64,000 bases of DNA from Mucilaginibacter mali (GTDB lineage Bacteria; Bacteroidota; Bacteroidia; Sphingobacteriales; Sphingobacteriaceae), in contig NZ_CP054139.1 of the NCBI RefSeq assembly GCF_013283875.1, positions 124,001-188,000 on the forward strand, read 5' to 3'. Below are positions 1 to 64,000 of the stretch, piece after piece (the stretch's first letter is position 1; each line of letters starts with the position of its first letter). The position numbers and the translations under genes were made by a program. The notes below the pieces were generated by a model that was not told the DNA's origin, searched no databases, and worked only from the letters and a program-made list of their open reading frames with translations.

Positions 1-731
1 ATACTGTGAGCAACCCTGTAGGCCAGCAAGCTGTCCTGCTTGTCCTTCAGTATTTTGCGCTTCTGCTTCATCATATCGCTTAGATAATTGATGGCGCCCG
101 ATTCAGTTTCCTTTAGCGAGGCGGTATGATAAGCGATAAATCCCTGGATAAGCGTGTTTACGATGAACGCCGAAAGTTCAGGATTTTCGGTATCGATAGA
201 TACACTCATAAAATCGCTGTCGCCATCCCTTTTTATCCCAAGTCCATACTCTAACGAACGCTGATCATATCGCTTTTCTATCAGCATGTCATTCAGCCAT
301 TTATCGTACTCTACGTGCAGGTTAAGAGGCTCCAGTTTGGCCAGCTTATCCTTGAAATAGGGTACCGCGCGCGCGCTGTCTCTTTTGTTGAAATGGACGT
401 AATCTTTTCCTTGCGGGCGGAATGGCTTGTTTGTGGTCAGATCGTGCAGGATAAGGTTGTACGAAACCATATCCATCATTTTCTTTAGCCGCATTACCTC
501 TTCCAGGTTGCTGAATTTGCCGGCAATAGCGGCGTCCTGTAGTGTACTGGCAATAGGATCAAGCAGTTGGCGGCTTTGGTCGACGATGCCGGTAGCCATA
601 CGGCCGGTGGATACAAACTCTAAGGGCAGGCGTTTTACGAGAAAGTGAGTTACGATTATTGTTACCAGCGGAACAATAATGATGACATATTTATATTTTA
701 GTATAAGTTTAAAAAACTCTTTTAATTCCAT
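1..731 (-). CDS. Wzz/GumC-like polysaccharide chain-length protein (3' end outside window)
   Basis: The minus-strand frame starts at ATG 731 (MELKEFFKLILKYKY) and stays open to the window edge, giving about 243 residues. Residues 13-31 form a hydrophobic transmembrane segment (YVIIIVPLVTIIVTHFLV), followed by a long, mostly helical periplasmic part. This is the usual layout of Wzz/GumC polysaccharide co-polymerases, which set chain length and couple polymerisation to export at the inner membrane. The second transmembrane helix and any kinase domain would lie beyond base 1. Its ATG overlaps the stop of the upstream outer-membrane gene by one base (TAATG), so the two are translationally coupled. 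The neighbouring sugar transferase supports an exopolysaccharide role. The family call rests on topology and context, not on a diagnostic motif. Confidence 0.75.
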   Translation of the reverse strand, partial: MELKEFFKLILKYKYVIIIVPLVTIIVTHFLVKRLPLEFVSTGRMATGIVDQSRQLLDPIASTLQDAAIAGKFSNLEEVMRLKKMMDMVSYNLILHDLTTNKPFRPQGKDYVHFNKRDSARAVPYFKDKLAKLEPLNLHVEYDKWLNDMLIEKRYDQRSLEYGLGIKRDGDSDFMSVSIDTENPELSAFIVNTLIQGFIAYHTASLKETESGAINYLSDMMKQKRKILKDKQDSLLAYRVAHS

Positions 732-1411
732 TATTTTATATCTTCCAACCTTTTGCCTACTATCTCCTCAAGTGATGCTTTTGCGATTAAAACGGCTTGT
801 TCGCCTAATATTTTACTGGAATTTTGTGTATAATATATCGATAATGCCTGGCTGTACTCGGCCAGCGTGGTTTCGGCATTCTCATATTTATGTTTTAACA
901 GTTCTGAATTATTGTTGGCATCCTGCACCGATTTGTTAAGCGAACGCAAATTTGCCAGTGTGCCAAGATACGTAAAATAGCGGGTTTTTACCTGAACTTC
1001 TAAAGTAAGCAGGTACTCCTGTTCTTGTAGTTGGGCTACTTTAACAGCCTGGTGCGCGTTGTGGATCAGGAAAGGTTTGGCAATAAAAGTGCCCAGGTTT
1101 ATGGTAATAGCAAACTGGTAGCTGTTGGTGGCGATAGGGTTAACCAGGTTGGTTGATTGCGAAGGGTTATACAGGTACGATGGCGTGATAATATCAAGCC
1201 ACGATGTTTGCGCCTGGTTATAGCTGGTTTTTGCTATGCCTACCTGTGTTTGCCTTATTTTTAATTCGGGGTAGTATTTTTTTGCCGTGTCTATCAGTTT
1301 TTGCAGGTAATCGTAACGCACATCGGGTAAAAGGCTATCCTGGGCGCGCAGGTTCCCGGCAAAAAAAATGATAAATAATACGGGTAGTAACAGTAGTTTG
1401 TATTTGTGCAT
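731..1411 (-). CDS. Short TolC-like outer-membrane efflux protein
   Basis: The 226-residue product has a clear signal peptide (about residues 1-23, ending LRAQ), then heptad-rich helices. One of these (around residues 140-225, containing KYENAETTLAEYSQALS) resembles the coiled-coil hairpin of TolC-type outer-membrane factors. Full TolC proteins are about 430-480 residues, so this is roughly one half-repeat, which is seen in Bacteroidota exopolysaccharide clusters. It probably helps export polysaccharide across the outer membrane. It lies 4 bases downstream of the sugar transferase and overlaps the next gene by one base, so it belongs to the same operon. The short length could also reflect decay, but the frame is intact. 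Confidence 0.7.
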   Translation of the reverse strand: MHKYKLLLLPVLFIIFFAGNLRAQDSLLPDVRYDYLQKLIDTAKKYYPELKIRQTQVGIAKTSYNQAQTSWLDIITPSYLYNPSQSTNLVNPIATNSYQFAITINLGTFIAKPFLIHNAHQAVKVAQLQEQEYLLTLEVQVKTRYFTYLGTLANLRSLNKSVQDANNNSELLKHKYENAETTLAEYSQALSIYYTQNSSKILGEQAVLIAKASLEEIVGKRLEDIK

Positions 1412-1415
1412 CTGC

Positions 1416-2504
1416 TTATACTTTTTCTTTCTGGAAAAGCGCTGGTATAGTGCTCAATATAATTTTCATGTCGAGCAGCAACGAGTAATTCTGCGCGTAA
1501 AAATTATCCAGTTTTTTGCGCTCGCGTTCGCTCATATCGTCTTTACCACGTTTGGTTACCTGCCATAAGCCAGTTAAGCCCGCGGGGCCTAAAAAGCGCA
1601 TCGCCCATTCGTTAGATGTTAGCATTTCGGCCTCATAAACCGGCAGTGGCCTGTTACCTACTATAGACATATCGCCTTTTAAAATGTTTATCAATTGCGG
1701 TAATTCATCAATACTTGTGCTGCGCAAAAAAGCGCCAAGCTTGGTAATACGGGGGTCGTTCTTGATTTTTACAAATGATGCTGTTTTAGTCCCATCCCCC
1801 TCGGCTGCATATTGATTATTCTCTACAGATAGCTTGGCCAGCAATTGGTCGGCATCGCTGCGCATCGAACGGAATTTGTAGAAATCGAACACTTTATAAC
1901 CCGTACCCACACGCTTGCTTTTGTAAATTATCGGTCCCTTCGAACCAAATTTTACAGCCAGGGCCACCACTACCAATATTGGCGAAAGGCATAGCAAAGC
2001 CATCGACGACAGAATTACGTCCATAGCGCGTTTGCCCGGTGGAAGGGTGTAAGTAGTATCTACCTTTTTAGAAAGTTCGGATAAAGTAGGCTTGATCAGT
2101 TTAAAGTTTACCAAAAAGTTTAAACGCTCGCGCAGGTGCATCAGGTTAATGGGCATGGCATAAAGGTCGTTTACCTTTAATTTTATTGCCTTTGCCTTTA
2201 ATTCAGGATCGTGTCTTTCGGTTACCAGTACGATCAGCATTTGTTTGAACAGGCTGTTCTTTTTTATCCGTTCAACAAATTTCATGGTTTCGCCCGCCTC
2301 ATCAACCTCGGCCAAAATAATATCGGGCATACTGAGTATCGATTGCTCGGCCAGGTATTCATCCAGTTGTTGCACATCCGGACTGGCAAATATTTGGTAA
2401 TGAGCAGGCAACTCGGCAAAGATCATGTCGCGCATCCCGGTACCGGCATAGGCCAGTTTAACCCGTAATCCTGCACTTTCGTTCCAATCAGTTGTGTGTG
2501 TCAT
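1416..2504 (-). CDS. Polyprenyl-phosphate sugar-1-phosphate transferase with N-terminal pseudo-receiver domain
   Basis: Residues about 155-360 are a bacterial sugar transferase (WcaJ/PssY type). KRAMDVILSS begins the membrane helix, and FDFYKFRSMR, RSTSIDELPQLINIL and SIVGNRPLP are the family motifs. This enzyme loads the first sugar phosphate onto undecaprenyl phosphate to start a polysaccharide repeat unit. Residues about 13-130 have the pattern of a response-regulator receiver, but the acidic pocket is gone (KLAYAGTG), the phospho-acceptor Asp position is Glu66 (PDIILAEVDEAG) and the conserved Lys is Met117 (LYAMP). This suggests a non-phosphorylatable docking or regulatory domain. The single-domain response regulator upstream overlaps this gene by 17 bases. 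The transferase call is firm; the role of the N-terminal domain is inferred. Confidence 0.9.
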   Translation of the reverse strand: MTHTTDWNESAGLRVKLAYAGTGMRDMIFAELPAHYQIFASPDVQQLDEYLAEQSILSMPDIILAEVDEAGETMKFVERIKKNSLFKQMLIVLVTERHDPELKAKAIKLKVNDLYAMPINLMHLRERLNFLVNFKLIKPTLSELSKKVDTTYTLPPGKRAMDVILSSMALLCLSPILVVVALAVKFGSKGPIIYKSKRVGTGYKVFDFYKFRSMRSDADQLLAKLSVENNQYAAEGDGTKTASFVKIKNDPRITKLGAFLRSTSIDELPQLINILKGDMSIVGNRPLPVYEAEMLTSNEWAMRFLGPAGLTGLWQVTKRGKDDMSERERKKLDNFYAQNYSLLLDMKIILSTIPALFQKEKV

Positions 2505-2871
2505 AAACTTGCAAAATTTTGCTGATCTCTGATTTTAATATAGTTGGATTAAATGGTTTATGCAGGTATGCGTCAACCTTAAAAGGCATAGAGGCCACCT
2601 GGTCGTCAAGATCGTGGGCGGCCGAGAGCAACACCACGGGGATATCGCCGTAAAAGCCGCTTATTTTAACATTTTTTACAAAGGCTTGCCCGTCAAATGT
2701 CGGCATGGCTAAATCAGATATGATCAGTTCGGGCATGTTGCCGTTTTCAAGCCAATCAAGCGCGTCGAAGCCATTAGTTTGTACAACTATCTCGTAATCT
2801 TTTGACAGGATGAAGTTTAACAGCTTTAAAATGCCAAGGTCATCGTCAACGATCAGTATAATTTTTTTCAT
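2488..2871 (-). CDS. Single-domain response regulator (CheY-like)
   Basis: The 127-residue protein is only a receiver domain. It has the acidic cluster DDD at 9-11, a phospho-acceptor Asp in ELIISDLAMPTFDG (Asp53), a switch serine in VVLLSAAHD and the conserved Lys in YLHKPFNP. All catalytic positions are intact and there is no output domain. It opens the operon with the sugar transferase and overlaps it by 17 bases. A working receiver therefore sits beside a transferase carrying a degenerate one, and the two may form a heterodimer that controls exopolysaccharide initiation. No cognate kinase is adjacent. Confidence 0.9.
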   Translation of the reverse strand: MKKIILIVDDDLGILKLLNFILSKDYEIVVQTNGFDALDWLENGNMPELIISDLAMPTFDGQAFVKNVKISGFYGDIPVVLLSAAHDLDDQVASMPFKVDAYLHKPFNPTILKSEISKILQVYDTHN

Positions 2872-3090
2872 CTGAATTTATAACAAGTTTTCGGCTATCA
2901 ATATTTTATATTAATCAGGGCTTTTTACAAAAAGTACGTTAAAATAGTAAAATTGCATCATTTCACCATTTTTATTAATTATTTCTATTTTACTAATAAA
3001 AATAGCGCATTACTATCAATACCGGCATTTACGGGTAAAAATATATAACAAGTTTTGTATATCTAAATTATTTATGCCCGCTTATATTGC

Positions 3091-4092
3091 CTATGGTAAC
3101 TTACCAACACTATGTTTATTAATGATAGATTGTAATATTTGTTTTGTATTATCAGGATAATTTACAGGAATTACCTTGCCATTTTCGAGCCAGTTAATTA
3201 ATATTTCGCGATGTTTTTCTTTCAGGCTCTTCATTACCGGCACGCCAAGGGTACTTAGTGCCGCCGCATTAAGGTGCTGCTCGTACTGGGCTTTCATGGG
3301 GATAACCAATAGTTTTTTGCCCATAAAAAGCGCTTCGGCCGGGGTTTCAAAACCGGCCCCGCATAATACGCCCGCCGACGAGGCCATGCTTGCAATAAAC
3401 TTTTGATTATTAATAGGCTGAATGTGTACGTTTTTATGTTTCAAAACCTTTTTATTGTGCTTTGAAAACACATCCCAGGTTATATCTTTTATTTCGGATA
3501 GTTGCTTGATGAGGCGGTGGTCATCATAGGCGGGCAGGTAAACGGTATAGTGCCCCTTGTTGGTTATTTCATGATCGCGCACCTGCTGCCTGATCACTGG
3601 TGTAAAGATATTGTTACTGAACGCGGCGAAGTGGAAGCCATAATTTACACTTACCGGGGCATAATGGTTGAGAATAAAATTCCCCATCATATCCACATCC
3701 TGGGGTTTAGGAGCTTCATCGGTAATTACAGCGGCCTGGTGACTAAGACCAATACAAAACTTGTTTTTTAAACGGCAGGCCCAGGCAGATACCGGCTCGA
3801 AATCGTTTATCACCAGGTCATAATCATCTACCGGGAGTTTGTTAATTTCCTTCATAAACAAGCGGATCTTGGCTTTATAAAAGCTTTTCCAAAGATCGAC
3901 CCCACCTTTTTTGCCGAAGATGAAGCCCATGCCATGAAACTTATACTTAACCGGGAATGGCAGCGAGAGATCGCCCTGTATACCGCTTACTACTACGTCA
4001 ACTTCACCCATTTGTTGTAACAACGGTACAATATCCATCGACCGGCTTAAGTGCCCGTTACCGGTCCCCTGTATGGCGTATAATATTTTCAT
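3091..4092 (-). CDS. GT-B fold glycosyltransferase (UDP-glycosyltransferase-like)
   Basis: The 333-residue protein begins MKILYAIQGTGNGHLSRSMD, the N-terminal signature of MurG/GT28-like glycosyltransferases, in which the Gly-rich loop contacts the acceptor. Near the C-terminus, GVLCGAGFETPAEALFMGK followed by LLVIPMKAQYEQHLNA matches the nucleotide-sugar binding region, with the Glu that contacts the ribose. It probably transfers a sugar to a lipid or other acceptor at the inner membrane face. The donor and acceptor cannot be told from sequence. It is monocistronic, with about 200-base AT-rich gaps on both sides, and lies next to the exopolysaccharide genes, though a link to them is not proven. 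Confidence 0.75.
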   Translation of the reverse strand: MKILYAIQGTGNGHLSRSMDIVPLLQQMGEVDVVVSGIQGDLSLPFPVKYKFHGMGFIFGKKGGVDLWKSFYKAKIRLFMKEINKLPVDDYDLVINDFEPVSAWACRLKNKFCIGLSHQAAVITDEAPKPQDVDMMGNFILNHYAPVSVNYGFHFAAFSNNIFTPVIRQQVRDHEITNKGHYTVYLPAYDDHRLIKQLSEIKDITWDVFSKHNKKVLKHKNVHIQPINNQKFIASMASSAGVLCGAGFETPAEALFMGKKLLVIPMKAQYEQHLNAAALSTLGVPVMKSLKEKHREILINWLENGKVIPVNYPDNTKQILQSIINKHSVGKLP

Positions 4093-4260
4093 CTTCGTTT
4101 AAATTTAGTTGATTTGTTATGTTTTGGTATTTAATATTTATTAACAAATTGATGTTATCGGCTAATAGGGATTAAATATCTTAATTATAAACATAGTGTA
4201 AAGCCACTTAACAAACAGATAATATATTAGTAATATACACCTAAAGCAGGTGCAACAAAA

Positions 4261-4282
4261 AAGCCGGCTGATGGGCCGGCTT
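4261..4282 (-). terminator. Rho-independent terminator after the RhlE-type helicase
   Basis: AAGCCGGC and GCCGGCTT form a perfect 8-bp stem with a 6-base loop. Read on the minus strand it is followed by TTTTTTG, so it terminates the helicase gene whose stop is at 4299. Confidence 0.85.
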
Positions 4283-4298
4283 GATATTTTAAAGTTGA

Positions 4299-5594
4299 TC
4301 AGGACTTATTTCTGCTTCTGCGCCAGTTGCGGTTACCGCCAGCCTTATTAGCGTTAGGATTACGCTGCGCCGATTGATTGCGTGGTGCAGGCTTGCCGCT
4401 TTTGTGGTGCGGGTTATTCTTCAGGTCCTTCAAGATCCTTTCCTGTTGCGTCAATTGCTTCATTGGGAAAGGATGCTCCTCCTCAACCGGGATGGTTTTG
4501 GCGATTAGCTTATGAATATCCTTCAGAAACTCTTTTTCTTCCTCATCGCAAAACGAAAATGCTATACCGCTGGCACCCGCCCTGCCGGTACGACCGATAC
4601 GGTGTACGTAAGTTTCGGGGATGTTGGGGATCTCGTAATTAATTACGTGGGTCAGGTCATCAATGTCGATACCGCGAGCGGCAATATCGGTAGCTACCAG
4701 TACACGGGTGGTGCGGTTTTTAAAATTAGTTAATGCACGCTGACGGGCGTTTTGCGATTTATTGCCGTGGATTGCCTCGGCGGTGATGCCTGCTTTGCTC
4801 AGGTCTTTTACCACCTTATCGGCGCCATGCTTGGTGCGGGTGAAAACCAACACCGTGGCGATGCTTTTATCCTTCAGCAAGTGGTGCAGCAAGCCTCTTT
4901 TATCTTCCTTACCTACAAAGTAAACGGTTTGTTGTATGGTATCGGCAGTTGACGATACCGGGGCAACCTCCACCTTTTCGGGCTTATATAAAATGGTATC
5001 GGCCAGTTGCTGTATCTCGGGCGGCATGGTAGCCGAGAAAAACAGCGTTTGCCTTTGCTTAGGTACTTTGGCGATGATCTTCTTTACATCGTGCACAAAA
5101 CCCATATCCAGCATACGGTCGGCTTCGTCTAATACCAAAATCTTCAAATGATCCAGGCGGATAAAGCCCTGGTTCATCAGGTCCAATAAGCGACCAGGTG
5201 TGGCTACTAAAATATCTACGCCACGTTTTAAAGCGTCGGTCTGTGGATTTTGCGATACCCCGCCGAAGATTACCAAATGCTTCAGGCCGGTGTGGCGACC
5301 GTAGGCGGCTATGCTCTCGTCTATCTGGATAGCCAGCTCGCGGGTTGGGGTAAGGATCAGCGTTTTAATCGTCTTCTGTTCCTTGTGCTGCTGCTTATCC
5401 TGGTATAGTAACTGTAAAATAGGGATAGAGAAAGCGGCGGTTTTGCCCGTACCGGTTTGAGCGCAGCCTAACAGGTCGCGCTGTTTTAATATAATGGGGA
5501 TAGATTTGGCTTGAATAGGCGTAGGGGTGGTATATCCCTCGGTTTTTAAGGCCCTGAGGATAGGCTCAATTAAATTTAAATCTTGAAATGACAT
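4299..5594 (-). CDS. rhlE: DEAD-box ATP-dependent RNA helicase, RhlE type
   Basis: All helicase motifs are present in order: a Q motif near residues 3-27 (F..L.L...L...GY..PTPIQ), motif I AQTGTGKT, motif Ia PTRELA, motif II DEAD, motif III SAT, and C-terminal ARGIDI and [10 protein letters not shown]. The last 60 or so residues form a basic, Asn/Arg-rich tail typical of RhlE proteins that bind RNA. The 431-residue length fits. Expected roles are remodelling of ribosomal RNA or mRNA in the cytoplasm, often under cold stress. The gene stands alone with its own terminator downstream. The start at 5594 gives the canonical MSFQDLNL opening. Confidence 0.93.
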
Positions 5595-5723
5595 GTAATG
5601 TTTTTAAAATATATGCTAACGCGATTGCATAAGCGGATCTGAAGGGTCTATCGTCTGATGGAAATGATCAAAACCGTAAGCTAACGGGTATTATTGGGGG
5701 CAAAGGTACGGTTTTTATTTTAT

Positions 5724-5759
5724 AAGTCCGGAAAGTCGGAAAGACCGTAAATCCGGAAG
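5724..5759. repeat. Interspersed short repeat, AGTCCGGAAAGTCGGAAAGA family
   Basis: This AT-flanked stretch is made of repeated (A)GTCCGGAA/AGTCGGAA units. A close copy lies at 10385-10420, with an inverted copy at 10453-10494. It sits between genes, as REP-like elements do. Confidence 0.6.
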
Positions 5760-5764
5760 AGCTA

Positions 5765-6079
5765 TTACAGGTTTTCTATTCCTACTAATTGAAGATTCAA
5801 ACCGGCTACTTCAACATAGATCTCATCAAACGCCGCAGCATCTGTGATCCCGACCCCACCGGCAGGTTCAAGTGTGATATACCCGATCATAACCTTAAAA
5901 TTAAGATCCTGGCTGCAGGCTATTCCCTGTACTTTGTACAGATCTTGTATCCGTTGCCTGTATCTTTCATATAAAGGGTTGGGGATAAGCCACCCGCCGA
6001 TAGCGCCCATACTTTGGTCAATGATCTTAAGATCGGCGTGACCTACCAGGTCAGTGTCGATATAGATATCACCTTTCAT
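5765..6079 (-). CDS. Hypothetical protein downstream of hicAB
   Basis: The 104-residue product is not recognised. It is acidic, has no signal peptide or membrane segment, and is rich in beta-prone segments (GDIYIDTDLVGHADLKII, DEIYVEVAGLNLQLVG). It starts 20 bases after the hicB stop on the same strand, so it is probably co-transcribed with the toxin-antitoxin pair. It could be an accessory or passenger gene. An unrelated gene with its own signals cannot be ruled out. Confidence 0.55.
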   Translation of the reverse strand: MKGDIYIDTDLVGHADLKIIDQSMGAIGGWLIPNPLYERYRQRIQDLYKVQGIACSQDLNFKVMIGYITLEPAGGVGITDAAAFDEIYVEVAGLNLQLVGIENL

Positions 6080-6099
6080 GATTGATCAAGCCGTTTCCA

Positions 6100-6471
6100 T
6101 TAGCGACTGCTGATGTCGCTAAGGTCAATTTGATTTTTGTGGCTAAGTGTAAAGGAAAGTGCTTTTTTTACGAAGTCATTTAGGGTGATATTATTAACCG
6201 CGGCAAAGATCGCGGCTTCTTTGTGCAGTGCTGATGATACACGAACATTGAATGTTCCTTTGTAAGTCTTTTCAGGTGTTTTGCCAATCTCTGCACAAAA
6301 CTCAATATAATCTTCGACAGCTTCTTCAAATGCTGCTTTTAATTCCTTTACAGAAGCACCCTCAAAACTTACAAGGTCATTAATGCCTAATATTTTTCCG
6401 TAAAACACTTCATCAGCAGCACTAAAGTGTACTGATGCATAGTAGTTTTGATATTGTATGATATCACTCAT
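6100..6471 (-). CDS. hicB: HicB-type antitoxin
   Basis: The 123-residue product has the HicB layout: an N-terminal partly degraded RNase-H-like domain (residues about 7-62, YYASVHFSAADEVFYGKILGI and a downstream FEEAVEDYIEFC helix) followed by a ribbon-helix-helix-type C-terminus (GTFNVRVSSALHKEAAIFA). HicB binds and blocks the HicA mRNA interferase and represses its own operon through the DNA-binding domain. Its start overlaps the hicA stop region by 8 bases, so translation is coupled. The order toxin first, antitoxin second is normal for hicAB. Confidence 0.88.
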   Translation of the reverse strand: MSDIIQYQNYYASVHFSAADEVFYGKILGINDLVSFEGASVKELKAAFEEAVEDYIEFCAEIGKTPEKTYKGTFNVRVSSALHKEAAIFAAVNNITLNDFVKKALSFTLSHKNQIDLSDISSR

Positions 6472-6727
6472 CTTTTAAATGTCCTGCCGTTTTTAAATGT
6501 GCGATAACTTCACGTATCGCATAACTTTTAACAATATTAGCCGGATGAGGTTTATGAAGTGTAATGATATTTTTATTTGAATCAACAAATCTTCTTCTTG
6601 AACCACCGGTCTTTCCACCTGTAAATTCTTCGTAGCCAAAGATTGCGACTACTTTAGTTAATTCTTCCCATCTTAAATCCGTGGGTATGGATAATAATCT
6701 TTTTAATAGCTTCTCTTCTTTTGACAT
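6464..6727 (-). CDS. hicA: HicA-type mRNA interferase toxin
   Basis: The 87-residue protein matches HicA: an N-terminal helix, LRWEELTKVVAIFGYEE, then GGSRRRFVDSNKNIITLHKPHP with the catalytic His (HKPHP, variant of the usual HxPH), and a C-terminal helix. HicA is a double-stranded-RNA-binding-fold endoribonuclease that cleaves mRNA and arrests growth when free. It overlaps hicB by 8 bases. The usual length is 60-90 residues, so the gene is intact. The promoter should lie in the 227-base gap upstream, which also holds two perfect inverted repeats. Confidence 0.88.
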   Translation of the reverse strand: MSKEEKLLKRLLSIPTDLRWEELTKVVAIFGYEEFTGGKTGGSRRRFVDSNKNIITLHKPHPANIVKSYAIREVIAHLKTAGHLKDE

Positions 6728-6840
6728 ATTGGAACTGATAAACTTACACTAAACTGAATAGACGAACGCTGTTTCTTTCACTTTTGCTGGCCTAATTGTA
6801 ATAAGTTTTCAGGTACTGATACAGGTCAAATATAATCAAA

Positions 6841-6875
6841 AAATAAATGCAACCAAATTTTAGTTGCATTTATTT
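6841..6875. repeat. Perfect 13-bp inverted repeat
   Basis: The 13-bp arms 6841-6853 and 6863-6875 match perfectly around a 9-base loop. It lies between hicA and eno, and may be a hicAB operator or part of a tandem terminator. Confidence 0.6.
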
Positions 6876-6883
6876 AACTTTTC

Positions 6884-6920
6884 ATATGAAAGCCGGTCAA
6901 AAAATAACCGGCTTTCATAT
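6884..6920 (-). terminator. 14-bp hairpin downstream of enolase
   Basis: Arms ATATGAAAGCCGGT (6884-6897) and ACCGGCTTTCATAT (6907-6920) pair perfectly around a 9-base A-rich loop, 35 bases after the eno stop. There is no strong T-run on the minus strand, so terminator function is likely but not certain. Confidence 0.65.
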
Positions 6921-6954
6921 TCAATTCCTATCTCCCCTTTAAGGGTTAGAGAAA

Positions 6955-8262
<1,308 letters not shown>

Positions 8263-8358
8263 CTATATTTAGTAGTGTATAAAGTACAATAAGAAACGCG
8301 GCTAATATACCACCAAAATCAGGAAATCGCAATCAGAATTTTAGATTTAACATGAACA

Positions 8359-9081
8359 TCAATCACTTGTACTTGGCAAATGCTCGCGTTTGGCGCTGTT
8401 CTTCCGGTTAATGCGGTACATCAGCATCAGCATAATATTGTTTTTGGCGTTGCTTAGGTTGGGTACATAATTGTACTGGTTGATCCAGCCGGCCTGTACG
8501 ATCCACTTTTTATCAAATTGGTAACCCAACGCGGCCGAGATGCGGTTACGCTCGAAGTTCGGCTCCTGATTGTTCAGGAAGATCTCGTCGAACACAGAAA
8601 TGAAGTATGTTTTGGCTTCGATCTTGGTATTGTTCAGCGGAACAAACAGGTTTAGCCTGTAGCGGAAGCGATTGCGGTAAATGCCATTCAGCCAGCGCTG
8701 TTCAATCCGGTAGCGGTGTTCCAGTTTAATACGATACAGGTATTGGCTCACGCTCATTTGTTCCCAAAGGCGGGCCTCGATGGTCGTTGGGCCGGCGCCT
8801 AAGTTGTTATAATCGTAAGTAGTGTACCGGCCGCCGCCTATTAAAGCGGTAAAGTATTTGTCCAGATCGTAACTGATACCCGCTTTGGTTTCGTAATACT
8901 GGAACTGGCTGAAAGCGCCGTTAGCCCGTAATTGCAATTCGGCATATCCCCCCCAGCGGTGTACACTGTCGCCGGGCATTAGTGCGGTGAATATGCCCCA
9001 TGTACCTGTTTTTGTAGTTTGCGCTGTGGCAGTAAAGGAGAGAGCTATAAGGAACAGAAAGGCGTAAAAAAGTTTTGGCAT
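8359..9081 (-). CDS. DUF2490 outer-membrane beta-barrel protein
   Basis: The 240-residue protein has a signal peptide (residues 1-20, ending ATAQ), then alternating amphipathic strands rich in Tyr, Arg and Trp (YRIKLEHRYRIEQRWLNG, YRNRFRYRLNLFVPLN). This is the pattern of DUF2490 barrels common in Bacteroidota. It probably sits in the outer membrane; no substrate is known. It lies 105 bases downstream of eno's start on the same strand, as a separate unit. Confidence 0.8.
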   Translation of the reverse strand: MPKLFYAFLFLIALSFTATAQTTKTGTWGIFTALMPGDSVHRWGGYAELQLRANGAFSQFQYYETKAGISYDLDKYFTALIGGGRYTTYDYNNLGAGPTTIEARLWEQMSVSQYLYRIKLEHRYRIEQRWLNGIYRNRFRYRLNLFVPLNNTKIEAKTYFISVFDEIFLNNQEPNFERNRISAALGYQFDKKWIVQAGWINQYNYVPNLSNAKNNIMLMLMYRINRKNSAKREHLPSTSD

Positions 9082-9178
9082 TGTTAAATTATTGTTAACA
9101 ATGCCAAAAGTAAAGTTTTATTTAATATTAGATTAATGATTTCACCAATTACCTAATAGTGATTTTCACCGATTCAAA

Positions 9179-9216
9179 TCATTTGCACATCTGCATATCC
9201 GCACATTTGCACATTC
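9179..9216. repeat. Short direct repeat of a GCACATTTGCA motif
   Basis: The intergenic stretch is built from degenerate GCACAT and CATTTGCACAT units repeated about four times just before the permease stop. Its role is unknown. Confidence 0.5.
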
Positions 9217-9219
9217 GTT

Positions 9220-10371
9220 CTACTCCCACTTAAATGTTTTAATAGCAACCGCGTAAATCGCTATACCCCACACCAGTAATATCAGCAACTGGTGGGTTAC
9301 ATCGCCTAAACCGGCACCCTCAAAAGCCACCTTACGCATAGCATTGTTTAAATGTGTAAGCGGCAAGGCTTCACTCAATGGCCTTAACCAGCTTGGAAAT
9401 GCCGATGTGCTGAAGAACGTACCCGACAACAGGAACTGTGGCAGCGTGATGATGTTAGACAATGGCGGCACCGTACTCTCGTTCTTGGCAATGCCCGATA
9501 CTGTGAAGCCAAAGCCCATGAAGATGATCAGCCCGATGAGCGAAAGTACCAGCATATTCAGTACCGTGGCCACCCCATGTATCAGCGTAAACCCGAACAG
9601 CGAATGCCCGATCAGGATGATGATCAACGCGCCGGCAAGTGCAAATACAATGCGGGCTATCATTTCGCCCAATACAATGCTGTAACGTTTTACAGGCGTG
9701 GCAAAGAAGCGCTTGATCACCAGCGTTTGGCGCAGGCTAAGGAACACGAAAGCCGTACCGAACACACCCGAACTCAGCAGCGAAAAGCCCAGCTGCCCCG
9801 GCAATATAAAATCGATATACTTATACTCGCGGCCGCTTACGGTGGTTTCCTTCAGGTCGACGATCTTTGGGCTTGGTATGTTCGAATAGCTTTGGATCTT
9901 GCTCAGCACAGCCGATTGCACACGGTAAAAAATATTATTCAAGGCCGATTGCAGTATTGGTCCTTTACCCGATGCCTTGCTGTATTTAACATCGATATTG
10001 AACAGGCTTTTAGGCGGAGTGTTACCTACAGGTGGCATCATGGCCATGTCCTGGCCGGGTTTAATATCTATCACCGCGTCGAGGCTTCCTTTGGCCAGGT
10101 TCTTCGACATCTCATCCGCGCTTTGCGTTTTAATTAGGTTGATTAGCGGGTTCTTTTTAAGGGCCTTGTAAACTTCGTTGGTTGTGTCGCAGGTTTTGGC
10201 CACGCCTACATCAACACTTACACCGCTGCCGCCAATATTGGCAAACACCACAATAAATATCAGCGGAAATGCCAGGGTAAACACCACAGCCGACGGGCTG
10301 CGCAATATAGAACGCAAGCTGGCCTTGGCAATAGCCAGCGTAGCGCGTAGGTTACTGTAATTATTTGTCAT
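9220..10371 (-). CDS. ABC-2 type transporter permease
   Basis: The 383-residue membrane protein has one transmembrane helix near residues 22-47 (AVVFTLAFPLIFIVVFANI), a periplasmic loop of about 150 residues, then five or six helices from residue 195 to the end. This is the ABC-2 exporter (DrrB/YadH/NodJ) topology. The loop includes PLINLIKTQSADEM and a proline-rich part. It pairs with the ATPase encoded 126 bases upstream and probably exports a lipid, polysaccharide or toxic compound; the substrate is unknown. The gap between the two genes holds an inverted pair of short repeats, which may affect the ratio of the two products. Confidence 0.88.
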   Translation of the reverse strand: MTNNYSNLRATLAIAKASLRSILRSPSAVVFTLAFPLIFIVVFANIGGSGVSVDVGVAKTCDTTNEVYKALKKNPLINLIKTQSADEMSKNLAKGSLDAVIDIKPGQDMAMMPPVGNTPPKSLFNIDVKYSKASGKGPILQSALNNIFYRVQSAVLSKIQSYSNIPSPKIVDLKETTVSGREYKYIDFILPGQLGFSLLSSGVFGTAFVFLSLRQTLVIKRFFATPVKRYSIVLGEMIARIVFALAGALIIILIGHSLFGFTLIHGVATVLNMLVLSLIGLIIFMGFGFTVSGIAKNESTVPPLSNIITLPQFLLSGTFFSTSAFPSWLRPLSEALPLTHLNNAMRKVAFEGAGLGDVTHQLLILLVWGIAIYAVAIKTFKWE

Positions 10372-10384
10372 TGTATTTTGAGAT

Positions 10385-10494
10385 AGTCCGGAAGTCGGAA
10401 AGACCGAGAGTCCGGAAGTATTTGTTAACGTTGATCATTTCAAATGGATAAATATCTTCCGGACTTCCCGACTTATGCGGACTTCCGGACTTTC
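10385..10494. repeat. Inverted pair of GTCCGGAAGTC repeats between the ABC genes
   Basis: AGTCCGGAAGTCGGAAAGAC units at about 10385-10420 face their reverse complement (CTTCCGGACTTCC...GGACTTCCGGACTTTC) at about 10456-10494, separated by about 35 AT-rich bases. Together they can fold into a long hairpin. The same family occurs at 5724-5759. Confidence 0.65.
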
Positions 10495-10497
10495 TAC

Positions 10498-11262
10498 TTA
10501 CCCCTCCCGCCATTCCTTGCCGGTTTTGGCGATGAATACATCCTCCAGGTTGGCTTCCTTAACTTCTTTTTTGCGTTTAAAGCCCGATGCGATCAGTTCA
10601 TCTATAAAATGGTCGGGGGTGTCTATACCGATGATATGGCCGCCATCCACAAAGGCCACCCGGTCGCATAGTTCTTCGGCTTCGTCCATATAGTGGGTGG
10701 TAATTACTACGGTAGTGCCATTATCACGTATCTGGCGAATGAGTTCCCACAGGTTGCGGCGGGCCTGCGGGTCGAGGCCGGTGGTGGGCTCATCTAAAAA
10801 GATGATGCGCGGATTATTGATGAGCGTTGTGGCAATAGAAAAGCGCTGTTTTTGCCCGCCCGAAAGTTCTTTGTATTTGGCTTTCGCCTTATCGGTAAGC
10901 GCTACTTTTTCCAGCATCTGCAATGGAGAAACAGTTACGCCATATAGCCCGCTGAATAGGTCGATCAGTTCGGAAAGGTTAAGATTGGGATAATACCCGG
11001 CTGCTTGTAATTGAACGCCAATACGTTGCTTGATACTGTCGGCATCGGTTTCGATATTGAAACCGTCTACCATGATGCTGCCCGATGTTTTGTCGCGCAG
11101 GGTTTCAATGATCTCTAAAGTAGTAGTTTTACCTGCGCCGTTGGGACCAAGCAGGCCGAAGATCTCGCCTTCGTAAACCTCGAAACTGATGCCTTTAACC
11201 GCGGCAAAATCGCCGTAGTTTTTTACCAGATTATTTACTGTGATGATGGGTTGTTGTACCAT
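10498..11262 (-). CDS. ABC transporter ATP-binding protein
   Basis: The 254-residue ATPase has Walker A GPNGAGKTT, a Q-loop region (GVQLQAAGYYPNLNL), signature LSGGQKQR, Walker B IIFLDEPTTGLD and a switch His in VVITTHYMDEAEEL. It matches the DrrA/CcmA/NodI-like ATPases that drive ABC-2 exporters. It should pair with the permease encoded downstream. The C-terminal 25 residues (EVKEANLEDVFIAKTGKEWR) are the usual tail of this subfamily. Confidence 0.93.
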   Translation of the reverse strand: MVQQPIITVNNLVKNYGDFAAVKGISFEVYEGEIFGLLGPNGAGKTTTLEIIETLRDKTSGSIMVDGFNIETDADSIKQRIGVQLQAAGYYPNLNLSELIDLFSGLYGVTVSPLQMLEKVALTDKAKAKYKELSGGQKQRFSIATTLINNPRIIFLDEPTTGLDPQARRNLWELIRQIRDNGTTVVITTHYMDEAEELCDRVAFVDGGHIIGIDTPDHFIDELIASGFKRKKEVKEANLEDVFIAKTGKEWREG

Positions 11263-11404
11263 ACTGTAAAAGTGGTACAGAAATGTGATATATTAATGAA
11301 GTTTTCGGCGAATGGCAGGATTTTTACGGTGAGTGGTTTGGGGAGAAAGTCTAAAGGTAAAAGTCTGAAGTAAAAAAGAGCGTGGACCTTTCGGGACGAC
11401 GTGA

Positions 11405-12106
11405 TCAGTTAAACCATTTTTTATGCAATGCTACCTTAATGACCGCCGCCTTGTTGCTTACATGCAGTTTCTCGTAAATATTGGCGGTATGCTTACGCAC
11501 GGTATGCGGACTGATGAAAAGGCGTTCGCCTATTTGCTGGTAATTCAACCCGTCGACTATGCGCTGCAGTATTTCTATCTCGCGCGATGACAGGATACAA
11601 TCATCATGCTGCGAAAGTAAATTATCGGCTGGTTTGCTGGTATTTTTTAATAAGGAAAGTGCCTTTTGCGCTATGCGTGGCGACATGGGCACACTGCCAT
11701 CGTATACGCATTCGGTTATGGCGCGCACAATGTTGCCTATCTTTTCATCTTTCAGCAGGTAGCCGCATGCCCCGGCTTTGATGGCCTCAAATAGCTTTTC
11801 ATCATCATCAAAAACGGTAAGCATCAGGCATAGCACTTCGGGGTAAATTTCGCGGGTAATGCCCACGGTTTCAATGCCGTCCATATTGGGCATCTCAATA
11901 TCCATCAGTACAACCTGCGGTAACTGTTCGGGTTTCAGCACTTTCATGGCCTGTAAAAACTCGTCGCCGTCGGCGGCTTTCAACATCACATCCAACTCTT
12001 CGTAATAAGCCAACTGCTCGCAAAGCGTTGTTCTTAACAAACGCTTATCATCAACAACTGCAATACGTATGCCCATGCCGGTTTGGTTTAATAATTGGTT
12101 GATCAA
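11405..12106 (-). CDS. NarL/FixJ-family response regulator
   Basis: The receiver domain starts at about residue 12 (IRIAVVDDKRLL), with acidic Asp19-Asp20, phospho-acceptor Asp69 (VVLMDIEMPNMDG) and a conserved Lys in GYLLKDEK. The C-terminal LuxR-type helix-turn-helix covers SREIEILQRIVDGLNYQQIG to SPHTVRKHTANIYEKL. An ATG at 12076 (MGIRIAVV) is an equally plausible start and is closer to the usual receiver N-terminus. It probably takes phosphate from the HisKA_3-type kinases encoded at 13-17 kb, since this kinase class pairs with NarL regulators. It is transcribed away from them. Confidence 0.92.
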   Translation of the reverse strand: MINQLLNQTGMGIRIAVVDDKRLLRTTLCEQLAYYEELDVMLKAADGDEFLQAMKVLKPEQLPQVVLMDIEMPNMDGIETVGITREIYPEVLCLMLTVFDDDEKLFEAIKAGACGYLLKDEKIGNIVRAITECVYDGSVPMSPRIAQKALSLLKNTSKPADNLLSQHDDCILSSREIEILQRIVDGLNYQQIGERLFISPHTVRKHTANIYEKLHVSNKAAVIKVALHKKWFN

Positions 12107-12218
12107 TAAGTTTAGTATAAAAATAATCTTTTCTGATTAAAAAAGGCCGCCTCCATTAACGGAGGCAGCCCACACCTCACACGCTTTACAGTTTCACAAA
12201 CTGAACCTGAAAGTACCT

Positions 12219-12315
12219 CACCCCAACCCCTCTCCAAAAGAGAGGGGCTTTGATATGCATTTTTTTAAGTCTCTCTTTCGGAGAGTATTTAGGAGAGGTT
12301 AAGGAGTTGGGGAAA
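12219..12315. repeat. Palindromic interspersed element with CCCCAACCCCTCTCC ends
   Basis: The element opens with CCCCAACCCCTCTCC (12221-12235) and closes with an imperfect inverted copy at about 12292-12312. Inside are a CCCCTCT/AGAGGGG hairpin (12227-12247) and a CTCTCTTTCGGAGAG hairpin. It has a MITE- or REP-like structure and no coding potential. Confidence 0.6.
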
Positions 12316-12323
12316 GGCGGTGC

Positions 12324-12842
12324 TTAGAAATTAAACCCTAAGCGCAGGCCAACAAAGCCCGAGCTGCTGTAACCTTCGTAACGGATACTTGGGTCGAAGG
12401 CACCCAAATGCGCGCCAACGCCAAACGAATAGGTAAAGCTGGTGCTGCTGGCCGATGCCAGGCTGGTAGAAGTAGATGATGGAAAATAAACCTTGGCTAT
12501 AGTGAAACCTGCTTCGCCCATACCATACAGGGTGCCATTAAACATGTGCTGATAACCGGCTTTAATTGGAATATTGATCTGTGCTTTTGAATTTACGCCG
12601 CTGATGCTTTTAGGTACAAAAGCCATTACGCCCGATGTACCGGTAACTGCGCCTTCGTCGGTGATTGGAACGGCTACGCGCAGGGTGATGCCACCACCAT
12701 AATTGTAGCCTGCATTGGTTGGCAACGCGCCTTCAAGGCCCAGGCCGATGCGGAATTTTTGGGCAGATTTGTCTTGTGCCGAAGCTTTGCCTGCAATAAT
12801 TGCGAATGTCAGAATCATTGCCATTGTAAAGATCTTTTTCAT
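12324..12842 (-). CDS. Outer-membrane beta-barrel protein
   Basis: The 172-residue product has a signal peptide (residues 1-22, ending GKASAQ) and a Gly/Ser/Thr-rich body of amphipathic strands, ending in an aromatic residue (FVGLRLGFNF), as outer-membrane barrels do. It resembles small porin-like OmpW/PorT-type barrels of Bacteroidota, but no specific family is certain. It is transcribed away from the TPR-kinase gene, and the 193-base gap between them should hold divergent promoters. Confidence 0.7.
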   Translation of the reverse strand: MKKIFTMAMILTFAIIAGKASAQDKSAQKFRIGLGLEGALPTNAGYNYGGGITLRVAVPITDEGAVTGTSGVMAFVPKSISGVNSKAQINIPIKAGYQHMFNGTLYGMGEAGFTIAKVYFPSSTSTSLASASSTSFTYSFGVGAHLGAFDPSIRYEGYSSSGFVGLRLGFNF

Positions 12843-13035
12843 TTTGATAAAAGGTTTTAATGATTGATTAATGAATTAATTAATGGTGTGAAAGTGTTTG
12901 TTAAATCACAGTACTAAGCAACAGCATATTCTCAGGCGCATCAATAGTACATTTGTAGTATTTTTATAATCAATAGCTTATCGCTATTTTGCATAAGGGG
13001 ATCAGGTGCGGGGGTAAACCTTAATTGAAACCAAA

Positions 13036-15225
13036 ATGATGTATAGTAAATGGCATTTCCTTAGCCCGGGAAAGGCTATATTAAATGCAATACCCGGTAG
13101 CATGCTCCTGTTGCTGGTGTTTGCTTTTGGGGCTATGGCTCAAAAAAATCAGGTAGCAAATGATACCGCTGCCGATTCGGTTAAAGTAAAAATGTTGGTA
13201 ACCGATGGCGCTAAACTGGCACAAAACCAGGATAGAAAAGGAGCTAATTACCTTTTACAGGCTATCCGCATTTGCGATAACAGATCAACTGCATTTTTCC
13301 TGAAACAAAAGGTTACCGCCATGACCAGCATTGGCGCCTACTATATGTTTAAAGGCCGTTACGATAGCGCCAAGTATTACTATACAGCGCTGGCAAAGCA
13401 TGGGACCGATTACAAGGACGATTTTGCTACTGCCCGCTCCAACATTGGTTTTGCCAACATTGCCAATTACCAGTCGGATTATGAAACATCGGTAAAACGG
13501 AACCTGCTGGCCTTAAAATATTTTGAATCGGTGCGCGATAGTATTGGCGTGGCTACGGCAACAAGCAATATCGCTAACTCCTATATCCGGCTTAAGCAAT
13601 ACGCCAAAGCGGTAGATCTGCTGGAAAAGGCGATCATCATCTACACTAAAAAAAATAATGCCATCAGCGTAGCTAACAGTACTGCCAATCTGGCCCGTGC
13701 CTATTCGGGCCTGGGCAATAAGCAAAAAGAATTGGAGCTGAAGCTGAAAGCCTTTGATATGTTTAAGAAAGAAGGCTACAAAAAAGGGATGGCCACGGTA
13801 GGTATTAATCTTGGCGTGTATTATGGCAAAGAGAACAACATAACCGAAGCGTTAAAGTACTACAATATCGCTTTGCAAAACAGCTGGCAGATAAACGATA
13901 GCGGAAATATCGCCCTGCTGTACAATAACCTGGCCGATCTGTACCTGAAAACAGGGAATACTGATAAAGCCATGTTCTGCACCGATTCGGCATGGTATTA
14001 CGCGCATAAGAACGGCGACCGCCTTGCCCAGGCTGATGCCTTGTTAAATAAGGCTATTCTGCTGCATTTACAAGGCAAACATACCGATGCGGTAAATCTT
14101 ACAACACGGTATGTCGACCTGAAAGACTCCATCTACACCGGGAAAATGGAAACGCAGGTGGCCGATATGGAGGTGAAGTATGAGACAGAGAAGAAAGAAA
14201 ACCAGATCCTGTTGCTAAACACGGCGAATAAAAATAAATCGCTTCAACTAAAGAACAGCCTGCTGCAATTGAATAAAAACCAATTACTCATTACCGATCA
14301 GAAACAGGCTTTAACCATTAAGGAACTGCAACTTAAAAATCAAAACCAGGCTTTGCAGAACCAGCGGCTGGATGCCGAAAAAAAGGAAGAAAATATCCAT
14401 TCGCTGCAAAAGCAAGCCCGGATACAAAAGCTGGAACTAAGTAACCAGGAGTTAAAGCTAAAACAACGGAACTATATTATAGCCGCCATCATGCTGTTGA
14501 TACTGGGCGGCGTTCTTTTTGTTTACCTGGAATATAAGCGCAATCAGCTAAAGCAAAAAGCAGCTTTGCAACAGCAAATGATGCAACAGCAGGACCAGCT
14601 TACACAGGCTGTTATTGAAGCGGAAGAGAAAGAGCGCCGCCGCATAGCCGGCGATCTGCACGATGGGGTAGGGCAACTGTTTTCGGCTGTTAAAATGAAC
14701 CTGAGCGGTTTGATATACCGGGTAAATATCCAAAAAGAGGAAGATCGGTTCCTGGCCGAAAAAACATTGGCCCTGGTTGACGAAAGCTGCAGGGAAGTAC
14801 GTGTAATATCGCACCAGATGATGCCCAACATGCTGTTGCGGTCGGGCATAGCATCGGATGTAAAGAGCTTTATTGAAAAAATAGATTCGGAAAGCTTAAA
14901 GGTAACCGTTGAGGCCAGCGGGTTTAAAGACAGGCTGGAAAGTAATGTAGAGACAGTATTGTACCGGGTGATACAGGAAACGGTGAATAATGTAATTAAA
15001 CATGCGCAGGCCAGTCGTTTAAACATCCGCTTAAATAAGGATGCCGGGGGCATATATGCCGATGTAGAAGATAATGGTATTGGGTTTGATATCGCGCTGA
15101 TAGATGATTTTGAAGGGATCGGGCTTAAAAATATCGTTACTCGGATAGAATACCTGAAAGGGACGGTTAAGTTTCAATCGGCCCCGGATAGGGGGACGGT
15201 AGTAAAAATATGGGTGCCGGTTTAA
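13036..15225 (+). CDS. TPR-repeat sensor histidine kinase (HisKA_3 type)
   Basis: The 729-residue protein has an N-terminal signal or membrane segment (residues about 17-35), TPR repeats over about residues 60-370, a long coiled coil (about 375-480, very rich in Gln, Asn and Lys), a transmembrane helix near residues 478-500 (IIAAIMLLILGGVLFVYL), a HisKA_3 box ERRRIAGDLHDGVGQLF with phospho-acceptor His542, and a HATPase_c domain ending VKIWVPV. The TPR part should face the periplasm. The neighbouring NarL-type regulator is the likely partner. The gene downstream is a paralogue. ATG 13039 is an alternative start. Confidence 0.92.
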   Translation: MMYSKWHFLSPGKAILNAIPGSMLLLLVFAFGAMAQKNQVANDTAADSVKVKMLVTDGAKLAQNQDRKGANYLLQAIRICDNRSTAFFLKQKVTAMTSIGAYYMFKGRYDSAKYYYTALAKHGTDYKDDFATARSNIGFANIANYQSDYETSVKRNLLALKYFESVRDSIGVATATSNIANSYIRLKQYAKAVDLLEKAIIIYTKKNNAISVANSTANLARAYSGLGNKQKELELKLKAFDMFKKEGYKKGMATVGINLGVYYGKENNITEALKYYNIALQNSWQINDSGNIALLYNNLADLYLKTGNTDKAMFCTDSAWYYAHKNGDRLAQADALLNKAILLHLQGKHTDAVNLTTRYVDLKDSIYTGKMETQVADMEVKYETEKKENQILLLNTANKNKSLQLKNSLLQLNKNQLLITDQKQALTIKELQLKNQNQALQNQRLDAEKKEENIHSLQKQARIQKLELSNQELKLKQRNYIIAAIMLLILGGVLFVYLEYKRNQLKQKAALQQQMMQQQDQLTQAVIEAEEKERRRIAGDLHDGVGQLFSAVKMNLSGLIYRVNIQKEEDRFLAEKTLALVDESCREVRVISHQMMPNMLLRSGIASDVKSFIEKIDSESLKVTVEASGFKDRLESNVETVLYRVIQETVNNVIKHAQASRLNIRLNKDAGGIYADVEDNGIGFDIALIDDFEGIGLKNIVTRIEYLKGTVKFQSAPDRGTVVKIWVPV

Positions 15226-15325
15226 TAAGTGTTTCCCCGCAGTTTAAGATACCCACTGCACGGTATTGATATGTGCTGATAATAGCTGTTAATTAGATAC
15301 AACATCCTGATCAACAGCAAAGCCC

Positions 15326-17293
15326 ATGCACCACACATTTTATCCCAGCCGATACCTGCTGCTGCTTTTCTGCATGCTTGCCATCCCGGCTACCGCGCAG
15401 GTTAAACGTATTACCGACAGTTTAGACAATCTTTTGCAAACCGGCAACCTTGCGGGTACGGCCCGTATTGACGTGGCCAACAAATTGGCAACCTACCTGG
15501 TGCGTAAAAACAGCGATAAGGCTAAAGCGCTTGCCGCGCAAACCCTGCCCGAATCGATAAAGCTTGATTATAAAGAAGGCGAGGGGATGGCCAATATGAT
15601 ATATACCATGGTTTACCAGCAAAACGGCATGCTCGATTCGGGTCTGGCATATGCCGAAAGAGCGATCAGGATACTGCCATCGGTGCCCAAAAAAACAATA
15701 GAGGCGGGTGTTTGCTACGAACTGAAGGCCATGATGCTGCGCGCGAAGGATGAACACAGCGCCTCCATCACGGCTTATCTTGAATCGGTTAAGTATTTTG
15801 AAAAGGCCGGTTATACTTCGGGCATAGCCGACTCTTACGTAGGGATAGCCAATATATTGACTGCAAGAGGCCAATATGATGAAGCTAACACTTATCATCA
15901 AAAAGCGCTTGATGTGTACATACAGCTAAAGCGCCAATCATTTATCGCGCAGGAGCTGGGCAACCTGGGGATAGTAGCCTCGAGGATGAAACAGTATGCA
16001 CGATCGGAAAAATACTTTAGGCAAGGGCTGGATATTGTAAAGGCCGAAGGGGACTCATCGGGCATAGCTGATGTTAACAGCGATATGGGCGAGATGTATG
16101 TAACATCGAAGCAATATGCCAAAGCCATACCTGTACTGAAGCAGGCTGAAGCCATACGTAAAAAAACTAATGAACTTAAAAACCTGAGCTATACGTTAAA
16201 TTACCTGGGACTGGCTTACGAAGGTTTGGGTGATAAAACCAAAGCCATTGCCTATATGAAGCAGGCGCACACCCTGGCAGCAAAATTGAACAACACTACG
16301 CAATTGCAGGATTCGTTTGAGGCGATGTCGGCTTTTTACGCGCATAACCGCCAGTTAGATTCGGCCTACTTTTTCAGTAATAAATTTAAACTGCTGAAAG
16401 ATTCGGTTGATATTACCGACAATAAGGCGGCGTTTAACGCGCTCCTGGTAAAATACGAAACCGGTAAAAAACAACAGCAGATAGATATGCTGAACAAGGC
16501 GAATACCATCCAAAAACTATCTATAGCCAGCAGAAATAAAACCATTGGGATCATTATCGGCCTGTTTATTACTACAGGGGTGTTTGTAGCCATGTTTTAT
16601 AACCGCAGGCAGCTAAAGCAAAAAGCCGCGATGCAACAGCAACTCATTATCCAGCAAAACCGGATGACCGAAGCGGTAATTGAAGCCGAGGAAAAAGAAC
16701 GCAAACGCATAGCCAGCGATCTGCATGATGGGGTTGGTCAGCTTTTCTCGGCCGTGAAAATGAATTTGGGCGGATTGATGGAACGCGTAAAAATGGACAG
16801 AGAAGAAGATCGGTTTTTGGCCGAAAAAACCATGGCTTTAGTTGAGGAAAGCTGTAAGGAGGTGCGGGTAATATCGCACCAGATGATGCCCAATATGTTA
16901 TTGCGGTCGGGTATAGCATCGGATGTAAAGAGTTTTATCGAAAAAATAGATTCAGAGCGCCTGAAAGTGAATGTGGAAGCAAACGGCTTTAAAAACCGGA
17001 TCGAAAGCAATGTAGAAACAGTGTTGTACCGGGTGATACAGGAAACCGTTAACAACGTGATTAAACACGCCCGTGCTTCAAGACTTGATATTTTGCTAAA
17101 TCGTGATGCTACAGGCATCACCACAGTGATCAATGATAACGGTGTTGGTTTCAATACGCAGCAGAAAGATGGGTTTACAGGCATCGGTCTTAAAAATATA
17201 GCAACCCGGATAGAATATTTAAAGGGTACGGTAGAATATTACTCATCTCCGGGCAAGGGCACTTCTGTAAATATTTGGGTGCCGGTAACTTAA
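15326..17293 (+). CDS. TPR-repeat sensor histidine kinase, paralogue of the upstream kinase
   Basis: The 655-residue protein has a signal peptide (ending ATAQ, residue 25), TPR repeats over about residues 70-350, a transmembrane helix near 410-430 (IGIIIGLFITTGVFVAMF), the phospho-acceptor box ERKRIASDLHDGVGQLF with His467, and HATPase_c to the C-terminus. The kinase halves of this protein and the one at 13036-15225 are nearly identical over long stretches, while the TPR parts differ more. It lies 100 bases downstream on the same strand and ends at a strong terminator, so the two probably form one transcript. Two sensors may feed one regulator. Confidence 0.92.
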   Translation: MHHTFYPSRYLLLLFCMLAIPATAQVKRITDSLDNLLQTGNLAGTARIDVANKLATYLVRKNSDKAKALAAQTLPESIKLDYKEGEGMANMIYTMVYQQNGMLDSGLAYAERAIRILPSVPKKTIEAGVCYELKAMMLRAKDEHSASITAYLESVKYFEKAGYTSGIADSYVGIANILTARGQYDEANTYHQKALDVYIQLKRQSFIAQELGNLGIVASRMKQYARSEKYFRQGLDIVKAEGDSSGIADVNSDMGEMYVTSKQYAKAIPVLKQAEAIRKKTNELKNLSYTLNYLGLAYEGLGDKTKAIAYMKQAHTLAAKLNNTTQLQDSFEAMSAFYAHNRQLDSAYFFSNKFKLLKDSVDITDNKAAFNALLVKYETGKKQQQIDMLNKANTIQKLSIASRNKTIGIIIGLFITTGVFVAMFYNRRQLKQKAAMQQQLIIQQNRMTEAVIEAEEKERKRIASDLHDGVGQLFSAVKMNLGGLMERVKMDREEDRFLAEKTMALVEESCKEVRVISHQMMPNMLLRSGIASDVKSFIEKIDSERLKVNVEANGFKNRIESNVETVLYRVIQETVNNVIKHARASRLDILLNRDATGITTVINDNGVGFNTQQKDGFTGIGLKNIATRIEYLKGTVEYYSSPGKGTSVNIWVPVT

Positions 17294-17334
17294 CTATAAA
17301 TTAAATTAGGGGGTATTTATTGTGATTTTTTGAA

Positions 17335-17360
17335 GGGCTATGAAAAATAGCCCTTTTTTT
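17335..17360 (+). terminator. Rho-independent terminator after the TPR-kinase pair
   Basis: GGGCTAT (17335-17341) and ATAGCCC (17347-17353) form a 7-bp stem with a 5-base loop, followed by seven T residues, 42 bases after the kinase stop. Confidence 0.9.
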
Positions 17361-17625
17361 ATGGATACTGCTTGCTGAAAAGCTTGTTCGTCGTTAGCAA
17401 ATGCTTAGTAATATAGCTTAAAGTACTATTGGTGTAATAATAAATGCTATACACTTTGTTCATTTTAATTAAATTTACGTTGCCTAATGGTTTTTGTAGG
17501 GAAGTTTTTCAATTTTGTCCTTACCTAATCAAATACCAATAATAACATCTGCCGGTTTTAATGAGTAATGTAGCCTGTAAAAGCATGTAGGGATAAGTGT
17601 TTTATTTTCGTTTCATCATTTCGTC
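17361..17625 (+). promoter_or_regulatory. Upstream region of the lanB-like gene
   Basis: I see no gene in the 265 AT-rich bases before the dehydratase. Two short words, TTGGTGTAATAA (17429-17440) and TTTGTCCTTAC (17514-17524), recur in front of the candidate precursor gene at 22569-22580 and 22548-22558. They may be shared binding sites or chance matches. No clear promoter boxes could be assigned. Confidence 0.35.
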
Positions 17626-20600
17626 ATGTCCTACAAATTTGCTGATCACCTGTTGCTCAGGATGCCTGTAAAAAGCTGGAAGCAGTACAGGGAAACCCAC
17701 ATCGGGTCTTTACTTACCGATCCTTTCTTTCTCGCGGCTATTTATGTAGCAAGTCCAGGGTTTTACGCCCGGCTGGCACGTGTTGATTTTAATTACCAGC
17801 AGCTAAACAACCGTGAACTTAATACGCTTAAAAAGTATCATAACCGCATTTGTTTCAGGCCCACACCCTTCGGGCTTTTTTCATCCGTTTCATTAATAAA
17901 CTGGGGAAGCGGGGGCGTAATGCGCCTGGATACTAATGCTTATAAAGTTTGTATCAACCCTGATCAGGCTTATACCATGGCTATAAGCGGCGAATTGCTG
18001 AATAGCGAATTAAAAGATGCAGGGTTATTTTTTCCTAATCCAACCCTGTACCGTGCCGGGAACGAGTACCGTTTTGTATTTACCACACTGAACGAAAACT
18101 ATAAAACCCGTGATTATGATCTGCAATCGGCCGAATACTCGGTATTGCTGAAAAGGCTGCTGAGACTTTGTACATCGGGAAAAAATAAGCCCGAAATTTT
18201 GCAATATATTATTGAACAGACTGCCTGCCAGCCTGAAGAAGCTGAAGAATACTTTCAGTTTATGGCCGGTTCGCAGTTGCTTGTTAATCATTTGCAGCCT
18301 AATATTACAGGTGCTGAATATTTGCGGCGTTTGCTTGAAAAAGCGGATACAATTTGCCCGCTTAGCAGTCGTATAACCGAACTGAAAAGCTTGCTGGCAT
18401 CTTTGGCAGCGCATCAAGCCATTACGCCCGGTTTGTTTATCGGGCTAAATCAAAAACTAAAAAACAGCCTGCCCGATCACCCCGTTTTTGACCAGGGCGA
18501 ACAGTTGAGCCTGATCCTGAAAAACGACGGACTTACAGGTTCGCTTGATAGTAATTACAAAAATACCTTATCCGATGCCTTGTTTGCGCTTGACAGGCTA
18601 ATGCCGCAGGAACAACCCAAAGCACTGGCCGCTTTTATAAAAACATTCAAAAAACAATTCGATCAGCAGTGTATCCCACTATTAAAAGCACTCGACCCTG
18701 AAATTGGTGTCGGCTACCAGGCGCGTGATGCTAATGAGAAAAATCCCTTGCTGGAGACGGTTCATATCCAAAAGCGACCGCCTGAAGACAGCATAAAATG
18801 GACACCTTCGCACCGGTATCTACTTGATTGCTGGCATAAGCAATGTTCGGACAGATCGCAGGTGATCAGGCTCGGAAAAGAGGAATTAATAAAACTTGGG
18901 GCCGTAGAGCAAAGCCTGCAAATACAGGGTATATCGGTGCTGTTCCGTATATCAGGCAACAGGGTAATTATTGATAACGCCGGTGGTGTAAACGCGCCGG
19001 CTTTGCTGGGGCGGTTCACTGTAGCTGATAACAATATGGCTACAGCCGCGCGGCAAATGGCAACAGAACAAGAGAACGCTAACCCTGATATCCTGTTTGC
19101 CGAATTGCTGCATTTAAGCGATCCGCATATTGATAATATTAACCGGCGCGGGCGTGTATGGACAAATGAACTGCCTGTTACCGCTGTTTCCTTAAATGGT
19201 CAGGATAAGCAGGTGCAACTGTCTGATCTGTATGTATCGGTAGAGGGCGATAAGGTGATATTGAGGTCCTTGCAGCATAATAAAGTAGTAATACCCAGGC
19301 TTACATCGGCATATAACTATGCGCTGAATAAGCTGCCCTTGTTTTGTTTCCTGGCCGATGTGCCTTACCAATATGGTAAAACAAATTATACGCTGGATAT
19401 GGCCCAGTTCTTTCCAGGCTTGTCATTTTATCCCCGGGTAGAATACCTGGATAGCGTTTTGTACCTGGCTACCTGGATTTTAAAAAAAGAAGAAATAGCC
19501 GGGCTTGAACAGGATGATGACAGCAAAATTTTAGCCGCATTTTATAAACTGTGGGACAGGGTTAAACTACCTGCGGTGTTTTCATTGGTACAGGGCGATC
19601 AGCAGTTGGTTTTTTGCTGTAATAGTGCCGATGATGTTTTATTGTTTGCCGAATCGGTAAAAAGCAAAAACCAGGTTGTTATAAAAGAGTATTTGCAGGA
19701 TGAGGAGGATGACAGTATTATTAGCGATATAAAAGGTGATCCATACGTTGCCCAGTTTAATGCCTTTGTTTATCCTGATACCGAAATGGGTTTAACGCCG
19801 GTGAAAACAAAAGTGATAGCAACGCCCGGCATATCGCGTCATTTTGTTTTAGGGTCTGAATGGCTGTACCTTAAAATATATGTGCCAAAAAGTGCCATCA
19901 GCGGTTTGTTACTAAAAGTGAGCGCGCTTTTAACGCGTACTTATAGCCACGGACCAATAGAAAAATGGTTCTTTATCAGGTATGAAGACCCTGCGCCGCA
20001 TATGAGGCTAAGACTAAAAATGGCGCCGGGCAACCTGGGTGAAGTATTAGCTGATTTTAAAAAGAAACTGGAAAAAAGCATCTATCAAAATGTGATACGC
20101 GAATACCAGGCCGATACCTACAATCGTGAAGTGGAACGTTACCAGGCTGGAGATTACGAGCTGACCGAAGATCTTTTTTGGCGAAGCAGTCAGTTGGTTT
20201 TGCAACTGTTGCGTGCCGAAAAACAACAGCCCGAGCCAGTGCCCGGCTACTTGTTTGCTTTGTATACTACACGCGATATACTGAATGTTTTTTTACCCGG
20301 CCAGGCAGAGCAGATCGCTTTTACGCAAATTAATTATCAGCAGTTTATGCTTGAATTTGATGATGAAAAAATCGCATTCGAACTGGATAAAAAATACCGC
20401 GAATTATCTAAAAATATAAATACAGCGCTCAGGGATGCAGCTTTTTACAGCAAGCTAAACATGAAAACAAGCCCGGGCGAATTTATTAATGCCGCATCGG
20501 CACTTGCCGCTACTGTAAAGCCGGAACATTATAAAAGCTTTTTAGCCAGCATTATACACATGCACCTCAACCGGATCTTTATAGATGACTCCCGCAAGCA

Positions 20601-20664
20601 GGAAATGATCATTTACTATTTCCTGCATAAGTACCTGGTATCAGATATGGCCCGGAAAAAGTAA
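17626..20664 (+). CDS. LanB-type lantibiotic dehydratase
   Basis: The 1,012-residue protein is a full-length class I lanthipeptide dehydratase. The N-terminal glutamylation part (about residues 1-720) carries the family motif RPTPFGLFSSVS at 78-89. The C-terminal elimination (SpaB_C) part starts near residue 745 with WLYLKIYVPK and includes KWFFIRYEDPAPHMRLRLK. Such enzymes use glutamyl-tRNA to dehydrate Ser and Thr in a ribosomal peptide. No LanC cyclase, protease or dedicated transporter is adjacent, so this may be a minimal locus or part of a dispersed one. A candidate substrate peptide is encoded at 22637-22792, beyond a LytTR two-component pair on the other strand. The enzyme class is firm; the substrate is inferred. 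Confidence 0.93.
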   Translation: MSYKFADHLLLRMPVKSWKQYRETHIGSLLTDPFFLAAIYVASPGFYARLARVDFNYQQLNNRELNTLKKYHNRICFRPTPFGLFSSVSLINWGSGGVMRLDTNAYKVCINPDQAYTMAISGELLNSELKDAGLFFPNPTLYRAGNEYRFVFTTLNENYKTRDYDLQSAEYSVLLKRLLRLCTSGKNKPEILQYIIEQTACQPEEAEEYFQFMAGSQLLVNHLQPNITGAEYLRRLLEKADTICPLSSRITELKSLLASLAAHQAITPGLFIGLNQKLKNSLPDHPVFDQGEQLSLILKNDGLTGSLDSNYKNTLSDALFALDRLMPQEQPKALAAFIKTFKKQFDQQCIPLLKALDPEIGVGYQARDANEKNPLLETVHIQKRPPEDSIKWTPSHRYLLDCWHKQCSDRSQVIRLGKEELIKLGAVEQSLQIQGISVLFRISGNRVIIDNAGGVNAPALLGRFTVADNNMATAARQMATEQENANPDILFAELLHLSDPHIDNINRRGRVWTNELPVTAVSLNGQDKQVQLSDLYVSVEGDKVILRSLQHNKVVIPRLTSAYNYALNKLPLFCFLADVPYQYGKTNYTLDMAQFFPGLSFYPRVEYLDSVLYLATWILKKEEIAGLEQDDDSKILAAFYKLWDRVKLPAVFSLVQGDQQLVFCCNSADDVLLFAESVKSKNQVVIKEYLQDEEDDSIISDIKGDPYVAQFNAFVYPDTEMGLTPVKTKVIATPGISRHFVLGSEWLYLKIYVPKSAISGLLLKVSALLTRTYSHGPIEKWFFIRYEDPAPHMRLRLKMAPGNLGEVLADFKKKLEKSIYQNVIREYQADTYNREVERYQAGDYELTEDLFWRSSQLVLQLLRAEKQQPEPVPGYLFALYTTRDILNVFLPGQAEQIAFTQINYQQFMLEFDDEKIAFELDKKYRELSKNINTALRDAAFYSKLNMKTSPGEFINAASALAATVKPEHYKSFLASIIHMHLNRIFIDDSRKQEMIIYYFLHKYLVSDMARKK

Positions 20665-20673
20665 ATATTTTTT

Positions 20674-20691
20674 GGCCTGAACTATCAGGCC
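20674..20691. terminator. Hairpin between convergent lanB and lytTR genes
   Basis: GGCCTGA and TCAGGCC form a 7-bp stem with an ACTA loop in the 20-base convergent gap, overlapping the last codons of the LytTR gene. A T-run precedes it but does not follow it on either strand, so terminator strength is uncertain. Confidence 0.5.
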
Positions 20692-21449
20692 TTGCGTTGC
20701 GTTTTTACAATAAGTCCTGAAATGATATTCATGAAATTCTCGCGGTAACTGGTACCTAAAGGAATTTGATTTTGCTCGACCAGGTTAATCGAGTTTCCGT
20801 CAACTGAAACGATCTTATCGATATTAACTATGAATGATTTATGCGTGCGCACAAATTTAATTTCGGGCAGCGCGGTCATTATTTCATTCATGGTAAGATA
20901 GGTGGTATACTTGCCGCCACTGGCTGTGTATATCAGCACATAATTTTTTAGGCCCTCAATATAAAGTATCTCCGAAAAATATATCTGCTGCACTTTGCCA
21001 CGGGTGCCCGGATTAATAAACATAGATGTTTGGCTTTGCGCGGCTATCGTAGCGGGCGGCACCACCGGCGTTGTAGTTTGCTCTGGCTTAATTTTACCTA
21101 AATAGGCTTTTATTTTATCAATTGATTTTAAAAACTTGGCGAACGAGATCGGTTTCAGCAAAAAATCTATTGCGTTCTGTTCAAAAGCATTAAGCGCGTA
21201 ATTGCTATGAGCTGTAGTGAATACGATTGCCGGGCCCTTAGGTAACAGTTCAATGGCTTCGATCCCTGAAATATCGGGCATATCCACATCCAGGAATATC
21301 ACGTCGACATTGGGGTGCGCTTTAAGGGATTGTATAGCCGCCACGGGGTTGGTAGCAGTGCCGGCCAGCTCCATGTCGGGCACCCGGGATAAGTAGGTAC
21401 TTAAAGTGTCAATTGCGTGTTGTTCGTCATCAATGATGTAGCAGGTCAT
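20685..21449 (-). CDS. LytTR-family response regulator
   Basis: The 254-residue protein has an N-terminal receiver (TCYIIDDEQHAI, phospho-acceptor Asp in VIFLDVDMPDISG, conserved Lys in FLLKPISF). A linker rich in Pro, Thr and Gln follows, then a C-terminal LytTR DNA-binding domain (IYFSEILYIEGLKNYVLIY through FVRTHKSFIVNIDKI). LytTR regulators bind pairs of short direct repeats. It overlaps the upstream kinase gene by 20 bases and is certainly co-transcribed with it. Lying between the LanB enzyme and the candidate precursor, it is the likely regulator of the RiPP locus. Confidence 0.93.
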   Translation of the reverse strand: MTCYIIDDEQHAIDTLSTYLSRVPDMELAGTATNPVAAIQSLKAHPNVDVIFLDVDMPDISGIEAIELLPKGPAIVFTTAHSNYALNAFEQNAIDFLLKPISFAKFLKSIDKIKAYLGKIKPEQTTTPVVPPATIAAQSQTSMFINPGTRGKVQQIYFSEILYIEGLKNYVLIYTASGGKYTTYLTMNEIMTALPEIKFVRTHKSFIVNIDKIVSVDGNSINLVEQNQIPLGTSYRENFMNIISGLIVKTQRKA

Positions 21450-22524
21450 TTTCTGGGATGTTTATATTTAGATCTAACTGGTAAGTTTCGGTATCCTGGT
21501 TGATATTAAGTTTGTAATTACCCGGGTACATCAGTTCAAGGCGTTTTTGTACATTATCCATGCCAATGCCTGACGAGTGTCCGTGCGGGCGCTTCAGTTT
21601 TGAATTATCAACATGCAAATGTAGTTTATTCCCATCGGCATTGATATGAATTTTGGCCGGGTAAGCCGGGTTTTGCAAATCGCCGTATTTAAATACATTT
21701 TCAATAATAGTAACCAGTAACAGCGATATCACCCGTACATTGTCTATATCGCCGGTGGCTTTAAAGTCAAAATTAAGCTGGTGATTAAAACGGTGCTGGT
21801 TAAGCGAAAGGTAATTTTCAATATGCTCCACTTCGCCCGCCAGGCGTACTTTACCGTCGGCATCCGGCTCTGTAAAGGCGTAGCGCATCAGGTCGGACAG
21901 GGAGATGATCAGATCCCCTATTTTCTCTGAATACTTCAACACGTTGCTATGGATAAAACTAAGCATGTTGAACAGAAAATGCTGGTTGATCTGTGCCTTT
22001 AGAAAAGCATTTTCTGATGATAGCAGGTTCTTTTCCAGTTCCTGTTCATTCAATTGGCTTTGCAGGCGTTGTTTATCCAGCTCGCTTATCTTTTTAGCCC
22101 TTGCCACGCTAAGGCGGCCAAACGAATATCCTGTGCTTAAGCAAAGGAAATAAAAAAAACGCCAGGCACTGTTTCTGATAAATATCATAGGCTCGCCTAC
22201 AGACCGGGCACTGTTCAGGCCGGTGGTTACCAAAATATAAGTGATCAATAGCTTCAACAACAGGTACATCGGTAGTTCGGCTATTGTGAAAAGCACTATA
22301 ATATAAGCCCGTTTACCCGCCATTACGCTCCTGGTCATGATTTCAGAATGGACATAGAAATAAAATATGTTCATTAAGTAAAAAATAATGTAATCAAACC
22401 AGGGCGAGGAACGGTTGCCGATAGCACGGGTCATTATCGACTCGTAGATAGTAAACGGAATCCAAAAAGCTAAATGCGGTAATAGAAAATAAAATTTACT
22501 CTTGTTTAAATTATTTAATCCCAT
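21430..22524 (-). CDS. LytS/AlgZ-like sensor histidine kinase
   Basis: The 364-residue protein has four predicted transmembrane helices in residues about 10-150, a coiled coil (about 145-175, ELDKQRLQSQLNEQELEKN), a His_kinase box with the phospho-acceptor His in NQHFLFNMLSFIHS, and a HATPase domain (LLLVTIIENVFKYGD; GIGMDNVQKRLELMY). It pairs with the LytTR regulator, whose gene it overlaps by 20 bases. The short extracellular loops suggest it senses a membrane or small-molecule signal, possibly the peptide product itself. Confidence 0.92.
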   Translation of the reverse strand: MGLNNLNKSKFYFLLPHLAFWIPFTIYESIMTRAIGNRSSPWFDYIIFYLMNIFYFYVHSEIMTRSVMAGKRAYIIVLFTIAELPMYLLLKLLITYILVTTGLNSARSVGEPMIFIRNSAWRFFYFLCLSTGYSFGRLSVARAKKISELDKQRLQSQLNEQELEKNLLSSENAFLKAQINQHFLFNMLSFIHSNVLKYSEKIGDLIISLSDLMRYAFTEPDADGKVRLAGEVEHIENYLSLNQHRFNHQLNFDFKATGDIDNVRVISLLLVTIIENVFKYGDLQNPAYPAKIHINADGNKLHLHVDNSKLKRPHGHSSGIGMDNVQKRLELMYPGNYKLNINQDTETYQLDLNINIPENDLLHH

Positions 22525-22540
22525 TGAAATATTACACTAA

Positions 22541-22636
22541 AGCGTTGTTTGTCCTTACTATAGTTGAGTTGGTGTAATAACTTTTATTCCTGTTGTTCAT
22601 GAGCCTAATTTCAATCAAAATTAAACGCTCAAAGTC
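22541..22636. promoter_or_regulatory. Divergent control region between the kinase and the candidate precursor peptide
   Basis: This 112-base region separates the kinase gene from the precursor gene. AGCGTTGTT (22541-22549) and ATAGTTGAG (22560-22568) partly match the LytTR direct-repeat consensus and stand exactly 10 bases apart, which is a normal LytTR spacing. TTTGTCCTTAC and TTGGTGTAATAA, seen also before lanB, are here too. Binding is inferred. Confidence 0.4.
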
Positions 22637-22792
22637 ATGAAAAAAGTAAACGCTAAGCTAACTATTCCTAAATTAAGAACAGTATGTAAATATCAGCAAA
22701 ATGCTGCAGTTAAAAAGGGTGATGGGCATGAGACAGACCCAACAACAACTTCCAACATCACCATAAGCGATATTTTGATCGGCGGCTGGTAA
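22637..22792 (+). CDS. Candidate RiPP (lanthipeptide-like) precursor peptide
   Basis: This 51-residue frame starts at ATG 22637. It begins with a basic leader-like part (MKKVNAKLTIPKLRTV, similar to the KKL.L.K.T leaders of Bacteroidota class I lanthipeptides), continues through a charged region with KKGDGHETD, and ends in a Thr/Ser-rich core TTTSNITISDILIGGW. The core has four Thr and two Ser that the nearby LanB could dehydrate. The only Cys is at position 17, in the leader, so a classical lanthionine in the core is unlikely. The product may be a linear dehydrated peptide or may use another ring chemistry. A hairpin follows directly. The peptide family could not be confirmed. Confidence 0.6.
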   Translation: MKKVNAKLTIPKLRTVCKYQQNAAVKKGDGHETDPTTTSNITISDILIGGW

Positions 22793-22820
22793 TCCCCTTA
22801 TTTTTTAAATATCCAATACT

Positions 22821-22866
22821 GCATACCGGCTGCTCCTTTGCTTATGGTAAACAGCAACCGGTATGC
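22821..22866 (+). terminator. Hairpin between the precursor gene and the following gene
   Basis: GCATACCGG (22821-22829) pairs with CCGGTATGC (22858-22866), extended inside by CTGCT and AGCA. It lies 28 bases after the precursor stop with no T-run following, which fits a partial terminator or mRNA-stabilising stem rather than a full stop. Confidence 0.5.
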
Positions 22867-22891
22867 ATTACTATTTACTAAAGATACGCAT

Positions 22892-23293
22892 ATGTATAAT
22901 ACGTATAACATAGGGAGCAGCAGAGAGCCGATCCTGCTTTCTGTTTTTATAACTTCGCCTGTGCCCGCCCGGTCAACCGCGTCAATTACCGACCCCTCAA
23001 ACCCTACCGACTGGAGTGCCGAAGTGGTAAGATCTAACGGTGAGAGTGGCGATATTATTAGTAAACCCATTGGCGACCCGGGTTCGTTGAAAGGTAAAAG
23101 ATTATCGGTTACAACTGTAATGCATATCCCTGGCGATGATATTGAAACGCGCAAAAAAGCAGCCGAGTGTGTAGGTGGCGGCTATTTACTGGAACGCGGT
23201 GTTGAGGGATTGAAAGAGTTTTCAAACCCCTGCAAAACTATTAACGATGACGCTACCGAGGTGGTTCTTAATATTGATGCCGAACTGGAATAG
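22892..23293 (+). CDS. Hypothetical protein next to the candidate precursor
   Basis: I do not recognise this 133-residue protein. It has no signal peptide or membrane helix. The N-terminal half is Ser/Pro/Thr-rich (PVPARSTASITDPSNPTDW) and the C-terminal half looks folded (LSVTTVMHIPGDDIETRKKA, CVGGGYLLERGVEGLKEF). It contains two Cys. Upstream ATG 22844 and TTG 22838 are also in frame, but both lie inside the hairpin, so ATG 22892 is preferred. It could be a RiPP accessory or immunity protein, or an unrelated gene. A minus-strand frame of similar length overlaps it, so its coding status is not certain. Confidence 0.5.
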   Translation: MYNTYNIGSSREPILLSVFITSPVPARSTASITDPSNPTDWSAEVVRSNGESGDIISKPIGDPGSLKGKRLSVTTVMHIPGDDIETRKKAAECVGGGYLLERGVEGLKEFSNPCKTINDDATEVVLNIDAELE

Positions 23294-23303
23294 TTTGCGG
23301 TTA

Positions 23304-26300
23304 TTACCGCAGTATACTAACCGACCCTGATAATACCTGTCCGTTCACATTTAGCCTGATAACGTAATAGTAGGTGCCCACAGGCAGCAACTGCCCATTG
23401 TAGGTGCCATCCCACGCCTTGGGGTAGCTAACAGAATGGTACAGCAATTTACCGTAGCGGTTATATACATCCACATTAGCATCTGTATAGGCTGTTAAAC
23501 CTGTTATGACCCAGAAGTCGTTAACGCCATCGCCGTTGGGCGTAAAGGTATTAGGCACATTTATTACCGGAGAGACCTTGACAAGGGCCTCGTCATAGCC
23601 GGCGCAACCTCTGCTATCGGTTACGGTTAGGGTATACAATATATCCTTATCCCCACCTGTTACTACCGGGTTTTTAATCGTATTATCGTTAAGCCCAATA
23701 TTTGGTGTCCATAAGTATTTCAGATTTGTATCCCCACCGGGGATGTTGGGTTCTAATGTAATTGTATGATCTTTCAATACAAACCTTGTTCCACCCGCGT
23801 CAACTACTGGCGGCGGGATCAGTTTGATCACCACATCGTTTGATGGGATATCGCATACGGTAGCATTATCATAGGTAAGTGTCAGTTTAACCGATCCGTT
23901 AGCTGCGTCGGCCGGGCTTGGCATATAACTCGCGGTTAACGATTTTGCCGAGGGTGTAAATGTTCCCGTTCCAGAGGTGCTCCAGGTAACCGGGCCATTT
24001 TTTAAAGCAACCCCGCTTAAGGGGATGGGGTTTTGCGAACAGGCGTCCATATCCTGCCCGGCATCTACAGCAGGTGTAGGGCCAAAGGTAATAACGGTAG
24101 TTTTGGCATCGGGTGTACAATCGTCTCTGCTAGTTGAAGTTAACGTTAACGCCACACTGCCATTGGCTTTATCCTGCGCCGATGGCATATACTGTGTGTT
24201 TAGCTGAGACTGCGAAGAAAAGCTGCCTGATCCGCTGCTGGTCCATATACCCGTGGTTGTTCCTCCTGATACATTACCTGTTACGTTAATTATGTTTTGT
24301 GTGATGCAAACGGTTTGGTCGGGCCCCACGGTTACAACAGGGGGGGCATTAATGTTTACATCTATTGATGCAGGCGGACTGGGACAATTATTAACGATAA
24401 CAGTAAGATGATAGGTGCCGGCATTGGCTGCGGTGGCATTAGGAATTTGTGGGTTGCGTTCATTTTTTAAAAAATTGTTTGGCCCGGTCCACTGATAAGT
24501 GGCATTGGGTACAGCCGGTGTTTGCAAAAAAATGGTGTTGCCTGCGCAAACCGGCGAATTACTATAAGCCTGGGGGGCAACAGGCACAGGATAAACACCC
24601 ACAACAAACCGAAACGACGGGCCCTCACAACCATTGGCTATGGGCGTAATAAAATAAGTGGCATACACTATGCTGTTAGTTGTATTGTGCAATGCCTCGT
24701 TAATCTGTTCAGATGTCGCATCGGTTACCACGGCATTACTTATCCCATCTGCAAATACCCTGCTCCATTTAAAGGTGGCGCCCTGCGCGCTTGAGGTGAT
24801 ATTATAATTAAATGCTATGCCCGAGCATACATCCATGTAGGACGTGCTGCTTACCGTTATAGCTGGGCTTACAGTAGCCACATACGTAAATGTGCCCGGG
24901 CAATTACCCTCGGTATAGTTAAAAACGTAGGTTACATCAACCGGCGCGTTGGTGGTATTAAATAAGCTTTCCTTTATCGGATTGGCCGCCTGGTCTGATA
25001 CAGGTAAGTTGCTGATTCCGGCAACCGCTGCCCTGCTCCATCTAAATGCTACACCGGGATGGCTAAACTTAAATTCGTAATTCAGAGGCACACCATTGCA
25101 TACGCTACCTTTATTATCGCTCAAAACTTTACCAAAAGGGTTCACGGTAACTATATATTGTAATACAGTGCTGCACCCCTGTGGTGTAGTGGCGGTAATA
25201 TTATACGTTACCTTGATCGGGTTAGCTGTTTCATTTAATAATGTTTCAGAAATGGTTCCCGATGTTCCCGAAGCTGTGGCATTGCTGATGCCTGCAACGG
25301 CCGGCCTGTCCCAGGTAAAAGTAGCCGCTACATTTGTGGTAGGGGTGTAAGTAAGTAAACTGCCGCTGCAAACCATATCTGTGGCGGAACTGGTAAATTT
25401 CGGCGGCTGGATAATGGTTACATCAACGCGGATACGCGGGCTAACACACCCATTGTTAACCGACTGTACATAATATGCGGTATTGCCAAATAAATTGGGG
25501 GTAGTATAGGTATCGGTTGGAGACAGCGGCGCCCCGCCAACCGCTGTTGCATACCATTCATACCCCTGGGGCGAACCGCTTGCTTTTAATATCGCTTGTG
25601 TACCATAGCATATACTTTGCGGTGGTGCTACAGGTTGTGCTGGTATAGGATTGATGGGAACAATTACCTGTGTACGGGCGCTGGTGTTGCCCAATACGGT
25701 AGTTTGCACATAAAAGGTATTATGGGTATTGTCAATTGGGCCTGTTGTATAGGTATCGCCCGTAAACAAACTTGTACCGCCAACAGGAACATTGAACCAA
25801 TTATAGATGTTTCCCGGCGTGGGGTTCTTTATCGCTAAAACAGTCTTACTGCCATCGCATGCAGGCTGGGGTGTCATAACGTCGGGGGCAGTGGGCCTTG
25901 CCGCTATATTGATCACCATCTTATCTAATAAGGTACCGCATGTTGCTGCAGATGTAGAGGTGAGGGTTAAAGTGACCGTTGTTTCGCCGGGGTCGGGGGT
26001 GTATTTAGCATTAAGCAGCTTATCGTCATCAAATATACCTGTGCCACTGGTAGTCCACCTGACACCCTGCGCCCCGGTTGCCGTACCGGCCAGTTGAACA
26101 GAGAATCCATAGCCTGCATTTTGATCGGGGCCGGCGTTGATAATTACTCCCTCGTTGATGGTGACACTTGTAGAGGCATTGGCCTGTAGGCAGGTGCCGG
26201 TTTGTGGTATGTTATTAAAAATGGTATATGTCCCCGGTTTGCTTTTTGTCAGATCGATAACACCGGTGTTTACATCTGTAAAAACAAGATCGGGTGATGA

Positions 26301-28649
26301 TGCTGTGAATGTTCCCGCGCTGGCAAGCCCGGGAAATACAGGTGCCGGGTTAGGAGTGCCAACATTGCAATAAGATGGGTTGGGATAAGTAAACGTAGCA
26401 TCAGGATTAAGCACAATAGATACCGTGGCCTGGCTAATGGTTTGGCACGAGTTATTGCTTTTAAAGGTTATGGTATACTTGCCAACCGGGCTGGCGGTGG
26501 CATTTATTACACCGGTGGTGGGGTTAATAACCAATGTAGCCGGCGAGGCGCTGAATGTGCCACCGGTTGGTTCACCTATAGTTGGTGCAAAAGAACCTGC
26601 CGTTTGGCATACCGTTGCCGATGGATATTGGAACTGTGGAGATATGAACGGCGTGGTAGTGACTTGTACGCTGGCGCGGGTACTGGTGCAGGTACCTAAG
26701 TTATTCTCGGCATAATAGGTGGTTGTTGAATTAACCGTAGGCGTAAAATTGTTCCCGGTGCCTAATACGGTTCCGCCGGTAGCCACATTATACCATTTAA
26801 TAGTGCCTCCATCGGTAACGGAAGCTGTAAGTGTGGTTGGCGTGCCCGGGCAAATATTGGTAGCCCCGCCGCTTACCGTTGGTTGTTGCGGTACCGGTGT
26901 TACCGTTACAGTAACCGGAGTACGCGTGCTGGCGCAGCCGTTAACAATGGTTTGCACATAATAGGTTACAGAACTTGTTAGGGGATCTGTAGTGAATGTG
27001 TCGCCTGTGGTAAGCTGGTTGCCCCCGGCTGCGGCATCAAACCATTGGTAGTTATCAGAACCTGTTGCTGTAAGTGTTGCAGGGGTATTATAACAGGTAG
27101 TAACCGGGTTTACAGTAGGTGGTGTTACTGCGGGTAGTACCGTAACAGGCACCGCCGTGCGGCTGCTGGTACAGCCCGTTGTGGCATCGGTTATTTGTAC
27201 ATAGAAAGTAGTATTGGTGGATACTATGGGTGTATAGGTGTCACCTGAAAAAAGCAGGTTACCGTTTGTTGCTGCATCATACCAGCTATAAGTACCGTTA
27301 CCGGGGGCTATGGCCGTTAAAGTAGCTGCCGTTCCGGGGCATGGCTGAGATACCGGCGCCACCGTAGGCGCGGGCGGACTATCATTAACGGTAATGGTTA
27401 CCGGCGTAAGGCCGCTGGAGCAACCGCCATTAACGGTTTGCACATAATAAGTGGTTGTGGCAGTAAGTATTGGAGTAGTAAAGGGGTTGGCTGTATTATT
27501 GGGGAGCGGAGTGGTACCTGCCGCGTCGGCATACCAAATAAAACTATTGCCCGATGGTGAAGATGCAGTTAGTACCGCGCTTGTACCATTACAGGCGGTA
27601 GCGGGTGCAACCGTAGGCGCATCCGGAATAGGGATTACGGTTATGGTAACAGGTACACGCGGACTTGTGCACTGGCCTAATGCGTTTTCGGCATAATAGG
27701 TAATGGTGCCTGTTAATCCAGGTGTTGAATAATCGGGGCTAATGATCAATGGGGTAGTACTGGTAGGGCTATCGTACCAGGATATGGTACCACCATCGCC
27801 TACACTGGCATGCAAATTTACCGATGAACCCTGGCAAACAGGAGTGCCCGGAAAAGTAGTTACCGGCGATTGCGGATAGGGGGTTACTGTAACTGTCGCG
27901 GGTATGGGCGCGCTGGCGCAACCGTTGGTTACTGCAACAACATAATAAGTAGTAGTAGCAGGCGGGGAGACGGTTATCGATGGCCCTTGCCCTACCTGGT
28001 TGCCGTTTGTTGGCGCATCGTACCATGTGTAGCTATCGCCTCCTGCAGCTGTTATTGTAGCCGTATTACCTGCGCATATATTAGCACCTGTGGTGGTTGG
28101 GTCGGCACTCAAGCTAACTTGTACAAGCGCGCGGGGGCCAGTGCAACCGCCAACGGTAGCGTCAACATAAAAAAAGGTGTTGGCGGTGATAGGGCCGGTG
28201 GTATAAGTAGCGCCCGGGGCTAAAAAACTGCCGTTAGAATCGTACCATTGAAAAATGGCGCCGGGGGGCGCTGTAGCCTGCAAGGTAGCAGGGTTGCCCT
28301 TACAAACAACAACGCCCGGTGCGGTTGGCGGGGCGGGTGTTGGCGCTGATGTAACGGTAAAAGATCTTATTATGCTTGTACAGCCGGGCGTGCTGTCGCC
28401 AATGATCACAGTATAAGTACCTGGCTTATTAACATTAATAACAGCTGTGTTATCGCCCGTGCTCCACGAATACGAATAAGGCGCTGTGCCGCCGGTTACA
28501 TGAACGGTTAAAGTTATATTATTGCCCGAACAGAGGACGCCGCCATTATCGGCTGTTATCGTAGCATCCGATATGCATTGGCCAAGCGCGGGAATAATCG
28601 CGGCAAACAGGATCGCTAATGTTAGTAATGTCCTTTTATATGCACTCAT
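23304..28649 (-). CDS. Giant Ig-repeat cell-surface protein with T9SS type B sorting domain
   Basis: The 1,781-residue protein has a signal peptide (ending ALGQ) and then a long array of 75-90-residue Ig-like units. Each has a C.G....L.A core, a W(Y/F)D/W(Y/F)N motif, TYTT/TFTT and TTYYVQ, followed by PKD-like units (DAGQDMDAC, GPVTWSTSGTGTF). The last 90 or so residues are a gliding-motility/T9SS type B domain (VPNTFTPNGDGVNDFW, VDVYNRYGKLLY, WDGTYNGQLLPVGTYYYVI). It should be exported by Sec, cross the outer membrane by type IX secretion and act as an adhesin or surface fibre. ATG 28649 is preferred to an upstream TTG. It converges on the RiPP genes with an 11-base gap. Confidence 0.9.
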   Translation of the reverse strand: MSAYKRTLLTLAILFAAIIPALGQCISDATITADNGGVLCSGNNITLTVHVTGGTAPYSYSWSTGDNTAVINVNKPGTYTVIIGDSTPGCTSIIRSFTVTSAPTPAPPTAPGVVVCKGNPATLQATAPPGAIFQWYDSNGSFLAPGATYTTGPITANTFFYVDATVGGCTGPRALVQVSLSADPTTTGANICAGNTATITAAGGDSYTWYDAPTNGNQVGQGPSITVSPPATTTYYVVAVTNGCASAPIPATVTVTPYPQSPVTTFPGTPVCQGSSVNLHASVGDGGTISWYDSPTSTTPLIISPDYSTPGLTGTITYYAENALGQCTSPRVPVTITVIPIPDAPTVAPATACNGTSAVLTASSPSGNSFIWYADAAGTTPLPNNTANPFTTPILTATTTYYVQTVNGGCSSGLTPVTITVNDSPPAPTVAPVSQPCPGTAATLTAIAPGNGTYSWYDAATNGNLLFSGDTYTPIVSTNTTFYVQITDATTGCTSSRTAVPVTVLPAVTPPTVNPVTTCYNTPATLTATGSDNYQWFDAAAGGNQLTTGDTFTTDPLTSSVTYYVQTIVNGCASTRTPVTVTVTPVPQQPTVSGGATNICPGTPTTLTASVTDGGTIKWYNVATGGTVLGTGNNFTPTVNSTTTYYAENNLGTCTSTRASVQVTTTPFISPQFQYPSATVCQTAGSFAPTIGEPTGGTFSASPATLVINPTTGVINATASPVGKYTITFKSNNSCQTISQATVSIVLNPDATFTYPNPSYCNVGTPNPAPVFPGLASAGTFTASSPDLVFTDVNTGVIDLTKSKPGTYTIFNNIPQTGTCLQANASTSVTINEGVIINAGPDQNAGYGFSVQLAGTATGAQGVRWTTSGTGIFDDDKLLNAKYTPDPGETTVTLTLTSTSAATCGTLLDKMVINIAARPTAPDVMTPQPACDGSKTVLAIKNPTPGNIYNWFNVPVGGTSLFTGDTYTTGPIDNTHNTFYVQTTVLGNTSARTQVIVPINPIPAQPVAPPQSICYGTQAILKASGSPQGYEWYATAVGGAPLSPTDTYTTPNLFGNTAYYVQSVNNGCVSPRIRVDVTIIQPPKFTSSATDMVCSGSLLTYTPTTNVAATFTWDRPAVAGISNATASGTSGTISETLLNETANPIKVTYNITATTPQGCSTVLQYIVTVNPFGKVLSDNKGSVCNGVPLNYEFKFSHPGVAFRWSRAAVAGISNLPVSDQAANPIKESLFNTTNAPVDVTYVFNYTEGNCPGTFTYVATVSPAITVSSTSYMDVCSGIAFNYNITSSAQGATFKWSRVFADGISNAVVTDATSEQINEALHNTTNSIVYATYFITPIANGCEGPSFRFVVGVYPVPVAPQAYSNSPVCAGNTIFLQTPAVPNATYQWTGPNNFLKNERNPQIPNATAANAGTYHLTVIVNNCPSPPASIDVNINAPPVVTVGPDQTVCITQNIINVTGNVSGGTTTGIWTSSGSGSFSSQSQLNTQYMPSAQDKANGSVALTLTSTSRDDCTPDAKTTVITFGPTPAVDAGQDMDACSQNPIPLSGVALKNGPVTWSTSGTGTFTPSAKSLTASYMPSPADAANGSVKLTLTYDNATVCDIPSNDVVIKLIPPPVVDAGGTRFVLKDHTITLEPNIPGGDTNLKYLWTPNIGLNDNTIKNPVVTGGDKDILYTLTVTDSRGCAGYDEALVKVSPVINVPNTFTPNGDGVNDFWVITGLTAYTDANVDVYNRYGKLLYHSVSYPKAWDGTYNGQLLPVGTYYYVIRLNVNGQVLSGSVSILR

Positions 28650-28852
28650 CGTCAATACAAGAGCTCGCTTTATTCCTGCAATTTTTTATGCCGCCCGGCG
28701 AGGTACTTTTCATTAAAGATCAAGATCAAATATTGATCGGTGGTAGTTGTCCTTTTATACGCAAAAAACAAAATTTTGTTCATTGTGTTCAGTGCAAAAG
28801 TACGCACTTTTAAGCAAAATGGTTGTCATAAAGGATGCTTATATACCGGTTG

Positions 28853-28889
28853 AAAATAAAAAACACCCGGAAAGTATTCCACGGGTGTT
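28853..28889 (-). terminator. Rho-independent terminator after the beta-galactosidase-like gene
   Basis: AACACCCG and CGGGTGTT (28862-28869, 28882-28889) pair around a 12-base loop. On the minus strand they are followed by TTTTATTTT, 28 bases after the stop at 28917. Confidence 0.85.
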
Positions 28890-28916
28890 AGAAAATTGAG
28901 CATACCGGTTGTTTTC

Positions 28917-30629
28917 TTATTCGAAACGATATAGCTTAAGCTTCATAATTTGTGGCGAATCGCCAAGAGTGCGCACCACACTGCCTGTGCGTTTTGCAGC
29001 AGCTTCTTCGGCCAGGTGATAGTTCAGCATAATATCATCCCCGTTTAATCGCCTGCCCGGCACCCATTTGCCATCAATGTATTTACCCTCGTCAAGCACC
29101 GAGTATCCCACATAAGCAGGGCCGGGCGTAAGCGGATAGAAGTTGATCTGTATGTTGGCTCCAGCTACAATAAACTCGTTATTCCCTTTGCTGATCACGA
29201 TGCCGTAAGCTGTTTCATGTGTTTCGCTGCCGTTGCGGTTAGTCCGTATGCTGATATCAAGCCGGTAGCCGCCCAGGTTAACCGTTTGCATGCCTTTGTA
29301 AGGGTTTAACGATACACCGGCTATGGTGCCTTTTGCCTGTGCGTCCAGTATCTCAGGGGCCAATTGCTGCAATGTTTGATAGGCCATGGGGATAGGGCCT
29401 TTAACCGCGTCCTTCACCCGGTTCTCTATGCCGAAGGGAGAGTAACCGATAGCATGGTAATTGCCGATGAGTAAAAAGGCGTTGGCCGCGCCATGCTCAT
29501 CCGCCTTCGATTCGGGGATGAACAGATCGTTATTGTTGCGGCTGTATAATTTGGCGATCTCATCAAAATCATCCAAATAAACATCCGGCGTAAGCAAGTC
29601 GATGGCCGCAGCGCCCGCCCGCCAAATATCATGCGATTGCGCCTGTGGGCCTCCGCTTGGGTAGTCGCCCGGACCTTTGTCATCGGGTTGTACTATCCAG
29701 GTATTTACAAACATAGGCAGGTTATATTGCGCCTTGCCTGCTGCTGCTACTGTGTTAAGATATCTGGCATAGTGCCAGGCCATAAACGCCTCTTCGCCCT
29801 GCGCACTATTGCCAAAAACCTGGGACCATGTACCTGCGATGCGGGAACCATTGGCGCTCCACAGTTTTTGTGTTTCGGGCAACAGGAGGTCTTTATTTTT
29901 TTGCAGATAGGCTGTTAGCTCAGCAGGCACCTGTTGCTGATAAGCCGCTTCGGCCAGCGGGCCACGGTCGCGGCTATCGCCGATGAGGCCTACCTCGTTC
30001 TCTACCTGTATCATAATTACGGTATGTTGCGGGTCGGCTTCTTTTACGTGCTTCATCATGGCAGCAAAGGCTTTGGCATCGGCCTGCATGGCGGCCGTGC
30101 AAAACGGACTGATGGCCTCTACCGGGTAACCGCCTTTAATATGCATCCGCGGGAAGCGCTTGTAATCCGTCTTCATCCATTCGGGCACATAGTGCGATAG
30201 CCCATTCTTCCAGGTACCGAACCAAAGCAGGGCCACCTTCAAATGGTTTTTACGGGCGCCGTTAAGTACGCTATCCACCAGCGCGAAATCGTATTTGCCT
30301 TCCTGTGGTTCGGTTAACTCCCAGGTAATGGCGGCCAATACGGTATTCAGGTGCATGGTATCAAGTTTGGCTAACAATGGATTAAGATAAGCCGCGCTGG
30401 TAGCACTTGAATTATGGAGTTCGCCACCCAGTACCAGGAATGGCTTACCATCGACAATCAGTTGCTTCCCCACACCCCGCTTTTCTAAATGAGGGATAGT
30501 TGAACTGTTGTTGCTGTTTGTTGAGCTATTTGTCGCCGTGTTTTGTTTACAGGCGATGATAAATAGCAATAGACTTGCGTTTAAAAGCAAGGTTGTTTTT
30601 AAACCCGGTGAGAAAAACTTGCGTATCAT
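28917..30629 (-). CDS. Lipoprotein GH35/GH42-like beta-galactosidase with DUF5597-type C-terminus
   Basis: The 570-residue product starts at ATG 30629 (MIRKFFSPGL), just after the upstream gene's stop. An upstream ATG would overlap that gene. A lipobox (LLFIIAC, Cys27) marks it as a lipoprotein. The clan GH-A (beta/alpha)8 barrel carries a likely acid/base Glu in QVENEVG (Glu212) and a likely nucleophile Glu in LFIPESKADEHG (Glu373). The C-terminal part (YGIVISKGNNEFIVAG, ending in the beta-rich last 60 residues) fits the DUF5597-type domain of such enzymes. It probably removes galactose or related sugars from plant or algal glycans at the cell surface. The PKD/CBM9 protein upstream is likely a partner. 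Confidence 0.82.
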   Translation of the reverse strand: MIRKFFSPGLKTTLLLNASLLLFIIACKQNTATNSSTNSNNSSTIPHLEKRGVGKQLIVDGKPFLVLGGELHNSSATSAAYLNPLLAKLDTMHLNTVLAAITWELTEPQEGKYDFALVDSVLNGARKNHLKVALLWFGTWKNGLSHYVPEWMKTDYKRFPRMHIKGGYPVEAISPFCTAAMQADAKAFAAMMKHVKEADPQHTVIMIQVENEVGLIGDSRDRGPLAEAAYQQQVPAELTAYLQKNKDLLLPETQKLWSANGSRIAGTWSQVFGNSAQGEEAFMAWHYARYLNTVAAAGKAQYNLPMFVNTWIVQPDDKGPGDYPSGGPQAQSHDIWRAGAAAIDLLTPDVYLDDFDEIAKLYSRNNNDLFIPESKADEHGAANAFLLIGNYHAIGYSPFGIENRVKDAVKGPIPMAYQTLQQLAPEILDAQAKGTIAGVSLNPYKGMQTVNLGGYRLDISIRTNRNGSETHETAYGIVISKGNNEFIVAGANIQINFYPLTPGPAYVGYSVLDEGKYIDGKWVPGRRLNGDDIMLNYHLAEEAAAKRTGSVVRTLGDSPQIMKLKLYRFE

Positions 30630-30655
30630 AAGAAGGCTTTTATTGGTTGATGATT

Positions 30656-31762
30656 CTATTTTACGGCAACATCCCACACCTTCGATCGGCGCGATTTACC
30701 GGCCGACCCCTCGATATCCAGTATCACCACATACTTCCCGGCATTTTTGTATTGATGATAGGGGTATTGCTCGGCGGATGAGGTGCCATCGCCAAAATCC
30801 CAATGCCAGGAGTTTACCTTCCCTTCCGATTCATCGATAAAAGCCACCACCCGTCGGTTCATATCCACTACCTTGAACGACCAATCGGCCGCTATCGACT
30901 TCCGGTAGCGCTCATCCAGCGGCATCAGTTTAAAGGGCAGCATATAATCGGCATTGCCATACATTTTATGCTGATGCGATAGGTTCCAGAAGCCCTGCTT
31001 GCTTTTGTCGTTCACATCGTCATAATCAAGTACCGCCCAGCTCATGCCGATGATCTTATTCTCGTACAGGTTGGATTGCACCGCGCGAACAGGCCCTTCG
31101 GTGCCGGCATAATCAAACGGGGTGATGAAAAATTCCAGTATCAGCTTGCCGCTCTCGCCGGGTTTAAAGTGGTAATTGTAGGCCGCGTTGGCATAAGGTA
31201 GCTTCTTTATCCAGGGCTGGCTGCCCCAAACCAACGCCCAATCCTTACCCACTGCGGGGGTGAAGATGTGATAGTTTTGCGCGTGCACGCCATGGAATGA
31301 AAAGTATGCCTCCCACTTTTCCATATCTTTGTTGGGGTGCAGTTCGTCAATAAATGTTCCGCCGGAGCGGTCGGCATCTACCACCACTTCAAAAATATCG
31401 TTATGCAGATCGGGCAGCGAAAAGTCCCAGTAGTTATCGTAGGCTTCGTACAAAAAGTAAAGTCGGTTTTCGCCTTTAACCCAGCCCACCTTCACCTTTA
31501 CGTCCAGGTTTTTCGGGTCGGCCTTAAGGAAGTGCTTATTGTCGTCGCGCAGTTGATCGATACCCACCGCGAAGCTGTCGGGCACCATGGCCCAGTCGTC
31601 GGTATTGCCGTCAATGCGCGGTATCTTATCGGCCGGAAACTGGAAGATCTTAAAACTGCGCTTGTCCTTTTCCGGCTCCTGCGTGGATTGTGCGCGCAGT
31701 TGGGTTAGCGATAAGGTTAACAATAAAAAAGCCGCGCAGCCCAATATTTTATGCATTGCCAT
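30656..31762 (-). CDS. Secreted CBM9-like and PKD domain protein
   Basis: The 368-residue product has a signal peptide (ending LRAQ, residue 25), a CBM9-like carbohydrate-binding domain over about residues 35-260 (KIPRIDGNTDDWAMVPDSF; YFLYEAYDNYWDFS) and a PKD domain at the C-terminus (VNSWHWDFGDGTSSAEQYP, YKNAGKYVVILDI). It has no catalytic motif. Its stop lies 26 bases before the glycosidase start on the same strand, so the two are co-transcribed. It probably binds the polysaccharide that the glycosidase attacks, in the periplasm or outside the cell. Confidence 0.82.
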   Translation of the reverse strand: MAMHKILGCAAFLLLTLSLTQLRAQSTQEPEKDKRSFKIFQFPADKIPRIDGNTDDWAMVPDSFAVGIDQLRDDNKHFLKADPKNLDVKVKVGWVKGENRLYFLYEAYDNYWDFSLPDLHNDIFEVVVDADRSGGTFIDELHPNKDMEKWEAYFSFHGVHAQNYHIFTPAVGKDWALVWGSQPWIKKLPYANAAYNYHFKPGESGKLILEFFITPFDYAGTEGPVRAVQSNLYENKIIGMSWAVLDYDDVNDKSKQGFWNLSHQHKMYGNADYMLPFKLMPLDERYRKSIAADWSFKVVDMNRRVVAFIDESEGKVNSWHWDFGDGTSSAEQYPYHQYKNAGKYVVILDIEGSAGKSRRSKVWDVAVK

Positions 31763-31907
31763 AAATGGTGTTTTAGTATCCTCCGAAAATGAATAAGTTA
31801 TCCCGATGCTTAGCGCCGGTATTTATAATTGATGGATTAAATTGACAAAGAAAAAACCAGAAAGGCATCCTGTACATCCCTGCTTTTACGAGAGTTTATA
31901 GAAGACA

Positions 31908-32675
31908 TCAAACACCAAAAGCCTCCCTAACCAATTCATGATACGATGGCCCGGTAACTATTCGTGTAAAATCCCGGTTGTTAAGCACCAGGGTAAACCG
32001 GTTGTTGGAGTACTTATGGATCTCCACTATTTTTTGCTTGTTAACGATGTACGATTTCTGCACCCGGATAAAATCGGCAGACAATCTTTCAGACAGGATG
32101 GCTAACATGTGATCGCAAAAAAGCTTTTCGCCATTTTGCATGTGTACAAAGGTGTATTTATCGTAAGCTTCAAAATATAGCACATCAGCCAGTTGCACCA
32201 GGGTAAACTTGTTGCCCTTTTTAACCGATAGCGTTTTGATCTCGGTGCGCGGCTTTACTTTTTCCAGCAGATCTTCAAACTCGCTCCATACCGACGGGGT
32301 GCTTTTCCCACCGGTAAATTGTTGCAGTTTGTTTACGGCCTGTTGCAGGCGACTATCCTTAATAGGCTTAAGCAGGTAATCTACCGAAAGGGTTTCGAAG
32401 GCCTTTACGGCATACTCATCATAAGCCGTGGTGAAGATTACAAAAGGCTGGTAGTTCAATTGGCTTAGGATATCAAAGCCCAGCATATCGGGCAACTGGA
32501 TATCTAAAAACAATACATCGGGCCGTTGGGTATTAATTATGCTGATGGCTTCGTGGCCGTTACTGGCCTCGCCTGTTATTTGGATAATGGTAGGGTGTGC
32601 TGCCAGCAGCTCCTTCAACATACGGCGGGCGGGTGGTTCATCATCAATAATAACGGCTTTCAGCAATTTATCCAT
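31908..32675 (-). CDS. LytTR-family response regulator
   Basis: The 255-residue protein has a receiver (KAVIIDDEPPARRM, phospho-acceptor Asp in VLFLDIQLPDMLG, conserved Lys in YLLKPIKD) and a C-terminal LytTR DNA-binding domain (TLVQLADVLYFEAYDKYTF; FIRVQKSYIVNKQKIV). It overlaps the kinase gene upstream by one base (ATGA-type junction), so the two are co-translated. It is the second LytTR pair in the window and is not close in sequence to the one at 20.7 kb. The nearby glycan-use genes are possible targets, but this is only positional. Confidence 0.92.
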   Translation of the reverse strand: MDKLLKAVIIDDEPPARRMLKELLAAHPTIIQITGEASNGHEAISIINTQRPDVLFLDIQLPDMLGFDILSQLNYQPFVIFTTAYDEYAVKAFETLSVDYLLKPIKDSRLQQAVNKLQQFTGGKSTPSVWSEFEDLLEKVKPRTEIKTLSVKKGNKFTLVQLADVLYFEAYDKYTFVHMQNGEKLFCDHMLAILSERLSADFIRVQKSYIVNKQKIVEIHKYSNNRFTLVLNNRDFTRIVTGPSYHELVREAFGV

Positions 32676-33817
32676 CAGCCTAAATTTATAGTGATACTTA
32701 CTTGTTTTAAAGGCATATTTTCAAAAGTGATATCGTGCCGGCGGGGATAAAAGGCATTGAGTTTATCCATCACACTCCTTAATCCATAGCTAGCCTGCAA
32801 GTCTTCGGGAAACGGGCACCCATTATCGTGCACCACTATATTTATAATTTTAGGGTTGCCCATAATGCTGATATTGATAAACCCTGTTTTGTCTGGATCT
32901 TTTAAGCCGTGCTTTACCGCGTTCTCTACCAATGGCTGTAAAATAAATTTAGGGATGCGTAGGTGCTTCACTTCATCGGCAACGGATATGGCTACCTGTA
33001 AGCGGTCTTCAAAACGGATCTTTTCTATCAGCAGGTAATTCTCGGCCATCTCCACTTCCTCGGCGATGGTGATCTGCGCTTCGTCCTGCTTGTTCAGGCT
33101 GTAGCGGAAAAGGTCGGCCAGGGCAATGGTCATTTGCCGGGCTTTAAGTCCTTGCGATACCGATAACTCAGCAATAGAATTAAGTGTATTATATAAAAAG
33201 TGCGGGTTGATCTTGGCTTGCAGCGCGTCCAGTTCGGCTTTAGACTTTAGCTCGTTCAGGCGTGATATTTCCAGGTCCCGCTCATATTGCAGGCGCTTTT
33301 GGGCTTGTTGCGTATAGGTGATGGTGAGGTAAAGCGCCGATACAATACCACTAAGGAACATGGATAACATGAACGTCCACATGATGGTATAAGTAGCATC
33401 GGGCTCATCTATCAGCAGGCGCATCCAGATATTGGTTGATGTCAGGCAAAGAAATATCGCGCCAACTATTACCAGGTGTTGCTTGATCAGCGGTACATTC
33501 CTGATCTCTAACTGTCGCTGGATATACAGAATTATCGCCACCGGCGCGAATACAAAAAATGTGGAGCGCAGGATATGGTAGCCTAAACTGATAAAATAAC
33601 TCTGAAAGGAACTGAAGCGGTTATAACACGGATAAAAGGGCATCAGCGCTACATAAAAGCAAAAACACACCGCCGATATGATAATGGCCTTTTTGGTGAA
33701 GCGGCTGAGATTGCTTTTGCTGAATAAGCTATCGTAAATGTAATACAGGTAAATGCCAATGCTGGCAAATACAAACATGGTAGACAGGGTAATGATAGTT
33801 TTTAGTATGCCGCTCAT
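32675..33817 (-). CDS. LytS/AlgZ-like sensor histidine kinase
   Basis: From ATG 33817 the product is 380 residues: five or six transmembrane helices in residues about 1-185, a coiled coil, a His_kinase box with phospho-acceptor His in NPHFLYNTLNSIAELS, and a HATPase region (KFILQPLVENAVKHGL; GLRSVMDKLNAFYP). ATG 33886 is also possible. Longer frames up to 33991 run into an interspersed repeat and are not credible. It pairs with the LytTR regulator by a one-base overlap. Confidence 0.9.
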   Translation of the reverse strand: MSGILKTIITLSTMFVFASIGIYLYYIYDSLFSKSNLSRFTKKAIIISAVCFCFYVALMPFYPCYNRFSSFQSYFISLGYHILRSTFFVFAPVAIILYIQRQLEIRNVPLIKQHLVIVGAIFLCLTSTNIWMRLLIDEPDATYTIMWTFMLSMFLSGIVSALYLTITYTQQAQKRLQYERDLEISRLNELKSKAELDALQAKINPHFLYNTLNSIAELSVSQGLKARQMTIALADLFRYSLNKQDEAQITIAEEVEMAENYLLIEKIRFEDRLQVAISVADEVKHLRIPKFILQPLVENAVKHGLKDPDKTGFINISIMGNPKIINIVVHDNGCPFPEDLQASYGLRSVMDKLNAFYPRRHDITFENMPLKQVSITINLG

Positions 33818-33897
33818 TTGCTGGGTTAGCTGATCTAAATTACGGTTATTTTGTAAGAAATATTTAGTAGCTACGCACATACCCATGGCGTATTTAC

Positions 33898-34036
33898 TCA
33901 CCGCGACTACGCTACGCTGGTCGGCCCGCTCTTCGCTGCGCGGGGCAGCGGGCAGGAGCAGTATCGAAAACCCTGTCCCCTCTTTCCGCATAGCGGAGAG
34001 AGGGTGGTCGAGCGAAGCAACGACCGGGTGAGGTTG
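33898..34036. repeat. Structured GC-rich interspersed element
   Basis: The stretch contains three hairpins in a row: GCCCGCT/AGCGGGC, CCCTCTTTCCGC/GCGGAGAGAGGG (33978-34004) and GGTCG/CGACC. It is much richer in GC than its surroundings and looks like a REP- or MITE-like element inserted in the 5' region of the kinase gene. Confidence 0.55.
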
Positions 34037-34088
34037 AATGGCCGATACGTTATTGCGCCTAACAGGAAGGTATAAAACCGATCTCCTG

Positions 34089-35315
34089 TTAATATAATCC
34101 TTTATGATCGGTTAGAATTGGCCAACCATCCTTGCAATCTTCTATATTGGTAACAGTCCATACCATGCCGTACATGCCGCCATAAAACAGGTGAACGTTG
34201 GTATACCCCTTTTGCGCCAGGCGTTTGCTTATTTCGTTTGCTGTTAGCCCGTTTTGCCCGGGCATGTTCGATCCGTAAACCAATATAGGGCTTGTTTTGG
34301 GTTTGCCATTTAAGTAGGTATCCAATTCGGTGGGACTAAAGTTTAAGGCTTTGGTAATATGCCCCAAATTATGGTAAACCAGCTTGTCTTTATTTTCAAA
34401 CTCGGCCCTGGCGCGTACATCAGCAACGATTAACCCCGGAGTGTGTTTAACCAGCGTGATCGTTTCCTTAGGGCCTATCACCTTGTACTTTGGCTGCACG
34501 GCAAAATATAATTTTTGATTGACCGATGGTGTGTTCTGGATAAAGGTGGACAGTCCCTCAAAAAGCACGTTTACATTTTTAAAGCCCGCCGAGGTGAATT
34601 TTAAAGCAGCTTTAACCGCATCGGGACCACCAAGATTACAGATAAGGATAGCGCGCGATCTATTGCTGCTAAGTTTACTTACCTCGGCATCGAGGTCGGT
34701 TAGGGGGAAGTTTACAGCGCCACGAATGCGGCCGATATTGTTGGCTTCGGTAGTGTCGGTACCATTGAACTGAGCGGCAGGCCGGATATCGATCACCAGG
34801 TTGTTTTTGTTTTGGATAAAACGATATGCATCGGCCGATTCGATAAGCCGGTAAGGTGTGGTGGTGGTATACAACTTCTTTTTAAGCGGAAATTCCTGGT
34901 CGGTTGATTTGTTGACCAGCGACATGCCGCCATTAAGGCTGTAAACTTGGGTAAAGCCCTTCTCGCCCAAAAAATTGCTTACCACCCTGCTGCGCTGGCT
35001 ATGTGAGCAATAAAGCAGTATGGGCTTGTTTTTATAAGGTTCCAACTCGCTTAAATGCTTCTCTACAGAATCGATAGAAAGATTACGCGCGCCTTTTAAA
35101 TGGCCGATGTTGAGCGTGATGCTGCTACTGGTATCGGCATACTCGCCGGGTGAGCGTACATCCAGGATCAGTAAGCCCGGTGTGGTTTCGATAAGCTTAC
35201 ATGCCTGGCTAAAGTATAGCGCTTTGTACGTAATGTTATCGTGTATCTGGTTTAGCTGCGCCTTGGCCGCGATGCAGGTAATGCACAGGGATAGCAGGAG
35301 CGTATATTTTTTCAT
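34089..35315 (-). CDS. Secreted triple-rhodanese protein
   Basis: The 408-residue protein has a signal peptide (ending AAKA, residue 19) and three rhodanese-like domains. The first has ILDVRSPGEYAD and an active-site Cys in LLYCSHSQRSR. The second has VIDIRPAAQFNG and Cys in ILICNLGGPDAV. The third has VADVRARAEFEN, but its active-site position is Gly/Ser in ILVYGSNMPGQNG, so it cannot form a persulfide. Rhodaneses move sulfane sulfur; a periplasmic location fits the signal peptide. The array of two intact domains and one degenerate domain is unusual. It is the last host-like gene before the tRNA fragment. Confidence 0.85.
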   Translation of the reverse strand: MKKYTLLLSLCITCIAAKAQLNQIHDNITYKALYFSQACKLIETTPGLLILDVRSPGEYADTSSSITLNIGHLKGARNLSIDSVEKHLSELEPYKNKPILLYCSHSQRSRVVSNFLGEKGFTQVYSLNGGMSLVNKSTDQEFPLKKKLYTTTTPYRLIESADAYRFIQNKNNLVIDIRPAAQFNGTDTTEANNIGRIRGAVNFPLTDLDAEVSKLSSNRSRAILICNLGGPDAVKAALKFTSAGFKNVNVLFEGLSTFIQNTPSVNQKLYFAVQPKYKVIGPKETITLVKHTPGLIVADVRARAEFENKDKLVYHNLGHITKALNFSPTELDTYLNGKPKTSPILVYGSNMPGQNGLTANEISKRLAQKGYTNVHLFYGGMYGMVWTVTNIEDCKDGWPILTDHKGLY

Positions 35316-35439
35316 TGTGCTGGGGATTGGGTGATCATTTATGCCGCTAATATATATGGCCCTATCCCGGTATCACAGTGAAATGGAGTGAAGATGGAGT
35401 TTATGGAAGTAAAAGCGGTATAAGATGCTATATAATGCA

Positions 35440-35465
35440 AAAAGGCGCACCTTAGTGCGCCTTTT
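35440..35465 (-). terminator. Terminator of the former tRNA gene
   Basis: AAAAGGCGCAC (35440-35450) and GTGCGCCTTTT (35455-35465) pair perfectly over 11 bp around CTTA. On the minus strand a T-run ends the stem directly after the tRNA 3' fragment. Confidence 0.85.
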
Positions 35466-35466
35466 G

Positions 35467-35488
35467 TGATCCCGCTGGGACTCGAACC
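35467..35488 (-). other. tRNA 3'-end fragment, probable integration (att) site
   Basis: Read on the minus strand, GGTTCGAGTCCCAGCGGGAT plus CA is the T-loop, T-stem 3' strand and acceptor 3' strand of a tRNA, ending just before a terminator. The T-stem 5' strand is one base short and no D-arm, anticodon arm or 5' acceptor strand can be found upstream, so this is not a whole tRNA. A displaced 3' end next to the original terminator is what integration of an element into a tRNA gene leaves behind. No integrase or second copy is visible in the window. Confidence 0.65.
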
Positions 35489-35927
35489 AGCAGAGATAAA
35501 GCTCTTATTATCAGCATGTTAGGTCATCAAATTTAAGACGTATACCGCGAAGTATACCGAATTGTTTAAATCAATTTGATGTTGTTTTAGAACGTTAATA
35601 CCTAAATATACGATTTATTTTGCAAACAAAAAAATGTTTTTCGTTTTGGATATTGGGTAAGACGATGTCCAATGTGACTTGCTGATTTAGCTTGGTTTTT
35701 TGTTTTTTTTCAGCCAGGAATAATGACACAAAAAGAGGTTTATTTAAACCTCTATAGCCGTTTTAAAGGACACTTTTAAGATGGTTAAATAGTCGGTATT
35801 GTTAAAGCTTCCCGGAGCCAGTTCCAGCGTTAGCTGAGTTGCTGACGCAGTATATGGATGAGGGGGATGCGTGGATGGGCTAATACTGAAACAAACCTGT
35901 TAACTTAGCGATCTTAAAACAGACACG
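35489..35927. other. Non-coding AT-rich start of the island
   Basis: I see no gene here. There is one hairpin, AGAGGTTTA and TAAACCTCT at 35734-35753, and AT-rich sequence that should hold the promoter of the PLD-type nuclease gene. Confidence 0.4.
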
Positions 35928-36767
35928 ATGCCATTTAAAGACGATACCAAACAAAAACTAGTACCCTACATCATGGGCAAACAGAATGCAGAGGAACGAA
36001 AGGGAAGGGCACTCTTAGACATATTTGTAAACTTGGGTGTACGCGATGCCTGGAAAGGTACTTTGCCTTCCTATCCTGGACGTGAGCAATCGATGTATAA
36101 AAAGGATTATGTCGCTTCAAGACTGGACATGATCAATGAGGAAGCGATCATCCAACTGTTGACCATGGTGGTTAATGAAGCCGAAAGCGAAGATACTGTA
36201 AAAGAGATCAATGATTTGATCTTGAAAGACCATTATTCTGTCGGTTCGCAGGACGGCAAATATGTGATCCTCGGCAACGTCGCAGCGCCCGTAAGTATAT
36301 CGCCCAGCCAGGTTCATTTTCAGCAAATTGAAGCAAAAGTCCTTGACGCTTTGGATAAGGCTAAAGTATCGATCTGGTTGGCAATGGCCTGGTTCACCAA
36401 CGAACGTCTGCAAAAGAAATTGGTACAAAAATCGCAAGAAGGCTTAGAGATCAGGATCATCATCTTTAAAGATGGCGTTAATAAAACGCACGGCGTTGAT
36501 CTTACCGGATTTAATGTTGTGGAAATGCGTGGCTCGCGGGGAGGGATCATGCATAATAAGTTTTGTGTAATCGACAACCAAGTAGTCGTATCGGGTTCTT
36601 ATAACTGGTCCGATGGTGCAGAATTCAGGAATGACGAAAATGTTAGCGTTAATCCAAATAATGACTTTGCAACAGCCCATAGTTTAGAGTTTAAACGGCT
36701 GTTAAAAGAACATGAGCAGATGCAATTAAGAAAAGCGTCGAAAAGTCCAGTCCCTGATCAAGATTAA
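35928..36767 (+). CDS. PLD-family nuclease-like protein
   Basis: The 279-residue protein has one HKD motif, His209-Asn-Lys211 with Asp216 (MHNKFCVIDNQ), followed by SGSYNWS and a conserved Glu in NDENV. This is typical of single-HKD phospholipase D-like nucleases (Nuc/BfiI class), which act as dimers. The first 115 residues form a separate helical domain not recognised here; it could be a partner-binding or effector-associated domain. There is no signal peptide, so a cytoplasmic DNA or RNA target is likely. It lies at the island edge, facing the defence operon, which suggests a phage-defence role, though this is only inferred. Confidence 0.82.
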   Translation: MPFKDDTKQKLVPYIMGKQNAEERKGRALLDIFVNLGVRDAWKGTLPSYPGREQSMYKKDYVASRLDMINEEAIIQLLTMVVNEAESEDTVKEINDLILKDHYSVGSQDGKYVILGNVAAPVSISPSQVHFQQIEAKVLDALDKAKVSIWLAMAWFTNERLQKKLVQKSQEGLEIRIIIFKDGVNKTHGVDLTGFNVVEMRGSRGGIMHNKFCVIDNQVVVSGSYNWSDGAEFRNDENVSVNPNNDFATAHSLEFKRLLKEHEQMQLRKASKSPVPDQD

Positions 36768-36895
36768 TTTAAGGGATTTAAAGGAGATTTGAAAGTTGGC
36801 TTCAACTGCGACAAATAGTAGGTGAGTTTTTTTTCAGACAGGAAAGAGCTTTAGGCTTGATGAGCGGAATTGTACTATTTATCGTTTTCATTTGG

Positions 36896-37984
36896 TTATC
36901 CTGTTTGGATATAGCCCTCTTTAAGAAGCGTTTCTTTTATACCTTCGAACAAATAGGCCTCTTCATTATTAGGATATCTAACTAAAAAGTTATCAATGTC
37001 AATAATTGTTTTATCTACTGAGTGATGTTGAGCGAAATGAATATAAAGCCAAAACAATTTATTTCTTTCATCAAGTTGTAGGTTCTCATCCAAAGAAAAT
37101 TGATAAACAATATTATGAATATCATTTAATTGGGTTAGTACCAAAAAAACTAAATAACTAAACGAACCTTTTGCGATACCCTCTTTCAAAAAATATAGTG
37201 ATACCTTTACTGCTTTGGGAGTAAATAATTCGTTGATAAATTCTGCAATTTTAAGTCGAATGCTTGATGCTTGATAATGCAAATAATCCTCCGAATTCCA
37301 AAAAACGGTTGAATTGTCCAAATAATTACTTAGCATCCCAAGTATATTAATTTGAATGCCTTTTTCATTAATGTTAGCAAAATTTAAAATGATGTAATAC
37401 CAAGATGCTTGTCTTTCCCTATGGTTTGCAAATAATGACTTTAACCCTGTATAACAGATGTCTGGCTGAGAAAGATTTGTAAATGCCTCCAAGCTTCTAC
37501 CAAAGTTCTCGTAGTTTTTGTAATCCCGGCTGTAATTGGTAAAATGTTCTTTGAATAACGGAAAGGTTTTCAGCGAAAGTTCGTTGTTTCTATCCACCCG
37601 TATATTATGTGATTTGTTTAGCAAAATTTGAGGGTTGATCTTAAGATATTCAGTTATGTTAACCCAGTAAGCTCTTTCCAATTCTACATCGAAAACTATT
37701 CCGGCGATTGGCAAAAGATGATTATTCCAATATTGCAAATGATCAAGGTCTGCTGGTATTTTATATCCTGTTTTATCTTTATAGCTTTTACCGCTCTTGA
37801 TTTGAGCAAATACACAAAAGCTGGTCGCAATATTATTATCTATAAATTCGATGAAGCAGTCATTGCCTTGGTCGTTATTCAAGCTTATTGCTTGATATAT
37901 GCAGTTGTGGCTTTTAACAATTGACTTAATAAATTCCACCCCAAGATTTTCAATGGGTTTGTTGTGACTTCTTTTTGTAGTCAT
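36896..37984 (-). CDS. DUF4365 (PD-(D/E)xK nuclease-like) protein, last gene of the defence operon
   Basis: The N-terminal part (residues about 10-150) matches DUF4365: a conserved Asp42 in GNDCFIEFID and Gln61-Ile-Lys63 in FAQIKSGKSY give the D...QxK form of the restriction-endonuclease-like active site. The remaining 210 residues are helical, with TPR-like spacing. It begins 19 bases after the PP2C stop on the same strand. Proteins with this domain are often fused or linked to phage-defence genes. It is a candidate effector of the operon. The nuclease activity is inferred from motif and family. Confidence 0.75.
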   Translation of the reverse strand: MTTKRSHNKPIENLGVEFIKSIVKSHNCIYQAISLNNDQGNDCFIEFIDNNIATSFCVFAQIKSGKSYKDKTGYKIPADLDHLQYWNNHLLPIAGIVFDVELERAYWVNITEYLKINPQILLNKSHNIRVDRNNELSLKTFPLFKEHFTNYSRDYKNYENFGRSLEAFTNLSQPDICYTGLKSLFANHRERQASWYYIILNFANINEKGIQINILGMLSNYLDNSTVFWNSEDYLHYQASSIRLKIAEFINELFTPKAVKVSLYFLKEGIAKGSFSYLVFLVLTQLNDIHNIVYQFSLDENLQLDERNKLFWLYIHFAQHHSVDKTIIDIDNFLVRYPNNEEAYLFEGIKETLLKEGYIQTG

Positions 37985-38003
37985 TTCCGTTTAATAATCA
38001 ATA

Positions 38004-38756
38004 TTAATTAAATGGAGAACCTAATTCGATCAAAAATCCGGAAGAATTGTCGTTGCCGAATGCAGATTTTAGGGTAACTCCACTGACTATGTTTAATAAC
38101 CAGTTTTTATCCGATTGAATGATCCCAAGTATTTCAGTTTCGGTATACAATTCATAAAATCCATCTGATGCTACCAATACCTTATCGCCGTAGGCAAGTT
38201 CCATCTGCTTGATCTCCGGGTAATAAATTTTATCCTTCCCACAAATGCTCCTGGTCACTACATGGCGTACGTGTGAATTTATATATTCTTCTTTGGACTT
38301 GTTGTTAATTCTTAATTCATTTTCAAGCGTATGAGATACCGAGCTAAAATGTATTTTATTGTTTCTTAAAATCATTAACTTGACGTCACCCACCCAAAAA
38401 ACAATAGTGTTTGAGCCATGAATTAATATGCCGCCTAAGGTTGCACCAGATTCAGCCCCTTTTTCAAAAACCAGCTTTTTTATCCGCTCATTTGCGGTTG
38501 AAACCGCTGATGAGATCAATTCGTCATCTTTGGCATTGTTTAACTGATAACTTAAATGTTCATTTAGTGTTCGTATAATGAGTTCTGCTGCTAAATCCCC
38601 ATAGCTGTAGCCCCCCATTCCATCGGCTACCAGAAATAACGAAGTTTCATCATCTATTTGGAGTGCTGAAATCTTGTCTTGATTACTCTTCCTTTTGCCA
38701 ATTTCAGAAAATTGTTGGTATTCAATTTTATATTGCTTTAAGTGTTGCTCCCCCAT
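38004..38756 (-). CDS. PP2C-family serine/threonine protein phosphatase
   Basis: The 250-residue protein has the PP2C metal-binding motifs in order: RKSNQDK near residue 23, VADGMGGYSYGD near 40, SGATLGG, a GDVKL segment and LVASDGFYE. It removes phosphate from Ser/Thr in the cytoplasm. It overlaps the stop of the large ATPase gene by 29 bases, so translation is strongly coupled. Three genes upstream is a two-kinase-domain protein, so a kinase/phosphatase switch within one defence operon is likely. The canonical MADS, as I recall it, does not include a phosphatase. Confidence 0.92.
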   Translation of the reverse strand: MGEQHLKQYKIEYQQFSEIGKRKSNQDKISALQIDDETSLFLVADGMGGYSYGDLAAELIIRTLNEHLSYQLNNAKDDELISSAVSTANERIKKLVFEKGAESGATLGGILIHGSNTIVFWVGDVKLMILRNNKIHFSSVSHTLENELRINNKSKEEYINSHVRHVVTRSICGKDKIYYPEIKQMELAYGDKVLVASDGFYELYTETEILGIIQSDKNWLLNIVSGVTLKSAFGNDNSSGFLIELGSPFN

Positions 38757-41700
38757 GTTTTGTAACTCTTGGACGCGTGTTGATTTTCACCGGCCTTGTT
38801 GTAATTCCTTTGTCTGTTGATTTGGTAGCCCATAGAAAACCTTCCCCCGGCGCTAATGATGATAAATCAGCTGGAGTTAATGCTTGTAAGGGGGTAATGG
38901 ATTTTTGAATATGTTTAAGCCATTGTGGACTATTAAACTTATGTAATAGTACAATACTGCTAAGTTCTATAATTTCATTAGGTAAACTTGGGGGGTCTTG
39001 ACTGGCGATCAGAATACTTACGCCTTTGTGCCTCATTTCCCTGATTGCTGTCACAATGGAATTTGTAAGGTCCTTATTGTTCATATACTTATGAGCCTCA
39101 TCAAAAACGATGAACTTGTTGAATGATTTGCCATTCACTTCCTTAACACCGGAGAAAATATTAAGCATAATTACGAACAATCCTAAGGCCTCGTCCTTTT
39201 CAATGAATTCATCCCTGAGATCGACCACGATCAATCGGCCGGGTTTAAGTTTATCATTTAAAAAATCTTTATCGTTGATATATTGCGACGCAAAATTCAG
39301 TCGTTGTAAGGCTAAACTACGTTGTGCGTTCGAAAGTAAAAGTGAATCGTTTACGCTTTGGATCAAGCCATTAATACTTAGGTTATTTCGATTTTCACGC
39401 ATTAAAGCCTTTAATTGACGAACATAAGTGGCATCATTGCCGACTGCCCCTAACAGAAACATCCAGTCCTGAACACTTAATTCATTCGAATTGAAGCTTA
39501 TTGGATAAACTTGAATTGAGGGGAAATCGCGCTTTCTGTCCTCAAGTTTATCAGAAGGCGTTAAAAGTATGACATCCTCTAATTTGTCCGGCATTGCACC
39601 ATAGTGCTGTTTTAGCAGAGCTATTTCACGTTCCTGGTCATTGATATATATCATGGAGGTAAACTCCGGTTCATAATCCATGCTTTCGCTATAGTGAAAT
39701 ATTACGCCGGACAACGGAGCCGGTAATAAATTCACTTGATTATACTGCTTGAGCATCATTTCGGTGATGGTGCCAATCGTGTAGCTTTTACCACCTCCTT
39801 GTACACCAAAGAGACTGATAGTATTTGTTTCGCTAGCATCAATAGCAATTTTCTTGCCCTGTATGGTCTTTCCAAGTATGCCAAATTGGAGACTTTCGGA
39901 ATTCTTGCCAATCATGATATCATAATCAGGGGCCATAGTTTTTGAAGCAGGTAAATAGGGTTCTATCGGTTCAGCAGCAAGGGGCAGGGAATCTCCTGGC
40001 TCTTCATTTTCACGGTTCTCTTTTTTCAATCTTTCTGTCTCTACACCCTTGGACTCCATCTCCGGCTCGTTTGTTTCTTGCGGTTTAACAATGACCGGGG
40101 CCGGCTCTTTTGACATTTTAAATTGGCGCACGAAGGGAGAAAGTTCTTTTTTACCACCAAATGCAGCTACTATTTCTGCATCCTCGTCGACTTTTTCTAA
40201 TCTGTAAGTATTCAAGTCTGAATTAGGATCTATGATGTCTGAAATCAATTTGCCCCCGAAAGTAAAAAACGTCAGGTTAGAATCAACAGTCTCTTTTTTG
40301 TGCCGAATTGCAGAAGCAAAATCGAAAATGATACCAAGCTCCTTAAATTCGATTGAAAAGCCATTGTCCAATGATTGTAAGAAGAATATATAGTGTTGAT
40401 AAGTGTTATCCGCGAGGAAACCATAGCGTTTAGCTCTGTTTATATAAAATTCGAGTAAAGATTTTAACTCTTTATTTTTTATTTGGCGGTCAAGTCTGTC
40501 GAAGGATAAATTATTATTAGGATCAAAGTGTGTTTTTAAAGCAAGAATTGTGTTATCAATCTGGCTTTTCATTTTAATTTTTAGACTAGCCCTATCCACA
40601 TCTGCTAGTGCCCTCCGGCATTTAATCTCGATAACCGTAACTTCAATTATTTTTTTATCGGGGTTTATTCTAACCAAAATGTTATCTGCACGACTTTTAT
40701 CATCTGTTGGCAGTGCTTTAAATAGATCCTGATGTAAGTCAATCGGAATCAAGAATGCATCTTCCAGGATCTTTTTCTTTTCTAAAACGCGCTTGGTAAA
40801 AGCAGCGCCGATCACTTCAAAAGCCTTATTCTTTCCAGAGTTCAATTGCATCACTAGCGAACTGCTTATCGCGCGTAAATCTTCCAATAACATTGTGATA
40901 GTTAAATCATTAGCTAGCGGGTCAAATGGGATATCAAATTCTTGGAAGTGAGGACCCAATAGTCCGATTATTTCAGAATTAGGCCTTGTTGTAAGAAAAC
41001 TTGAAATGCCCGAAAGTTCTTCGTTTGGAATGTAGTCAAGTAAAAAAGGAATATTGCCATCTTTACCTGGTAAATCAAAGACTTCGGGCCCTAAGTGCTT
41101 ATCAAAAGTTATGACCCAGTCGCTATTATCATGTACATTATTGATCAAAACCTTGTCTACATCACCAAGCACCAGGGATATTGATGGTAAAGAGTCGGAT
41201 GTTTTTCCCGCTAAAGAACTGGAAACGAATTTTTGCAAGTAACAAAATATACTGATGGAATACTTAGCGATTTCTCCTATTGGCATTACCTGCGCCCCAT
41301 AGTTTATAAACTTATCCCATCGAATTTCAGAACCGGTTTCCTTTACTTCAGTTATTGATTCTGAAATCAAACCGTTTAAAAAGAAGGAATTTCGTTCTGA
41401 GACAGGCTTGAACAATTCTATTCTAGTAGAGAATGGACTGATTAGAAAACTGAGATGGGCGCTGTAGCTTTCTGGCGATTCGAGGTATTTTTTAATAGAA
41501 TTTACTGAAAATCTTAATTTTGGAAATAATCGATTTTCAGAAGGCCTTGAAAAAGCTTCTGCCTGCTCACTTACAGTATATTCCGGGTTTAGTAAATTTT
41601 TGAAACCCTCGCCCTGTTCGATTATCGTTTCCTTTCCTTTAAACAGCCTGATTTCATATTTGAGATTCTGAAACGAAGGATTCTTTTCTAATTCAACCAA

Positions 41701-44109
41701 AGCATTAGCAAAAGTGACCGAATCCCCGGCATTGAAAAGATTGATTACAATTTTATCAGCATAGGGATGCTGTCTGATATAGTTCAATAAATATTTTTCG
41801 ATAAGTCCCTGGCTGATTTCGTCATCTAACCTGTTGGGTTTATCAATATTGAGTAGCCTGGATACATAGCCCTTCACCAAACGATTGACAGAAGTTAAGG
41901 TCTCAGTTTCTGAAAGTGAAGAGGGCGTTAGGTAGATGCCCCAGCCATAAGTAATTTCACCCGCATATTGGAAACTTTTAAGTGTGTCGAGCTCAACAAT
42001 TACGGGCAAATTATTATCAGGCATCAGATCACCAAGAAAGAAATTCTCAAGATTTTTAAACCAATCTTTTTTATAACCTTCATATCCAATGGTCTTTTCC
42101 TCCCAATCTCCGAAAAGATCAAAAAGATTTAAAAACCAGGCAAGCCTCAACGGATGTAATGGTGAAAGCAATTGAAAATTCAAAGATTTACCGTCTGGCA
42201 ATCTGCTACTAATCTGAATTAAATCGAGATTCTGCAATTCAGTCAATAATTCTTGAAGTTCATTCTTTTCCTGAATATTTTCTGCCGGAATTTCGTTAAA
42301 ACGTTTGTTTAAATGATTAAGGAACGCGTCGAAACTACACAGATAATTCTTCACAAGATCGACAAGTTCATGACTCGATGTTGTTTCGAAAACACCGGTC
42401 CGATCAGGCGCAGAAGCTAAAATCGCTTCAAATAACTCTGTCCGGCAGTTTTTTAAATTATCTGAGGCTAAATCGTTGATCGAAGCGGCTATATAGGTCG
42501 CCGAATTTAAATCAATTTTAGCCGAATTTGAGTCTAAATGAGCTTTAGCGTAACCGAGGGTGTCGCCATGGTTTAGTAGCAAGTGTTGCAGCGATACTAG
42601 TTTACTACTCAAATTTATCTGATAATTATCCTTAGAGCTGTACTGAATATGAAAAGTTAAATTTGTCTTTTTAAACGTATCGTCCAGCCAATTTGCCGAG
42701 TTGTTTTCAGGCACAGGTATGGATGACGGAATGGCGTTCTTTAATTGGCTGATCCGCCACTTAAAGTAGGCTTGAGTTACGTTACTCAATTTATCCTTTC
42801 GTATACTATCATCAATTTCTATTTCGCCGATACTAAAATAGAAATCAATAGAGTCGCTGGATAGTTTATAGTTTAATGATGCCTTTTCTGGCGCATCTTC
42901 GTTGTTTTTTACTGACAGCCAATATTCTTGTATGTCAGCACTTTTGAAGTCATCATCAACATTGAGTAAGATGCCGTTTTCATCTTCAGCCTGGACCTTA
43001 ATAAAGTAATTTCCTTCTTCGACAATGGAAGGATTTAATTCAATTGTCAGATCACGATACGGTTTATCAGTGCCGGTATTCTTGCAAATTCTTAAATCAT
43101 GAACAAATTCACCCGCATGACCATTCACGGAATACAAGGATAATCGAAAGCTTTTTAATTCTGATACATCCTTAGGTTTCGGTAACGTATGGATACGAAC
43201 CTTGACCTTAACATTTTTATTAGGATTAGCAGTGATAAAAGTATCTCCGTCTTTATATTTCAATTCGGGGCAGCTAATATTTGTTACCCATAGTTTAAAA
43301 TCAATCTGATTTAAGTCGGGGATCAGCCAGTTTTTAAAATTTAGTGCAGGTGCATTTTCGGCGATACTATTAACTAATTCCTTACTGTTTTTAATCGATT
43401 CTGAGCCTTTTAAAAACAGAACTATCTCACTTTGAATAGATTTTTTTTCAATTGGCAGTTGTTTTATTCGTTCGTAGATCGATTTTCCATAATCCGAAAG
43501 AATTGCGATGCTATTAAGATTGAAATTAAGACGGGCTCTGATTTTGTTAAAATCATTTAGGAGAGCTTCATCAGGGATCATGCCTAAAAAATGTAAATGA
43601 TTCCCAATATTTTCCCTGGTGTAGGAGGATTGCTCCAGCGCCAGGAGGTACTGAATTGCCTGATTGGTTTTTAAGTTGTAGGAGTTTGTGTAATTAAATA
43701 TTTCCTGCATATAGGCCTTATATTCCGCAGGGATCTGAGTAACTAATTTGCTCAATAATAAATTTTCAATACCAGATAGGTTAATATCCTTAAATGTGGC
43801 ATTTCCATAAGAATCTTCGGCTGCAGTGCGGCTATTTGAGGGAATAAGAATCAGTAATGCTGAGGTTTCCTCATTTCGCATTTCGATCAGCTTTGTCGCT
43901 GAAATATAATCCGGCCCTACCTCCTTATCCGAAAGAATATAAGTCTCTAAATCAGGAAATTGAATCCTGACCTTGGACAACAAAACATTTAATTGATCTT
44001 TCGCCAGTCCGGTAATTTTCATACAGTGCCCTGGCAAGGCGCTTTCAAATTCACTGGCGTATTTATCGATTATTATATCGATAATATGTTGAAAGTAAGT
44101 GTTGATCAT
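38728..44109 (-). CDS. MAD8-like ATPase: large N-terminus, nuclease-like motif, HerA/FtsK-type C-terminal ATPase
   Basis: The 1,793-residue protein has an unrecognised region over about residues 1-1090. An EVTVIEIKCRR segment then gives Glu1161-Ile-Lys1163 after an Asp-containing strand, as in PD-(D/E)xK nucleases. A Pro/Glu-rich linker (about 1330-1386) leads to a HerA/FtsK-like ATPase with Walker A GVQGGGKS (about 1435-1442) and Walker B IVFDEAHKYM (Asp1670). HerA-like ATPases translocate DNA. It lies 15 bases downstream of the MAD7-like gene and overlaps the phosphatase gene by 29. The size, ATPase class and gene order fit MAD8 of the methylation-associated defence system. The assignment is from memory of that system. 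Confidence 0.8.
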   Translation of the reverse strand: MINTYFQHIIDIIIDKYASEFESALPGHCMKITGLAKDQLNVLLSKVRIQFPDLETYILSDKEVGPDYISATKLIEMRNEETSALLILIPSNSRTAAEDSYGNATFKDINLSGIENLLLSKLVTQIPAEYKAYMQEIFNYTNSYNLKTNQAIQYLLALEQSSYTRENIGNHLHFLGMIPDEALLNDFNKIRARLNFNLNSIAILSDYGKSIYERIKQLPIEKKSIQSEIVLFLKGSESIKNSKELVNSIAENAPALNFKNWLIPDLNQIDFKLWVTNISCPELKYKDGDTFITANPNKNVKVKVRIHTLPKPKDVSELKSFRLSLYSVNGHAGEFVHDLRICKNTGTDKPYRDLTIELNPSIVEEGNYFIKVQAEDENGILLNVDDDFKSADIQEYWLSVKNNEDAPEKASLNYKLSSDSIDFYFSIGEIEIDDSIRKDKLSNVTQAYFKWRISQLKNAIPSSIPVPENNSANWLDDTFKKTNLTFHIQYSSKDNYQINLSSKLVSLQHLLLNHGDTLGYAKAHLDSNSAKIDLNSATYIAASINDLASDNLKNCRTELFEAILASAPDRTGVFETTSSHELVDLVKNYLCSFDAFLNHLNKRFNEIPAENIQEKNELQELLTELQNLDLIQISSRLPDGKSLNFQLLSPLHPLRLAWFLNLFDLFGDWEEKTIGYEGYKKDWFKNLENFFLGDLMPDNNLPVIVELDTLKSFQYAGEITYGWGIYLTPSSLSETETLTSVNRLVKGYVSRLLNIDKPNRLDDEISQGLIEKYLLNYIRQHPYADKIVINLFNAGDSVTFANALVELEKNPSFQNLKYEIRLFKGKETIIEQGEGFKNLLNPEYTVSEQAEAFSRPSENRLFPKLRFSVNSIKKYLESPESYSAHLSFLISPFSTRIELFKPVSERNSFFLNGLISESITEVKETGSEIRWDKFINYGAQVMPIGEIAKYSISIFCYLQKFVSSSLAGKTSDSLPSISLVLGDVDKVLINNVHDNSDWVITFDKHLGPEVFDLPGKDGNIPFLLDYIPNEELSGISSFLTTRPNSEIIGLLGPHFQEFDIPFDPLANDLTITMLLEDLRAISSSLVMQLNSGKNKAFEVIGAAFTKRVLEKKKILEDAFLIPIDLHQDLFKALPTDDKSRADNILVRINPDKKIIEVTVIEIKCRRALADVDRASLKIKMKSQIDNTILALKTHFDPNNNLSFDRLDRQIKNKELKSLLEFYINRAKRYGFLADNTYQHYIFFLQSLDNGFSIEFKELGIIFDFASAIRHKKETVDSNLTFFTFGGKLISDIIDPNSDLNTYRLEKVDEDAEIVAAFGGKKELSPFVRQFKMSKEPAPVIVKPQETNEPEMESKGVETERLKKENRENEEPGDSLPLAAEPIEPYLPASKTMAPDYDIMIGKNSESLQFGILGKTIQGKKIAIDASETNTISLFGVQGGGKSYTIGTITEMMLKQYNQVNLLPAPLSGVIFHYSESMDYEPEFTSMIYINDQEREIALLKQHYGAMPDKLEDVILLTPSDKLEDRKRDFPSIQVYPISFNSNELSVQDWMFLLGAVGNDATYVRQLKALMRENRNNLSINGLIQSVNDSLLLSNAQRSLALQRLNFASQYINDKDFLNDKLKPGRLIVVDLRDEFIEKDEALGLFVIMLNIFSGVKEVNGKSFNKFIVFDEAHKYMNNKDLTNSIVTAIREMRHKGVSILIASQDPPSLPNEIIELSSIVLLHKFNSPQWLKHIQKSITPLQALTPADLSSLAPGEGFLWATKSTDKGITTRPVKINTRPRVTKHGGATLKAI

Positions 44110-44124
44110 ATAAAATGATATTGG

Positions 44125-45678
44125 TTAAAGTTCATAGCGCGGCCGTATTTTTTGCATGATGTAAGCATCACTCAACACATTGTAAAATCCAATTTGCCGT
44201 AAGTTATTTTTAAAGGCTTCGACATTTTCCTTAAATGCGAGATTCACATTTAAATCTGCTGTTTCGAATCGTGTTTCTTCGACTCCATTAATGATAAGCC
44301 CGTACCTGGTACGCAAATTGGTTGTTAAATCTTCGATAGAAATTGGCTGCGTGGTAAACTTATTTCCGTCTGATTTCAACAGGAGTATTTGGACCAGGGT
44401 TTCCAACAAGCGTGTACCTAATACAAATCTCCGTGGATTCTTTTTGGTTCTCCCCTGAGCTATAAAGCCGCGTTCGGAATTCTTTTGAGCGAGATTGTCG
44501 ATCAATTGAAAATGGTATCGGTATTGATAATTCCCTTTTTGATTGTTCACCAATTCGATGTATTTAGCAAAATAGGTCGGTTCAAACATTGCGAAGTCTT
44601 CGATCCATTCCCTGTCCTCCACATCTATCTGATCGATCATAATATCCCAGCGGGCCTGAAAGTACGGTTCAAAGTCTTGCGGCGGATTTTTTAAGATATT
44701 TAAGGCAAGATTGACATCATTAGAGTTGGTTCTTGGTTTTCCAAGTTTTTTCAATGCAGCATTTATCTTGAAGGTAGCGCGTATGTAGTCGTATAGGCTA
44801 TTTAGCATCCTTTCTGCATCAGCAATTGCTAACATACTCACTTTGCTATCAAGCTTTCCAGTAACGTCCAATACAACACTCCAGTCATCCGGCACATCGG
44901 TTGTGCCGGCTTGAATCATTTTAGGGAGCAGATAGATGAGTTTTTGAAGATAAATCGACAGGTGAAAGGATACTAACGTTTTAAGATAATCCAGCAAGAC
45001 GTTTCTTGGGATGCTTCTTTTATATGCCAACAGGCAATTTATATCTTCGCAAAAAAGTTCGGCTTGCTTCTTCAATAATGGACTAATATGGTTAATGGTT
45101 TCTATGCTGTTAAAAACGCCTTGATCAATGTCCTTGATCAGCGTTAAAATGCCCAGACTATCCACATCCAATCCTTTGAGATTGGTTATCCGTTTGGACG
45201 TGCGATCCCAACCCTCAGCCAAAAAGGACTTAAGTTCTTCTTTTGTTTTTGTATTTACTCCAAGCATTGAATATAACTGGTCGGCAGTGTTATAATCACG
45301 CGAATTGGGTGCATTACGGAGTCTATAGCTTTCCAGATGGATGGGACGCAAAGATGATATCTTTTCTTTATCCGGGTTACCACGATTCACCATATTAACC
45401 AGATTGCTTCTCAGCCATAATTCCGCTGCATGAGGATATGTGGCAAACCCTTGAACATCCTGATTCTTTTCCAGTGTCAAAAAGTTGTTTTTTAGTTTTT
45501 CAAGAGTCAATTCACCTTTATCAAGGCTAGTCGCGCGTTGTTTCGGCCTGACACCATTATGATTCAATAACATGAATAGATTCAATAATACATTGTCCAT
45601 GTTAACTGCCTTCGCATCAATCGCAAAAATGAGTTCGTTTCTAAACGTAGTTTCTTCGGAGTTTAATTTTAAGGCCAT
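44125..45678 (-). CDS. MAD7-like protein of unknown function
   Basis: The 517-residue protein has no motif I recognise and no signal or membrane segment. It is mainly helical, with a basic middle and a C-terminal segment (TTNLRTRYGLIINGVEETRF) that looks like a winged helix. It lies four bases after the kinase gene and 15 before the large ATPase gene, in the slot MAD7 holds in the methylation-associated defence system, and its length fits. Function is unknown; from position it probably forms a complex with the ATPase or kinase. Confidence 0.6.
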   Translation of the reverse strand: MALKLNSEETTFRNELIFAIDAKAVNMDNVLLNLFMLLNHNGVRPKQRATSLDKGELTLEKLKNNFLTLEKNQDVQGFATYPHAAELWLRSNLVNMVNRGNPDKEKISSLRPIHLESYRLRNAPNSRDYNTADQLYSMLGVNTKTKEELKSFLAEGWDRTSKRITNLKGLDVDSLGILTLIKDIDQGVFNSIETINHISPLLKKQAELFCEDINCLLAYKRSIPRNVLLDYLKTLVSFHLSIYLQKLIYLLPKMIQAGTTDVPDDWSVVLDVTGKLDSKVSMLAIADAERMLNSLYDYIRATFKINAALKKLGKPRTNSNDVNLALNILKNPPQDFEPYFQARWDIMIDQIDVEDREWIEDFAMFEPTYFAKYIELVNNQKGNYQYRYHFQLIDNLAQKNSERGFIAQGRTKKNPRRFVLGTRLLETLVQILLLKSDGNKFTTQPISIEDLTTNLRTRYGLIINGVEETRFETADLNVNLAFKENVEAFKNNLRQIGFYNVLSDAYIMQKIRPRYEL

Positions 45679-45682
45679 AGGT

Positions 45683-48600
45683 TTAGTTTAACGGTTGCAA
45701 CTCCAGTTTGTACTGATCATTTATTTTTATGCTAAAGAAAGATTCATTATCGCTAGTCACGATAACCTCTTTGTATTCCTGATTCTCCAGTAAATTCTTG
45801 AAAATTTGAAGTTCAACAAACCTGCCTCTAATGTCGTTTAGCGATGGGCTATATCCCTGACTGATAAAATATAACATTTCGAAAAGGTCAAGCGAGATCG
45901 TCAACGATACTTTTTTATCTGTTAAACTTCTAAACGTTAAGCTGTCAGGCTCATACTCTAAATAATTTGTCAGGTGTGCAGATGAATTTATAATCAATTC
46001 GAAACTGTCCAACTCGAATAGTCTGTAAGACTTACTAATGGGGTCTTTCACCTGAGCAGAGGACAACACCAGGTTTTTAGAGTAGATTCCCTCGTTATTG
46101 CAGCCTTCATTTAATGAGATCGCCTTTGCAATACTTTGCTTCGTGTCGTTCATCATGACTTCCTTATTTGCACTTATGCCGATCAATAGATCATGAAAAT
46201 CAAAAACCGAATGATAAGGTAAACGCGCACGATAGTTTATCTTGCCTTCAAAATACTGATGGCGCACTAAAATCTTTTGGGTAGTCAAAATCCTTCGCTG
46301 AATTTCTTCGGTTTGGTCATGAAGGGGTATTTTTATTTTGAATTCATTAAATTGGCTCAATAACTGCTCCTTACGTTCTTCAAAATATAAAAACTGTTCC
46401 GGTAGATGTGTTCCGAAATACAAATCCCGATCTAACGAGGGAACTGCAGTCTCCGCAACATCAGTCTCCCGAACTAACTTAATCAGGCGGTCATATTGTG
46501 CTGAATCATTAGCTGAATTATCGCTAATATTGAAGTAGTAATGTTTCCACCAATTCAAATAATCCTCGTCGCCGACTTCGATTTGTTGTTTAATTTCAGA
46601 ACATTGATAATCCCGAGTTAGTGTAAATGCGATGAATGACCGCAAGTCTCGCATGGTAATATGTAACTCCCGTTTTAGGCTCACCGTGCGTAACAGCCAT
46701 TCCATCCGGTCAATGATTTCATTACCTACAGCAGAGTCGTTCAAGGATGCGACGTTATATTTTATGAAACAATTTTCAGCTACCGGGCAGGTTTGACAGT
46801 TTGCCCACAATGATTTCTGGGTTAACAATTTTACCTGCTGCTTGAACAAGCTTTCCTGATTATGTCCGTTGGCTACAACTGAACGTAAATTCAAATTAAT
46901 TATAAGCAAGCCATCCGGTAATTGTGATTTGCCCTCAGTGTAAAAATAATTCTCGATGGTATCGGCTAACTGCCTGTATGGGGCAACAGTATGAAGAAAC
47001 TCAACCAAGCGGCCTTCATTGATTGCAATAATACGACCCTGAGTGGCAAGGCTATAATCGGTTAAATTTTCGAAGGGTTTAAAAAAGGCAGAAAGCACAT
47101 CGTCATTAGCTTTTTGATCTTCGTCCTGGGACCCATCATAATTACTCTGAAAAAGAGTCCCGTTAATTTCGAATGTTACGCCATTACCATTTTTAAGCTT
47201 TTTTACGTTGTTAGCTTTACTTTCAATTTTTCTGATAAATGCTGTTTTACCATCACCCGCATTACCAGTTATGATAACTAACCTGTATCGCCCGTCTAAA
47301 ATATCCGGGATGAGTTGCTTGTCAAGCTTGGTTTCGGTGTAAGTTAAACTATCATATAGGGAATTTTTATCTCCTGCTCTTGTTCCAACATTTCCATGAC
47401 GAGATTGACTATAAAGAGAATTAACATAATTTACGATGTTCTGATCCGGACCGCCGCCGGCTGCCAAAGAAATCGTCGAGGTCTCCTTTTCTATCTGGAG
47501 TAAATTATTCTCGCCGATGGTCAGCAATTCATCAAGCATCTCTTTAGCCGATTGAAACCTAGCTTCCCTTTTGGTAGCGATTGATTTTGAGAGAAACGCA
47601 GAAAACGCATTGGAAAGTTTGGCATTGTGAATTTGCGGCGATTCGGCTGGTTTTCCAACCTGGGGCATTTTCATCGAACCTGACCAGGGATAAACTTTAC
47701 AGGCAAGCTCATAAAGCGTGATACCTAAGGCAAAGGTATCTGCCGATCCATCCCAATTTACGCGGTTGTTTCCTATTACCAAGTCGGGCGCCAGGTAGGG
47801 GTTCGTCCCCACATAGTCTAGGTTATTTTCAACAACTGAAGCGACATTAAAGTCAATAAGGACAAACCGCTTTCCCTTATCCCAGACAATATTTTGGGGT
47901 TTAATGTCTCTATGGTATATCGGCGGACTAATGGCTTGCATATAGGTCAAAGCGCTTAGAATATCCTTGGCAACCTGAAATATTTTATAGACAGGTAAAT
48001 TCTTTGCGCCCTTGGCATACTCCTTAAGGTTTTCACCTTCCAGAAGTTCCATCAATGTATAAAATTGTCCGGAAGGTAGAATACCGTTCCATCTAAATTT
48101 TACAATATTGTCGTGGTTAAGGTTCGTCAGCGCGTTATATTCATCGGTAACGGAGGAGCCGTGTACACTTTCGTTAAAAACCTTCATGGCAAAATCGCTC
48201 TTGCTTTGCAGGTTATGTTTCACCCGGTAAACCTGTGAATAGCCTCCTTGGCCTAGATGCTGATATATCGTAAAATCGGATACCTTACTTCCGATCTCAA
48301 AGTCACAATTATCCGGCTTGGGCAGAACGCTGCCAGAGGATGCCTCTTCTACCTTTGTTGCCTTTTTGATAAATGCTTCCATTTCTTCCAGATTATCCCA
48401 CCTGTCATCGGGATCAGTTAAGATGGTATGATCACAAAAATCATCTAACCAAGATGGCACACCTGGCTTCACATGGGTTGCTTTTCTGTTAGGGGGGAGT
48501 TTTCCCCCAAGTCGATTAAGCTCAAATGGGCTTTCTATAGGGACTTTATCGACAAATAATTCATAGGTAAGAATGGCCAACGAATAGATATCCGATGCGC

Positions 48601-49759
48601 GCGATGCATCCCGCAAACTTAGTTCTAAAGCATGATAAGGAGTGGCGTTTGATTCATTGATGGTCGGCATTACAGTATACCCCTCATCCTGATGATCTGC
48701 AAAATAGGATTTCCCAAAATTGCCTAAACAGGCATATCCGCCAGCGAGAAAAACGTTTTCAGGATTAATGTCCCTATGAAAAACATTTTGCTCATGGGCC
48801 GCCTTAAGTGCGCTGATCAAATTGAAAACGATATTTATCTTTTCTTCTATCGTAAATGTTTTTCTTTTTAGTTCAGCACGTAAGGAGTTTTCATCCAAAT
48901 AGTCTGTGATCTCATAAAAGATATGATTTTCCTGATCCAACTTAAATTGTACATTTAAGATAAAGGGATTTGTCTTTATCTTATTCAGCGCATTATATTG
49001 GTTTTGAATTAGGTGATTCCGCTTTTCGCGTTGCGTTAGGGGTAAATTAGGCACGTCTAAAGCATATTCCCTTATTCGCTTTCTAATAGCTGAGGTTACC
49101 CCTTTGGGTTTAACTAAATATTCTGTGTAGTTTGGTTCCTGATCAAGGATATCAATAATTTGATAGCCTTCAACTTCCGTCTTTTTATCTGCAGTCTTCA
49201 GACTTGCGGTACCGCAGATTTCAGCCGCTATGTCTTGAAAAATGCCATTGAGCTCGTTTTTTTCTCGGCCAATAAGTTCTGGTTGGGTTAGGTTATCAAT
49301 GAATTGTTGATCAAGAATGTAGGTGGCTTTGACATGCGCACCCCATAGCCCTTTTTTGGTTTGGTATGGGTGTGATAAGCTTACAATAGATTGGATCCAG
49401 GCTTTGCTCCAAGAAGCGTTTTTCTCTTTTAGCTTACTAGCTAATACCGAAGTTTTGAAGCGTAATGTTTTATGAGGATTACGAGTCTCCCGGTCATTCA
49501 AGTACCAATAATTATCGTCTCCCTCTAATCGGCCGCTAAAATCTTTGTTTTCAATATTGAATATGGCGTGTGGCGCAACTATAATGCAGTCATATTCCAA
49601 ATACTGAACCTGGTGATTCTTGGGGTTGAGGTAGGCAAGTTCAATATTTGATAAAATCAGATAGTCATCAGAAAGGTTGACCTCCAGGTATTTCAACAAG
49701 CGTTCTTCGCCCGAATTAACAGGACCCTGATGATTACCACAATGCATTAATTTTGCCAT
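45683..49759 (-). CDS. MAD6/PglW-like kinase: NERD domain, two kinase domains and a P-loop NTPase
   Basis: The 1,358-residue protein has an N-terminal NERD nuclease-like domain (residues about 15-115, Asp57 and Glu70-Asn-Lys72) and a first kinase-like domain (about 215-440). This has HRD (328-330), but Asn347-Phe-Gly in place of DFG and no clear Gly-rich loop, so it may be inactive. A second kinase domain (about 490-750) has GQGGYS (503-508), Lys526, HRD (616-618) and DFN (636-638), and should be active. A P-loop NTPase follows (GNAGDGKT, 832-839), with a Cys cluster at 988, 991 and 997. PglW of Pgl/BREX and MAD6 share NERD-plus-kinase features. It overlaps the HsdS-like gene by 13 bases. The phosphatase downstream may oppose it. 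Confidence 0.85.
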   Translation of the reverse strand: MAKLMHCGNHQGPVNSGEERLLKYLEVNLSDDYLILSNIELAYLNPKNHQVQYLEYDCIIVAPHAIFNIENKDFSGRLEGDDNYWYLNDRETRNPHKTLRFKTSVLASKLKEKNASWSKAWIQSIVSLSHPYQTKKGLWGAHVKATYILDQQFIDNLTQPELIGREKNELNGIFQDIAAEICGTASLKTADKKTEVEGYQIIDILDQEPNYTEYLVKPKGVTSAIRKRIREYALDVPNLPLTQREKRNHLIQNQYNALNKIKTNPFILNVQFKLDQENHIFYEITDYLDENSLRAELKRKTFTIEEKINIVFNLISALKAAHEQNVFHRDINPENVFLAGGYACLGNFGKSYFADHQDEGYTVMPTINESNATPYHALELSLRDASRASDIYSLAILTYELFVDKVPIESPFELNRLGGKLPPNRKATHVKPGVPSWLDDFCDHTILTDPDDRWDNLEEMEAFIKKATKVEEASSGSVLPKPDNCDFEIGSKVSDFTIYQHLGQGGYSQVYRVKHNLQSKSDFAMKVFNESVHGSSVTDEYNALTNLNHDNIVKFRWNGILPSGQFYTLMELLEGENLKEYAKGAKNLPVYKIFQVAKDILSALTYMQAISPPIYHRDIKPQNIVWDKGKRFVLIDFNVASVVENNLDYVGTNPYLAPDLVIGNNRVNWDGSADTFALGITLYELACKVYPWSGSMKMPQVGKPAESPQIHNAKLSNAFSAFLSKSIATKREARFQSAKEMLDELLTIGENNLLQIEKETSTISLAAGGGPDQNIVNYVNSLYSQSRHGNVGTRAGDKNSLYDSLTYTETKLDKQLIPDILDGRYRLVIITGNAGDGKTAFIRKIESKANNVKKLKNGNGVTFEINGTLFQSNYDGSQDEDQKANDDVLSAFFKPFENLTDYSLATQGRIIAINEGRLVEFLHTVAPYRQLADTIENYFYTEGKSQLPDGLLIINLNLRSVVANGHNQESLFKQQVKLLTQKSLWANCQTCPVAENCFIKYNVASLNDSAVGNEIIDRMEWLLRTVSLKRELHITMRDLRSFIAFTLTRDYQCSEIKQQIEVGDEDYLNWWKHYYFNISDNSANDSAQYDRLIKLVRETDVAETAVPSLDRDLYFGTHLPEQFLYFEERKEQLLSQFNEFKIKIPLHDQTEEIQRRILTTQKILVRHQYFEGKINYRARLPYHSVFDFHDLLIGISANKEVMMNDTKQSIAKAISLNEGCNNEGIYSKNLVLSSAQVKDPISKSYRLFELDSFELIINSSAHLTNYLEYEPDSLTFRSLTDKKVSLTISLDLFEMLYFISQGYSPSLNDIRGRFVELQIFKNLLENQEYKEVIVTSDNESFFSIKINDQYKLELQPLN

Positions 49760-51156
49760 GATTCGATTGCGTTTTCAACTATATTGATAGCCTCATATTC
49801 TTTTATATTGCCAAGGCTTAATTTTTCATAGGCTGTATTTACCAAATCTCCAATTTCTTTTTCAATAGAGACAGATAGTCTTGGAATAGGCATCTCTTCT
49901 AACAGAGGTAAAATATAATACAATAAGTTAGTGCCATAAACTATCGATCTGAAAATTCTGAAGAATAGATCCGATTTAAGAACTATAAACAAGTATCCAG
50001 GGTCAATTTTTCTCCTATCCGGCATTATTCTTAATAAATGTTCGGATAAAACTTTACCTTCTAAGTATCCATGTACAAAAAGAGGTCGGCTAAAAATTTC
50101 ATTTTCTCCAAGCGTTCCCACTGCGGGGACAATTATCATGTCTTTTTTAGCTGTTTGATTATCCAGGTTATCAATGTATTTTTTAGAAATGATTTTCCCT
50201 TTCGGCTTGAGATTATGTAAATCGCCTTGATTTAATAATTCAACTGCGTTAATTGAATTTTCTGAAACTTCAACCCTCTTATATCTCCCACCTTTTACTG
50301 GAGCATATTGTAACAATGAAATGAGGCTTTCATGGGAGCCATTTTGAAAGACTTCTTTTATTAGTTTTAATCTTTCGCTATATGTTCTTGATCTTATTGA
50401 TAATGGTGTTATTGAAGACTTTTTCACGATAAAACTACATGAGGTGGCTGATTCCGAAGAATTGGTTATTTTATCGAACAACTCATCATTGATGTTTAAA
50501 TTGGAAATAAATAATTGATCAGCCTTTCTCAATAATTTATTAGCCTCGGTACGTAGCGTAGATGCTTCAATTATCAAATTATGTATTTTATGTTGCTTAT
50601 CATCGCAAAAGACAGGAATTGGCATATCTTTAATCATTTCTTCTGTAATATAAGGTTGCACGCCGCCTGCAGCTAATTTCCAAAGCAATGTATTTCCGTA
50701 TTTTGATACCAGAAAGGAGTAAATGTATCCCGATTTATTTTTGTCTTTAGGCACTATACGAATCATGTTATCTGAACCCATAGCGTCCAATTCTTCGAAT
50801 TCAGATGTAATATAAGCAGTTTGCCCAATGGCTCCGACCCGACCTGTAACAATCATTCCTTCTTTCAGAAAAGATAATTCATCAAATCCATATTTACGAG
50901 AGTTATATTTGCACCCATTAATCGGGTTTTGTTTTACAACGTCAGAATTACTTAAATAAGGATACCCAAATTTTCTATCGGTATACATTCTCTTGCTTCT
51001 TCCCGCAGTAAATATTTTTGATGTTAAATTCTGGAGCTCTTCATGAGGCATCTCATGTATTTTTTTTAAATACAGAGTCCCCTCCGAAAGATGAAAACCA
51101 CTATCAAACCGCATGGCATTAATTATATCCGTTACTCGGACTGTCGAAGTTTTCAT
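49747..51156 (-). CDS. HsdS/MAD5-like DNA specificity subunit
   Basis: The 469-residue protein looks like a type I restriction-modification S subunit: two target-recognition regions (residues about 15-185 and 275-440) separated and followed by helical spacers. It has family-like pieces such as KFGYPYLSNSDVV and IKDMPIPVF in the first half, and IVPAVGTLGENEIF and LLEEMPIPRLS in the second. It should direct the methyltransferase to a two-part DNA site. It overlaps the methyltransferase gene by four bases (ATGA) and the kinase gene by 13. No HsdR helicase/nuclease is encoded nearby, so it serves a modification-guided system, not a standard type I system. Confidence 0.85.
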   Translation of the reverse strand: MKTSTVRVTDIINAMRFDSGFHLSEGTLYLKKIHEMPHEELQNLTSKIFTAGRSKRMYTDRKFGYPYLSNSDVVKQNPINGCKYNSRKYGFDELSFLKEGMIVTGRVGAIGQTAYITSEFEELDAMGSDNMIRIVPKDKNKSGYIYSFLVSKYGNTLLWKLAAGGVQPYITEEMIKDMPIPVFCDDKQHKIHNLIIEASTLRTEANKLLRKADQLFISNLNINDELFDKITNSSESATSCSFIVKKSSITPLSIRSRTYSERLKLIKEVFQNGSHESLISLLQYAPVKGGRYKRVEVSENSINAVELLNQGDLHNLKPKGKIISKKYIDNLDNQTAKKDMIIVPAVGTLGENEIFSRPLFVHGYLEGKVLSEHLLRIMPDRRKIDPGYLFIVLKSDLFFRIFRSIVYGTNLLYYILPLLEEMPIPRLSVSIEKEIGDLVNTAYEKLSLGNIKEYEAINIVENAIESWQN

Positions 51157-53246
51157 ATTGCGGTTTCTTTACAGAATTCAAAATATGCTTTACTAATTTT
51201 AGGCAAATCATCGTCCAAGCGCTTGATTTTTTCATTTCTTTTTTTCAAAACTTTACCTTCCAATTTATTGTAAGTCAGATATGTTTTTATCTCATCAAAC
51301 AACAGTTCCGCGCCATCTTCATCCCTAAGAAAAATTTGATTGCCACGCCTGTCTTTCCCTAATTTTTCGGCAATTGCCATAAATATATCATAATCAGAGT
51401 GATGCAAAAGGGAATGAGCGCGTTCATCTTCAGTTTTCTTTTGCAAAAACAAGAGCGATGCTTGTACGCCTACCTGAGGTAAAAATGCTTCCACGGCTAA
51501 ATCTATGGACGCTAACAATTTAAATTTGTCTAATATCCATGATCGAACATATTCGGTGTTAGGATTACCTAAAATGCCATCAGGCAATACAATAGCCATT
51601 TTGCCCCCTGGTTTCAAAAACTGATAACATTGATCAATAAACAGTATTTCAGGCGGTTGACTACTACTCAAATTTAATTTTTGCCATTGTCCATTAATGT
51701 CTTTTTTCCAACTAAACCCTAAATCGAATTGCCTTAAGATCTCGGGATCATTTATTGGTATTTTTGCGCCGAAAGGCGGGTTTGTAAAAATAAGATCGAA
51801 TTTTCCAAGCGCGTTATAATCTTGTTCAAACGGGAAATCGGCATCGATTCCGGTTCTAATACTTTTACGGACGGCCTCATTGATTTTATATAGTTCGGCT
51901 TCATTGTCGCCTTTAGGGTAAGCCAATGAGTTAGCGTGAAAGATATTGGCGTGACCATCACCCGCCATCACCATGTTCATCCGCGCTGCCTTTTTTAAGT
52001 CAGGATCAAAGTCGAATCCGAAAAGGTATTGCTCTGCATAATCTTTAACTTTGTTGTTTACTTCTATAGAGTTGAACTTTTCCTCCAACCATGGCCCCTC
52101 TAAATCAGGAAATATTTGCTTAGCGAACTTTCTACGCACATGATCCAAAACCATTACCAAAAAGCCACCGGAGCCACATGCAGGATCCAATACTCTTTGA
52201 TGGGCCGTTGGATCCATCATTTCTACCATGCATTTAACTATATTTCTTGGCGTAAAGAACTGGCCGGCTTCCTGCTTTAGTGTATTGGAAACTATGGTTT
52301 CATAAGCTACACCTTTTACATCAACTGTTGCATCTAAAAACGAGTATTTAGCTAATTCAGCCGCAATAAAGGCCAGCCCTTTGTCAGTTAAACTTATTTG
52401 TTCGTTGCCATCAAAAACTTCAGAGAAAAGTGGGTCTTTCCTAAGCTTTGCAAAAATGTCTTTTATTCGTTTTGCAACCTGTTCTCGGCCTTTAATCGTA
52501 TTCTGTTCTTTTACGCCTACCCAAAATTCACGTCTGTAGCTTTCACCGCTTTCCGCGCAAGTGAAGCGTCTTTTTTCATCGTAGATTTTGCAAAAAATAA
52601 GGTTTAGTAGCTCCCAAAATGCAGTTTTTTTCATGCCTTCATTACCATAGATATAATCATGGCAGCGTTTAAATACGCGTATGAGTGAATCATTAGCAGG
52701 GTTACGAGCAATGATTTTATCAGATCGATCAAGATCGGCGATAGTTTGCCCTACGCCAGGAAAATCTGAAAGATCAGAAAATTGAAGATTATCAAATGCG
52801 TCAACTTCTTTCTGTATAAAATTGTAGGTAGCACCATTGGTCCAAAGTCCGAATTCGCAACTACCAACACAGCTTAATGCGTTTTGCAACGATATTTCTA
52901 CCCCCTTTTTTTTGTCATTTTCCTTTGTCTTTTCGTCATGGACGATGCATAATCGAGTAATATGATCTTGTTTGTGAGGTTGATCCGGTTCAAAAATGAC
53001 TAGGTCTATTTTCTGCTTCTTTATTTTCCCTGAGTCTGGGTCGTAGCCAGATATAACAAAATCCCGCGCCATATCTGGCAAATCGAACCCGTATTCTTCG
53101 TTTAACATTCTGGCAACCGACTGGAATATAATTTCTCTTCCACTGGTCGTTTTAATTTCACCAGTAAGAATACAAACAAGTTGACTGTCCTCTAAAACAA
53201 TCTCATCGTTTGTAGGGTTATTCTGAATTAAATTTTCTTCGCTCAT
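51153..53246 (-). CDS. HsdM/MAD2-like N6-adenine DNA methyltransferase with HsdR-N-like N-terminal domain
   Basis: The 697-residue protein has GQFFTPR (328-334), the SAM-binding motif DPACGSGGF (354-362) and catalytic NPPF (489-492), as in type I M subunits. The N-terminal 150 residues look like the HsdR N-terminal nuclease fold: Asp81 in KIDLVIF, then DEK at 104-106 in IVHDEKTKEN. This D...(D/E)xK pattern may make it a nuclease or only a scaffold. It methylates adenine to mark self DNA. It overlaps the S subunit and the AbiEii-like gene by four bases each. It is longer than typical HsdM (about 500 residues) because of the N-terminal addition. Confidence 0.87.
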   Translation of the reverse strand: MSEENLIQNNPTNDEIVLEDSQLVCILTGEIKTTSGREIIFQSVARMLNEEYGFDLPDMARDFVISGYDPDSGKIKKQKIDLVIFEPDQPHKQDHITRLCIVHDEKTKENDKKKGVEISLQNALSCVGSCEFGLWTNGATYNFIQKEVDAFDNLQFSDLSDFPGVGQTIADLDRSDKIIARNPANDSLIRVFKRCHDYIYGNEGMKKTAFWELLNLIFCKIYDEKRRFTCAESGESYRREFWVGVKEQNTIKGREQVAKRIKDIFAKLRKDPLFSEVFDGNEQISLTDKGLAFIAAELAKYSFLDATVDVKGVAYETIVSNTLKQEAGQFFTPRNIVKCMVEMMDPTAHQRVLDPACGSGGFLVMVLDHVRRKFAKQIFPDLEGPWLEEKFNSIEVNNKVKDYAEQYLFGFDFDPDLKKAARMNMVMAGDGHANIFHANSLAYPKGDNEAELYKINEAVRKSIRTGIDADFPFEQDYNALGKFDLIFTNPPFGAKIPINDPEILRQFDLGFSWKKDINGQWQKLNLSSSQPPEILFIDQCYQFLKPGGKMAIVLPDGILGNPNTEYVRSWILDKFKLLASIDLAVEAFLPQVGVQASLLFLQKKTEDERAHSLLHHSDYDIFMAIAEKLGKDRRGNQIFLRDEDGAELLFDEIKTYLTYNKLEGKVLKKRNEKIKRLDDDLPKISKAYFEFCKETAI

Positions 53247-54304
53247 GCGGTTTTATTTTTAGATATTAAAGCCAATTGCCAATAGAAGAAGGCTTCTGGA
53301 TTTGATTTTTTTAGTTTATTTAATTTGCTGTAATTGGAAGCTGTAATTTCCAGGTCTCTAATCTGCTCGGCAGATCCAAATCGTTTAATATTATGATCAT
53401 CATTTAACATTAACGAACACAGGTAAGCGGTTTTAGCTCCAGCCAAAATGGCTTCATCGATTGTAAATCGATGAATTATAAAATTTACAATATTGCGAAT
53501 GCCTGATTGCAAATGCTCAAACTCTTTTGACCTGGGTTCACGTAAAGCAAGTAGAAAACAAGTTTCAATAGCATCCTCAAGCGGCCCCTGCCAATCTATT
53601 TGCAGTTTCCTCAGCGCGATCTCCTCTTTAACTATGGTCCTATAACTTGCTTTGATAGTGGCGAGGTCATTTGAAAGTTCAAACAAAAAGCCGATGTCAT
53701 ATAACTGCTTGATAATTTCTACAGGACGGTTTTTACTATATAAAATTCCTGTTGTATTTGGCGCAAATGCGGTTAGTTTATCACCCAAAATAGATTCAAA
53801 AGAGGGTAACTGAATTGTTATCGCTTCGCCCTCCTGATGTAACCAGGAATGCGCAATGAGGTGTTCTTGCAAGGTCGGGTATGGATTCTCGCCAAATAAA
53901 ATATCCAACAAAATAGGCTCTTCACCAAAATGCTGATTTACCCGGCTTTTATAATATATTTTATAATGTGATACCGGTGCGTCAGTTACATGTTTACGTT
54001 CGTTATCTGATTCCCAACTTGTAAATTGTCCCCGTGCTATAATTTTACCTATGACCATTTCAATCTCAGATTGACTGGCAGTAGTAATAATATCTATGTC
54101 TATCGAGAAGCGGCGCGGAGGGTCTGTTACTAATAATAATGATGTACCCCCCTTAAAAATTAAATTTAAACCATTGGCCTTTAATTGCTCCAATAAGTAT
54201 AGTGCATAGATGACCTTTTCTAACATCTTTGGGTCACCTTTTCGCCCCAGTTTTGTAGAAACGGATTTAATCCACTCCAATTCAAAATTCTGTCTACTTA
54301 TCAT
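53243..54304 (-). CDS. AbiEii-like nucleotidyltransferase (toxin-type)
   Basis: The 353-residue protein has the nucleotidyltransferase motif GGTS at 52-55 (IFKGGTSLLL) with SIDIDI, giving metal-binding Asp69 and Asp71. This is the pattern of AbiEii/AbiGii type IV toxins, MenT-like enzymes that modify tRNA or another target with nucleotides. It overlaps the methyltransferase gene by four bases, so it is part of the same operon, with the AbiEi-like gene 24 bases upstream. As I recall the MADS gene set, it is not included there. It may act as an abortive effector or stabilise the island. Confidence 0.86.
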   Translation of the reverse strand: MISRQNFELEWIKSVSTKLGRKGDPKMLEKVIYALYLLEQLKANGLNLIFKGGTSLLLVTDPPRRFSIDIDIITTASQSEIEMVIGKIIARGQFTSWESDNERKHVTDAPVSHYKIYYKSRVNQHFGEEPILLDILFGENPYPTLQEHLIAHSWLHQEGEAITIQLPSFESILGDKLTAFAPNTTGILYSKNRPVEIIKQLYDIGFLFELSNDLATIKASYRTIVKEEIALRKLQIDWQGPLEDAIETCFLLALREPRSKEFEHLQSGIRNIVNFIIHRFTIDEAILAGAKTAYLCSLMLNDDHNIKRFGSAEQIRDLEITASNYSKLNKLKKSNPEAFFYWQLALISKNKTA

Positions 54305-54310
54305 GTTAGT

Positions 54311-54347
54311 ATATTGGCATATTTAATGTCATTTTGCCAAAGTTTTG
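54311..54347. promoter_or_regulatory. Second operator-like inverted repeat, inside the AbiE junction
   Basis: TTGGCATATT (54314-54323) and TGCCAAAGTTTTG (54335-54347) repeat the half-sites found before the AbiEi-like gene. The starts of TTGGCA and TGCCAA are again exactly 21 bp apart. It overlaps the 3' end of the AbiEi-like gene and the gap before the AbiEii-like gene. Confidence 0.6.
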
Positions 54348-55078
54348 GTTATGTATTTTTCAAGTTCGTTCAGTTGATTTCGCCGCCTGGCATATCTTTT
54401 AAGCTTGTTAATATTGAGTTTGTATTTTTTTAATGAGGTACTAAAAATGTATTCCAACTCATTTTGTTGTGCAGCAAAAAGATCTTTTTCGATAAGGGCA
54501 TCAACAAGTAATTTTTCCAGGAGGGCTACGTGTATGCCTTTTTCGTCAACGTTAATAGGCGCTTCGGAAACCATGGGTTTAACAATAATGACTTCATTGA
54601 AATTGGCGATGTACCGCTCAAAAATCTCGTGGTCGGGGTTTAGATATACTTTTTTGCTGAAATCAGTTAGTGAATTAAAAACAGATTCCATAACATCCTT
54701 CTCTGTTTCGACAACCAAATAGTTTTTGAATAACTGATGGACCATTAAATCATTAAACCATTTACTTTCCCAAACGCAGAATTGAATAAAAGGAAATTCC
54801 TTATTGATTTTATTGTTAATTCTTTTAAGTGTGTTTGATATCTGAGGCTGGAAATCCCTCTTGTTGTCCAGCGAGTACACTCCCCTGGAAACATGCGATA
54901 TGGTTCCATTTGACTTTAGACTGTGAATATGCCACGAAATTGTATTTCCAGATGCTGCCGGGAAATACTGCCTTAAATACATTTCTAACTCATTTTTGGT
55001 AAAAATGCCTTTGTCAGCAAATTTCTTTAGAATATCTATTTCGATTGCGGCTTTCAATTTTAGGTTTCTGTTGGTCAT
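54329..55078 (-). CDS. AbiEi-like winged-helix regulator/antitoxin
   Basis: The 249-residue protein has an N-terminal winged helix-turn-helix (residues about 15-70, FTKNELEMYLRQYFP, SWHIHSLKSNGTISHVSRG) and a helical C-terminus, as in AbiEi antitoxins (and DUF6577-like neighbours of AbiEii). AbiEi-type antitoxins repress their own operon by binding inverted repeats and neutralise AbiEii without direct contact. It is the first gene of the nine-gene operon, so it probably controls all of it. A perfect 15-bp inverted repeat lies 28 bases before its start. MADS has a helix-turn-helix MAD1, and this gene could fill that role. Confidence 0.78.
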   Translation of the reverse strand: MTNRNLKLKAAIEIDILKKFADKGIFTKNELEMYLRQYFPAASGNTISWHIHSLKSNGTISHVSRGVYSLDNKRDFQPQISNTLKRINNKINKEFPFIQFCVWESKWFNDLMVHQLFKNYLVVETEKDVMESVFNSLTDFSKKVYLNPDHEIFERYIANFNEVIIVKPMVSEAPINVDEKGIHVALLEKLLVDALIEKDLFAAQQNELEYIFSTSLKKYKLNINKLKRYARRRNQLNELEKYITKTLAK

Positions 55079-55106
55079 ACAATAGTAGAAAATGAAAATG
55101 ACATTT

Positions 55107-55147
55107 CAAAACTTTGGCATATTATTGTTGATTATGCCAAAGTTTTG
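55107..55147 (-). promoter_or_regulatory. Perfect inverted repeat, probable operator of the defence operon
   Basis: CAAAACTTTGGCATA (55107-55121) and TATGCCAAAGTTTTG (55133-55147) match perfectly over 15 bp with an 11-base spacer, just upstream of the AbiEi-like gene. This is the arrangement AbiEi-type autoregulators bind. Confidence 0.75.
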
Positions 55148-55271
55148 CACGTTTCATTAGCGCAAATGCGCCCAAGCCAGATCAAGAGGAAAATATAGAG
55201 ACGATAAAAAAGTACTGTTATTACATTTCCGGCAGTCATCCAGATCAACTGTGAATTAACCAGTGCTAAAT

Positions 55272-55871
55272 TTAGAACAAGCTGAGTTGTACCATTCCAA
55301 TTAAAGCTTTATTAATATCACGTAGGGTTGCCAGTATGACCGGCTGTTTATCGTTAAGGGTATCTGTACTGCCGATCCTTGAAACCATTTTAGATTTTAA
55401 ATCGCTAAGGGCATCGGCAAATGCGTCCATACGGTTGTTGAATTGTTTGCCATAAACGGATAAGCCGTAACCGCCACCTGCGACACCATAGCTGTAAGAG
55501 ATGGCATAAGTCCAGATACCATTTAAGCCCTTGCCTAATTTGATGGTACTGTAATTACCATAGCGGCTGGTATCACCAAAGGTCAGTTCTTCCTGATCCA
55601 GAAATACTGGTCGTTGAAACCAGCCATATTTATCAAAGGCAATTTCGCTGAAGCCGAACTGCAATCCCATGCGATAGGCATGAACATTCATGGTGATGGT
55701 ACTGAATGAATCGCCGAAGTTGCGAAACCAATCTAATTGCTGTTGGTCTTTCGCTTGAATGGCAAAGATCATTTCCTGAAAGATTTCTCTTTCATAATGA
55801 ACCATGTGGTTATCCTTCATGTAGGCTTTGATTTGATTTTTTGATTGAAGATTTAATACCAGGCTTTCCAT
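55272..55871 (-). CDS. Hypothetical protein of the island
   Basis: I do not recognise this 199-residue protein. It has no signal peptide. It contains a Tyr/Gly-rich middle (GIWTYAISYSYGVAGGGYGLS) and amphipathic helices at both ends. It is on the same strand as the defence operon but separated by 193 bases with the operator, so it is a separate unit. Its GC-rich upstream region with a 16-bp inverted repeat looks like mobile-element sequence, so it may be an element-borne gene. Function unknown. Confidence 0.6.
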   Translation of the reverse strand: MESLVLNLQSKNQIKAYMKDNHMVHYEREIFQEMIFAIQAKDQQQLDWFRNFGDSFSTITMNVHAYRMGLQFGFSEIAFDKYGWFQRPVFLDQEELTFGDTSRYGNYSTIKLGKGLNGIWTYAISYSYGVAGGGYGLSVYGKQFNNRMDAFADALSDLKSKMVSRIGSTDTLNDKQPVILATLRDINKALIGMVQLSLF

Positions 55872-56052
55872 AACATTACATTTTAGTTTTTTAATGCAAG
55901 GGTTTAAAAAGCACAGTGCGCGGTTGTCAAGGGCCCGGCCTGGCGCGGGGTTTCATAGACCCTTGACAACCGCGCAGGGGGCTTTACCTTTGCATTTTAA
56001 AAACTAAAAAGGTTGGAAAGCCTGTCCAATCGAACGATAAACCAACCGGTTA
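55872..56052. repeat. GC-rich region with perfect 16-bp inverted repeat
   Basis: GCGCGGTTGTCAAGGG (55918-55933) and CCCTTGACAACCGCGC (55960-55975) pair perfectly around a 26-base GC-rich loop. The region differs sharply from the AT-rich island. It may be a mobile-element recombination, transfer-origin or regulatory site. No gene is seen in it. Confidence 0.6.
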
Positions 56053-56191
56053 TGAAGAGGAATAAAGCAAGGGGCAGCTTGCCGGTGGGCGCGTATAATC
56101 AGCCGGTATAGCGAAGCGGTACGAGCTGATTCGGACGGTGCGGCTGCTAAACGGCGGGCTGACGCTTGCGGTGGGGGCTGTTATCTGGTGA
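56052..56191 (+). pseudogene. Frameshifted short reading frame (possible relic)
   Basis: ATG 56052 opens a 19-codon frame (MKRNKARGSLPVGAYNQPV) that stops at 56109. The +2 frame then continues with AKRYELIRTVRLLNGGL to a stop at 56189. The base composition is unlike the neighbours. It may be a decayed small gene; this is weakly supported. Confidence 0.25.
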
Positions 56192-56478
56192 GCAACAGCG
56201 AACCTGATTTACAGGCAGGGCCGCATTAGCGATGGCAACGGTATCCTTTTTGGGAAAAAAAGATATAGTGGACAGCGCGGGCCGCAGGCAATGCCCAAAA
56301 AACTGGAAGTATTAATTACCAGCGATGTCATTCCTTTTAAAATGGAACGACAGATGTATTAAGTATCAATCATCGAAATGATTTCATGGGTAGGTGCAGT
56401 ACTATTTACAGATAGTTAGATCAAGGAATCTATAGAAGTAACTTTTAAAAATCGTAAATCAAAATTACATTGAGATAG
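56192..56478. other. Non-coding stretch between relic and importer operon
   Basis: No gene is seen here. The first half stays GC-rich, with mobile-element-like composition, and turns AT-rich after about 56340. Confidence 0.35.
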
Positions 56479-56590
56479 TGTAAGCTTACACCTAAGGAAT
56501 TGTAAGCTTACATCTAAGTAATTAAGCGTTGATATTTTATGTAAATCAATCTTCATATTTGCAATATTAGATTGGACTAAACATAAAGAC
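56479..56590 (+). promoter_or_regulatory. Promoter region with two TGTAAGCTTACA palindromes
   Basis: Two perfect 12-bp palindromes at 56479-56490 and 56501-56512 are 22 bp apart centre to centre, each followed by (C/T)CTAAG. Downstream, TTG at 56528 and CATATTTG near 56553 resemble the Bacteroidota -33 and -7 elements (TTG, TAnnTTTG). The palindromes would be regulator sites above the promoter. Confidence 0.55.
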
Positions 56591-56596
56591 TTGTAT

Positions 56597-57934
56597 ATGA
56601 AACATCTTCGATTGATTGCAGTTTGTTCGCTATTGTTATTTTCGTGTAGCGATCATAGTAATAAAATTACAATTTTAGCAGAAAGTGCGACGACCATTAA
56701 ATCACTGATGTCGTTCCAAAAAGACTATGAGGCCAAACATCCAGATGTCAAACTGGACTTTAAACCCAACAGCTTCGACGATGCGTTTAATAAAGCCAAC
56801 CAGGATTTCGCCAATGGTACCGGCCTTTACGACATTGTGATGCAATATAATTTCTCTCTTGCCTCATTTGTGACCAACGATTACGTTTATCCCATCGATG
56901 AGTTGATCAAAAATGTGCCAGACAGCTTGAAAAGCTTTGAGAAAGACATGTTCCCACGAGCCTGGCACGAGGTTGGCTTTTACAAGAACCTGAAAGACCC
57001 CCAAGGCCCGATTGTGAAAGTAGGTTATCCTTTTACATCCAATACCATGTTCCTATGCTATAACAAAGCAATGTTTGACGATAAAGCGGCACAGACGGCT
57101 TACGAAGCAAAGTATAAAGAAAAGCTACAGGTACCAGCAACGTGGGAACAATACCAGCATGTAGCCGCATTTTTTACCCGTCCGGATAAACATACCTATG
57201 GGGTTTGCCTGCAGGGTGCCGTAGGGAGCTGGCTGTATTATGAATGGGTGAATTTCCTGTTCGGTATGGGTGGCAAAGTGATGGACAAAGAATATGGCTG
57301 GCAGGGTGATCAAAATACAAAGGTGCTGCTCAATACACCGGAAGCCCTGAACGCCACCAAATTCTATTATGGCCTGAAGCCGTATAATGCAGGTAATTTT
57401 ACAAATGTTGACGCTTATGAACAGATCAAACTCGTGAAACAAGGTAATATTGCCATGGCCTTGATCTGGTCTGACCTGGCTTATAGCCTTACCGCCAAAC
57501 CAGATGGTTCGTTCGATACCAGGTTCGGTTTTGCGCCTATACCGGGCAACAAATCATTATTGGCCGGAGGCAGTTTTTTCATCAACCGCAAATCCAAAAA
57601 CCCAGAGGTTGCCGCCCGCTACATCATTGATCAGATGCAGCCAAAAGTACAAGTGGCTTTATTTAAAAAAGGATTGTGTTCCCCTTTAAAAACGGTTTAT
57701 GATGATCCGGAAGTAAAAAAAATCCCCTATGCTGAAGCGCTGAGAAGTTCGCTCGACCGTGGGGTCTATATGCTGGAAGCTGGTATCGATGCGACGATGA
57801 TCAGCGACAAAATCACAGCTGCGCTTCAAAAAATGTGGAATAATGAGCTCACCCCGGAACAGGCGGTCAAGATAATGCAAACTGACATCGATAAGGAGCG
57901 CAAGGTCATTTACGCGAACGCGGCAAAGCATTAA
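56597..57934 (+). CDS. ABC importer substrate-binding lipoprotein
   Basis: The 445-residue protein starts at ATG 56597. A TTG six bases upstream is less likely. A lipobox (LLLFSC, Cys about 17) makes it a lipoprotein. The body is a family 1 solute-binding protein (ITILAESATTIKSLMSFQKDYEAKHP; IPGNKSLLAGGSFFINRKSKNPEVAARYI), as in carbohydrate, polyamine, thiamine or iron importers. It captures the ligand outside the inner membrane and hands it to the permease encoded next. The ligand is unknown; the methyltransferase/decarboxylase-like protein later in the operon hints at amines or a SAM-related compound, but this is speculative. Confidence 0.87.
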   Translation: MKHLRLIAVCSLLLFSCSDHSNKITILAESATTIKSLMSFQKDYEAKHPDVKLDFKPNSFDDAFNKANQDFANGTGLYDIVMQYNFSLASFVTNDYVYPIDELIKNVPDSLKSFEKDMFPRAWHEVGFYKNLKDPQGPIVKVGYPFTSNTMFLCYNKAMFDDKAAQTAYEAKYKEKLQVPATWEQYQHVAAFFTRPDKHTYGVCLQGAVGSWLYYEWVNFLFGMGGKVMDKEYGWQGDQNTKVLLNTPEALNATKFYYGLKPYNAGNFTNVDAYEQIKLVKQGNIAMALIWSDLAYSLTAKPDGSFDTRFGFAPIPGNKSLLAGGSFFINRKSKNPEVAARYIIDQMQPKVQVALFKKGLCSPLKTVYDDPEVKKIPYAEALRSSLDRGVYMLEAGIDATMISDKITAALQKMWNNELTPEQAVKIMQTDIDKERKVIYANAAKH

Positions 57935-57963
57935 ATATCTTTACTAAAGCAGCACAGGAAATA

Positions 57964-59538
57964 GTGGGTAGATATCTATATAGGATTGGCGGAATTGCTT
58001 TAAGTGCGTTGTTCCTTTTTTATTTGCTGCCGTCATTCACAGGCATTGCGGAGGGACGGCTGGACCTGATCAGCAAAAACCCTGAGGGCGTCAGCGCCTT
58101 CATTAAAAGCTTCAATTTTGCATGCCTGGCTTCGCTGTTCAACGTAGGTCTCAGCTTATTCCTGGCCTTGGGCCTGACAAAGGTCGCGATCAGTTCGACA
58201 GCGGGCAAATGGCTGAATCTGCTGATCGTGCCGGTGATGTTGGGGAATGTCTCCATCGCTTTTATCGGTAAGATCATCTTTTCTGATCTGGCTTTCTTTC
58301 AGCAAGGCAGTACGGTAAAGTTCCTGACCTTGACACTGCTCCAGTTCTATCAGTACGGCACGCTTTACACCTACCTGTTCTGGCTCATTATTCAAAACCT
58401 TCCGCGTCCCCCGATAGCTTACGTGGAAGGAATACGGCTTACTGCCGCAGAAAAAATAAAAGACATTTTTCTGCCGGCCTGTAAAGACCTGGCTATACTT
58501 CTTTTCGTGCTCAATTTTATTCTTTCATTTTACGAAGACGCCAAGTTTCAACTGATATTCAAAGCTTCGATTGGTACTAATACAGAGTTGATCAGCCAGT
58601 GGCTTATCCGCACATACACTTCCAACGCCTTATACAGTCCGGTGTTCGCGAATAATCAGGTGCTTGCCTTATGCTTGATCGCGCTCGGGGCTGCTGCGAT
58701 TGCTATAGTCGCCGTTTCCGTGATTTACACATGGTTATACGAAAGACTCCTTACACGCAGGCGCCTGTTCCTGATAAATGTTCAGACGTTTGCCGGTAAA
58801 GTTTATCCGACCGTATTGCTTTTACTTGTGACCCTTCCTTTGGTTTACGCCATCGGGCGAACCATTGTCAACTTTCAATTTGACTTTCAGACCCTTATCA
58901 GCCCGTTGCTATTCACCACACTAGCGGCTATTTTCGGCGTGGCGTTTTCCGTTGTGCTGAGTATCTGTTTAAGATTAGGCTGGAAACGCACACTCGCATC
59001 CTTTAACAGGCGTTCGCTGGTCTTTTTCTTACTTTTATTTGCAATGCAGCTCATCCCTCCGGTCGCCATTTATCTAACGGGCTTCCAATGGCTTCGGCTG
59101 GCTGGCTATAGCAGCGAATGGAACCTGAAATTGTTATGGCTGACCGGACATGCCATCCTGACCATCCCGCTGATTTCCGGTTTTATTTTGGTGACGCATT
59201 TCCGGACAAGTAATAACGAACTTAGCTATATGGAAGCGCACCGGTTGCCTTTTAACAAGATCGTTACTGATTGTTTTCTTAAGCGTTACCTGGCAGAGTA
59301 TCTCCTCACATTTCTGATATCTTTTTCCCTAATCTGGAATGAGTCGATCATTAATAATCTATTTTCCGATTTCATTCCTTCTTTTGTAAGCGAAATGAAA
59401 ATGAATATCGAGGGTAGGGCCGCAGACTACGCCAGGGGCGTAAATTATTTATTGGTTTCACTAATGATCGCCGCTGCCGCTGTGCTGCTTTGGCGGTCCA
59501 TTCTAAAGAAAATAGATCCGCACCATGAAATCACTTAA
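57964..59538 (+). CDS. ABC importer permease with two fused permease domains
   Basis: The 524-residue protein starts at GTG 57964, preceded by AGGAAAT, a plausible ribosome site. It has about 12 transmembrane helices in two halves (about 10-250 and 275-515), each with a permease loop (EGIRLTAAEKIKDIFLPACKD; EAHRLPFNKIVTDCFLKRY) like the EAA loop that docks on the ATPase. This fused layout occurs in ThiP/FbpB-type importers of thiamine, iron or polyamines. It overlaps the ATPase gene by 14 bases. Confidence 0.87.
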   Translation: MGRYLYRIGGIALSALFLFYLLPSFTGIAEGRLDLISKNPEGVSAFIKSFNFACLASLFNVGLSLFLALGLTKVAISSTAGKWLNLLIVPVMLGNVSIAFIGKIIFSDLAFFQQGSTVKFLTLTLLQFYQYGTLYTYLFWLIIQNLPRPPIAYVEGIRLTAAEKIKDIFLPACKDLAILLFVLNFILSFYEDAKFQLIFKASIGTNTELISQWLIRTYTSNALYSPVFANNQVLALCLIALGAAAIAIVAVSVIYTWLYERLLTRRRLFLINVQTFAGKVYPTVLLLLVTLPLVYAIGRTIVNFQFDFQTLISPLLFTTLAAIFGVAFSVVLSICLRLGWKRTLASFNRRSLVFFLLLFAMQLIPPVAIYLTGFQWLRLAGYSSEWNLKLLWLTGHAILTIPLISGFILVTHFRTSNNELSYMEAHRLPFNKIVTDCFLKRYLAEYLLTFLISFSLIWNESIINNLFSDFIPSFVSEMKMNIEGRAADYARGVNYLLVSLMIAAAAVLLWRSILKKIDPHHEIT

Positions 59539-60589
59539 GTTTGACCGGGTGACTTTCGGCTATGATAAACGAAAGTTGTTATTTAACGATACCGTTTTTG
59601 AAATAAACGCCGATACAGTTGCCAAGGGACATATCGTGGCTTTAATGGGTGCCAGCGGTACCGGTAAATCCACGTTGTTTAAACTAGTCCTGGGTACCGA
59701 AAAACCACTATCCGGTAAGATCAGTTTCCAGGGCGAAAATGATGTGATCGCATACCTCCCCCAGGAGCCCGTCCTTTTTGAGCACCTGTCCCCGGCGCGC
59801 AATGCTTTGTACTTCCAAAACACTGCACGCTATGGCAAACATTTTAACCAACAGTTGTTTGACGAGCTCGTCGTATCGCTCGGTATGGGTGAAGTCCTCG
59901 CTGGTGCGGGTTCTGTCAGCGATCTCAGCGGCGGGCAGCGGCAGCGCCTTTCTTTATTACGTGCACTGTCCATTAACCCGTCATTGCTGCTTTTGGATGA
60001 ACCTACCAACGGTTTGGATGCAGAGATCAAGATGAATTTTTTAAGCAAACTTCGGGAAATAACGGATCAGTATGGCCTGCTCGTTATCTACATCAGTCAC
60101 CACAAGCTGGAAGCAGAAACTATTGCCGACGAAGTACTTTTTCTACACAGTGAAGCAGATACTACCTTGGAGAACCAGGTTTACCAAGGCAGCATACTTG
60201 ATTTTATACAATCACCGCCGCTGTTGGATGCCCTTAAAGTTTTTCAGTATCCCCATCCCAATATTTTGCTGCTGGAAAAAAATGGCCCTCTGCTTACACC
60301 GGTGCGCACTGGGGGTGCAGGCGCCAATTACTATATAGGCTTGAAGGATGAACATATCCGCATTTCGGATGAAGGCTGGGCTTATGAGATGGTTTCCGGC
60401 AATCCGGTACATAATGTGATCCGATTATCGGAAAGCGGCCAGTTACTTACCCTAAGCACTAAACTTTTTGAAAATACAATGTCCAATAAAATAATGATCT
60501 ATGGCAGTTTTAATGCCTATGATCTTAATGGAAAATTAATAAGAACAATTCAAATAAAGCACAATACGGAAGATGAACGATATGCGTGA
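59525..60589 (+). CDS. ABC importer ATP-binding protein
   Basis: The 354-residue protein has Walker A GASGTGKST, a Q-loop at AYLPQEP, signature LSGGQRQRLSL, Walker B LLLLDEPTNGLD and the switch His in YISHHKLE. The last 100 or so residues after residue 245 look like a TOBE-like domain that binds regulatory ligands. It powers the fused permease and overlaps it by 14 bases and the next gene by 17 bases. Confidence 0.92.
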   Translation: MKSLKFDRVTFGYDKRKLLFNDTVFEINADTVAKGHIVALMGASGTGKSTLFKLVLGTEKPLSGKISFQGENDVIAYLPQEPVLFEHLSPARNALYFQNTARYGKHFNQQLFDELVVSLGMGEVLAGAGSVSDLSGGQRQRLSLLRALSINPSLLLLDEPTNGLDAEIKMNFLSKLREITDQYGLLVIYISHHKLEAETIADEVLFLHSEADTTLENQVYQGSILDFIQSPPLLDALKVFQYPHPNILLLEKNGPLLTPVRTGGAGANYYIGLKDEHIRISDEGWAYEMVSGNPVHNVIRLSESGQLLTLSTKLFENTMSNKIMIYGSFNAYDLNGKLIRTIQIKHNTEDERYA

Positions 60590-61628
60590 GAACGATATAG
60601 CCGTGCCGGCCTACGAGCAACGGAGTACCCAATTTATGAATACAGAATTTTATGTTGACCCGAGGGTATATGTACCGAACGCGGAGACCGAATTAATGAT
60701 GGCTTTTGTCCTGGAGCATATTGAAAAAAACGATCTGGGGCAGGGCACCTTTGTAGACGTCGGCACCGGCTGTGGCTGCAATGCCATTACGGTTGCTAAA
60801 CGATTCCCCGGGTCCAGGATCATCGCAACAGATATATCCCCGGAAGCACTGGAAGTAGCCCGGTATAACGCCGAAAGGTATGGCATTACCAATATTACTT
60901 TTGTACAAACTGATTTGGTTGCAGGTGTTAACGAAGTACCCGACCTCCTATTTGGGAACCTGCCCTGGGGCGATGACGACCATTTATTGCAGACCAATAC
61001 TAAAGAAGGTTTGGCGCTGATGCCCGACATTGCCGTCTTTGCCCCTGATGGTATTGTAGGGGCTTATGTAAGGCTCGCCGAGCAGATCCTTCAGAAGAAC
61101 TGGACAACGACTTTGATCGCGGAAACCGGGATGCTTGGTATCGATATTTTAGAAGAGAACCTTTCCAATGCCTATACCTGGAAGCGGGTGCAACTCGATA
61201 GTCAGTTATTTGATTATTCTGTTACCGTATTCAAGTTCGAGGAAACAAAAAAAGGGCAGTTGGTACATCACCATTTGATCTACCAGGCGACCGTCAACCG
61301 GCCTGACCTGAACGTTGAATCAGGCGAAACCCTGATCCGTTTCCTGAAAGATATAGTAGAAGAAATTGGCGTTAAGATACTGATTGCGCCGCAGGTGGCC
61401 TTTAGCCACCAGAAAGCCTGGACCGGTATCGTAGGTATTATTACGTCCCATATTTCATTTCATTACTGGACAGTGGAAAGCTACCTGCAGCTCGATGTGT
61501 ACAGTTGTAAGCCTTATGATGTAGAACATATTGTTGCATATCTCAACAAGTATTGGAAAGCCAGCGGTTCGAAGAGTATCTTTTTGGAAAGGGAGGTAGA
61601 CCGGGACTTTATGATTAAGTATATTTGA
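60573..61628 (+). CDS. PrmC-like methyltransferase fused to an S-adenosylmethionine-decarboxylase-like domain
   Basis: Residues about 25-235 form a class I SAM methyltransferase with motif I VDVGTGCGCNAI (61-72), ATDISPEAL and an NLPW motif (129-132) like the NPPY of PrmC/HemK, which methylate glutamine. Residues about 250-340 match SpeH/SpeD: GIVGIITSHISFHYW, then YLQLDVYSC. Ser292, His297 and Cys312 have the same spacing as Ser63, His68 and Cys83 of Thermotoga SpeH. Ser63 forms the pyruvoyl cofactor. The residue before the serine is Thr, not Glu. A working decarboxylase or an altered-substrate homologue is possible. It overlaps the ATPase gene by 17 bases. Confidence 0.82.
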   Translation: MNDMRENDIAVPAYEQRSTQFMNTEFYVDPRVYVPNAETELMMAFVLEHIEKNDLGQGTFVDVGTGCGCNAITVAKRFPGSRIIATDISPEALEVARYNAERYGITNITFVQTDLVAGVNEVPDLLFGNLPWGDDDHLLQTNTKEGLALMPDIAVFAPDGIVGAYVRLAEQILQKNWTTTLIAETGMLGIDILEENLSNAYTWKRVQLDSQLFDYSVTVFKFEETKKGQLVHHHLIYQATVNRPDLNVESGETLIRFLKDIVEEIGVKILIAPQVAFSHQKAWTGIVGIITSHISFHYWTVESYLQLDVYSCKPYDVEHIVAYLNKYWKASGSKSIFLEREVDRDFMIKYI

Positions 61629-61630
61629 TC

Positions 61631-62953
61631 ATGATATTATACGGCGAAAGGACCAGCGCTACTGCAACATCCCTGATCATTGATTTCTTTAACAGATGGA
61701 AGGGGGATGCGCCGTACATCATGAAAACAATAACTGCCATTTATAAAAAAAATGACCAGATATTCAATGACCTATCCAGATATCCCATTGACGCCCCCTT
61801 TCGCCCATACTATGATGAGTTGACCAAGTATGCTGGCGAATATCAATTAGATGATTTATTTTTTAATCCGGATGGATCAATCGGGGAAGGATATTATTAT
61901 TTTCAGTTTGCTTATGACGCACGGCTGAATAAGTTCCTGGTCAGTGAAAGCCCGGCAGAAATCAGTCGCGCTCAGCAGGAGCGTTATATACCAATGTTAT
62001 ACAGCATGGTGACTGATGCCAAGATAGATTGGCAAGAAGCCAAGTATGAAACAATTGAAGTGGGCCAAAGCTATGCGGATGAAAAACAGATATTGCTTGT
62101 ATTCGGAGAAGCCAGCTCACAAACGCTGCAATTTAGTTGGCTGGCCACCTTTGAATTAATAAGCCAGCTTAAAAATGTCAAAGTTTTAGCCGAAGAAATC
62201 AGTGCCCGCAAAGAGATACTGATCAATGCAGTACAAGGGGTTTTGTTCAGTCAACTCGATGACGTAATCATTGAAATTTTGCGGGCCAAAGATCAGCTTG
62301 CACATACACGTGAGCTGATTAAGGACCATAAACATACCTTGAAGAATTTTGGTTTCAGGGGTGTCATGGCGAGTTTGTATCATTCCATCAAAGAAAAACG
62401 CTTTACAGAAGCGCTGGAAGATTATACACGCGTGGAGAATCTGTCCATTTTGCGAGATTATGCAACGGATATACTGTACAATTTCGATGCTGATGCAGGT
62501 GAATTATTGCTGAAACAGCACGGCTTCGATACCTTTACGAGCATTCTCAATCTCATCCATAGCGCGACGCAATTGGCAGGTGAAAAAAGGATCATTTATT
62601 CGGAGGAGGTTGAACAACATCCTCTCAATCATATTAAAACTGAGAATATCCCAAGCCTATTTACAGTGTTGCTGAACCTTTATTCTAACAGCAGGAATAA
62701 AGGAAAATCAGATTATTTAGTTAACCTTGAGATAGTTGATGAAAATAAATTAATGATTATATTTACCAATGCCGGCGAAATGCAGGAGAAATACCGTGAC
62801 TTTTTCCTCAGCAGCTCAGCAATGAGCGGCCTGAAGGGTGAGGGTATTTCTTTTATTAAATCGGCTTTGAGTACTTTAAAGCATATCCAAAGGGCATGTG
62901 AAACCCGGGATGGCAGAACCATTATCACATTAACCGTTGATCATGAAACCTAA
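61631..62953 (+). CDS. Histidine-kinase-like protein
   Basis: The 440-residue protein starts at ATG 61631, two bases after the previous stop. Residues about 190-260 form a helical region with a candidate phospho-acceptor His in IKDHKHTLKNFGFRG. A divergent HATPase-like domain follows (LLNLYSNSRNKGKSDYLV for the N-box, GLKGEGISFIKSALS for the G-box). The first 180 residues are unrecognised and could be a sensor. No transmembrane helix is seen, so it is cytoplasmic. The response regulator gene overlaps it by 11 bases and is the likely partner. The kinase motifs are weak. Confidence 0.72.
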   Translation: MILYGERTSATATSLIIDFFNRWKGDAPYIMKTITAIYKKNDQIFNDLSRYPIDAPFRPYYDELTKYAGEYQLDDLFFNPDGSIGEGYYYFQFAYDARLNKFLVSESPAEISRAQQERYIPMLYSMVTDAKIDWQEAKYETIEVGQSYADEKQILLVFGEASSQTLQFSWLATFELISQLKNVKVLAEEISARKEILINAVQGVLFSQLDDVIIEILRAKDQLAHTRELIKDHKHTLKNFGFRGVMASLYHSIKEKRFTEALEDYTRVENLSILRDYATDILYNFDADAGELLLKQHGFDTFTSILNLIHSATQLAGEKRIIYSEEVEQHPLNHIKTENIPSLFTVLLNLYSNSRNKGKSDYLVNLEIVDENKLMIIFTNAGEMQEKYRDFFLSSSAMSGLKGEGISFIKSALSTLKHIQRACETRDGRTIITLTVDHET

Positions 62954-63653
62954 ACCAATCCTAATTATTGACGACAAACTTTCTGAAGTTACAGAGGAAA
63001 TCGCTGACCCTCTTAAGCGACTCGGCTATCAGGTTGAACTAATAGAAAACCCTGAGACCGGCCTTAAAGTCGCCAGTCACCGCTATTTGGCCATTTTTAT
63101 TGATTTCCGGTTTAGTGACGAACATACGATTAACGGCGCAGATGTATGTTATCGCATCAACGATGTTTATCCATTGTTACCCCTTGTACTATTAACAGCC
63201 TATGGAAAAGACCATATTGATGATTTTTTAAATGCTCCATGGAATTCGTATTGTGAAAAAGGTAAGTTGGCCTTGCGTCCAAGTCTTCAGGATGCATATG
63301 TTAATGAGTGTTTAGTAAAAGCGATCAACCACGCTGCCAATATTGTAAAATTTGATATAAACCAGGAAAGGGCGAATACTATTCAAGCCTATAAAGACCT
63401 GTTATCGAAGTTAAATCAGTTTTTCGTTGATGATCCAAAGGCAGCCCTTTACGACAATGCATATATTGCCAAGGTCATTAATGCTGGTACAAGGTCAAAC
63501 CTTGTCGAAAAGTTCCAGATTAAAGAAAGCGGCAATATCACCAAAAGAAGTTTACTGGTCAGACACATTTTGGTTGACAACGAAGCGGAATGGGAAGAAG
63601 CAAGAAAACATTTCTCTCCTCTTAAAGCGTTGATAGAATATTATAGTATCTGA
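62943..63653 (+). CDS. Response regulator with unrecognised output domain
   Basis: The 236-residue protein starts at ATG 62943. Its receiver has Asp-Asp in LIIDDKLSEV, a phospho-acceptor Asp in AIFIDFRFSDEHTINGADV, a switch Thr in LLTAYGKD and a conserved Lys in YCEKGK. The C-terminal 100 residues (after about 135) are helical and unrecognised; ITKRSLLVRHILVDNEAEWEEA may be a DNA-binding or dimerisation region. It is the last gene of the operon and overlaps the kinase-like gene by 11 bases. The flanking palindromes are candidate targets. Confidence 0.8.
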   Translation: MKPKPILIIDDKLSEVTEEIADPLKRLGYQVELIENPETGLKVASHRYLAIFIDFRFSDEHTINGADVCYRINDVYPLLPLVLLTAYGKDHIDDFLNAPWNSYCEKGKLALRPSLQDAYVNECLVKAINHAANIVKFDINQERANTIQAYKDLLSKLNQFFVDDPKAALYDNAYIAKVINAGTRSNLVEKFQIKESGNITKRSLLVRHILVDNEAEWEEARKHFSPLKALIEYYSI

Positions 63654-63664
63654 CGCTAGCAGAC

Positions 63665-63676
63665 TGTCAGCTTACA
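63665..63676. promoter_or_regulatory. Near-copy of the operon-head palindrome
   Basis: TGTCAGCTTACA differs by one base from the TGTAAGCTTACA palindromes at 56479 and 56501, and lies 12 bases after the response-regulator stop, before the next small frame. Confidence 0.45.
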
Positions 63677-63805
63677 TGTAAATAAACTTGTTCACTTGCG
63701 CGTAAGTCGCGCTGTAATCCGACGATAATGTATTGAAAATCAAATACTTATTATTGCATAATTAGTCTATAGTGATTTCCTTTGTCATAACAATTCAGCG
63801 ACGTT

Positions 63806-63988
63806 ATGAAAAGGAAACTTACTCCAATTACAGATCCGGCAAATAGCAAAACAGCTCACCCAAAAGCTGTTGCCAGCGACACTAATAACCCTGAAATCAA
63901 TATCCTGCAGTTTACCGCAGTTTCTGCTGCGCGCCATTTAAAGATCAGCCAGATACTGGCCAACTGGTCTCAAAAATCTCCGCCCTAA
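63806..63988 (+). CDS. Small hypothetical protein
   Basis: This 60-residue frame starts at ATG 63806, about 130 bases after the palindrome near-copy. It is basic at the start, has no recognised motif, and ends 12 bases before the window edge. It could be a real small gene or a chance frame. Confidence 0.35.
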   Translation: MKRKLTPITDPANSKTAHPKAVASDTNNPEINILQFTAVSAARHLKISQILANWSQKSPP

Positions 63989-64000
63989 TGACTGATCCAC

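Follow-up and report, generated by a model that had tools for sequence, protein, structure and literature searches.

A MADS-core operon with an AbiE-type front pair and a PP2C phosphatase gene in Mucilaginibacter mali

The methylation-associated defence system (MADS) includes the methyltransferase MAD2, the specificity subunit MAD5, the kinase MAD6, MAD7 and the ATPase MAD8. How such large and dangerous immune systems stay off is the question addressed here. A 2026 review lists the restriction mechanism of MADS as unknown (PMC12904381). DndF variants with a NERD domain and with inactive and active kinase domains in front, as well as DndF with an Asn in Walker B, are described in PMC10853773. 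We compared our locus with MADS (Maestri et al. 2024) through citations and through NCBIfam and PADLOC models; in our literature search, which the original MADS paper lay outside, neither PP2C nor AbiE operators were described for MADS.

Composition of the operon

We analysed a 64,000-nucleotide stretch of the Mucilaginibacter mali genome (the window). As a sequence-only reading of this DNA had described, nine close-packed genes occupy positions 36896..55078 of its minus strand, on which all features given below lie. All nine reading frames are open. From abiEi to the DUF4365 gene the spacings are +24, -4, -4, -13, +4, +15, -29 and +19 bases; that is, 24 bases is the widest gap, and abiEii and MAD2 overlap by 4 bases. 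The operon is a low-GC island, in which 2-kb windows have values of 0.35-0.41 versus 0.40-0.51 elsewhere in the window. The same reading had assigned domains to all but one of the genes, and profile searches bore these out: DUF4365, PP2C, HerA-like, NERD with two kinase stretches, Methylase_S, N6_Mtase, AbiEii and DUF6577.

It had further proposed a MADS variant, to be checked against the MAD profiles. MAD2, MAD5, MAD6, MAD7 and MAD8 all scored above the NCBIfam curated cut-offs, so that the kinase, the 517-aa protein and the ATPase protein match MAD6, MAD7 and MAD8, respectively. The predicted DNA adenine methyltransferase MAD2 (N6_Mtase, 51153..53246) reached 838 bits against a cut-off of 720 and has an NPPF motif at residue 489. 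For the HsdS-like specificity subunit MAD5 (Methylase_S, 49747..51156) the score was 462 bits against 400, for MAD6 (45683..49759) 722 against 460, and for MAD7 (517 aa, 44125..45678) 620 against 410. MAD8 (1793 aa, 38728..44109) scored 230 bits against 175 with an NCBIfam model that spans only residues 27-220 of the protein, and 143 bits with PADLOC mad8. The order MAD2-MAD5-MAD6-MAD7-MAD8 matches that of canonical MADS.

MAD1, MAD3 and MAD4 had no NCBIfam match among ten scanned proteins, and phmmer with one canonical query each found no relative among the window's open reading frames of at least 40 aa. Because these three genes were not found, we file the locus, on sequence grounds, as a MADS-core variant and not as canonical eight-gene MADS. 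The suggestion that AbiE replaces MAD1, MAD3 and MAD4 fits the MAD1 position, but not the other two: in the canonical operon L082, which has no PP2C gene, MAD2 is separated from MAD5 by MAD3 and MAD4, and here these two are simply absent.

MAD6 combines a NERD nuclease domain, two kinase stretches and a DndF-like P-loop region. The first kinase stretch is a pseudokinase by its motifs (HRD at 328 but NFG at 347), and the second has HRD at 616 and DFN at 636. The P-loop region shows GNAGDGKT from residue 832, an Asn at the candidate Walker-B position and a Cys cluster near 988. MAD8 carries a PD-(D/E)xK-like motif (D1142, E1161, K1163), followed by a HerA/FtsK-type ATPase C-terminus with a P-loop near 1435-1442 (HerA-like match of 18.9 bits, below the Pfam cut-off of 22). 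The operon had been noted to lack HsdR. No separate HsdR gene is indeed present, but a nuclease does not appear to be missing, because the PD-(D/E)xK-like motif is conserved in MAD8.

Conservation of the core, PP2C and the AbiE front

A locus scan yielded 95 stretches that encode a relative, of which we kept the best 80. Across these 80 loci the core genes present in each follow the same order, which answers the call for a gene-order survey in relatives; some loci contain inserted genes, and in a few a gene is cut or split. Since 80 related loci share this order, the operon is far beyond chance.

Two parts that had been taken for non-standard also recur in this set. The PP2C Ser/Thr phosphatase gene (250 aa, 38004..38756; PP2C profile, 62 bits) comes next after MAD8 in 68 of the 71 testable loci, with nine of the 80 left out where MAD8 is cut or less than 1.5 kb remains. 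Asp27, 45, 198 and 236 are present, as in all 75 of 75 sequences. Of the 69 loci with a visible front (the other 11 of the 80 lack MAD2 or nearly all of the DNA upstream), 53 carry a single AbiE-type gene or an AbiE-type pair in the slot before MAD2, and 23 of these 53 fronts have no toxin. The composition thus departs from eight-gene MADS, but PP2C and an AbiE front are usual for the clade.

PP2C and DUF4365 had been described together as additions at the operon's end. This holds for DUF4365 (362 aa, 36896..37984; DUF4365 profile, 76 bits), whereas PP2C is regular in the clade. Besides the window, two further genomes have a DUF4365 gene next to MADS, placed divergently at the front. The nearest relatives of the window's protein, with 72% and 68% identity, are encoded away from MADS. 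DUF4365 is probably an accessory hitch-hiker.

The front pair begins with an AbiEi-type antitoxin and predicted repressor (PF20217 DUF6577, 249 aa, 54329..55078; PADLOC AbiEi, 280 bits). Its predicted model (mean pLDDT 91) has an N-terminal winged helix and an AbiEi-like C-terminal domain. Foldseek returned AbiEi (6Y8Q) as the best PDB match for residues 81-247 and winged-helix matches for residues 1-72. The domains are set differently, which keeps the whole-chain TM-score against 6Y8Q low (0.37/0.46, with an rmsd of 15). By this model, DUF6577 folds like AbiEi. Directly downstream lies the gene of an AbiEii-type nucleotidyltransferase, the predicted toxin (353 aa, 53243..54304; PADLOC AbiEii, 423 bits), with GGTS and R-x-S-x-D-x-D motifs. 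A DUF6577 antitoxin is paired with an AbiEii of the window's kind in the window and in two of the related MADS loci; this pairing and the DUF4365 tail gene are the rare parts of the operon.

Predicted operators and a model of control

Upstream of abiEi we found a predicted operator, O1 (55107..55147), a perfect inverted repeat with 15-base arms and an 11-base spacer that ends 28 bases before the start codon. Its length was equalled in 0 of 300 base-composition shuffles. A second predicted site copy, O2 (54314..54347), overlaps the last abiEi codons and lies 9 bases before the abiEii start, and could be the sign of a separate promoter for abiEii and the core. Exact copies of the half-site occur three times in the 6.04-Mb genome, all inside the operon: two are in O1, and O2 is also exact. 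With one mismatch, 20 genome places were found versus 15 for a reversed control pattern.

Each type of front regulator has its own inverted-repeat site. The motifs were derived from the very loci used for the count, which gave 22/24 versus 0/20 for site 1 and 20/20 versus 0/24 for site 2, with no cross-over. Site 1 is absent from L040 and L064, and L032 has no site before abiEii. This count covers the 44 of 56 fronts that have 40 bases or more upstream (the remaining 12 are all AbiEi_2) and was made after the region had been widened past the chosen start codons and site 2 shortened; the earlier count in the narrower region gave 21/24, and 14/19 at up to 5 mismatches. Site columns are 96% conserved versus 55% and 52% in the flanks, partly by construction because the loci were anchored on the motif. 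In a core tree of 70 rows with full-length genes (L033 was too short), the program flagged the window and L032 as long branches joined to each other; regulator changes were counted among rows with an AbiE front. The restriction core appears to have stayed the same while, on several occasions, the predicted toxin-antitoxin repressor in front of it was swapped together with its DNA site. The control cassette that DUF6577 and its own inverted-repeat site would form is what we put forward as new.

We consider it fairly probable that the locus is a MADS-core operon with a predicted anti-phage role, in which AbiEi binds the inverted repeats before abiEi and abiEii and so represses the whole operon, and PP2C reverses the MAD6 kinase. 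A specific site in the host's DNA would be methylated by MAD2 with MAD5. As a complex resembling DndFGH, MAD6, MAD7 and MAD8 would recognise DNA that lacks the mark, pump it by the HerA motor and cut it by the MAD8 nuclease. The MAD6 kinase would commit this complex, and PP2C, as a regular ninth gene the likely counter-enzyme, would restrain or reset it. AbiEii would be a backstop or addiction toxin, freed on loss or inactivation of AbiEi. With the AbiE pair as its likely off-switch, the operon makes directly testable how a large immune system stays quiet until needed.

A wider version of this model is speculative, and we hold it at rather low confidence: Bacteroidota MADS operons would be run by swappable, AbiE-derived 'repressor plus operator' cassettes, with the antitoxin as master repressor of the restriction system, while PP2C and MAD6 would set the firing threshold and PP2C-MAD6 phosphorylation may also control AbiEii. 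If so, a phage attack that removes the antitoxin would free restriction and toxin together.

Alternatively, AbiE could be an independent toxin-antitoxin module that landed before MADS, stabilises the island and controls its own two genes only. Such pairs do stand alone: among 260 genomes of the order searched, 11 besides the window's have an AbiEii relative, each with DUF6577 just upstream and 5 with a related site before abiEii, with no overlap between these 11 and the genomes that bear MAD7. However, the frequency of AbiE-type genes at MADS fronts, many of them toxin-free, and the tight joint between abiEii and MAD2 in an operon of small gaps make this reading unlikely. It is similarly improbable that the kinase-phosphatase pair is the effector, with MAD6 toxic, PP2C its antitoxin, a phage PP2C-blocker as the trigger of arrest and restriction secondary. 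The tandem pseudokinase and kinase of MAD6, the adjoining PP2C and the KKP precedent (PMC11341870) speak for it, but KKP has its kinases in two proteins, the kinase of canonical MADS comes without PP2C, and PP2C is absent from 3 of the 71 loci. That the operon is decayed or silent, with no such regulation at work, is very unlikely: its low GC content suggests a foreign make-up, but all frames are open, the catalytic motifs are present and the sites are perfect or exact.

Comparison with known systems

Within the model of a repressed MADS-core operon, the link to DndFGH/SspFGH is, by sequence comparison, firm for the MAD6 C-terminus only. MAD6 residues 827-1215 match SspF (8e-28), and hhalign against DndF of one Dnd-like locus gave a probability of 94; its Asn at the candidate Walker B is as in DndF (PMC10853773). 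MAD7 and MAD8 match that locus weakly. MAD7, whose model is poor (pLDDT 53), is related to SspG over residues 442-505 only (3.4e-8), with an hhalign probability of 29.7 for DndG, a protein marked by three winged helices. For MAD8 and DndH the probability was 2.0, but the nuclease motif followed by HerA/FtsK fits the DndH order in the same source. The link to DndFGH, which that source partly foreshadows, points to MAD8 as the possible place of the missing MADS nuclease. None of the phosphorothioation genes DndABCDE is among the nine operon genes; an adenine methylase and HsdS stand in their place.

Among BREX components, none of the nine genes gave PglZ/BrxZ or BrxC among the matches listed, and MAD6 scored 226 with the PglW model, whose cut-off is 990. 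BrxR of BREX islands (PMC9122601) represses a defence island via inverted repeats, as is predicted here, but belongs to a WYL-domain family, whereas the window's regulator is AbiEi. For the PADLOC candidate PDC-M21, a name found nowhere in the literature searched, the C model matches the PP2C here with 65 bits, whereas the B model gives a weak match of 25 bits to the AbiEii of the other type. KKP (PMC11341870) resembles the locus in that an anti-phage unit combines two kinase domains with a neighbouring PP2C phosphatase. In the window, however, the kinase domains lie in one protein, one as a pseudokinase, fused to NERD and DndF-like parts; KKP membership, for which two separate kinases are required, was therefore rejected.

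The AbiE type IV toxin-antitoxin system (PMC3985639) agrees with the front pair in the order of the two genes, the AbiEi fold, the nucleotidyltransferase motifs and an inverted repeat near the antitoxin start. The window differs by its DUF6577-type antitoxin, the 4-base overlap to a restriction operon and the second site before the toxin gene. With MADS itself, the locus shares MAD2, MAD5, MAD6, MAD7 and MAD8 in identical order, but it is without MAD1, MAD3 and MAD4; an AbiE pair takes the MAD1 position, PP2C follows MAD8 and DUF4365 comes last.

Operon architecture and relation to canonical MADS

The nine genes run on the minus strand from 55078 to 36896, with successive spacings of +24, -4, -4, -13, +4, +15, -29 and +19 bases, and lie in a low-GC island (0.35-0.41 versus 0.40-0.51 elsewhere in the window). 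MAD2, MAD5, the kinase MAD6, the 517-residue MAD7 and the ATPase MAD8 each scored above the cut-off of their NCBIfam equivalog model; PADLOC concurred and identified the front proteins as AbiEi (280 bits) and AbiEii (423 bits). The operon is thus a MADS-core variant; the sequence-only reading had proposed a MADS variant or a sister system. As yardstick for canonical MADS we used one locus, L082 on a Piscinibacter plasmid, which encodes MAD1 (a small HTH protein), MAD2, MAD3 (an AAA ATPase), MAD4, MAD5, MAD6, MAD7 and MAD8. Every one of these exceeded its cut-off, and the locus has no PP2C. Compared with L082, the window lacks MAD1, MAD3 and MAD4, relatives of which were not found among its ORFs, and has AbiEi, AbiEii, PP2C and DUF4365 in addition. 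AbiE had been thought to replace all three missing genes. This holds for MAD1, whose position it occupies, but not for MAD3-MAD4, which in L082 sit between MAD2 and MAD5. At L029, another surveyed locus, a gene at 1407-4529 occupies that canonical MAD3-MAD4 position; its 1040-aa product weakly matches UvrD-type helicases.

Loci around MAD7 in named genomes were surveyed using the best 80 of 95 stretches encoding a relative; all are presumably Bacteroidota except one Bacillus. The core order, on which the variant reading also depended, was constant wherever the genes were present, with inserted genes in some loci. The gene that follows MAD8 on its strand was visible in 71 loci; in 68 of them it was PP2C, overlapping MAD8 by 4 bases in 29 loci and by 1 base in 24, and all 75 PP2C sequences retained the four conserved aspartates. 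It was absent after MAD8 in L022 (Bacillus), L042 and L064, and none was seen at the Hymenobacter plasmid locus L085 either. The front slot, visible in 69 of the 80 loci, held AbiEi_2 with an AbiEii (28 loci) or without partner (3), DUF6577 without toxin (20), DUF6577 with the AbiEii type of the window (2; L032 and L033), or other, often small genes (16; the one scanned, at L067, matched HTH models). The composition, previously called non-standard, is so relative to L082 but not for the clade, where PP2C and an AbiE front are usual. What is unusual is the complete DUF6577-AbiEii pair with two predicted operators: this front is the rarest AbiE type in the survey. The window pairs with L032 on two trees, although the window and L032 are both long branches.

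MAD5 scores against the window ranged from 108 to 432 bits across full-length copies (L002-L081), neighbours being more alike; such a spread is expected if target-recognition parts are exchanged. In most of the Bacteroidales MADS loci L067-L080, the genes inserted between MAD5 and MAD6 vary: they encode SLFN/AlbA_2-type proteins (one scanned), a CpXC zinc protein together with a WG-repeat protein or, at L076, a YhcG-type PD-(D/E)xK nuclease. The Bacillus locus L022, by title the sole non-Bacteroidota member, branches from within the Bacteroidota and is preceded by a recombinase gene.

In two other genomes, Pedobacter ISL-64 and one from the window's genus, a DUF4365 relative (~42% identity across the full length) sits in divergent orientation at the front of MADS, yet the closest kin are located away from MADS. 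DUF4365 is best read, from its gene neighbourhoods, as putative mobile cargo at the operon edge, resembling the varied genes that follow PP2C in other MADS loci (nine scanned, four without Pfam match). A PLD-like (PF13091) nuclease-type gene (35928-36767, plus strand) faces the operon end. Upstream of abiEi by 193 bases, a same-strand gene (55272-55871, minus) encodes a 199-aa protein without Pfam, PADLOC or NCBIfam match, and a 22-base sequence that begins TGTAAGCTTACA is repeated twice in tandem (56479-56522) ahead of the solute-binding protein gene.

Front regulators and their predicted operators

A perfect inverted repeat with 15-base arms lies 28 bases before abiEi (matched by 0 of 300 shuffles), and a second copy before abiEii overlaps the last codons of abiEi. 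Among 44 testable loci, the half-site TTGCCAAAGTTTTG (≤2 mismatches) occurred in 22 of 24 DUF6577 fronts versus 0 of 20 AbiEi_2 fronts, and a different palindrome, TGTTCATTGTCACTGAACA (≤4 mismatches), in 20 of 20 AbiEi_2 versus 0 of 24 DUF6577 fronts, counts that are not independent since the motifs were derived from these loci. Control rates were 14/554 and 2/554, respectively, in other upstream regions and 2/1120 and 0/1120 in shuffles. An earlier, narrower count gave 21/24 and 14/19, the misses stemming mostly from start codons placed too far upstream. More weight falls on how cleanly the two unrelated sites separate the front types and on the genome-wide exact count: the 6.04-Mb host genome contains three exact half-sites, all in this operon (one-mismatch half-sites occur at 20 more places, versus 15 for a reversed control pattern). 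The exact first site has 15 copies in 1.1 Mb of 53 loci, all at the front.

Ahead of abiEii, the window and L033 carry the second site, whereas L032 and the 21 DUF6577 loci without toxin do not. Five of 11 stand-alone DUF6577-AbiEii pairs (L170-L173, L180) carry a related site, TATAAGTTTGGCAA or CATAAGTTTGGCAA, ~47 bases before abiEii, with 2-3 mismatches to the window's half-site.

Regulator type changes seven times on the MAD7+MAD8 tree (70 rows) and eight times on the MAD7 tree (79 rows); for the DUF6577 label, well-supported branches force six and five changes, respectively. Given the type-specific sites, regulator and predicted operator appear to have been exchanged as one.

The proposed MAD6-MAD7-MAD8 engine and its control

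In MAD6, NERD is followed by a pseudokinase, which has HRD but also NFG and lacks a clear lysine, and then by a second kinase (HRD, DFN). The P-loop region comes next; it carries GNAGDGKT and a Cys cluster, and its candidate Walker-B position is Asn. This resembles DndF proteins, for which Rakesh, Aravind and Krishnan (PMC10853773) describe Asn in Walker B and, for part of them, N-terminal fusions to NERD and to inactive plus active kinase domains. The SspF model of PADLOC matches the P-loop region (8e-28), and its SspG model matches MAD7 at the end (3.4e-8). In profile comparisons with L094, labelled Dnd-like by us and matching no NCBIfam Dnd model, the MAD6 C-terminus reached 94% against DndF, but MAD7 only 29.7% and MAD8 2.0%; with the kinase-type relative L093 the values were 99.7%, 91.0% and 99.9%. 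As in DndH, a conserved PD-(D/E)xK-like motif precedes the HerA/FtsK-type ATPase in MAD8, and the nuclease of the system is therefore likely inside MAD8, judging by this motif.

L093 (1-14404) encodes a NERD-kinase-DndF, G and H operon followed by a DarT-DarG toxin-antitoxin pair, with an adenine methylase-like gene upstream, and is thus another FGH-type system coupled to a toxin-antitoxin pair. In a kinase-less relative (L091, 2509-14431), a DndF-like protein, MAD7, MAD2, MAD5 and MAD8 occur in different order.

In the working we propose, MAD2-MAD5 would mark host DNA, and a MAD6-MAD7-MAD8 complex would sense and cut unmarked DNA. In KKP, toxic kinases are restrained by a PP2C and released by a phage protein (PMC11341870); by analogy, kinase and PP2C may be the switch of this complex. 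AbiEii might penalize operon loss or serve as backup when restriction fails. Since the related MenT nucleotidyltransferase toxins are silenced through phosphorylation (PMC11375011), the adjacent kinase-phosphatase pair could also act on AbiEii. The main value of the operon lies in this pair and the regulatory cassette, both directly testable. Within the cassette, AbiEi is predicted to hold transcription low, like Streptococcus AbiEi (PMC3985639) and like BrxR at a BREX island (PMC9122601).
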